From a candidate division TA06 bacterium SM23_40 (lineage in GTDB: Bacteria > LJUI01 > SM1-40): DNA of 31,276 bases. The first letter of the stretch is position 1; each line of letters opens with the position of its first letter. The notes below the pieces were generated by a model that was not told the origin of the DNA, did no database searches, and worked only from the letters and a program-made list of their open reading frames with translations. Below are positions 1 to 31,276 of this stretch, in pieces. Position numbers and translations under genes: made by a program. The stretch covers positions 1 through 31,276 of the forward strand of contig LJUI01000012.1 in the NCBI GenBank assembly GCA_001303705.1. The letters run 5' to 3'.

Positions 1-337
1 GTCCTCATCGAATGGATGCAGAAATCTACCACATTTGAGCCGACCTGTCAAAGTAAAAGGACTAACCTCTTCCCCTCCCCTCGGGGGATCACACGAATTC
101 GATGAACGTGCACGAGATCCTCATAGCTCTCTCGTGCAGCCACCCAATCCGGGCGGTACAGGGACGCAGTACGGTGAACCTAGAGCCATTCTGGCAGCGA
201 GATCGGCACCGGGCCATGCCCTCGCCAGGGAGAGACGCTGCGCGAAGGACCCCGGGGGCTGCCCAGGCCAGAGCGAGCTCCGAGGGGATACACCGGCTCT
301 GCCAGACGGCGACCAGTGCTGAGCCGCGGAAAAGCCC
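1..337. other. Edge region with no recognised gene
   Basis: No frame here gives a recognisable protein. Frame 1 on the plus strand is open from the window edge to a TGA at 103-105. It could be the last 34 codons of a gene lying to the left, but the peptide resembles nothing I know. The other open frames across 1-340 are rich in Arg, Pro and Ser, typical of GC-rich non-coding DNA. No tRNA or terminator was seen. Confidence 0.4.
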
Positions 338-366
338 TTGACAAGCTTCGATTCCTATGATACAAA
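338..366 (+). promoter_or_regulatory. Candidate sigma70-type promoter for the 535-1707 gene
   Basis: TTGACA (338-343), a 17-nt spacer, then TACAAA (361-366). The -35 is a perfect consensus and the -10 matches four of six bases. It points towards the secreted protein starting at 535 and would leave a leader of about 160 nt. Inference from sequence only. Confidence 0.45.
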
Positions 367-439
367 ATATCGATACATCAGCAGGTGTCACCGCCAACGA
401 GGATGGAAAGGGGGTGGGGCCGGGAGCTGTCAGCAGCGC

Positions 440-457
440 CTCCTCTCCCGAGAGGAG
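440..457. repeat. Short inverted repeat in the leader of the 535 gene
   Basis: CTCCTCT, then CCCG, then AGAGGAG form a perfect 7-bp stem with a 4-nt loop between the candidate promoter and the start codon. It could be a leader hairpin or an operator. No T-run follows, so it is not a canonical terminator. Confidence 0.35.
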
Positions 458-534
458 TGAGGAGACAAGACGCTTCCTTGAACGATATCGGTGGACAGCA
501 CGGAAATCAATGCACGGCGTTACGGGAGGGTTGA

Positions 535-1707
535 ATGATGAAGTGGATCTGGCGTGCATGTATGGTGGGTGCTCTCGGGAGCTTACTCGTCGTGACAGCA
601 GCGGTGGCGCGGGATATCGACCAAGATGGTAGGGATGAGCTCACTGGTGATCTCGTTCCCGCGACCTCACCCGGTAATCCAATGGCGGACGGGCCCATCC
701 ACTCGATCTACCTGGGCGGCCTGGGGATCACCGGCAACATCAATGCGGCCACGTGGGAGTCCGACGGTATGACCTCCGCACCCAACGGCGCAACCGGGTA
801 CCTGTGGGTGGGCGACACCGGTAACAACATCGTCTACAAGATCGATGCGACCGTCCCGATGATCGTGGCGACCCTCTATCTCGGCGTTAACCTCGACGGC
901 CTCGGGTGGGATGGGCAGTATCTCATCGTCCATGATAGTGGCGGACTGGTCCACCAGGTGGATCCGACCACTGGCGCAGTGGTGGCGTCTGTCCCCAGCG
1001 TCTGCGGGTGGCCGCACGGCATCTCTTGGAAAGCGGACAACTCGCCCTGGTCTGACCAGTGGATGTGGGAACCCGACTTCAGTGGCGGTATGGTGCATCA
1101 GGTGCAGTACTTCACCAATACGATCGGCTTCTCCTTCATGGATGGCGGATCGGTAATCGGCTCGCTTACCGATGGGTGGCGCACCTGGACATCCGACTTC
1201 GGGACCGACAATTACTACCAGTATGACATCGCCACCGGAGCCTTGCTCAACTCACTGTATGTTGGCGCCGTCAACGGTAACCCGCGCGATGGAACATGGG
1301 ACGGGCACCATCTGTGGGACGTCACCTGGTGGAATGGCAACTGGGCCTGGCAGTGGGACCTCTATACCGAGCTGTCGATGTACGAGGTGACTATCTGCCC
1401 GAATCCGAAGTATACTGCGGTCCAGCGAGGCCAGGTACTCACCCTCATGATCGGCATCAAGAACCATACGGCCTCCCCCCAGACTGTGAAGGGGACGCTC
1501 GAGGTGTACGACTGCAATGGAGTCCTCAGGGTAGTTGAGGGCCCGAGGACGATTAACATGGCCCCCGGGATGGTGATCAACTACGCGTGGCACAAGACAT
1601 GCCCGATGGGCGCTCCTTTAGGCATCTACAAGGTGCGCACCATCATCGAGGACATGAATTACAACGAGATACACGAGGACTGGTGCGTGGTCGAAGTGAT
1701 CCCGTGA
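535..1707 (+). CDS. Secreted beta-propeller-like protein with C-terminal Ig-like domain
   Basis: This is the only convincing plus-strand gene in the window. The protein has 390 residues. It opens with a signal peptide (basic start, hydrophobic residues about 9-24, probable cleavage after Ala-Val-Ala near residue 25). A D-x-D-x-D-G acidic motif at residues 27-32 follows and resembles a calcium-binding loop. Residues about 60-280 hold repeated Trp/Gly-rich strands such as GYLWVGDTGNN and WDGHHLWDV, spaced like propeller blades in SMP-30/glutamine-cyclotransferase-type folds. The last 100 residues look like an Ig-like sandwich with paired cysteines. GGGAGGG lies 4 nt before the first of two adjacent ATGs (535 or 538), so either could start. 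It should act in the periplasm or outside the cell. Substrate and function are unknown, and no enzyme motif was recognised. Confidence 0.75.
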   Translation: MMKWIWRACMVGALGSLLVVTAAVARDIDQDGRDELTGDLVPATSPGNPMADGPIHSIYLGGLGITGNINAATWESDGMTSAPNGATGYLWVGDTGNNIVYKIDATVPMIVATLYLGVNLDGLGWDGQYLIVHDSGGLVHQVDPTTGAVVASVPSVCGWPHGISWKADNSPWSDQWMWEPDFSGGMVHQVQYFTNTIGFSFMDGGSVIGSLTDGWRTWTSDFGTDNYYQYDIATGALLNSLYVGAVNGNPRDGTWDGHHLWDVTWWNGNWAWQWDLYTELSMYEVTICPNPKYTAVQRGQVLTLMIGIKNHTASPQTVKGTLEVYDCNGVLRVVEGPRTINMAPGMVINYAWHKTCPMGAPLGIYKVRTIIEDMNYNEIHEDWCVVEVIP

Positions 1708-1770
1708 TCTCGCGGTCTCGATCATTGAGGGCGATCACAGAAGATTGATATCAGGTGACGCCTGCTGCGA

Positions 1771-1801
1771 GGACGCCGCCCCCTTTTTCGGGGCGGCGTC
1801 C
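1771..1801. terminator. 12-bp hairpin between convergent genes
   Basis: GGACGCCGCCCC (1771-1782) pairs perfectly with 1790-1801 around a 7-nt loop, CTTTTTC. It lies 63 nt after the plus-strand stop at 1707 and 35 nt beyond the end of bshA on the minus strand, the usual position for a shared terminator. The T-run is in the loop and only three T follow the stem on the plus strand, so strength in either direction is uncertain. Confidence 0.65.
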
Positions 1802-1836
1802 TTTACGCTTATCCTGCGCACCGAGATAGCGTCTCG

Positions 1837-2958
1837 CTATTCACCCAACACGCGTTCGTAGTATGTTTCATATCGGGGCACGACAAGCTTTGTCTCGAAA
1901 ACTTCCTTCGCCCGCTGCCGAGCCTTCTTCCCCATCTCATCTCTCTTTCCAGTGTCCTCGAGAATCGAAATAGCGTACCCCGCCATTTCCTCAACGGCGC
2001 CGACAGGGGCGAGATATCCCGTCTCTCCATGGGTGACTACTTCGACAAGCCCCCCCTTATCCGTACCGATGACCGGGACCTCGCAGCTCATCGCCTCGAG
2101 AGCAGAGAGACCGAAGCTCTCCTGATCGCTGGGCAGTACATAGACATCCGCGAAGCAAAGAAGATCTTCAATCGAATCCTGCATGCCGAGAAAGCGAACC
2201 CGATCCCCGATCCCGAGCTCCCGGGCCTTCCGCTCCGCGGGCACCCGCTCCGGTCCGTCACCAACCATGACAAGACGTGCTGGCAGGCGCTCCACGACGC
2301 GCGCAAACATGCCGACGACGTCGAGGATCCGTTTAACTGGCCTGAAGTTCGAGATGTGCATCACCACCCGCTCGTCCGGAGAGGCAAACATCTCGCGCTC
2401 ACATCTCCTGGCCTGGCGCGAGAATTGCACAGTATCGACGAAGTTGGGAATGACCTCAATGTCACGCTCGACGTGAAACTGCGTAATCGTCTCACGTCTC
2501 AAATAGTCAGAGACGGCCGTCACCCCGTCGCTCTTCTCGATGCTGAATCTCGTAATCTCGTGGAAAGAAGGGTCGTTGCCCACGAGCGTGATGTCAGTAC
2601 CGTGGAGAGTCGTGACCACCTTTATCCCGCGCGGTTCGATCATCTTTCTCGCCAGGTACGCGCACGCTGCATGAGGGATGGCGTAGTGGACATGCAACAG
2701 ATCGAGGTCAGAGAGCTGCGTCACCTCGGCCATCTTGGCTGCCAGGGCGAGCGAGTAGGGTGGGTACCGGAAGAGGGGATAGCTCATCACCTCGACTTCA
2801 TGGAAGAAGATCCCCTCCTCGAAACGCCCGAATCGCTGGGGTGAGGCGTAAGCGATGAAGTGTACGAGATGGCCGCGCCTGGCGAGCTCCTTTCCCAGCT
2901 CAGAGGCCACCACCCCGCTCCCTCCATAGGTTGGGTAACAGGTCATCCCGATCCGCAT
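1837..2958 (-). CDS. bshA: N-acetyl-alpha-D-glucosaminyl L-malate synthase
   Basis: A GT4-family glycosyltransferase of 373 residues that makes GlcNAc-malate from UDP-GlcNAc and L-malate, the first step of bacillithiol synthesis in the cytoplasm. The N-terminus has the BshA signature ([15 protein letters not shown], with [11 protein letters not shown] at 12-22). The GT4 donor-site motif [11 protein letters not shown] lies near residue 280. Length and both domains match the family. The ATG at 2958 is preceded by AGAAAGG. It lies downstream of bshC in the same direction, separated by a 220-nt spacer containing an 18-bp tandem repeat, so it may have its own promoter. The deacetylase gene bshB is not in the window. 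Confidence 0.93.
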
Positions 2959-2986
2959 GCGAAGCCTTTCTGATCAAACCCTCAGT

Positions 2987-3022
2987 GATATTCGGACACA
3001 CAACGATATTCGGACACACAAC
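2987..3022. repeat. Perfect 18-bp tandem duplication upstream of bshA
   Basis: GATATTCGGACACACAAC occurs twice back to back (2987-3004 and 3005-3022) with no mismatch. It ends 28 nt before the bshA start on the minus strand. It could be a recent slippage duplication or a paired protein-binding site. Two other 18-bp tandem pairs occur in this window. Confidence 0.9.
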
Positions 3023-3178
3023 CGAGCGCCACGCCCAGGCCCCCGGAGACGCCGCAGCCCACGTACCTTCCCGGCGCCTACTCTTCTTGACCGCAGGGCG
3101 TGCCGCGGAGCAAGGGCTGTCGAGACTACCCCATCACCTCAAGATCAGGCATCCATACCCGGCGCAGCACCTCCTTTC

Positions 3179-4816
3179 CTACCCGAGGTACACGACGTGG
3201 TGCACGAATTCGTCGACATCGACGGCTTCCATGAGCTGGGGCAGCAGGGAGGGACCGTAGCGAATGAGATACGGAAAGACATTCAGGACTCGCTCCTGCA
3301 ACTGCCCCTCGGGAAAGAGGTGAACACTCGCTTTGTCGAGCTGTTGGATGAGTACCTCATTCGTCTTCTTGTGAGCACGCACGACTTTTTCTTCGAACTG
3401 AGAGAGCTGATGGCCCATTTTCGACCTGATCTGCTCGGCCGGCTTCGTGAGATTCGGGTCAATCGCCGACGCCTCCTGTTCGAGCTCCCCAAATGCAAGA
3501 TCGATCGCCTCCCTTGCGTTGGCAAAAGCAGCAGTCACGGACTCCGGGAGGGTATCTCGTGCATGAGCCATGGTCACCTCTCCCACGCCTCGCTTCAGTT
3601 GCTCGAACGAAAGACTGTACTTGTCCAGAACCTTCGCAACCTTTGCTTCCATGAGGGTAAGACTCAGACGGGGATAGATGATGGGAGGAGTCAGACCGAA
3701 ATGCTGATAAACACCGGGCAACTGACCGAAGTAGTCGATCTCACCGGGCCCACCCACATAGGCTGCCGTCGGAAAGACGCAATCCTGCAACACCGGGCGC
3801 AGGGCGACGTTTCCGCTGAACCGCTGCGGCTCCCGCTCGAGCAGATCGAGCAGATCATCGGCCGAGTAGTTCCTCTTCGACTCTCCGACATGATAGCCAC
3901 TATCCGCATACCGGAGTCGGCAGCGCCGACCATCTTCGTATATGAAGATATTTGTCACGCCAGGCACGGTTGCGATTGGAGAGCGGTACCCTGATGCTTC
4001 CAGGCGTTCTGCACCCTTCCTCAGCTCGTCTGCGCTGGCCAGTGGCTGTACAAGTTCTTTCTGGAAAATGGGCTTCATGAGAGCACGGAGCGCCGGCTCC
4101 CCTGGCTCCACAATGACCAGACCCCATTTGCCAAAAAGCCGGGCCATGATGCGTGAAAACCACTCGCCGAACGATCCAGAGGATGCGAGCGTATCGGTCA
4201 ACAGCCCGATCAACGCACCCTTGAATTCTGTGTCAGGGGTGCCAGCGCACAGCTTGTCGACAAGGTCTGTTGCCGCTCCCTCCAGCGGTATGTAAGAGGA
4301 CGAGTGGGCATCGATATCCCCTTCGGGGCGATACTCGATCCTTCGCAGCGAACCCTCACGATCCACAAGATGGAAGTGGTTCACCTCCGCGAAGTCGTGG
4401 TCTTCGCTTGCATTCCAGAAGACCGGCACGAAGGGAATGCCGTGCACCTCGGCGAGAGACCTGCAGAGAGATATGACGGTGAGAGCCTTGTAGATAGTGT
4501 ACAGGGGACCGGTAAGCGCGCCCGACTGCTGTCCGGTTATGACTGCCATCGAACGGGAATCGCCGAGCAACGCAATGCTGCGGAGAGTTTCGGGAGAAGA
4601 TCCGATACGACGGTTGTACTCCTCGAGTGCGGCTGCGAGCGCCGAGCGATCGCCGTGGCACTCCTGCTCGCGCTCGATCGCCCGACGCCAACTCTCGCTC
4701 TCCCGGGGATCGTCGGGGAGAAAGTCCCGAACCCTGTCAGGATGAGCAATGTAGTCGGCGAAGAGACCGTGTCCCCGCAGACGGGCAAGATCTATCTTGT
4801 CGACACGAAGTGACAC
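3179..4816 (-). CDS. bshC: Bacillithiol biosynthesis cysteine-adding enzyme
   Basis: A 545-residue BshC homologue, thought to join cysteine to glucosamine-malate in the last step of bacillithiol synthesis. Family hallmarks are the TGQQSG...GPLYTIYKA segment near residues 95-115, followed by PVFWNASEDHDF, and later the FPTAAYVGGPGEIDYFGQL region. Length is normal for the family and no truncation is seen. Start chosen at GTG 4816, with GAGGAA about 8 nt upstream. It is followed by bshA in the same direction. A structured leader and a candidate promoter lie upstream (4901-4925, 5021-5050). The reaction is assigned from the family only. Confidence 0.92.
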   Translation of the reverse strand: MSLRVDKIDLARLRGHGLFADYIAHPDRVRDFLPDDPRESESWRRAIEREQECHGDRSALAAALEEYNRRIGSSPETLRSIALLGDSRSMAVITGQQSGALTGPLYTIYKALTVISLCRSLAEVHGIPFVPVFWNASEDHDFAEVNHFHLVDREGSLRRIEYRPEGDIDAHSSSYIPLEGAATDLVDKLCAGTPDTEFKGALIGLLTDTLASSGSFGEWFSRIMARLFGKWGLVIVEPGEPALRALMKPIFQKELVQPLASADELRKGAERLEASGYRSPIATVPGVTNIFIYEDGRRCRLRYADSGYHVGESKRNYSADDLLDLLEREPQRFSGNVALRPVLQDCVFPTAAYVGGPGEIDYFGQLPGVYQHFGLTPPIIYPRLSLTLMEAKVAKVLDKYSLSFEQLKRGVGEVTMAHARDTLPESVTAAFANAREAIDLAFGELEQEASAIDPNLTKPAEQIRSKMGHQLSQFEEKVVRAHKKTNEVLIQQLDKASVHLFPEGQLQERVLNVFPYLIRYGPSLLPQLMEAVDVDEFVHHVVYLG

Positions 4817-4900
4817 GATATCGTTCCTCTCATGGACATCCTTCCCACGGAGCGGACACCAGATCGATCCTATGAGCCTCCAGTCCGGAGAAGGAACTAT

Positions 4901-4925
4901 CTCCGCTTCGCCTCGGCGAGCGGAG
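4901..4925. other. Strong hairpin in the bshC leader
   Basis: CTCCGC/GCGGAG and TCGC/GCGA stack around a CTCG loop with one bulged base, giving a roughly 10-bp stem about 85 nt upstream of the bshC start. No T-run follows on either strand, so it is more likely a leader RNA structure than a terminator. No known riboswitch was recognised. Confidence 0.4.
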
Positions 4926-5020
4926 AATTATCCCCTGACACGCTTTCCCCTCTGTGCTGAGCGTGGACAGCCACAGGAAACTCGAAGTCGTTCTCGACAC
5001 GGCAGCACCTGCTCGCGCCA

Positions 5021-5050
5021 ACTCTATCGCAGCCATAAAAGGCCGGTCAA
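5021..5050 (-). promoter_or_regulatory. Candidate promoter for bshC
   Basis: On the minus strand, TTGACC (5050-5045) is followed after 16-17 nt by the weak -10 GATAGA/ATAGAG (5028-5022). It would give a leader of about 200 nt. The -35 is good and the -10 is poor. Confidence 0.35.
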
Positions 5051-5266
5051 GACCTTTCTTGGGCCAGGACCGGGACGCTGACGCTCCGTCGGAGGTGGCG
5101 GCGGGCTCTGATCGGAGTAATCGGCCCGGGGGAAGTGACCTCTGGCGAGCCTCGTGCAAGGGGAGCGGTGGAGAGCCCGGTGGACGGCAACAAAGGAGAG
5201 CATGATGCCAGGCGCGGTGGAGAGCCTGTTGCTGAGCAGCTTTAGTGGGGCACCCGCGCGGGGAGC
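5051..5266. other. Spacer between hypB and the bshC promoter, with a 13-bp direct repeat
   Basis: The whole stretch 4817-5266 lacks a convincing gene. The long minus-strand open frame across it (4830-5315) has low-complexity composition and overlaps hypB. GCGGTGGAGAGCC occurs twice (5165-5177 and 5214-5226). No clear hypB terminator with a T-run was found. Confidence 0.4.
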
Positions 5267-5926
5267 CTACGTCTCCCTTCCCGACTCGATCTGCGAGGCA
5301 AGCCAATCGGTCCACCGATCGACTCCCTCGCCGGTGCGGCAGGAAGTTTGGAATATCTGGAGTTGAGCGTTGACCGTAAGCGCTGATTGCCTCGCCTGCT
5401 CGATGTCGAAATCGATACCCTCGACGAGATCAGTCTTGTTGATCACAAGGACGTCTGACTCGCGGAAGGCGAGTGGATACTTCGTGAGTTTGTCGTCACC
5501 CTCAGGCGTGCTCAGTATGGTTACGCGGATATCCTCTCCTAGCCGGTAGTTCGCCGGACAGACGAGGTTGCCGACATTTTCGATAAACAGCACTCTTATG
5601 TCATCGAGGGATAATGAAGAAAGGGCAGCCTTCACCATCCGTGCATCGAGGTGACATGCCCCCCCTGTATTGATCTGAACAGAGGGCACGCCGACCTCAG
5701 CGATACGGCGAGCATCAACGTCGCCCGTGATGTCGCCCTCCACCACGGCGCAGGGATATCGCGGAGTGAGCTGCTCGAGCGTGCGTACGAGAAGACTCGT
5801 CTTCCCCGCTCCCGGCGAGGACATCAGGTCGACGACAAAAATCCCGTGCTTGTCGAACGTCTCCCGGTTCTCTCTCGCCAGCATCTCATTGGCGGCGAGA
5901 ATGTCCCGTACTACCTTGATCTCCAC
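5267..5926 (-). CDS. hypB: Hydrogenase nickel incorporation GTPase
   Basis: A SIMIBI-class GTPase that drives Ni insertion into the [NiFe] hydrogenase large subunit together with HypA. Visible features are Walker A SSPGAGKT (residues 36-43), the metal-site CH pair C91-H92 in TGGACHLD, C123 in NLVCPA, and the guanine-specificity motif NKTD. There is no His-rich N-terminus, so it probably lacks a nickel-storage role. The open frame extends upstream to a TTG at 5944. I prefer GTG 5926 because GGAGG (5938-5934) lies 7 nt before it and the protein then starts like other HypBs; it has 219 residues. It is the last gene of the hydrogenase operon, 53 nt after hypA. HypC, D, E and F are not in the window. 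Confidence 0.95.
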   Translation of the reverse strand: MEIKVVRDILAANEMLARENRETFDKHGIFVVDLMSSPGAGKTSLLVRTLEQLTPRYPCAVVEGDITGDVDARRIAEVGVPSVQINTGGACHLDARMVKAALSSLSLDDIRVLFIENVGNLVCPANYRLGEDIRVTILSTPEGDDKLTKYPLAFRESDVLVINKTDLVEGIDFDIEQARQSALTVNAQLQIFQTSCRTGEGVDRWTDWLASQIESGRET

Positions 5927-5979
5927 GGCTTCGCCTCCGGACAAATATGCATCACTCCCCGTCGCTCGCGTCTTCTCTC

Positions 5980-6321
5980 CTATTCCACGTCAAGGGAGAC
6001 TATCGCCAACTCGCGCCCCGTGAGTATCTCAACATCACCAGATTCACACACGCGACAGATGAACTCCCATGCCTCCACCCCCGATTCCGCTCCACAGCTC
6101 CTACACCGGATCGTGAGCGGGATCTCCGTTATCTTCAGCGTGGCGCCCTCGGCGGCCGTACCCTTGCTGGAGATCTCAAACCCAAACTCGAGCGGCTCAC
6201 GCTGAACGCCGCTCATCCGTCCGAGCTGCAGGTTGATCCCAACGACCCTCGAGGCCCCGTGGGCCTGAGCTTCCTCTACGGCCGTTTCCACAATCGATTG
6301 GGCAACCGACAGCTCATGCAC
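5980..6321 (-). CDS. hypA: Hydrogenase maturation nickel metallochaperone
   Basis: HypA binds nickel through its N-terminal Met-His-Glu and delivers it with HypB. The protein has 113 residues, the family norm. His2 is present, and the zinc ribbon has C73, C76, C89 and C92 (two CxxC). The open frame runs upstream to 6465 and overlaps hdrB, but the true start is fixed at GTG 6321 because the next codons read HELSVAQ and AGGAG lies 8 nt upstream. It is 61 nt after hdrB and 53 nt before hypB, so probably co-transcribed with both. Confidence 0.95.
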   Translation of the reverse strand: MHELSVAQSIVETAVEEAQAHGASRVVGINLQLGRMSGVQREPLEFGFEISSKGTAAEGATLKITEIPLTIRCRSCGAESGVEAWEFICRVCESGDVEILTGRELAIVSLDVE

Positions 6322-6382
6322 GATGAGTACTCCTGGAAGAGAGCCTTCCGGACCGGCGTCCTGTGTGCTCTGGAGAAGCGTC

Positions 6383-7255
6383 TTAGGCGGGGACCCGCTC
6401 TCGCAGTAGCGGCTCTGGATTGACGATATGCTTGCCCAGCGCCAATTCTTTGTGGGACAGCCCAAACGCCAGCCCCATCAACTGGGTAAAGTAGAAGGTG
6501 GGCATGTTGCCGTAGTCAACGCCGTACTTCTCTTCGATCTCGGTGAGACGGGTATCCAGATTCGCATGACAGAGTGGACAGGCGACGGCAATGGCGTCAG
6601 CACCGACCGCCTTCGCCTCGTTGAAGATATCGTTGACCAGCTTTAGCACAATATCTGTCTCAGTGAGCGAGAAGACGCCTCCACAGCATTCAGTCTTGTA
6701 CGACCAATCGACTGTTGGAATGCCGACACTCTGGAGCACTCTATCCATAGTGACCGGGTATTCACAGACATCGAACTGAGCGGCCTTCGGGGGCCTGGTG
6801 AGAAGACAGCCATAGTAGCACGCCACTTTCAGATCCGACAAATCTCGCTTGACATGGCTTCGTAACGTCCCACTATCCACCCGGTCAAACATCTCCAGGG
6901 GATGTATCACGTGGATCTGCCCCTGGAACGAAGATCCGACAACCTCATCAACATCTTTCCTCAGTTCTTCATCCTCCCCGATCTCATATAGAGCAATCTT
7001 GAAGCGGGAGAAACAGGCCGCACACGGAACTACCATCTCCTCCAGCTTGGTGCGTTCAGCAAGCACCAGATTCTTCATCGGCATCGCAAGCGAGAGTAAC
7101 CGAGAGGTCGAATGAGCGGGCGACGTGCCACAGCATAGCCATCCCGGAACCTCTTCGAGCTCAATCCCGAGGCTTTGACAGACGGCCTTGAACGATTCGT
7201 CGAACTCGGTGCCTGTCGAGTGGAGGGAGCATCCTGGGTAGTACGCGTATTTCAT
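6383..7255 (-). CDS. hdrB: Heterodisulfide reductase subunit B-like protein
   Basis: HdrB carries two non-cubane [4Fe-4S] clusters that reduce a disulfide, or an unknown equivalent, at the end of the HdrABC electron chain. The protein has 290 residues. Both CCG motifs are intact: C9, C41-C42, C78, C81 for the first, and C146/C150, C190-C191, C226, C229 for the second. The start ATG overlaps the end of hdrC by 4 nt (ATGA), indicating coupled translation. No methanogenic CoM/CoB context is visible, so the physiological substrate is unknown; a protein or low-molecular-weight disulfide is possible. Confidence 0.92.
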   Translation of the reverse strand: MKYAYYPGCSLHSTGTEFDESFKAVCQSLGIELEEVPGWLCCGTSPAHSTSRLLSLAMPMKNLVLAERTKLEEMVVPCAACFSRFKIALYEIGEDEELRKDVDEVVGSSFQGQIHVIHPLEMFDRVDSGTLRSHVKRDLSDLKVACYYGCLLTRPPKAAQFDVCEYPVTMDRVLQSVGIPTVDWSYKTECCGGVFSLTETDIVLKLVNDIFNEAKAVGADAIAVACPLCHANLDTRLTEIEEKYGVDYGNMPTFYFTQLMGLAFGLSHKELALGKHIVNPEPLLRERVPA

Positions 7256-7830
7256 CTCGTGACCCTCTTTTCCTTCTTCTTGACCCGGGAAAATAGCCGC
7301 CAGGTGGCGATGGTTCTGCCAAGGCTGAGGCTGGGGAGCATCTTCAGTTTTCCTTTTCGCATCATCTTCATGCCCAAGCCCATGTCCTTGAAGAAATCCC
7401 TGGTGAGCATCTTCAGCATCATCATCATCCCGACCTCGTACATCCGCCCGAACAGCCTGATAGTGGTGAGTCCGCTCCTATAGAACGAGGCAACCCCTGG
7501 CACAGGCGGCTGTATCCCACGTCGGCGGGCGATGATCTTCGCAGCATCCATCACTTTCGCGATGTCGACATCCTGCGGACATCGGGTCGTACAGGTCTCG
7601 CATGCTGCACACATCCACATCGTCTTGCTATGAAGGATGAGATCGTCAAGTCCGAGCCGGACGGCGTGGATGAGCTGCGCGGGAGTGTAATCCATCGCGT
7701 AGCTTGTCGGGCAGCCAGCAGTGCATTTGTTGCACTGGAAGCACAAGTTGACGTCGACGCCGCTTTCGAGCTTGAATGCTCTGGCCAGCTCGGAGGTCGG
7801 TGTGACGAGACCTATCGTTGATTCGTTCAT
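7252..7830 (-). CDS. hdrC: Heterodisulfide reductase subunit C-like protein
   Basis: HdrC is the two-[4Fe-4S] wire between HdrA and HdrB. The protein has 192 residues. Clusters are bound by C30, C33, C36, C40 and by C74, C77, C80, C84. The C-terminal tail is Met- and Lys-rich and may be amphipathic; there is no clear membrane span, so a soluble complex is likely. It overlaps both the protease gene upstream and hdrB downstream by 4 nt. Confidence 0.92.
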   Translation of the reverse strand: MNESTIGLVTPTSELARAFKLESGVDVNLCFQCNKCTAGCPTSYAMDYTPAQLIHAVRLGLDDLILHSKTMWMCAACETCTTRCPQDVDIAKVMDAAKIIARRRGIQPPVPGVASFYRSGLTTIRLFGRMYEVGMMMMLKMLTRDFFKDMGLGMKMMRKGKLKMLPSLSLGRTIATWRLFSRVKKKEKRVTR

Positions 7831-8330
7831 TTCGATCCGCCCCCTAGATATCTCTCGTAGATCAGCTTTCCTGCATTACGCACAGCCTCCTGGACCGGTG
7901 GAGAGAGCCCGGGCTCGACCGCATCGGGAATAGTCAGCGGCTGGCAGGCCAGCACGACGACATCGATGTGGCAGAAGTCGTGCAGCTCCTTGAGGAGATT
8001 CGTCGTCGGAATCTGGTGAATCGAGAAATCACTCAGGTTCCGCTCGGGAAAGTCCTCGAGGCTCACCGGGAAGACCTCCCCGGGCTTTCGACCGCAATCC
8101 ACCGTATCGACGACGACGATCCGGCCGGGCCTCTCGTCGGCGAGGGCGATGTCGAATAACACCTCCCTCACGCTACTTCCCACACTCAGAACGCAGACGT
8201 CGTCAGGAATCTCGTAGCTGTCGCTGATGGTCTCCGCCACGGCCGGACCGAAGCCGTCGTCGCCGAACAGTACATTCCCGCAGCCGAGAATGACCGTGGA
8301 CTTGCCACGCCATTCCATCGACCCGTACAT
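7827..8330 (-). CDS. Hydrogenase maturation endopeptidase (HybD/FrcD-type)
   Basis: A nickel-dependent peptidase that cuts the C-terminal extension from the [NiFe] large subunit once nickel is in place. The fold start and metal loop are clear: VILGCGNVLFGDDGFGP at about residues 13-29, then VVDTVD with the second metal-binding Asp. The open frame begins at 8465 but would overlap mvhA by 100 nt. ATG 8330 has GAGGG 5 nt upstream and gives 168 residues, normal for the family. The gene lies 35 nt after mvhA, its predicted substrate, and overlaps hdrC by 4 nt. Confidence 0.9.
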   Translation of the reverse strand: MYGSMEWRGKSTVILGCGNVLFGDDGFGPAVAETISDSYEIPDDVCVLSVGSSVREVLFDIALADERPGRIVVVDTVDCGRKPGEVFPVSLEDFPERNLSDFSIHQIPTTNLLKELHDFCHIDVVVLACQPLTIPDAVEPGLSPPVQEAVRNAGKLIYERYLGGGSK

Positions 8331-8365
8331 TTCAACCCTCACAACGCGTGAGCTTCCGGCCGCAA

Positions 8366-9808
8366 TCAGCTCGAAAGAGTGTCGATCACCTCGCCCGCGG
8401 CATTTCGGATCTCGATCTTGACAGGAATCGTCCCGTCGAGCTTGTGCGTCGCGCAGGAAAGACACGGATCATAGGCACGGATCGCCATCTCAACACGGTT
8501 CAGGATCCCCTGATCGTACTTGCCGTCTTTGATCAGGGAGGTAGCTGCCTGCTTCACCGACATGTTGATGGGTCCGTTGTTGTGAGTCGTGCCGACGATC
8601 AGGTTACAGTCGGTGATCATACCGTTCTCGTCGGTCTCATAGTCATGGATCAGTGTCCCCCGCGGCGCCTCGGTGCAGCCTACCCCTCGAGCGGCGCGAG
8701 GCTTGACCGGTACCCTGGTCTCCCTGCTGGTGATCTCCGGATCGTTGAGGAGCTGCACAACGAGCTCAGCATTGTACAGGAGCTCAATGAGGCGCGCCCA
8801 GTTGTACAAGAGAGTCTGCTGAGCCGGCCGGCCGAAGTTCTCGCGGAACTCCGCCAGCTCCTGATTCGCGAGCGGTGTGTCGATCTTGTCACAGACATTG
8901 ATACGCGCCAGCGTATTCGTCCGATAGATCCCGACAGGATTGTCGAGATCCATCGAGAAGTTCCCCCATTTCTTGGCGTACGGAAACTTCAGGTAGGTCC
9001 ACGGCTCGATGTGCTCGGCGATGTAGTCCGTATAGTCCTTGTACTCAAACTCCTCGTAGGAACCATCCGGCTTCATCAGTCGCGCCTTCCCATCGTATAG
9101 ATTGAGCCCACCCTCGTCGGTGACGGTGCCCAGGAAGCCGGTAGTGATGACGCCGATTGTCTTCACCGCATCGAGATACTTCGGGAAGAGGCTCTCTTTG
9201 GCAAAGGAGATCGCGAACTTGGCAAACTCGAGCATCTCCTCCGCCATCGGCAAGATCTCATCCCGCTCTTTCTGTGTGAGCGGCTTGCTGAACCCCCCCG
9301 GCACCGCGGTGACAGGATGGATCGACTTGCCAGAGACGACGTGGAGCAGGTGCGCCCCGAGCCAACGCGATCTGACAACCTTCTTCCCGATCTCCGGGTT
9401 CGTCTGAGCGATGCCGATGACGTTTCTCACCGAATAGTCGGCATCAGGACCCATGACGAAGTCCGGACCTGCCAGAAAGAAGAAGTGGAGGATGTGCTCT
9501 TCACAGAATGCTATCGCGTTGCAGAGTTCACGCAGCTTGCGGCCGGCAGGAGGAGGCTCCACCCCGAAGACCACGTCGCACGCCTTGGCCGATGCCAGGT
9601 GATGCGACCAGGGACAGACGCCGCAGATGCTCGTCGTGATGCGGGGCAACTCCTCGACAGGGCGGCCGATACAGAACTTCTCGAACCCCCGGAGCTCCAC
9701 AATCTGGCACATTGCATCAGCCACATTCCCGGCGTCATCGAGCTCAATCGTGACCTTTGCGTGACCCTCCAATCTGGTGACCGGTGCGATCGTTATCGTC
9801 TTGCCCAT
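8366..9808 (-). CDS. mvhA: [NiFe] hydrogenase large subunit, group 3c type (MvhA-like)
   Basis: The catalytic subunit that oxidises or forms H2 at the Ni-Fe(CN)2CO site. The 480-residue precursor has an L1 motif ICGVCPWSHH (C62, C65) and an L2 motif DPCLSCATH (C449, C452). The 25 residues after His455 are the expected cleaved peptide, and the matching protease is the next gene. Cys, not selenocysteine, occupies the L2 position. The N-terminus PVTRLEGHAK is typical of cytoplasmic group 3 enzymes. The start ATG has AAGGAG upstream. It lies 12 nt after mvhG. Context with MvhD and HdrABC supports the F420-non-reducing Mvh-type assignment. Confidence 0.95.
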   Translation of the reverse strand: MGKTITIAPVTRLEGHAKVTIELDDAGNVADAMCQIVELRGFEKFCIGRPVEELPRITTSICGVCPWSHHLASAKACDVVFGVEPPPAGRKLRELCNAIAFCEEHILHFFFLAGPDFVMGPDADYSVRNVIGIAQTNPEIGKKVVRSRWLGAHLLHVVSGKSIHPVTAVPGGFSKPLTQKERDEILPMAEEMLEFAKFAISFAKESLFPKYLDAVKTIGVITTGFLGTVTDEGGLNLYDGKARLMKPDGSYEEFEYKDYTDYIAEHIEPWTYLKFPYAKKWGNFSMDLDNPVGIYRTNTLARINVCDKIDTPLANQELAEFRENFGRPAQQTLLYNWARLIELLYNAELVVQLLNDPEITSRETRVPVKPRAARGVGCTEAPRGTLIHDYETDENGMITDCNLIVGTTHNNGPINMSVKQAATSLIKDGKYDQGILNRVEMAIRAYDPCLSCATHKLDGTIPVKIEIRNAAGEVIDTLSS

Positions 9809-9820
9809 CTTCTTCTCTCC

Positions 9821-10768
9821 TTATCGCTTCGGGAGCGGCCGCAGCCGCTTCTGTGCGCCGATGTACCTGTTCAGCAGCGCCCTTCTATCCTCCACCTGCT
9901 TGGGATCGAGGCCGATGGACGAAATGGCACCGAGCATATCGACCATCGGATTGGCGCCCTTCCGGATGGGGCCGAAACAACCCCGGCACGGCATGTACCC
10001 CTTGACACACCGAGGCACGATCTCCTCGCCCTCTCCCACCATTGACTGGCCGCAGCCGGCTCGCGTCACCGGACCGAGACAGAGGTACCCCTGCTCCATG
10101 AAGCAGCGTGTGTTCTCCCAGGGCCCGTCCTGGTCGAACTGCATATCCTCGAGCAGCCTCTTGATCTGGCCGCCTGCTGCCTTCTTTTCGCGCTTCGTCG
10201 GACACTCATCACAGACACTCCGCTCCGGCAGGTCAAACGGTTTCCCCTCCAGGATCGCGGTGAGCGCGTTGACAATAAGGACCGGTGCCGTCGGGCAACC
10301 CGGAATGTACGCATCGACGTTCACGACCTCATCGATGGCATAGACCCGATCAAGCAATGGCGGTATATTCTCGCTGGGCGTGTCCGCCGCATCGGTCGTC
10401 TTCGACTCCCGATAGACCTTGTCGTATAGCTCTTCGAGCGTCCACATGTTCGCCAGCGCCGGTATGCCGCCGAAGCAGGCACATGACCCGAGGGCAACGA
10501 GGGTCTTACACTTTTTCCTCATCTCTTCGGTCACGTGCTTCTCTTTCTCATTTCTCACACCGCCCGAGATGATTCCCACATCGGCCTCGGGGATCTCCAG
10601 CTCCGTCTTCTCCCCGGTCTGGCCATAATACTTGTGGTCCATGAGCACGGGCATGTGGACGAATTCCAGTTGCGGTAGAAGATCTAGCAACGGTTCCCCT
10701 ATGTCCAGAATCGTCACCTCACATCCGCCGCAGATGTTCAACCACTCTTCTGCCACTTTTGCTGGCAT
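9821..10768 (-). CDS. mvhG: [NiFe] hydrogenase small subunit (MvhG-like)
   Basis: The electron-transfer partner of MvhA. The protein has 315 residues, starts with the proximal-cluster motif CGGCE (C13, C16), and continues with GSCACFGG (C96, C98) and YIPGCP. Further Cys groups in the C-terminal half (DECP, LCLGPVTRAGCG, PCRGCFGP) would bind medial and distal clusters. There is no Tat signal, which fits a cytoplasmic enzyme. GGAGG lies 8 nt before the ATG. It sits between a 67-residue protein gene and mvhA. Confidence 0.95.
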   Translation of the reverse strand: MPAKVAEEWLNICGGCEVTILDIGEPLLDLLPQLEFVHMPVLMDHKYYGQTGEKTELEIPEADVGIISGGVRNEKEKHVTEEMRKKCKTLVALGSCACFGGIPALANMWTLEELYDKVYRESKTTDAADTPSENIPPLLDRVYAIDEVVNVDAYIPGCPTAPVLIVNALTAILEGKPFDLPERSVCDECPTKREKKAAGGQIKRLLEDMQFDQDGPWENTRCFMEQGYLCLGPVTRAGCGQSMVGEGEEIVPRCVKGYMPCRGCFGPIRKGANPMVDMLGAISSIGLDPKQVEDRRALLNRYIGAQKRLRPLPKR

Positions 10769-10791
10769 CTCTCTACCCTCCGCTAACGGTG

Positions 10792-10995
10792 CTACATTGG
10801 TGGCGGACCCTCAACAACCACCTCTGTGACCACCCTCCTCGTGAACAGATAGTGCTTCCTTTCCTCCTCGATCCTTCTCACCTCAAACTCGTCCTTCTCA
10901 TACCCCTCCTGAACCTTCTTCGCCTCTTCCTCGGTCTCGTACGTTGCGCCGTCCCACATGAACTTCTTACCATCGATAACCCGCGCAAGATCCAT
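10792..10995 (-). CDS. Small charged protein between mvhD and mvhG
   Basis: I do not recognise this 67-residue protein. It is rich in Glu, Lys and Arg, has no cysteine and no signal peptide, and probably forms a short helical hairpin with a beta segment near VVTEVVVEG. A strong AGGAGGTGATC ribosome-binding sequence ends about 9 nt before the ATG. It fits tightly between mvhD (19 nt) and mvhG (23 nt) in the same direction, which argues that it is a real gene. It may be an accessory or assembly factor of the hydrogenase, by position only. Confidence 0.7.
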   Translation of the reverse strand: MDLARVIDGKKFMWDGATYETEEEAKKVQEGYEKDEFEVRRIEEERKHYLFTRRVVTEVVVEGPPPM

Positions 10996-11014
10996 AATCC
11001 TGTGATCACCTCCT

Positions 11015-11431
11015 CTATGCTTTGTACGGACTCGGGCCGAGCTCTTTGATCTGCTCTGTCATCTCTGTCACGACCTGAGCAAACTTCTGCCCTTCAGACG
11101 CCGAGATCCACTCCAGGCGGAATCGTTCCGGTTCGAGTCCAAAGTCCTCCAGCATAAGCTCGATGGCCGTTGCTCTATCCTTCGCTTTCTCATTACCTTC
11201 CAGGTAATGGCATTCTCCCAGGTGTCACCCGCAGATGAGGACGCCGTCCGCTCCCTTCGTCAGAGCCTCTATGACCAGATTGGGGTGAATCATACCTGAG
11301 CACATGACCCTGATGATGCGCAGGCTGGGCGGATACTGGACCCTCGAGGTTCCCGCCAGATCTGCCCCCGCATAAGAGCACCAGTTGCATAGGAAGCCAA
11401 GGATGAGAGGTTGGAACTCATCGTTTGCCAT
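11015..11431 (-). CDS. mvhD: MvhD electron-transfer subunit, UGA-encoded selenocysteine
   Basis: MvhD carries electrons from MvhAG to HdrA through a [2Fe-2S] centre. The frame starts at ATG 11431, with GGAGG 7 nt upstream and a 1-nt overlap with the preceding gene's stop. It meets an in-frame TGA at 11227-11225 (codon 69) and then continues open to TAG at 11015-11017. Reading through gives 138 residues, the normal MvhD length. The part after the TGA is clear MvhD sequence ([11 protein letters not shown], then [12 protein letters not shown] and SASEGQKFA). Ligand candidates are C15, C18, C44, C67, U69 and C74. Selenocysteine MvhD/VhuD homologues are known from methanogens. A SECIS-like hairpin follows the UGA. 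A sequencing error or pseudogene is the alternative, but no frameshift or decay is seen. Confidence 0.9.
11191..11209 (-). promoter_or_regulatory. SECIS-like hairpin in mvhD
   Basis: On the minus strand, CATTACC-TGGAA-GGTAATG forms a perfect 7-bp stem with a 5-nt loop, starting 15 nt after the UGA codon, so the apical loop lies 22 nt downstream. A short upper stem, a G among the first two loop bases and this distance all fit the described bacterial SECIS consensus. It is coding as well as structural. Confidence 0.75.
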
Positions 11432-14400
11432 CAATAGACCTCCAGTGCTGCTTCGACCATGGCCATCAGCTGGTCGAGTTTGAATCCCCTGACGAAGATG
11501 CCCTTCTTCGGGCATGTCGCCTGGCAGACACCGCAACCCTTGCACTTCGCCTCGGCGACCTCGACCGTCTTCTTGATCTGACCTTCCTTCATGTATTCGA
11601 TGAGCGTAATCGCCTCAAAGGGACAGGGATCGACACAATAGGCACAGCCATCACAGTTCGCATCGACAACCTCCGATATCGTCGGCTCGAGTTCAACCTC
11701 CTCCTGCGACAGAATCGTAGCCGCCCTCGATGCTGCGCCTCCAGCCTGAGAGATGCTCTCATCAACAGTCTTCGGACAGTGAGCGAGCCCACACAGGAAT
11801 ATCCCATCAGTGGCGAAATCGATCGGCCTCAACTTCATGTGAGCTTCGAGGAAGAACTTGTCCCCGGTCAGCGAAACCTTGAGCATCTTCGACAGTTCTT
11901 CGGCGTCCGCACGCGGAATGATCGCCGCCGCGAGCACCAGCAGGTCCGGTCTGAGCTCGACGTCCGCGTTCAGCATCTCATCGTGAACTACCACGCGCAG
12001 CTTCCCATCCTGATGCGACACTTCGGGCTTCCGATCATCGTGGTAGCGGATGAAGCGGATGCCCATCCGGCGAGCCTCGGTGTAGTACTGTTCCCTCAGT
12101 CCGTACGTCCTGATATCGCGGTACAGAATGAAGACGTCCGCATCGGGCTGTAATTCCTTCATCTTCAGCGCGTTCTTGATCGCCTCCTGGCAGCAGACGC
12201 GGCTGCAGTACGGGCGATCGGGTTCACGCGATCCCACACACTGAATCATCGCCACGGACTTCAGGGACGCGAGATCCGATCCTGCCTCTGATGCGGCTGC
12301 CAGTCGCTCTTCGAACTCACGCTGCGTGATGACTCTCTCGTCCTGACCATAGAGATATTCTGTCGGCTTATATTCCTCCGCTCCGGTCGCCACGATGACC
12401 ACGCCATGTTCGATCTCGGTCTCGGTTCCGTTCTTGGCGATGGTCGACTTGAAGTTGCCAAAGAAGCCTTCAAACGCCGCGAGCCTGGACCCCATATGAA
12501 CCGTTATCTTGGGGTGATTCGTGGTCCGCTCGATCGTCTGAGCTAGCATCTTCTCGACGTCTTCGCCTCCGAGCAAGTAGTGAATGTGTCGCAGATTCCC
12601 ACCCAGCTCGTTCTCCCGCTCCACGATGTGGACCTCGAATCCCTGGTTGGCCAGATTGAGGGCTGCCGTCACGCCGCTCATCCCTCCGCCGATCACCAGG
12701 GCCGCATGGTTCACGGGAACGGACCGGGATACCAGAGGCTCGATCAGTCGGGCCTTGGCCAGGGCCATCCGGATCAGGTCCTTCGACTTCTCGGTAGCCG
12801 AAGCCGGCTCATGCATGTGCACCCACGTGCACTGATCGCGGATGTTGGCCATTTCGAAGAGATAGGGATTGAGGCCACCCTGACGCACGGTCTCACGGAA
12901 GAGCGGCTCGTGGGTCCTCGGGGTACAGGAGATGACCACGACGCGATTGAGGTCCTTCTCCTTGATCAGTTCCTTGATCCGCTCCTGGGTATCTGTCGAG
13001 CACGTGTAGAGATTATCCTCTACGTGCACCACGTCCGGCTGATCCTTAGTGTATCCAACAAGACTGGGGACATCGGCCACTCCCCCGATGTTCTTTCCGC
13101 AGTGGCAGATGAATACCCCGATGCGCGGGTCCTGCCCGCAGACGTCCTTTTCCGGGGGATACTCCCGATGCGCAATGAGACTACCACGCTCTTCAGCGAG
13201 AAGCGCCATCGCATGCGACGCTGCGGCTGAGGCCTCCATTACCGTCTCGGGGATATCCTTCGGCTCCGAGAATGGACCGCAGACGTACACCCCTTCCTTG
13301 GAGGAGTCGACAGGAGATGACGTGTCGGTTACGGCGAAGCCGTACTGGTCGAGTTCGATCCCGAACGTGTCGGCCAGTTCCTTCACGCGCCGCGGCGGCC
13401 TCAATCCGCTCGACAGCACGACCATGTCAAACTCTTCCGTCACGAGCTCTCCGTCATCTCGCTGGTAGCTAATCAAGAGGTTACTGGAGGCAGGTATCTC
13501 CTTTATCGAGGAAGGACGGCACCTCGTGTATTTCACGCCAAGCTCCTTGGCACGATTGTAGTACTCATCGAATCCCTTGCCGAACGCACGCATGTCGATG
13601 AAGAAGATGTGGCACTCGAGCTCCAGATCGTGCTCTTTGGCGATGATCGCCTCCTTGGTCGCATACATGCAGCAGACTGAAGAGCAGTAGTCATGCTCGA
13701 CCTCTCGAGAACCGACGCACTGGATGAACGCAATCTTCCTGGGAGGCTTGCCGTCCGAAGGTCTGAGGACTGTCCCCTGAAACGGACCGCTCGCTGAGAG
13801 TATACGTTCGAACTGGAGGCTCGAAACGACGTTGAGATATCTGTCATACCCGAATTCTTTCTTGAGATCGGGGTCGAATAGCTCGAACCCGGGCGCGAGA
13901 ACAATTGCCCCCACTTCGACATCCTCAATCTTGTCCTGTTGCTCATAATCGATCGCATTCGCTTCGCAGAAGTTCTCGCACGATTTGCACGCATCCCTGA
14001 CGAAGTGAGCACACGTCTCAGGATCGATAACGGCGATCTTGGGGATGGCCTGGGGAAATGGGATGTACACGGACGAACGCTGGGCGAGCCCCATATCGTA
14101 GTCCGAAGTAATGGGCCTGACTTCGCGGGCGGTCACCTCGGAGAGATCCACGGCGTTCGTTGGACAGACGACAGTACATGCTCCGCAGGCGATGCAGATC
14201 GGGGAGTGCTTATCGAACGGCACCGCAACCTTCCTGTCCGGGCCACGGTTTATCAAGGTGACCGCACCGACGTTCATTCTCTCCTGGCAGATGCGGGTAC
14301 AGAGTCCACAGAGGATGCAGTCATCGTCCTTCTTCGGGAACCTGGTCTCCTCAATGCCCATCTCCCGCGCCATCTCCTGGATGTGCTCCGTCTCAGGACA

Positions 14401-14685
14401 CCGCGCGAGCAACAGTTCGAGCATGAGGCGCCGCGTCTTGAGGACCCTCTCTGTGTTGGTGCGAACCTCGAGTCCCTCCTGTGCGGGATAGACACAGGAT
14501 GCCTGGATCCTCGATCTCCCGTTTTGCACGAGCTCAACGAGGCAGACGCGACATGCTCCATACGGCGCGAGCGATTTGTGGTAGCATAGGGTCGGAATCC
14601 GTATCCCCAGCTGCTCGCACGCCTCCAGGATAGTCGTCCCCTCCTCCACACTGATCTGCTGGCCATCGATGGTCAGGTTAATCAT
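11431..14685 (-). CDS. hdrA: NuoG-like / HdrA C-half / HdrA fusion protein
   Basis: A 1084-residue electron-transfer hub. Residues 1-75 are a [2Fe-2S] domain (C34, C45, C48, C64), then a NuoG/HydA-like segment, then two [4Fe-4S] sites (C123, C126, C129, C133; C164, C167, C170, C174). Residues about 205-500 match only the C-half of HdrA ([11 protein letters not shown]225-C240, CVGSRE and SSVCC); the FAD-binding N-half is absent. Residues about 521-990 are a second HdrA module starting [10 protein letters not shown], with a dinucleotide motif VIGGGMSG (664-671) and its own CVGSRE/SRVCC site. The C-terminus is a two-cluster ferredoxin (C1011-C1021, C1048-C1058). The missing first-module N-half is found fused to NuoE at 21183-22091. 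The likely role is flavin-based bifurcation linking NAD(P)H, ferredoxin, H2 and HdrBC. ATG 14685 follows GGGAG. Confidence 0.93.
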
Positions 14686-15139
14686 TGCTCTCCCTGTCCC
14701 TTGTATCGAAGTAGTAGATGGAATCGCCCTTCCTATGTTCGAATCGGAGTTCGATCTCCGGCCTACCGGTTATGATTGTGCGTATCGTCTCGTAGATATC
14801 CCCCAAAGGTTTTCTGTCTGGATGGCTATATCGGAAAACTGCCCGTACCTTCGTCCCCTTGCCGGGTCCAGATGCGAGTTGAAGCTCTCCTTCACACTCC
14901 CTGGCGGCCTGCGCGAGGAGGGGCAGCCCTAATCCCACTCTCCTCGTCGTCCTCGTTGTGAAGAACGGATCGAGTGCCTTCTGTTGGGTTTCCGCATCCA
15001 TCCCCTTCCCATCATCCACAATCTCTATCACCAGAAGATCATGCTCGGCATCTTCGTCGATCCTGATTTCGATCGTCTTAGCCGATGCGCTGAGAGAATT
15101 CTCGACTATGTCGAGTATGTGAAGGGAAAGATCCTCCAC
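14678..15139 (-). CDS. GHKL-type ATP-binding protein (anti-sigma/HATPase-like)
   Basis: A stand-alone 153-residue HATPase domain. The N box (ENSLSAS, residues 13-19), G1 box (VDDGKGM, 41-47), G2 (GLGLPLL, 69-75) and GPGKGT (91-96) are all present, so ATP binding is likely. No His-phosphotransfer domain is attached, so it is not a classical sensor kinase. Similar small HATPases occur in operons of NADH-linked bifurcating hydrogenases, where their role is unproven. It starts at GTG 15139, one base after the PHP gene, and overlaps the HdrA fusion gene by 8 nt. Confidence 0.85.
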   Translation of the reverse strand: MEDLSLHILDIVENSLSASAKTIEIRIDEDAEHDLLVIEIVDDGKGMDAETQQKALDPFFTTRTTRRVGLGLPLLAQAARECEGELQLASGPGKGTKVRAVFRYSHPDRKPLGDIYETIRTIITGRPEIELRFEHRKGDSIYYFDTRDRESND

Positions 15140-15140
15140 C

Positions 15141-15860
15141 TTAGTGAACTGTCACCTTCCTTCCGTCCTTGTCGAGCAACGCCAGTTCGATCTCGTCGAT
15201 CGTGGCCTCCTCCAGCGTAAACGTCGTAGTGGCCCTTCCGATATCACTCAGAAAATGGGCATCGGAACAGGTGATCACAGGATAGTCCTTCCACGCCTCG
15301 GCGGCCTGCGGACGAGACACCTCCAGGGCATCGAGCCCGAGGGCTGGCGGGATGAAGCCAAGCTGTCCGATGATACTGAACCCTTCTCGATCTACGTGAG
15401 AAGCAATCGCGAGCCCCTGGAGGCGGTGGACCGCCTGAACCACCTCTTCTACCGCAAGCGTCGTAGCCCCGATCAGCAATTTCGTGTTCGATCCTATGAC
15501 CCGGTCATACTCATCGACTATCGTCTGAGGCCCGAACGCCTCCTCGTCGTTTTCCCCCGGCAGGCTGTCGTATACGATACGCTGCATCTCACGCAGGCTG
15601 GCCTCTGTGCGGAACAGCCCAAGGATATGAACTTCCTCGCGCGACGTTATCTCCATACCGGGGATGACGCAAAGCCCCTCACTCTCTCCGGCCCTCGTCA
15701 CAGCATCCACGTTATCCATCGAGTTATGATCACAAATCGCGATTATATCGAGGCCAACCTGCTTCGCCTGTCTTACAATCATCCTGGGGATCATCTCCGG
15801 ATCCGCGCATGGAGAGAGACATGTGTGGAGATGCAGATCTGCACTGAACTCCCTCATCAT
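15141..15860 (-). CDS. PHP-domain phosphoesterase
   Basis: A 239-residue PHP protein similar to the TrpH/YciV group, metal-dependent phosphoesterases acting on nucleotides or nucleic acid ends. Metal-binding motifs are intact: DLHLHT (H10, H12), CDHNS (D44, H45), GMEITS, a mid-protein SHVD and a C-terminal CSDAHFL. There is no nucleic-acid-binding extension. It overlaps the upstream DRTGG gene by 4 nt and is followed one base later by the HATPase gene. Its place in a hydrogenase operon suggests that it makes or removes a regulatory small molecule. That is inference and its substrate is unknown. Confidence 0.88.
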   Translation of the reverse strand: MMREFSADLHLHTCLSPCADPEMIPRMIVRQAKQVGLDIIAICDHNSMDNVDAVTRAGESEGLCVIPGMEITSREEVHILGLFRTEASLREMQRIVYDSLPGENDEEAFGPQTIVDEYDRVIGSNTKLLIGATTLAVEEVVQAVHRLQGLAIASHVDREGFSIIGQLGFIPPALGLDALEVSRPQAAEAWKDYPVITCSDAHFLSDIGRATTTFTLEEATIDEIELALLDKDGRKVTVH

Positions 15861-16201
15861 CTCGTCCCGGAGATTCCCAGCTCGTAGAGCTTGCCAACGA
15901 CCTCAAACGTCGGCATGTCGGTCACCATGATGGGCATCGCTTCCTGCTCTGCCGCTTCCAGAGTCCCCTCCTCCGGTTCCCTCCCATTGACGAGCACGAT
16001 TCCCGCGAGCTTGTTCATCGAGGCGACCGCCACGATGTTCTGATGAATCTGAAGCGTGATCCAGATATCTCCTTCGTTGCTATTGGCGATCACGTCGCTG
16101 AGGAGATCGCTGGCGTATCCTCCGGTCACGTCTTCGCCAAGCTTTTCTTTCCCGCTTCTAACAGACAGGTCGAGCCGGTCTACTATCTCGGACAGCTTCA
16201 A
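15857..16201 (-). CDS. DRTGG-domain protein (upstream of PHP gene)
   Basis: A single DRTGG domain in 114 residues. The signature region is DVTGGYASDLLSD near residue 24, followed by WITLQIHQN and IVLVNGREPEE. DRTGG domains occur beside CBS domains and in phosphotransacetylases and are thought to bind ligands. It starts at TTG 16201 with GAGAGGATC just before it; the last base of the CBS-HATPase stop codon falls inside this start region (TTGA, 4-nt overlap). It is a paralogue of the protein at 17128-17499. Confidence 0.85.
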   Translation of the reverse strand: MKLSEIVDRLDLSVRSGKEKLGEDVTGGYASDLLSDVIANSNEGDIWITLQIHQNIVAVASMNKLAGIVLVNGREPEEGTLEAAEQEAMPIMVTDMPTFEVVGKLYELGISGTR

Positions 16202-17127
16202 GATCCTCTCCCCTGCTCAGTAAATATGCAGACCTTCAGATGAGTCCCTGATCCGACATCCGAGGTGAGCACCATTTCATCGGCGCACTTCTGGATATTG
16301 TTCAGACCCATACCCGCTCCAAACCCGAGCTCTCTCACCCACTCCGGAGCCGTCGAATACCCCGGCTGCATCGCCTTCTCTACGTCAGGGATACCCGGAC
16401 CCGAGTCCCTCACGTCAACCACGATCTTCTCGGGATCGATCTCGCACGATATCTTGCCCCCCGGCGTGTACACAACCACATTCATCTCCGCCTCATACGT
16501 CGCAATGGCGACCCGGCGGACGATACGGGGATCTATCCCCAGACGCCTCAGCGTTGTCTTCAGCCCGCTGGCACTCTCCCCCGCCCGCTCGAAGTCCTGA
16601 CCGACGACGTCATACTCGAACAAGAGCTTCGTCCGGTCGGCCAGAATGTCCTCAAAGATATGGCTCGCGCGATAGCGATGGATCTCTTCCTCGCTGTAGT
16701 CGATCTCGAGCTTCCTCAGAAGCCCCTCAATAACGAGACCCGCGGTAATGATCCCCACCAGCTCGTTCGTTTCGCGATCGATGACGGGGAACCGGCCGTA
16801 GCCAAGTTGCTCCAGTTTGTTGACAGCGGTCACGAGTGGCTCGTCGGCGTACAGCGTCTTCACATCGCGCGTCATCTTTGCCCCTATGGGGCAATCATCT
16901 TCTCTGTTTGCCAACCACTTGATGAAGTCCTCCAGGCTGATGATACCGACGAGTGCATCGCCCTCTACCACGGGAGCGCCTGAAATCCGATTGACGCGAA
17001 GAATCTCCCTCAGTTCGCTCATCTGGGTAGTCGGTCCGACAGTGATCACTTTTCTCCGCATCACCTCCTGAACCTTCATCTCGTATACGAGTTCTTGAAT
17101 CTTGGTGATCTTCTCGTCTCGATTCAA
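16198..17127 (-). CDS. CBS-pair protein with C-terminal HATPase domain
   Basis: 309 residues. Two CBS repeats at about 18-75 (VMRRKVITVGP..., ISGAPVVEGD...LVGIIS) and 84-140 (MTRDVKTLYADEPL, GRFPVIDRETNELVGI) would form a nucleotide-sensing module. Residues about 190-305 are an RsbW-like HATPase with N box (YEAEMNVVVY), G1 (VRDSGPGIPD) and G2 (GFGAGMGLNNI). CBS pairs commonly sense adenine nucleotides or redox cofactors, so this looks like a sensor coupled to an ATP-dependent partner switch. It starts at TTG 17127 with GGAG 9 nt upstream, immediately after the stop of the preceding DRTGG gene. Confidence 0.87.
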   Translation of the reverse strand: MNRDEKITKIQELVYEMKVQEVMRRKVITVGPTTQMSELREILRVNRISGAPVVEGDALVGIISLEDFIKWLANREDDCPIGAKMTRDVKTLYADEPLVTAVNKLEQLGYGRFPVIDRETNELVGIITAGLVIEGLLRKLEIDYSEEEIHRYRASHIFEDILADRTKLLFEYDVVGQDFERAGESASGLKTTLRRLGIDPRIVRRVAIATYEAEMNVVVYTPGGKISCEIDPEKIVVDVRDSGPGIPDVEKAMQPGYSTAPEWVRELGFGAGMGLNNIQKCADEMVLTSDVGSGTHLKVCIFTEQGRGS

Positions 17128-17499
17128 CTAACCACTCTCCGTCGCCTCATAGTCGCCCGGGAGGCCCTCGGTATAGAGCCGGCCACAGGCCTCAAACATC
17201 CGGAACCTGGTTGCGAGCAACGGAATGTTCTTGAGCTGAGCCAGCTTGACGGTCTCATCTGTGGGCTTCTTCCCGCGCACGAAACAGATCGCGACGATAT
17301 CTTGCATCTCTGCCGTTCGCACTGTCTGCTGATTCGTCAGCCCGGTGAGTAAGAGTGAAGCAGGCTTGATGAAGGCGAGGACGTCGCTCATAAGATCGGA
17401 GCCGCAGCCCATCTTGACCCTACGATGCAGAAGATCTTTTCCCACGATGACCTCAGCCTCCAGTACTCTCCTCACGTCCTCGAGAGTCATGCTCTTCAC
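17128..17499 (-). CDS. DRTGG-domain protein (after the Cys-rich miniprotein)
   Basis: A second DRTGG-family protein, 123 residues. VKMGCGSDLMSDVLAF (28-43) aligns with the signature of the other copy, followed by LLLTGLTNQQTVRTAE and ICFVRGKKPTDE. The frame opens at 17547, but GTG 17499 is the likely start: GGAG lies 7 nt upstream and GTGA overlaps the stop of the preceding Cys-rich gene by 4 nt. ATG 17490 is a less likely alternative. It probably works with the adjacent CBS-HATPase. Confidence 0.83.
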   Translation of the reverse strand: MKSMTLEDVRRVLEAEVIVGKDLLHRRVKMGCGSDLMSDVLAFIKPASLLLTGLTNQQTVRTAEMQDIVAICFVRGKKPTDETVKLAQLKNIPLLATRFRMFEACGRLYTEGLPGDYEATESG

Positions 17500-17678
17500 C
17501 AAGGCTCTCCTCTTTTCCAGTCGACTAGAGCATGTTCGAACTCGCATCGCTCACAACGGTACCATCTCGGACACGGTCTATACGACGACACCCGTGAGCC
17601 CGAGAACTTGCAGAGCTGCCATGCAGCCTTATAGCTCTCGTTTCTCTCCTTCTTTTCTGTATCCGACTCGCCATTCAT
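17496..17678 (-). CDS. Cys-rich 60-residue miniprotein
   Basis: A small protein not matched to a named family. Cysteines at 23, 36, 42 and 45 include a CxxC in PCPRWYRCERCEFEHALVD, a pattern that also occurs in some multi-domain redox and GcvH-like proteins of anaerobes. It could bind zinc or an Fe-S cluster. The N-terminus is charged and probably disordered. ATG 17678 follows a GGGGGA stretch 9 nt upstream. The end overlaps the next gene as GTGA, and the start lies 24 nt after the NuoF-GltD stop. Tight packing and the motif argue that it is real. Confidence 0.65.
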   Translation of the reverse strand: MNGESDTEKKERNESYKAAWQLCKFSGSRVSSYRPCPRWYRCERCEFEHALVDWKRGEPW

Positions 17679-17702
17679 GGATTCTCGTCCCCCATCCTGT
17701 GG

Positions 17703-20700
17703 CTATCCGTGAGCTTCGAGATCGCAGCGGAGACAACGCTTTGCCTCAAGTATCGCCATCTCCTTGGTCAGACCAAGCTCTACTTCTTCGTAACTACGCT
17801 TTCTCTGCTCGACCTCCAGCAGCGGCATCTCGGGGCGATCAAGGTTCCGCCCTTCTTCCTCGGCCAGCTTGACCGGTTCGACCTCCATCAACGGCTTGAC
17901 AACGTCATAGGTTCTCTCCAGGCTCTCGCCCCTGAGGAATTTGTGTATGGACTCAGCCGCAAGTTTCCCGTCGCCGATGGAGTTGGTCACGCTGACCGGT
18001 CCGCTCACCACTTCGCCTCCTGCGAAAACGCCATCCTTGTTGGTGGCCAGAGTCTCGGGATCGACGACAAGCGTGTTACTCTTCGAGATCTCGAAATCGT
18101 GCCCCTCGGGCAAGAACGAGAGATCCGGCTCCTGCATGATGACGGGAATGAACGTGTCGGCCTCGATAGTGAACTCAGAGCCCTTTACCGGAACGGGCCG
18201 CCGGGGACCCCGTCCGTTGCCGCCCCGCTTCGCCATCCGCACACACTCTACGCCCTTGACCTTACCGTTTCCTGATACAATCCTGGTCGGCTTTGCCAAC
18301 TCCTCGAGCCGGACGCCCTCAGCCAGTGCAGCACGGATCTCGCCCTCGGGGGCGGCCATCTCCTGGCGACTCCTCCAGAATACAACGAGAACGTCCCTGG
18401 CTCCCAGACGCAGAGCGGTGCGCGCCACATCGATCGCAGCGCTGCTGCCTCCCACGACACAGACTTTCTCGCCGACCTGCGGATTCTCTTTGAGATTGAC
18501 GGCCCGGAGCAGCGCGAGCGGGTCCAGGACGCCATCTACATCCTCTCCTGGTATCCCGAGTTTCCGGCTCTTTCCTGCACCAGTGGCAATGAGGACAGCC
18601 TTGTACCCATCATTGAACAGAGCATCGATATCCCGCACCGGCGAGTCTATCTTGATCTCCACGCCAGTCTTCTTGATGTAGTCGATCTCTCGATCGACGA
18701 GGTCCTTGGGCAGTCTGAATTCCGGAATCCAGACTGAGAGCATGCCACCGGGCACGGGCAGAGCCTCGAAGATCGTGACCGGGTAGCCGCGACGGGCCAG
18801 GAAGTACCCGGCGCTCAGCCCGGCCGGGCCAGACCCGATGATCGCCACCTTCTCCTCATACCGCTGAGGCGGGGGCTTGACCTTCGGCGTCGCACCCGAG
18901 GAACGCTCATAGTCTGCAACGAATCTCTTGAGCGCCCTGATGGCAATCGGCTTACCCCACTCCCCGGCACGGCACTTCAGTTCGCACATCTGAGGACAGA
19001 CGCGTCCACAGACAGCAGGCAGGGGGTTCTTCTCTCTGATCAGCTCCATCGCTTTCTCGAACTCAGCGCGCGCAATCAGCCCGATGTACCCGGCGGCGTC
19101 CTGGTCGAGCGGGCACGAATACTGACAGGGGGAGGAGATGATCTGCTTGCAGACGACAGCCGGACATCTCTTGTACTTGATGTGTGCTTCGTATTCGTCA
19201 CGGAAATAGCGGATCGTGCTCAATACGGGGTTCGGCGCGGTCCCTCCGAGGGCACAGAGCGACGCGTCCTGAATGGCCTGGCCTAGCTCCTCGAGCATTG
19301 CGATATCGCCTTCCTCCCCCTTGCCCTGGCAGATTCGCTCGAGCACCTTCCACATCACCTCGACGCCCTCGCGGCAGGCAGTGCACTTACCGCACGATTC
19401 GTCGCGCAGGAAGTCAGTGAAGTAACGGGCAACGTCAACGATGCATGTCTCCTCGTCCATGACGATCAGACCACCCGAGCCCATGATCGAACCGGCTTCG
19501 GCCAGGCGTTCGTAGTCGATGGGGAGATCGAGAAGCCTCTCGGGAATGCAGCCGCCGGACGGACCCCCTGTCTGGACCGCCTTGAACTTCTTGTCTCCGG
19601 GGATGCCGCCACCGATATCGAAGACGATCTCACGCATGGTGATTCCCATCGGAACCTCTACGAGCCCGGTATTGCGAACCTTTCCGACCACTGAGAAGAC
19701 CTTCGTTCCTTTGCTCGTCTCGGTCCCGATGCTGGCGAACCACTCCCCTCCGCGATTGATGATCTCGGGAACGTTCGCCCACGTCTCCACATTGTTGATA
19801 TTGGTCGGTTCTCCCCAGACTCCCGAATCGACCGGAAACGGCGGCCGAACGCGGGGCTCAGGGGGATTCCCCTCTAGAGAGGCTATAAGCGATGTCTCCT
19901 CGCCACAGACGAATGCGCCTGCCCCCCGCTGCACCTTGACATCAAAGTCGAATCCTGTTCCGAGAATGTCCTCCCCGAGCAACCCATACTCCTTTGCCTG
20001 TTCTATGGCCAATAGCAGCCTTTCCCGCGCGAGAGGGTACTCGTGTCTGATGTAGATGTGGCCCTGGGATGCACCGATCGCCCGCGCTCCAATGAGCATC
20101 CCCTCCAGTACGGTATGAGGATCTGACTCAATGATACTTCGATCCATGAACGCGCCCGGGTCGCCCTCATCGGCGTTGCAGACGATGTGCTTCCGTTCTC
20201 CCTTGGCGCGTCGAGCCAACTCCCACTTCTTCCCGGTAGGGAACCCAGCGCCGCCGCGGCCCCGCAACCCGGACTCCTTGATCTCCTCGATGATCCCCTC
20301 AGGAGTCATCTCGGTGAGAGCCTTGACGAGCGCAGTGTATCCACCGCGAGCGATGTATTCGTCGATCTTCTCTGGATCTATCAGTCCACGATTCCTCAGG
20401 GCGACCAGTCGCTGCTTGCCGAAGAACCCGATATCGGCCATTATCGGCACGGGCATCTCCTCTGCTGGAGGCGTGTACATCAGCTTCTTGACGGGCCGGC
20501 CCTTGAGGAAGTGCTCCTCGACCAGATGAGGTATCTCCTCTTCGGTCAGCAGCTGGTAGAAGATCCCCTCAGGCAGAACATGCATGACCGGCCCCTGGGC
20601 ACAGAACCCGTTGCAGCCGGTCATGACGATCCCAACTTCATGTTCGAGCTCATGCTTCCTCAGCTCGCGCTCCAGGGCTTCCTTTACCTTGAACGACCTA

Positions 20701-20756
20701 TTCGATACGCAGCCCGTTCCTGCGCAGAGCATCAGATGTGTCCTGTATTTCTCCAT
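17703..20756 (-). CDS. NuoF/HydB-like NADH subunit fused to GltD/NfnB-like flavoprotein
   Basis: A 1017-residue fusion. Residues 1-90 are a thioredoxin-like [2Fe-2S] domain (C11, C16, C48, C52). Residues about 110-530 are NuoF: FMN/NADH site GLRGRGGAGFPTGKKW (163-178), CNADEGDPGAF, and the [4Fe-4S] motif ESCGKCTAC with a distant C501. Residues about 531-1017 are a glutamate-synthase small-subunit/NfnB-like FAD-NAD(P)H domain with N-terminal Cys clusters (C583-C595), GSGPAG (641-646) and a second nucleotide motif VVGGSSAAID. The protein ends with CLRCD. It would exchange electrons between NAD(P)H and the Fe-S chain of the HdrA hub. ATG 20756 is chosen over TTG 20759 because GAGGGAG lies 7 nt upstream. 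Confidence 0.92.
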   Translation of the reverse strand: MEKYRTHLMLCAGTGCVSNRSFKVKEALERELRKHELEHEVGIVMTGCNGFCAQGPVMHVLPEGIFYQLLTEEEIPHLVEEHFLKGRPVKKLMYTPPAEEMPVPIMADIGFFGKQRLVALRNRGLIDPEKIDEYIARGGYTALVKALTEMTPEGIIEEIKESGLRGRGGAGFPTGKKWELARRAKGERKHIVCNADEGDPGAFMDRSIIESDPHTVLEGMLIGARAIGASQGHIYIRHEYPLARERLLLAIEQAKEYGLLGEDILGTGFDFDVKVQRGAGAFVCGEETSLIASLEGNPPEPRVRPPFPVDSGVWGEPTNINNVETWANVPEIINRGGEWFASIGTETSKGTKVFSVVGKVRNTGLVEVPMGITMREIVFDIGGGIPGDKKFKAVQTGGPSGGCIPERLLDLPIDYERLAEAGSIMGSGGLIVMDEETCIVDVARYFTDFLRDESCGKCTACREGVEVMWKVLERICQGKGEEGDIAMLEELGQAIQDASLCALGGTAPNPVLSTIRYFRDEYEAHIKYKRCPAVVCKQIISSPCQYSCPLDQDAAGYIGLIARAEFEKAMELIREKNPLPAVCGRVCPQMCELKCRAGEWGKPIAIRALKRFVADYERSSGATPKVKPPPQRYEEKVAIIGSGPAGLSAGYFLARRGYPVTIFEALPVPGGMLSVWIPEFRLPKDLVDREIDYIKKTGVEIKIDSPVRDIDALFNDGYKAVLIATGAGKSRKLGIPGEDVDGVLDPLALLRAVNLKENPQVGEKVCVVGGSSAAIDVARTALRLGARDVLVVFWRSRQEMAAPEGEIRAALAEGVRLEELAKPTRIVSGNGKVKGVECVRMAKRGGNGRGPRRPVPVKGSEFTIEADTFIPVIMQEPDLSFLPEGHDFEISKSNTLVVDPETLATNKDGVFAGGEVVSGPVSVTNSIGDGKLAAESIHKFLRGESLERTYDVVKPLMEVEPVKLAEEEGRNLDRPEMPLLEVEQRKRSYEEVELGLTKEMAILEAKRCLRCDLEAHG

Positions 20757-20785
20757 CAACTGGCTCCCTCTATCTCTCGAACTAT

Positions 20786-21169
20786 CTAGGATACCCGTTC
20801 ACTCCCTATCGCAAGAGCATATTCGGTTACGATCTGGCCGCCGAGTACGTGTTCCTCGAATATCCGGTTCGCCTTCTCCTCAGTGAGATCGATATACTTG
20901 ACAGGAGCCTCTCCCTTGAGCTCGATCGTAGCCATGGGCTCGTGGGCACAGAGACCAGCGCAACCAGACGTGGTGAGGATAATGTCCTTTAACTGCCTCG
21001 CTTCCACCAGACCGAGGAACGCGCTCATGATCTTGCGTGCGCCGGCAGCGATTCCGCACGTCCCCATATGCACAGTGATTTTCGCCCTGGCATCGCCGTC
21101 ACGCAGGCTCATCGTCCTCGCCATCGTCTCCCTGATCCTCTCCAGATCACCAGGCGTCAACTTGGGCAC
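20786..21169 (-). CDS. [2Fe-2S] thioredoxin-like ferredoxin
   Basis: 127 residues of the small ferredoxin family that accompanies NuoE/NuoF in bifurcating hydrogenases. Motifs are VHMGTCGIAAGARK (C38) and TSGCAGLCAHEP (C70, C74). Only three family cysteines are obvious, so the fourth cluster ligand is unclear. It starts at GTG 21169 with GGAG 8 nt upstream. It sits 13 nt after the HdrA-NuoE fusion and about 29 nt before the NuoF-GltD gene, where it could bridge the two. Confidence 0.88.
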   Translation of the reverse strand: MPKLTPGDLERIRETMARTMSLRDGDARAKITVHMGTCGIAAGARKIMSAFLGLVEARQLKDIILTTSGCAGLCAHEPMATIELKGEAPVKYIDLTEEKANRIFEEHVLGGQIVTEYALAIGSERVS

Positions 21170-21182
21170 GGTTCACTCTCCT

Positions 21183-22091
21183 CTAGTCCTTGTATCTATC
21201 GAGGAGCGCGACGGCGTCGGCCGCGTTCAGCTTGCCGTAGAGATCGTCTCCTATCGTAATGACGGGAGAGAGACCGCAACACCCGATGCAGCGCACTCCT
21301 TGCAGTGTGAATTGCATGTCCGGCGTCGTTTCGCCTACCTTGATGTCGAGCTCACGCTCGAACCGATCGAGGATCCTACCTGCACCCTTGACGTGACAGG
21401 CAGTACCCAAGCAGACAGTGATGATATGCTTTCCTCTCGGCACCAGGCTGAACGACTTGTAGAAGGTGGCTATCCGCACGATATGTTCAATCGGTATCCG
21501 CTTCGCCTGCGATATACGCACCAGAACGTCGGCGGGCAGCCAGTTGAACTCTTCGCTGATGTCCTGGAGGATCGGAACGAGGACCTCCTGACCGCCGTCG
21601 TATCGGTCGAGAATCTCGTCAACCTTTCCACGCATTGACACATCGAGATCGATCTCCGGCAGGAGGGCGGGCTCGAGATAGGCAAGGTTTCTCACAAGGC
21701 AGTTCTCGACACACTCGCCGCAGCCCGTGCATTTGTCTTCGTCTATGTATCGGGCCTTCCTCCTCACGCGGACCACGAATCTTCCGGCCGCCCCCTCTAC
21801 CTCCTCAACCTCGGAGTAGGCGAGCTTCTCGATATTGAAATGACTCCCGCAATCGACCATCCGGGGAGCAAGCGTACACATGGCGCAGTCGTTGGTGGGA
21901 AAGGTCTTATCCAGCTGGGCCATCACTCCCCCGATCGACGGCCCTCTCTCCACCAGATAGACTTTGTATCCGGAGTCGGCAAGATCGAGCGACGCCTGCA
22001 TCCCTCCGATTCCGCCACCGACGACCATTACCGCCCCGACTTTCTTGTCGCTCCCTTCCGCCGTTTCTTTGCTATCGTTCTCTTCCGCCAT
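21183..22091 (-). CDS. HdrA N-terminal half fused to NuoE
   Basis: 302 residues. Residues 18-131 are the FAD-binding N-half of HdrA: VVGGGIGGMQASLDLA, then AQLDKTFPTNDCAMC (59-72), and a [4Fe-4S] site C121, C124, C127, C131. The HdrA homology stops there. Residues about 150-302 are NuoE/HydC with [2Fe-2S] ligands C227, C232, C268 and C272 and the helix FNWLPADVLVRIS. The rest of the HdrA module is in the 11431-14685 protein. The open frame extends to 22358. ATG 22091 is preferred because GAGG lies 8 nt upstream and the longer version would cross the predicted promoter. It is the first gene of the operon. Confidence 0.92.
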   Translation of the reverse strand: MAEENDSKETAEGSDKKVGAVMVVGGGIGGMQASLDLADSGYKVYLVERGPSIGGVMAQLDKTFPTNDCAMCTLAPRMVDCGSHFNIEKLAYSEVEEVEGAAGRFVVRVRRKARYIDEDKCTGCGECVENCLVRNLAYLEPALLPEIDLDVSMRGKVDEILDRYDGGQEVLVPILQDISEEFNWLPADVLVRISQAKRIPIEHIVRIATFYKSFSLVPRGKHIITVCLGTACHVKGAGRILDRFERELDIKVGETTPDMQFTLQGVRCIGCCGLSPVITIGDDLYGKLNAADAVALLDRYKD

Positions 22092-22158
22092 TTGCAGAAC
22101 CTCGTCCCTGTGAGAGTCAGCGCCGGCTACACGCCGGCAGATGCTTATCGCGGACTGC

Positions 22159-22176
22159 TTGTGAATTATTTCACGT
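22159..22176. promoter_or_regulatory. Rex-like (or CRP/FNR-type) operator
   Basis: TTGTGAATTATTTCACGT matches the Rex consensus TTGTGAA-N4-TTCACAA in 12 of 14 defined positions. It lies 68 nt upstream of the first gene of the NADH-linked hydrogenase operon and about 60-75 nt downstream of the predicted transcription start. GTGA-N6-TCAC also fits a CRP-family site. Rex responds to the NADH/NAD+ ratio, which suits this operon. Confidence 0.5.
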
Positions 22177-22241
22177 AAATTGAGAAGAAAAAACACCCCA
22201 GTCGGGTCGTCGCCCGAGGCTATTTCCTCCGCTCCATACCA

Positions 22242-22270
22242 TTTATACACGTATGCTATTCGGACGTCAA
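22242..22270 (-). promoter_or_regulatory. Promoter of the hydrogenase/Hdr/Nuo operon
   Basis: On the minus strand, TTGACG (22270-22265), a 17-nt spacer and TATAAA (22247-22242): five of six matches in each box with ideal spacing. It would give a leader of roughly 145 nt containing the Rex-like site and a GCCGGC-GTGTA-GCCGGC hairpin (22131-22147). Confidence 0.65.
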
Positions 22271-22620
22271 GAAAAATCGACGCCCGAGACGAAGTCGGTC
22301 TCTCGCGCGCGCTCCAGCCCTTGCTCAGCCGGGCAGGCGGCCGCCCAAGGAACGGCAAGAAGGCTCTCTCTACGGCAACCCCGCCCCCGAACAGGGCGCC
22401 CCATATCCACCAATCCCGGCCCTATGTCACCGGGAATACATGACTTATCTTGATCGTGGTACTGCCAGATCCCGTGCGCAGCGCCGGCTCCAGTAGCCTT
22501 CCAGGTCCCGACAGTCCCCAAAACGACCCGACAAGATCCGACAATCTTCCACTATAATTTAACACAACAGGACGGACGCAGGTTCCTCACGCCCCTCAGC
22601 CGCCTGGACAGCCCTTTCCG
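22271..22620. other. Intergenic region between the porV-like gene and the operon promoter
   Basis: No credible gene. The sequence CCGACA recurs at 10/20-base spacing around 22504-22543, a helically phased pattern that could be a binding site or chance. No T-run terminator was found for the porV-like gene. Confidence 0.35.
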
Positions 22621-23580
22621 TCAGAGATGGACCACGAGGCTTACGCGGTGCGCGCTGCCCAGCTCAACATAGGGCGAGTAGGCGTAGTCGACGCGCATCT
22701 TCTGCCACGTCGCTCCCATACCGAACGACATCCCGCCCAGAACATCCTTCTCCGACCCCACCTTGAGCTGAGACCCGAGTGTATTGTATCCAGCACGGAT
22801 CGTGAACAGCGGGTGAGGCAGAACCTCCGCTCCCAGGCGGAGGGAGGGATCATTATCGAATGGCACTGCCACATCGAGCACGCCGACGGCGAAAGGCGCA
22901 GGTCGATATGCACCCCCGATGCGGATCTCGGTGGGGAGCGGATCCTTCTCGTCGATGAACGCACCGGTCTGGGTACCGAGATTGAGGACCGCCGCCCCCG
23001 CAGTCAGGCCCGGAACCCTGGACCGGTACAGGACTCCCAGATCCAATGCCACGCCGTGCGCCGAATAATCATCTATCGTCTGGTACAGCCCCTTGAGCGA
23101 TACCCCGGCCCACACGTCCGGCACCACCTCCCTGCCATAAGCCATGGCCAGAGCAAGTGCACTTGAGCCAAATGTGCCCAGGTCATTTCCCTGCTCGTCG
23201 AGCTTGGGGATGTCGCCGCTCGTCAGGTAGCTGAGCCCGACGCCGACCGCGTTGGTCTCGTCGAGCGGCCAGAGAAGGCCGGCAAACCCGGACTGAATAC
23301 CGGCAAGATAGTTGAGATACGTCGTGGTCGCCTGTCGCTCGCCGACGGCAGCCAAGCCTCCCGGATTCCAGTAGATTGCACTCACATCATCAGCCAGACC
23401 CGTGAATGCGCTCCCCATCGCGACGGGCCGTGCCCCGATTCCGATCTTGACGAAGTTGAAGCCGGTCGTGCCGATCTCATCCGAGCCGAATGCCAGGGCG
23501 CGAGAGGCAAGCGCTGCGGTCATCATCAGCATGAGGACCACGATACTGGTTCGCTGCACGATGGACACCTTCTCGAACAT
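22621..23580 (-). CDS. PorV/PorQ-family outer-membrane beta-barrel protein
   Basis: 319 residues with a signal peptide (hydrophobic residues about 12-30, cleavage near Ala-Leu-Ala). The family hallmark GARPVAMGSAFTGLADD followed by AIYWNPGGLA is at about residues 49-76. The rest alternates hydrophobic strands with Gly/Asn turns, as expected for a barrel, and ends in an aromatic/hydrophobic strand (VSLVVHL). Relatives include the type IX secretion shuttle PorV and many uncharacterised barrels in FCB phyla. ATG 23580 is preceded by AAGGGGGA. It has its own promoter. A secreted protein with a FlgD-like C-terminal domain is encoded nearby (27375-28862) and might be a client, but that is inference. 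Confidence 0.85.
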   Translation of the reverse strand: MFEKVSIVQRTSIVVLMLMMTAALASRALAFGSDEIGTTGFNFVKIGIGARPVAMGSAFTGLADDVSAIYWNPGGLAAVGERQATTTYLNYLAGIQSGFAGLLWPLDETNAVGVGLSYLTSGDIPKLDEQGNDLGTFGSSALALAMAYGREVVPDVWAGVSLKGLYQTIDDYSAHGVALDLGVLYRSRVPGLTAGAAVLNLGTQTGAFIDEKDPLPTEIRIGGAYRPAPFAVGVLDVAVPFDNDPSLRLGAEVLPHPLFTIRAGYNTLGSQLKVGSEKDVLGGMSFGMGATWQKMRVDYAYSPYVELGSAHRVSLVVHL

Positions 23581-23654
23581 CAGAGGGTCCCCCTTCCTAC
23601 CTACAACCCGTTCTCAACTGCCGTACTTGATACATCGTCGAACGTCCCGAGGCG

Positions 23655-23683
23655 ATCATACCAGATGATCATGCATGGGTCAA
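23655..23683 (-). promoter_or_regulatory. Promoter of the porV-like gene
   Basis: On the minus strand, TTGACC (23683-23678), a 17-nt spacer and TATGAT (23660-23655), five of six matches in each box. It would give a leader of about 70 nt before ATG 23580. Confidence 0.65.
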
Positions 23684-23796
23684 CCGGAAACGCAGAACTC
23701 GAGGCCATCGCCACAGGCCACATCTCCCCGCACGGGCGCGGCTACCCATGCCCCCGCACCGACCGTTGCCGGAGAGTTGCGGGGACGACACTCCAG

Positions 23797-23832
23797 GAGA
23801 GAGCTGCGCTAACCGAGAGAGCTGTACTAACC
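23797..23832. repeat. 18-bp tandem duplication spanning the gatB stop codon
   Basis: GAGAGAGCTGCGCTAACC (23797-23814) and GAGAGAGCTGTACTAACC (23815-23832) are adjacent and differ at 2 of 18 positions. The right copy contains the gatB stop (TAG, 23827-23829), so the gene end appears to have been duplicated downstream. Confidence 0.85.
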
Positions 23833-25272
23833 AGACGCCAGCTTGCGCCGCAGCAGCTGGTTTACTATCTTCGGGTTTGCCCGGCCCTTTGTCTCCTCCA
23901 TCACCTGTCCGACGAAGTACCCGAGAAGCTTCTCCTCTCCCCTCCTGTACCGCACGACTTCCCCGGGATTGGCCGCGATGACGCGGTCGACCACTGCCTC
24001 CAGCCTCGCCTCATCGCTCATCTGGCGAAGACCCAGCTCATCGACCGCCTCCTCCGGTTCCAGGCCGGGCCTCTCCAGCATCGCCGGGAACACATTCTCT
24101 CGTGCCGCGATGCCGCTCACGGCGCCGTCTGCAACAAGACGGATGAGCGCCGCGAGCTTCTCCGCCGCGACGGACGGGGCATTGACATCCCACTTCCCTT
24201 CGTTCACTGCCGATGCCACCACGCCGACGATCCACTTCGCCGCCTCGTTCCCATCCCCACATGCCTTCGCCACGGCCTCGAAGTAGTCGGCCACGGCCGG
24301 GGATGAAGCACAGACCGCTGCCTGTTCGGGCGCAATCCCATATCCACTGACGAACCGCGCACGTTTAGCTCGCGGTAGCTCGGGAAGTTCGGCCCGGATC
24401 TGCGCCGCCAGATCACGACCGAGCGTTACCGCCGTCAGATCCGGCTCAGGGAAGTATCGATAATCGTGCGCCTCCTCCTTCACCCGCATCGGGCTTGCCC
24501 GCTGCGCCCGCTCGTCCCAGAGCATGGTCGCCTGCTCCACCTTCTCACCGCGCTCCAGAATGCCGATATGGCGCTCGATCTCGAACGCAATAGCACGTTC
24601 CACGTTTCGGAACGAGTTGAGATTCTTGAGTTCGGTGCGGGTCCCGAACTCCTTGTAGCCCCGGGGACGAACCGATATATTCGGCTCGCACCGCATCTGT
24701 CCTTTCTCCATGTCCGCGTCTGAGATCCCTGCGTACTCGATGACCTCCTTGAGAGCGGCGAGATAGGCATGGGCCTCAGCCGGCGTCCTGAGGTCCGGCT
24801 CACTCACGATCTCCAGAAGCGGCACCCCGCACCGATTGAAGTCGACGAATGAGACATCGGACTCGCCCTCGGAATGAATGAGTTTGCCCGCATCTTCCTC
24901 GATGAGCAGGTGCCTGATGCCGATCTCCTTCTGTTGCCCCTCGACTTCGATCTCGATCCTTCCGTGCCGGGCGAGGGGAGCGCCGAACTGCGTTATCTGA
25001 TAGCCCTTGGGCAGGTCTGGATAGAAGTAATTCTTTCGGGCGAACGCGGCTCGCTCAACGATCTCGTCGCAGACCAGAGTCACGGCTGCCTTCAGCCCGA
25101 GCTCGACGGCCTTTCTATTGAGCACGGGAAGCGCACCCGGCAGGCCAAGACAGACCGGACAGGTTTGGGTATTGGGCTCGGCTCCGAAGGCCGTGCTGCA
25201 CCCACAGTAGATCTTCGAGGCCGTCTTGAGCTGGACGTGGACCTCCATCCCGATGATCGCCTCATACTCCAT
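23827..25272 (-). CDS. gatB: Asp-tRNA(Asn)/Glu-tRNA(Gln) amidotransferase subunit B
   Basis: The subunit that binds mischarged tRNA and phosphorylates the Glu/Asp side chain before amidation. The 481 residues match family length. It starts YEAIIGMEVHVQL, has the zinc-site region IYCGCSTAFG...TCPVCLG, the catalytic-pocket FVDFNRCGVPLLEIVSEPD, and a C-terminal YqeY-like helical domain ending in VMEETKGRANPKIVNQLL. ATG 25272 has GAGGAG 8 nt upstream and overlaps the end of gatA by 11 nt. It is the last gene of gatCAB. Confidence 0.97.
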   Translation of the reverse strand: MEYEAIIGMEVHVQLKTASKIYCGCSTAFGAEPNTQTCPVCLGLPGALPVLNRKAVELGLKAAVTLVCDEIVERAAFARKNYFYPDLPKGYQITQFGAPLARHGRIEIEVEGQQKEIGIRHLLIEEDAGKLIHSEGESDVSFVDFNRCGVPLLEIVSEPDLRTPAEAHAYLAALKEVIEYAGISDADMEKGQMRCEPNISVRPRGYKEFGTRTELKNLNSFRNVERAIAFEIERHIGILERGEKVEQATMLWDERAQRASPMRVKEEAHDYRYFPEPDLTAVTLGRDLAAQIRAELPELPRAKRARFVSGYGIAPEQAAVCASSPAVADYFEAVAKACGDGNEAAKWIVGVVASAVNEGKWDVNAPSVAAEKLAALIRLVADGAVSGIAARENVFPAMLERPGLEPEEAVDELGLRQMSDEARLEAVVDRVIAANPGEVVRYRRGEEKLLGYFVGQVMEETKGRANPKIVNQLLRRKLASG

Positions 25273-26755
25273 CCGCTGATCTCCTCACAGGAATGTCGAG
25301 CTCGGGCCATCGGTGTCGCCACTCAGCTGTCTGCTCGTACGCATAGGCGATCCGAAACAGGGTCTTCTCGTCGAAAGGTCGGCCGAGAAGCTGGAGGCCG
25401 ACGGGAAAGCCGTCCCCGGTATACCCGCAGGGAATCGATATGCCCGGGATCCCGGCCAGATTGGCAGAGGTGTTGTAGATGTCAGCGAGGTACAGCGCCA
25501 GGGGGTCGTCGAGCTTCTCGCCGAGCCGGAAGGCAGGCGTAGGGTAGGTCGGCGTTGCCAGGCAATCGACGCTGGCGAAAGCCTCCTCGAAGTCGCGACG
25601 TATGAGCGAGCGGACCTTCTGAGCCCGCAGGTAGTAGGCTTCGTAGTACCCGGCCGAGAGGACGTATGCGCCGAGCATGATGCGTCGCTTCACCTCGTTG
25701 CCGAACCCATCGTGCCTGGTGCGGGAATACATTCCCGCCAGATCATCGAAATCCTCAGCACGGAATCCGTACCCGATGCCGTCGTACCGTGCCAAATTGC
25801 TCGAGGCCTCTGCCGTAGCGACCAACTGATAGACCGCCACTCCATACTCGGTATGGGGAAGCGAGACATCTACGACCTCGGCACCGAGTCCGGCCAGATG
25901 GTCGATCGCGTCCCTCACGGCCGACTCGACCTCTGGATCGATCCCCTCCGCAAAGTACTCCCGCGGTACGCCGATCCTGAGGCCTCTGACCTCGCCTGTC
26001 AGGTAGTCGTGGTAGTTCGGTACGGGCAGAGCGGCAGACGTCGAGTCGCGGGGGTCGTGGCCAGCGATGATACTGAGGAGCAGTGCGCAGTCCTCCACCG
26101 ATCTGGCCATCGCGCCGATCTGATCAAGAGACGAAGCGAACGCAACGAGGCCGTACCGGGAAACACGGCCATAGGTGGGCTTGATCCCGACGACCCCGCA
26201 CAGGCCAGCCGGCTGCCTCGTCGAGCCGCCTGTATCCGTGCCGAGAGCGAGCGTTGTCTCGCCGGCGGCGAGGGCGGCGGCCGAGCCGCCGCTCGATCCT
26301 CCAGGCACACGGAGCAGATCCCACGGATTCGCCACCGGCCCATAGTAGGAATATTCGTTCGACGCGCCCATCCCGAACTCATCGAGGTTCGTCTTGCCGA
26401 GAATGATGGCATCGGCTGCCCTGAGCCTGGCCACAGCGGTCGCGTCATACTGCGGCCTGTACCGCGAGAGGATGCGTGAGCCACAGGTCGTCTCCACTCC
26501 CTGGGTGCAGATGTTGTCTTTCACGGCAACCGGTATGCCCGCAAGGGGGGAGAGCTCATCCCCCGAGGCTATCTTCGCATCGACTTCCTTCGCCTTTGCG
26601 TGGGCACGCTCTTCGAGCAACGTAATGTAGGCGTTGACCGACTGATCGACCGCCCTGATCCTGGCGAAGAACGCTCCTGTAATGTCCCTCGCCGATATCA
26701 CCCGTTTCCGGAGAAGGCGGCCGATCTCGCCCACGCCCAGACGGTAGAGGTGCAA
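25262..26755 (-). CDS. gatA: Asp-tRNA(Asn)/Glu-tRNA(Gln) amidotransferase subunit A
   Basis: The amidase subunit that releases ammonia from glutamine. The 497 residues carry the amidase-signature Ser-Ser-Lys triad: K79 in VAVKDN, S154 in PGGSSGGSAAA and S178 in GTDTGGSTR. These coincide with the numbering known for bacterial GatA. Start chosen at TTG 26755 with AGGAG 6 nt upstream. It is 39 nt after gatC and overlaps gatB. The operon implies that Gln-tRNA, Asn-tRNA or both are made by the indirect route. Confidence 0.97.
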   Translation of the reverse strand: MHLYRLGVGEIGRLLRKRVISARDITGAFFARIRAVDQSVNAYITLLEERAHAKAKEVDAKIASGDELSPLAGIPVAVKDNICTQGVETTCGSRILSRYRPQYDATAVARLRAADAIILGKTNLDEFGMGASNEYSYYGPVANPWDLLRVPGGSSGGSAAALAAGETTLALGTDTGGSTRQPAGLCGVVGIKPTYGRVSRYGLVAFASSLDQIGAMARSVEDCALLLSIIAGHDPRDSTSAALPVPNYHDYLTGEVRGLRIGVPREYFAEGIDPEVESAVRDAIDHLAGLGAEVVDVSLPHTEYGVAVYQLVATAEASSNLARYDGIGYGFRAEDFDDLAGMYSRTRHDGFGNEVKRRIMLGAYVLSAGYYEAYYLRAQKVRSLIRRDFEEAFASVDCLATPTYPTPAFRLGEKLDDPLALYLADIYNTSANLAGIPGISIPCGYTGDGFPVGLQLLGRPFDEKTLFRIAYAYEQTAEWRHRWPELDIPVRRSADGV

Positions 26756-26794
26756 TATCAGCTCCTTTCCTGCGTGCCGCGGCCACCCAACCGT

Positions 26795-27145
26795 TCACAC
26801 CACACCCGAATCATCGGTCTCGATGATGCGCGGCGCGGCGACAAACCCGTTCCGAGAACTGGGCGCGCTCCCTATCGCCTCATCTCGGGAGAGCGATGGG
26901 CGCACCACATCATCCCGCAGGACGTTCTCCATCAGGATCACGTGCGAGGTCGGCTCCACATTCTCTATGTCGATCTCGTTGAGCTTCGCCACATATTCGA
27001 GGATCGCTCCGAGGCGCACCCGAAACCACTCAATCTCTCGATCCGTCAGCTCCAGCCTCGCCAGGTGGGCGATGTGCCTCACCTCATCGGCGGTGATGAC
27101 GGGGTCCGCGCCCGGTCTCCCACCGTCTTCTCGGCCTGAACTCAC
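26795..27145 (-). CDS. gatC: Asp-tRNA(Asn)/Glu-tRNA(Gln) amidotransferase subunit C
   Basis: The small subunit that wraps around and stabilises GatA. 116 residues from GTG 27145, with AAGGAGGT 11 nt upstream. The family core is clear: ITADEVRHIAHLARLEL, then VEPTSHV and LRDDVVRPSLSRDEA. The frame is open to 27295, but the extra 50 residues are unlike any GatC and would translate the 18-bp tandem repeat and the ribosome-binding site, so I reject the longer form. It is the first gene of gatCAB. No strong promoter was recognised upstream. Confidence 0.93.
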   Translation of the reverse strand: MSSGREDGGRPGADPVITADEVRHIAHLARLELTDREIEWFRVRLGAILEYVAKLNEIDIENVEPTSHVILMENVLRDDVVRPSLSRDEAIGSAPSSRNGFVAAPRIIETDDSGVV

Positions 27146-27163
27146 CCTTCTAGTTACCTCCTT

Positions 27164-27199
27164 CTTTGTAGCGCAGGCATCCTCTGTGGCGCAGGCATC
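27164..27199. repeat. 18-bp tandem duplication upstream of gatC
   Basis: CTTTGTAGCGCAGGCATC (27164-27181) and CTCTGTGGCGCAGGCATC (27182-27199) are adjacent and differ at 2 of 18 positions. It lies just before the gatC ribosome-binding site on the minus strand. Confidence 0.85.
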
Positions 27200-27374
27200 G
27201 CCCCGGCGACACCTCCCGCGACGATTGCTCTCTTCGGCGAAGATACCAGGCGCCGCGGGCCACTCCCCGCCCAGCGCGGACGACGCTCCGACCACGATAG
27301 CGTGCGAGTCTGCATGATTCTGTCACCACGGTCAGCCCGTCGCCAGCCCGGTGGCTCGTATTCCTGGCACGCCT

Positions 27375-28862
27375 CTACCGGATGAGTGCCATCCGCCTCG
27401 TCTCGGCGTGGCCCCCCGCCCTGAGGCAGTAGAAGTACACTCCGCTCGCTACCCGGTGCCCCGCTTCATCGCGCCCGTCCCACACGACGTTATGCAGACC
27501 AGCTGGCAGTGTGCGCGACACCAAGGTCCGCACTCGTGCGCCGCTGATATCGTAGATGGTGAGACTGATCTGCTGACGGTCGGGGAGCGCGTAGCTGATG
27601 GTCGTCGTCGCGCGAAACGGATTGGGACGGTTCTGTGAGAGCGACCAGCGCCTCCGGGGATGCAAGACATCATGCCCCTCCGACACCTGTACTGTATCCT
27701 CGGGCTCGGTCTTGATCAGGTACACATCGAAGTCGCCCGCACCAAACGATTCCGTCCACCCGGCGATGACATAACCAGAATCCGCTGTCTGCGCGACTGA
27801 GTACCCCCAATCATCCTCCGGACCGCCAAAGGTTCGTGTCCAGACCGTATCACCTGCATCATCGGTCTTGACCAGGTACACATCACTCCCGCCAGCGCCG
27901 AACTCATACGTCCTCCCCACGACGACGTACCCACCGTCAGTTGTCTGTTCAACTCCACTGCCCCAATCAACGGCCCGCCCGCCATAGGTACGAGTCCAGA
28001 CGGTGTCGCCCACACCATCGGTCTTGATCAGGTAGACATTGCACGGCCCGCCCCCGAACGAACGGGTCTTTCCCACAACGATATACCCTCCGTCGGCCGT
28101 CTCATCGACCGAATAGCCCTCATCATCGTCGGGGCCGCCGTAAGTACGAGTCCAGACGGTATCGCCCGAATCGTCAGTCCTGATGAGATAGACATCGTCT
28201 CCACCCGCACCGTATGACCGACTCCTCCCCGCTATGATATATCCCCCATCGGCCGTCTCTCTGACCGAAAACCCGAGATCCGGATCGGTGTCACCATAGG
28301 TCTGGACCCAGACCGCATCTCCGATACTGTCGGCCTTGATGAGGATAACATCCCACGAGCCCGCGCCCAAAGATCTGGTCCCTCCCGCAACAACGTATCC
28401 TCTATCGGCCGTTTGCCTCACCGAGAAACCCAGATCCGGATCCGGCCCGCCATATGCACGTGTCCATAGCGTATCGCCGGCACTATCAGTTCTGATGAGA
28501 TAGATGTCGTCTCTGCCAGCACCGTAGGAACTTGTCCATCCCGCGGCGATATACCCCCCATCATCCGTCTCCTCGACTGAGTAGGCGTACTCCACCTCCT
28601 CCCCGCCATAGGTACGTGTCCACGTTGTTTCGCCGGCAGCGTCTGTGCGGATCAGATAGACATCACTCTCGCCGGCACCGAACGAGAACGTACGTCCTGC
28701 GACGATGAATCCCCCGTCACTCGTCTCAACTGCAGAATATCCTTCGTCTTTATCCACCCCGCCAAAGGTCTGCTCGAAAACATACTGAGCCCCGACGGAC
28801 AACGGCACCAACCACGTGACTGCGATCATCCAGCAGACAGGAGCGCATAACCACTTCGGCAC
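27375..28862 (-). CDS. Secreted seven-repeat beta-propeller with FlgD-like/type IX-style C-terminal domain
   Basis: 494 residues from GTG 28862 (GGAGG 7 nt upstream). The frame is open to 28979, but only this start puts the signal peptide first (hydrophobic 9-25, cleavage after VGAQ). Residues 27-389 are seven repeats of about 52 residues with the pattern W-T-R-T-Y-G-G...DGGYIVAG...GAG..DVYLIKTD. They probably close a propeller. Residues about 404-494 (NRPNPFRATTTISYALP, then SGVYFYCLRAGG) form a FlgD-Ig-like C-terminal domain used for cell-surface sorting in FCB-type phyla. It is likely surface-exposed or extracellular. No catalytic residues were recognised. The gene stands alone between gatC and the helicase gene. 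Confidence 0.88.
   Translation of the reverse strand: MPKWLCAPVCWMIAVTWLVPLSVGAQYVFEQTFGGVDKDEGYSAVETSDGGFIVAGRTFSFGAGESDVYLIRTDAAGETTWTRTYGGEEVEYAYSVEETDDGGYIAAGWTSSYGAGRDDIYLIRTDSAGDTLWTRAYGGPDPDLGFSVRQTADRGYVVAGGTRSLGAGSWDVILIKADSIGDAVWVQTYGDTDPDLGFSVRETADGGYIIAGRSRSYGAGGDDVYLIRTDDSGDTVWTRTYGGPDDDEGYSVDETADGGYIVVGKTRSFGGGPCNVYLIKTDGVGDTVWTRTYGGRAVDWGSGVEQTTDGGYVVVGRTYEFGAGGSDVYLVKTDDAGDTVWTRTFGGPEDDWGYSVAQTADSGYVIAGWTESFGAGDFDVYLIKTEPEDTVQVSEGHDVLHPRRRWSLSQNRPNPFRATTTISYALPDRQQISLTIYDISGARVRTLVSRTLPAGLHNVVWDGRDEAGHRVASGVYFYCLRAGGHAETRRMALIR
27696..28784 (-). repeat. Seven tandem in-frame repeats of about 156 bp
   Basis: The propeller region consists of seven successive DNA units of about 156 bp encoding near-identical 52-residue blades. 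Units are most alike around the codons for DGGYI, DVYLI and GDTVWTRTYGG. The pattern indicates growth by unit duplication. Confidence 0.85.
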
Positions 28863-29173
28863 GGCGGATCCTCCCTTCGGCTCGTGCTCGGGCGGCCGTC
28901 GGCAAGCCGACAGACACGCAAGCTCTCTCCAAGAAGAGATGGCGACCCACACACCTCCTGTCCTCGCCACCATGACCATCTGTGTGCTCGAAACACTCCC
29001 GGGTGAGACTGCGTCTCGATTGTCCGGGTACGGGAGTCTTCCCCGGCTCAGGAATAGCGGAAGGCGACCGTGTGATGGAATCAGCGTGCTCTCTCATTCG
29101 GAAAGCGAGTGCATCACCTCCCCATTCCCCTACACGATCGTACGCCGGACGCTCAGGTCGTAACGCATACTCC
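28863..29173. other. Intergenic region with a two-tier hairpin (28995-29037)
   Basis: No gene seen. ACTCCCG (28995-29001) pairs with CGGGAGT (29031-29037) and encloses a GAGAC-TGC-GTCTC hairpin, giving a 43-nt folded element. A second small inverted repeat (GCCGTCGGCAAGCCGACAG region, near 28893-28911) follows. Neither has a T-run. They could end helicase transcription weakly or form the leader of the propeller gene. No -35/-10 pair of quality was found. Confidence 0.4.
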
Positions 29174-31276
29174 TCACGCCGGCTCGAGGCGGGCGTACTT
29201 GAGGAGAACTTTCTTCTCCCGTCCGTCGACGAGGACCATTGTTGCTTTCGCCCGGTCCCCGCTTCCCTCTATCGCCAGGATCTTCCCAAGACCCCACTGG
29301 GGATGACGTACGACAGATCCCACGTGCACATCGATGTCCTCGGTCTCTCTCCCTACCGGATCATGCCCCTCGGGCCAGACGATCAGCTCGGGCGGTATCT
29401 CGTCGATGAACCGCGAGGGCTCACCGTAGGAGATATTCGAACCCCGCCGTCGCCGATATGCATATGCCAGGTACAGCGATCGACATGCCCTGGTCACGGC
29501 GACATAGAAGAGGCGGCGCTCTTCTTCCATCTCTTCCGGGTCGTACAGAGCAGATGAGTGGGGGAAAAGGCCCTCCTCCAGCCCCGTCACGAAGACGGTA
29601 GGAAACTCCAGCCCCTTGGCGTTGTGAGCTGTCATGAGCGTCACCGCATCGGCCGGCTCCTCCCAATCGTCGATCTCGGCTACGAGCGAGGTCTGGGCGA
29701 GGAAGGAATCGAGGCCCGGTTCATCCGATGTGAGGGCGAATTCGACTGCGGCGGCGAGAAGCTCCTCCACGTTCTCCCGTCTCGCGTCGGCCTCCACCGT
29801 CCCCTCCTCCTTCAATGCCTTGAGATATCCGGACTCCTCGAGCACGCGCGCCACTATCTCGCCTACATCGAGCTCGTGACGCACCTCACTCAGGCGGCCG
29901 ATCAACCCGGCGAGATCGACAAGAGCATCTCGCCTTCCGGACGAGATCGTCCTGAGGTCACCGGCCCGGCCTATCGTCTCGAGAAGCGTGATGCCCTCTG
30001 CCCGCGCGAACGCCTCCAGGTCCTGTACCGTCTTCTCGCCGATGCCGCGGCGCGGCACGTTGAGGATACGCCGCAGGCTCTCGGTGTCACGCGGGTTGGA
30101 GATCACTTTCAGATAGGCGAGGACATCCTTCACTTCCTTCCGCTCATAGAAGCGTACTCCCCCCACTATCACATAGGGAAGACCGGCGCGACGCAGGGCA
30201 TCCTCCAGCGCCCGGCTCTGAGCATTCGTCCGATAGAGGACGACAAGCTCGCCGAGCTTGAGCGATGCGCCCCTGGTGAGGCGCTCGATCTCATCCGCCA
30301 CACGGTACCCTTCCTCCTCCTCGTCATCCGCCTCCATGAGGATGATTTCGCTCCCCTCGTCATTGCGCGTCCATAGCTCTTTTCCCTTGCGGCCCCGGTT
30401 GTTGGCCACGACGGACGAGGCAGCTCTCAATATGATCTTCGTGGACCGGTAATTCTCCTCCAGCCGGATTACCGTTGCCTCCGGGAAGTCTCGTTCGAAC
30501 TCGAGGATATTCCGGATGTCAGCACCACGCCACATGTAGATCGACTGGTCATCATCGCCGACGACACAGATGTTCCGGTGCTTTGCCGAGAGGAGACTCG
30601 CCAGCTGGTACTGGGCGTGATTCGTATCCTGATACTCATCGATCAGAACATGTTGGAATCGCTCAGCATATTGTGCACCGATTGCGGGATGGTCGCGCAG
30701 CAGGTGGACAGCGTGGACAATGATATCGTCAAAGTCCATCGCATTTCGTTCGCGCAGTCCTTCCTGGTACGCCTGGTACACCTTCACGACGATGCGCTCG
30801 AACGGCCCCGCCGCGAACTTGAGATACTCCTCGGGAGTGACAAGATCACTCTTCGCGCGGGATATATAGGCGAGTACTGCCCTGGGGGCGTAGCGGGTGG
30901 TCGAGATGTTGAGGGCAGTCATCGTCCGCTTGATCAAGCTGACCTGCTCCCCTTCATCATAGATCGAGAAATTGGACGAGAATCCGAGAGGAGTTCCGTC
31001 ACGCCGCAGCATGCGTGCACACATAGCGTGGAAGGTCCCGATCCAGAGGCCGAGCTCGCGCCGCCCGATGAGCTCACGCACCCTTCCCTTCATCTCCTCT
31101 GCAGCTTTGTTTGTGAAGGTGACGGCAATGATCCGATGCGGCCGTACCCCCATCTCCTTGATCAGGTAGGCAATGCGATGCGTGAGCACCCGGGTCTTCC
31201 CGCTGCCCGCGCCTGCCAATATGAGGAGAGGCCCCCCGTGATGGGCTACGGCCTCCCGCTGCCTCTCGTTCAGTCT
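29174..31276 (-). CDS. UvrD/PcrA/Rep-family DNA helicase (5' end beyond window)
   Basis: A superfamily 1A 3'-5' helicase for repair and replication restart. The frame is open to the window edge; the first 19 visible codons (beginning RLNERQREAVAHHGG) contain the Q motif, so only a short N-terminal part is missing. Motifs in order: Walker A AGAGSGKT, AVTFTNKAA, DEYQDTN, GDDDQSIYMWRGA, RLEENYRS, TAHNAKGLEFPTVF and FYVAVTRA. The C-terminal VGSVVRHPQWGLGKI segment is the Tudor-like tail typical of PcrA/UvrD. The gene ends 312 nt before the propeller gene. I give no symbol because pcrA and uvrD cannot be separated here. Confidence 0.95.
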   Translation of the reverse strand, partial: RLNERQREAVAHHGGPLLILAGAGSGKTRVLTHRIAYLIKEMGVRPHRIIAVTFTNKAAEEMKGRVRELIGRRELGLWIGTFHAMCARMLRRDGTPLGFSSNFSIYDEGEQVSLIKRTMTALNISTTRYAPRAVLAYISRAKSDLVTPEEYLKFAAGPFERIVVKVYQAYQEGLRERNAMDFDDIIVHAVHLLRDHPAIGAQYAERFQHVLIDEYQDTNHAQYQLASLLSAKHRNICVVGDDDQSIYMWRGADIRNILEFERDFPEATVIRLEENYRSTKIILRAASSVVANNRGRKGKELWTRNDEGSEIILMEADDEEEEGYRVADEIERLTRGASLKLGELVVLYRTNAQSRALEDALRRAGLPYVIVGGVRFYERKEVKDVLAYLKVISNPRDTESLRRILNVPRRGIGEKTVQDLEAFARAEGITLLETIGRAGDLRTISSGRRDALVDLAGLIGRLSEVRHELDVGEIVARVLEESGYLKALKEEGTVEADARRENVEELLAAAVEFALTSDEPGLDSFLAQTSLVAEIDDWEEPADAVTLMTAHNAKGLEFPTVFVTGLEEGLFPHSSALYDPEEMEEERRLFYVAVTRACRSLYLAYAYRRRRGSNISYGEPSRFIDEIPPELIVWPEGHDPVGRETEDIDVHVGSVVRHPQWGLGKILAIEGSGDRAKATMVLVDGREKKVLLKYARLEPA

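Follow-up and report, generated by a model that had tools for sequence, protein, structure and literature searches.

A candidate soluble [NiFe]-hydrogenase complex with an HdrA flavin domain predicted to be shared between NuoE- and BfuA-type polypeptides

Results

Gene content of the operon

The window, a stretch of 31,276 nucleotides from a candidate division TA06 bacterium, carries on its minus strand an operon running from position 22091 to 5267. All the parts named in the initial annotation (MvhADG, HdrABC, NuoE, NuoF-GltD, a ferredoxin and maturation genes) were found there, but a recount gave 18 genes instead of 19, with a 67-aa ORF (10792-10995) counted among them. Besides the MvhADG, HdrABC, NuoE and NuoF-GltD genes, the operon comprises a gene for an HndB-type [2Fe-2S] protein, five regulatory genes and three hydrogenase maturation genes. 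Most genes overlap or lie less than about 30 bases from the next one; the wider internal gaps are one of about 155 bases after nuoF and, in the region of hypA-hypB, two of about 50 and about 35 bases. When the operon was scanned for promoter- and terminator-like sequences, matches were no commoner than in shuffled sequence. We infer that the 18 genes form one transcript.

The first gene (21183-22091; all genes are given on the minus strand) encodes the N-terminal half of a first HdrA module, with the GxGxxG FAD half, TNDCAMC and one CxxCxxCxxxC, fused to NuoE/BfuC (NCBIfam). It is followed by the gene that had been called a ferredoxin (20786-21169), which is present but whose product is an HndB-type thioredoxin-like [2Fe-2S] protein (NCBIfam fdxn_Clost, 1.2e-7) with a conserved position. 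NuoF/BfuB (17703-20759) combines a Trx-like N-domain, an FMN domain and the B1 and B2 cluster ligands with a GltD/NfnB-type NAD(P)H domain, as found by Pfam and by alignment to 7t2r_B. The regulatory genes, assigned by Pfam, encode a DRTGG-domain protein (17128-17547; PF07085), a CBS and HATPase protein (16198-17127), a second DRTGG-domain protein (15857-16201), a PHP-domain protein (15141-15860) and a kinase-like HATPase protein (14678-15139).

The gene at 11431-14685 encodes BfuA/HydA-N, the C-terminal half of HdrA module 1, a full second HdrA module and a C-terminal pair of [4Fe-4S] clusters, as assigned from Pfam, NCBIfam, alignment to 5odc_A and full-length relatives. MvhD (11015-11431) is followed by the 67-aa ORF, which is kept between mvhD and mvhG in relatives, by the [NiFe]-hydrogenase small subunit MvhG (9821-10768; Pfam; NCBIfam VhuG, 5.9e-68) and by the group 3c-like large subunit MvhA (8366-9808), which contains SICGVC and DPCLSC and matches NCBIfam VhuA (4.5e-140) and MvhA-type chains of the PDB. 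The remaining genes encode a HycI/FrhD-type maturation protease (about 7827-8330; Pfam and NCBIfam), HdrC (7252-7830; NCBIfam CoB_CoM_SS_C, 5e-20), HdrB with two CCG domains (6383-7255; two Pfam CCG stretches, NCBIfam HdrB at 1e-48, PDB HdrB chains), HypA (about 5980-6330; Pfam, 5.9e-30) and HypB (5267-5944; Pfam cobW/HypB, 6.8e-22). Just downstream of the operon sits bshC. Because of this neighbour, bacillithiol disulfide was weighed as the HdrB substrate, but as bshC had no tblastn match in the loci of relatives, this is mentioned only in passing.

The mvhD frame is open only if the TGA at 11225-11227 is translated as selenocysteine, and with this codon read through the product matches FlpD at 1.7e-55. 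The hairpin after the TGA is unconvincing alone (z -1.16). We nevertheless read the codon as selenocysteine, since relatives have Cys at this position and a tRNA-SeC was found in the genome.

An HdrA module divided over two genes

HdrA is divided over two genes, and the HydABC-like (Bfu) genes occupy the gap between its two parts. The FAD-binding N-terminal half corresponds to residues 1-131 of the NuoE gene product, in which NCBIfam HdrA2 matches at residues 19-134 (1.5e-47) and NuoE/HoxE at 149-301. The product of 11431-14685 starts with BfuA/HydA-N ([2Fe-2S] plus two [4Fe-4S]; residues 1 to about 180), continues with the C-terminal half of module 1 (about 190-505) and a second complete HdrA module, and aligns to 5odc_A in three displaced blocks. 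The inserted-ferredoxin domain of HdrA is thereby interrupted by the BfuA and NuoE modules. The HdrA-N/NuoE fusion is common to 11 aligned relatives and was found in further genomes by profile; an assembly artefact as the source of the split was ruled out, as the same split occurs in many independent genomes.

Both modules carry the signature of flavin-based bifurcation. In module 1, E356 and K409 (5odc_A numbering) align with E and K in the window, and the signature residues, as E293 and K344, are invariant in 17 relatives; module 2 also carries the FBEB E/K residues, identified by eye in a 17-letter stretch.

One relative, L078, has a single continuous HdrA ORF with BfuA inserted at the same point (HdrA-N/BfuA/HdrA-C). 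Its single-chain predicted model, of moderate confidence, matches HdrA structures over its own full length (8rvy_A, 8.5e-39; 5odc_A, 2.3e-36), with a TM-score of 0.78 by target length against 6tjr_A and 41% identity to 9mqx_A, the BfuA of a tungsten aldehyde oxidoreductase Bfu. Because of this continuous version, and because GltD stands at that point in archaeal type III HdrA, one HdrA flavin fold appears to need both chains. Judged from sequence, the flavin domain of HdrA module 1 is thus predicted to be assembled from two polypeptides, which is a strong argument against two separate complexes: with the N-terminal half on NuoE (BfuC) and the C-terminal half on BfuA, neither the NuoEF/BfuA core nor the HdrA core should be able to assemble without the other.

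The same architecture in other phyla

We found the split-HdrA/Bfu fusion also in Planctomycetota, Bacteroidota, Gemmatimonadota, WOR-3 and Eisenbacteria. MvhGA comes next in many cases, and in the first three phyla MvhDG(A) lies directly downstream of the fusion genes; elsewhere, MetVF, QmoC-like or Flx-like partners are found close by. In the split-HdrA loci L030 and L034, the Bfu-HdrA core is combined with Flx-like or MetVF genes. The hdrCB genes lie at opposite operon ends in the window and in relatives, yet are retained with the operon. Furthermore, the Bfu/HdrA arrangement also arose in type I-like HdrA (L112-L114). A chance arrangement is excluded, because the gene set and order, surveyed across related genomes, recur in other phyla.

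These observations bear on whether the operon merely houses two separate enzymes, a Mvh-Hdr hydrogenase and a NuoEF-GltD transhydrogenase or dehydrogenase. MvhADG-HdrABC and HydABC-type enzymes do occur as separate complexes elsewhere (PMC9304861), and the genome itself has a separate, stand-alone NuoE/HndB/NuoF/HydA-N set on contig C124. We nonetheless consider such a pair of enzymes highly improbable: a single HdrA flavin domain spans the two halves, is fused to other subunits at either side and occurs in continuous form in L078, and the arrangement is kept across several phyla and has arisen in another type of HdrA. The proposal that the Mvh-Hdr and Nuo halves form a single complex is thus supported by more than their shared operon, since the NuoE and BfuA-HdrA chains each carry part of one HdrA flavin domain. 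The operon probably encodes a single soluble multi-subunit [NiFe]-hydrogenase complex working by tandem electron bifurcation or confurcation.

Bfu features of NuoE and NuoF and the absence of the ferredoxin domain

NuoF matches PF01512, PF10531 and PF10589, which are the Nuo51 FMN, SLBB and NADH_4Fe-4S domains of BfuB in the Bfu family (Schut et al. 2022), and aligns along residues 4-542 to HydB of Acetomicrobium mobile (7t2r_B; 7.6e-232). All five B2 ligands that mark a bifurcating BfuB (C438, C476, H525, C531 and C536 in A. mobile HydB numbering; PMC9304861) are kept in the window, the His and three of the Cys being invariant in 14 relatives. Among aligned relatives, the [2Fe-2S] cysteines of NuoE (C227, C232, C268 and C272) are invariant. 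The BfuA part of 11431-14685 has Fer2_4 and Fer4 domains and, by eye, lacks the His/Cys-ligated NuoG-type cluster motif, as does Type 2 BfuA.

The C-terminal 4Fe-4S ferredoxin domain (B3/B4, IPR017896) is absent from the window NuoF, and Fer4_20 and GltD stand in its place. The domain is present in L021, L022, L028, L029, L030, L034, L035, L050 and L074, and the exchange between ferredoxin and NAD(P)H domains on NuoF involves seven or more gains or losses among relatives. An AlphaFold single-chain model of NuoF-GltD was too poor to interpret (pTM 0.38). B3/B4 have been counted in the "absolutely conserved" Bfu core. As they are missing as such from the window NuoF, the FMN may no longer bifurcate.

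The operon could also encode one complex in which NuoE-NuoF-GltD is a plain, non-bifurcating wire for NAD(P)H entry to or exit from HdrA, a role supposed for the NADH-dehydrogenase modules that serve FlxABCD-HdrABC, and only the HdrA flavin(s) bifurcate. The replacement of B3/B4 by GltD points this way, as do the proposal that GltD in type III HdrA is the NADH entry (PMC12054007) and the GltD flavin of Stn, which does not bifurcate (PMC10482914). We regard this as rather unlikely, however: the B2 ligands retained in the window include the His that is reported absent from non-bifurcating HydB homologues (PMC9304861), this His and three Cys do not vary among relatives, and many close relatives have retained the ferredoxin domain.

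Proposed electron path

In the single complex that we favour, H2 would be oxidised at MvhA, and the electrons would pass via MvhG and selenocysteine-containing MvhD into HdrA, to its C-terminal clusters and its FADs. From the HdrA flavin, the high-potential electron would go by way of HdrC to HdrB and a disulfide-type substrate there, and the low-potential electron would exit at the inserted-ferredoxin position, presumably closed to free ferredoxin, through the BfuA clusters and B1 to the FMN of NuoF. This FMN would reduce NAD+ in concert with two [2Fe-2S] clusters, C1 in NuoE and B2 in NuoF. In HydABC enzymes, ferredoxin is reduced by the remaining arm; here, that arm probably exchanges electrons with NADP(H), because it ends in the GltD domain of NuoF. 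In close relatives with a ferredoxin domain in this place, ferredoxin would be the partner. Every step may run backwards, which would lead to H2 production. Of the earlier suggestion that H2, NAD(P)H, ferredoxin and an HdrB substrate could all be coupled, the parts concerning H2, NAD(H), NADP(H) and the HdrB substrate are plausible, but coupling to free ferredoxin is not supported, the ferredoxin domain on NuoF being replaced by GltD and the ferredoxin exit on HdrA interrupted.

Tentatively, and at somewhat less than even chances, we propose that two chemically different bifurcations, one at the bifurcating FAD of HdrA and one using FMN and iron-sulfur clusters in NuoEF, operate in series and are wired through a flavin domain shared by subunits, that an NAD(P)H arm repeatedly takes the place of the ferredoxin arm on the Bfu core, and that the version in the window couples H2, disulfide, NAD+ and NADP+ without free ferredoxin.

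A further question, compatible with tandem bifurcation, is that of direction. The enzyme may mainly evolve H2 by confurcation, in which proton reduction at MvhA would be driven jointly by NAD(P)H, in relatives also by ferredoxin, and perhaps by a thiol pair at HdrB. We hold this direction to be possible, if on balance doubtful. The operon is accompanied by HndB and a regulatory cassette, as are hydrogenases of fermentative bacteria. Methanogen MvhADG-HdrABC, however, oxidises H2, and all enzymes of this sort are reversible. For Bam, Schut et al. propose that HdrA receives its electrons from BfuABC, which oxidises NADH and ferredoxin (PMC9304861); this is in line with H2 evolution. Acetogenic H2 use is not indicated, because no match to CdhC/acetyl-CoA synthase was found in the MAG, which is about 90% complete; the genome contains RnfC.

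Discussion

Four bifurcating families are known, Bfu and HdrA among them, and to our knowledge tandem bifurcation has so far been proposed solely for the membrane-associated Bam complex. With Bfu subunits built into an HdrA flavin domain, the idea becomes testable in a soluble hydrogenase. Furthermore, the repeated exchange of ferredoxin for NAD(P)H domains on NuoF provides natural swaps for finding the essential parts of the disputed FMN-FeS mechanism, and these are informative because B3/B4 were thought absolutely conserved. Where genes of Planctomycetota, WOR-3 and other uncultured lineages are annotated one by one, as NuoE, NuoF, HdrA and hydrogenase, a single enzyme can be mistaken for several.

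Comparison with known systems

Methanogen MvhADG-HdrABC (5odc) shares with the window MvhADG, HdrA, HdrB with two CCG domains, HdrC and the E/K flavin signature. In contrast, HdrA in the window consists of a first module that is encoded by two genes and a second, complete one, MvhD contains selenocysteine, and the inserted ferredoxin domain, open to free ferredoxin in the methanogen enzyme, is interrupted by NuoE/BfuA. In FlxABCD-HdrABC and HdrABC-MvhD-MetVF, HdrA likewise combines with exchangeable partners, NAD(H) among these, but there is no Bfu core. Type III HdrA (PMC12054007; Moorella HdrA in PMC9430772) has a foreign redox module at the same point of the inserted-ferredoxin domain. There, GltD lies within one chain; here, the modules are BfuA and NuoE, the chain is broken with whole genes between, and GltD is found on NuoF instead of in the HdrA chain.

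Among Bfu enzymes, NiFe-HydABCSL (NiFe-Bfu) of A. mobile (7t2r; PMC8880783) also supplies a HydABC-like core with electrons from a group 3 [NiFe]-hydrogenase, but contains no HdrA or HdrBC and its HydB keeps the ferredoxin domain; its hydrogenase connects directly to HydA, whereas that of the window is placed to link via MvhD-HdrA. The Stn / Nfn-Bfu transhydrogenase (PMC10482914) similarly combines a GltD-type NAD(P)H domain with a HydBC core. Its GltD is on the NuoG-like (BfuA) subunit and its HydB keeps the ferredoxin domain, which in the window is replaced by GltD on NuoF.

The initial annotation had called the system undescribed. This holds for the combination of split HdrA, Bfu and MvhADG, of which no description was found in the open literature searched, but a HydABC-like module and HdrA in one complex are known from Bam (PMC9304861). 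The closest precedent is this class II benzoyl-CoA reductase, BamBCDEFGHI of Geobacter and Desulfosarcina, which has BfuABC (BamIHG) and an HdrA-type module in one characterised complex. Its HdrA homologue has two flavin sites carrying the bifurcation signature, and tandem bifurcation was proposed for the complex (PMC9304861; PMC9430772). The partner in Bam is a tungstopterin enzyme, and no tungstopterin BamB/BamC subunits were found among the Pfam-scanned proteins of the window, where the partners are [NiFe] MvhGA and HdrBC, and NuoF carries GltD. Finally, Bam is described with separate BfuABC and HdrA subunits, whereas in the window HdrA is both split by and fused to the Bfu subunits.

Operon content and a split HdrA

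The operon (22091-5267, minus strand) lies in a 2.88 Mb MAG that is 89.8% complete, and we counted 18 genes in it where the initial annotation had given 19. Pfam and NCBIfam assignments identify NuoE, an HndB-type [2Fe-2S] protein, NuoF-GltD, HdrA, MvhD, MvhG, MvhA, HdrC and HdrB, together with a regulatory cassette (two DRTGG proteins, CBS-HATPase, PHP and HATPase), a HycI-type protease, HypA and HypB; a 67-aa ORF between mvhD and mvhG is conserved in relatives. The mvhD frame is open only with an in-frame TGA (11225-11227) as selenocysteine, and tRNA-SeC is present in the genome; relatives have Cys at this position, and one of them, L066, also has TGA.

Directly downstream of the operon lie BshC (3179-4816) and a GT4 glycosyltransferase, possibly BshA (1837-2958), for bacillithiol synthesis. 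From these neighbours, the disulfide of a low-molecular-weight thiol could be a substrate of HdrB, but no counterpart of BshC was found at the loci of relatives.

We found that one HdrA copy (module 1) is divided over two genes. Residues 1-131 of the NuoE gene product are the FAD-binding N-half of HdrA (NCBIfam HdrA2, 1.5e-47, profile positions 140-256), followed by NuoE, and the 1084-aa BfuA-HdrA protein (11431-14685, minus strand) carries an N-terminal HydA/NuoG-type (BfuA) domain with [2Fe-2S] and two [4Fe-4S] motifs, the C-half of module 1 and a second, complete HdrA copy (module 2). Against 5odc_A, the HdrA of methanogen MvhADG-HdrABC, residues 164-431 (C-half of module 1) align to 246-498, module 2 begins at 518 (5odc_A residue 2, N-terminal domain) and its C-terminal clusters span 902-1079 (5odc_A 475-648); the break in module 1 falls within the inserted ferredoxin domain. 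By alignment, module 1 has equivalents of E356 and K409, two residues held to mark a bifurcating flavin (PMC12054007, PMC9430772); they are invariant in 17 relatives and were also seen by eye in module 2 of the window.

Evidence for one complex

A single 1259-aa ORF (8304-12080) of locus L078, from a myxococcote MAG, runs from the HdrA N-half through the BfuA domain and the HdrA C-half to module 2. Its predicted model (mean pLDDT 61.8) matched HdrA structures over its whole length (8rvy_A, 8.5e-39; 5odc_A, 2.3e-36; for 6tjr_A the TM-score by target length was 0.78). The insert shares 41% identity with 9mqx_A, BfuA of the tungsten aldehyde oxidoreductase Bfu. GltD occupies the corresponding place in archaeal type III HdrA (PMC12054007), and many of the HdrA loci analysed have the order HdrAN-GltD-HdrAC. 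A type I-like HdrA is split at the equivalent site in L112-L114 and fused to NuoE and BfuA; in L034, L035, L078 and L087 the HdrA N-half is a small separate ORF ahead of NuoE.

The simplest reading of these sequences and the model is that a single HdrA flavin fold would be completed by two chains, one bearing NuoE and the other BfuA. With the continuous form in L078, the type III GltD and L112-L114, this speaks strongly against separate Mvh-Hdr and Nuo complexes, which the initial annotation had named as evidence against its one-complex idea.

Distribution and partners

One contig scan of the genome set, in which the window's genome alone represents its phylum, gave 70 loci. Full-length relatives (66-71% identity) occur in Planctomycetota and one Gemmatimonadota MAG, with lower identity in Bacteroidota, WOR-3 and myxococcotes. 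The survey of gene order that had been called for showed a recurring arrangement, HdrC-HdrB-[HdrAN-NuoE]-HndB-NuoF-DRTGG-CBS/HATPase-DRTGG-PHP-HATPase-[BfuA-HdrA]-MvhD-small-MvhG-MvhA; in the window hdrCB follows mvhA rather than preceding nuoE, still within the operon. By profile search, the HdrAN-NuoE fusion occurs, among the genomes sampled, in 19/147 WOR-3-group, 5/392 Planctomycetota-group, 3/296 Bacteroidota-group and 2/249 Gemmatimonadota-group genomes, and twice in an Eisenbacteria MAG.

MvhGA is the partner in the window, Planctomycetota, Gemmatimonadota and Bacteroidota, and is missing beside several WOR-3 copies. Directly upstream of HdrAN-NuoE in L050 (Bacteroidota MAG, 2187-3494) is a cytochrome-b NarI-like gene with HdrC-like sequence (QmoC-like), which suggests a quinone-linked version. 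In L034 (myxococcote MAG, 9971-15310) the split-HdrA/BfuA gene precedes MvhD and MetV/MetF domains, possibly a Bfu-driven methylene-THF reductase; L030 has Flx-like genes nearby.

The window's genome holds a second, contig-truncated operon copy (C64, L127, 1-9497) from the GltD end of NuoF to MvhG, with matching composition and Cys instead of Sec in MvhD. This genome is unusually Hdr-rich: alongside 11 FlpD/MvhD matches it has HdrA stretches numbering about 15 or more (C176, C86, C98, C171, C46, C12, C67, C47; L121-L129). Several contain an in-frame TGA, and in some a GltD is inserted. Contig C124 (L130) carries a stand-alone NuoE/HndB/NuoF/HydA-N set and RnfC, and at the end of contig C27 (L131) lies a further cluster whose genes are distantly related to MvhG/MvhD and HdrBC.

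Domain replacement in NuoF

The window NuoF aligns to A. mobile HydB (7t2r_B) over residues 4-542 (7.6e-232) and keeps 5/5 ligands of the unusual B2 cluster. HydB and many of the relatives have a C-terminal ferredoxin domain with B3/B4, for which the window has GltD, as do nine further loci (L020, L026, L033, L046, L086, L120, L141, L144, L146). On a 36-row NuoF tree the two states require eight changes, seven forced by well-supported branches, a count that recombination between the gene's two parts could inflate. The window GltD has FWRSR where relatives have YRRTR, typical of NADPH-binding GltD, so its nucleotide preference is uncertain.

Proposed electron path and relation to known systems

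Given the observed domain composition, split, fusions, cofactor ligands and conserved neighbourhood, we propose that H2 electrons would pass from MvhA through MvhG and MvhD to HdrA. The high-potential branch would lead to HdrC-HdrB, and the low-potential branch would exit via the inserted-ferredoxin site, here continuous with BfuA, to the NuoF FMN and NAD+. The arm of NuoF that formerly served ferredoxin would terminate in GltD. RnfC is present in the genome. CdhC had no match in this 89.8%-complete MAG, which therefore does not point to acetogenic use of H2.

In full-text searches of the open-access literature, we found neither a split HdrA that hosts a Bfu module, in line with the initial annotation's candidate for an 'undescribed' system, nor a NuoF with GltD replacing the ferredoxin domain. 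Under the published domain definition of Bfu, the window NuoF lacks the ferredoxin domain that close relatives have, and the system is therefore Bfu-like rather than a strict Bfu member. It has the Mvh and HdrBC parts of MvhADG-HdrABC but not the single-chain HdrA, and belongs to none of type III HdrA, Bam and Stn; the proposed electron path agrees with the tandem scheme suggested for Bam (PMC9304861, PMC9430772).
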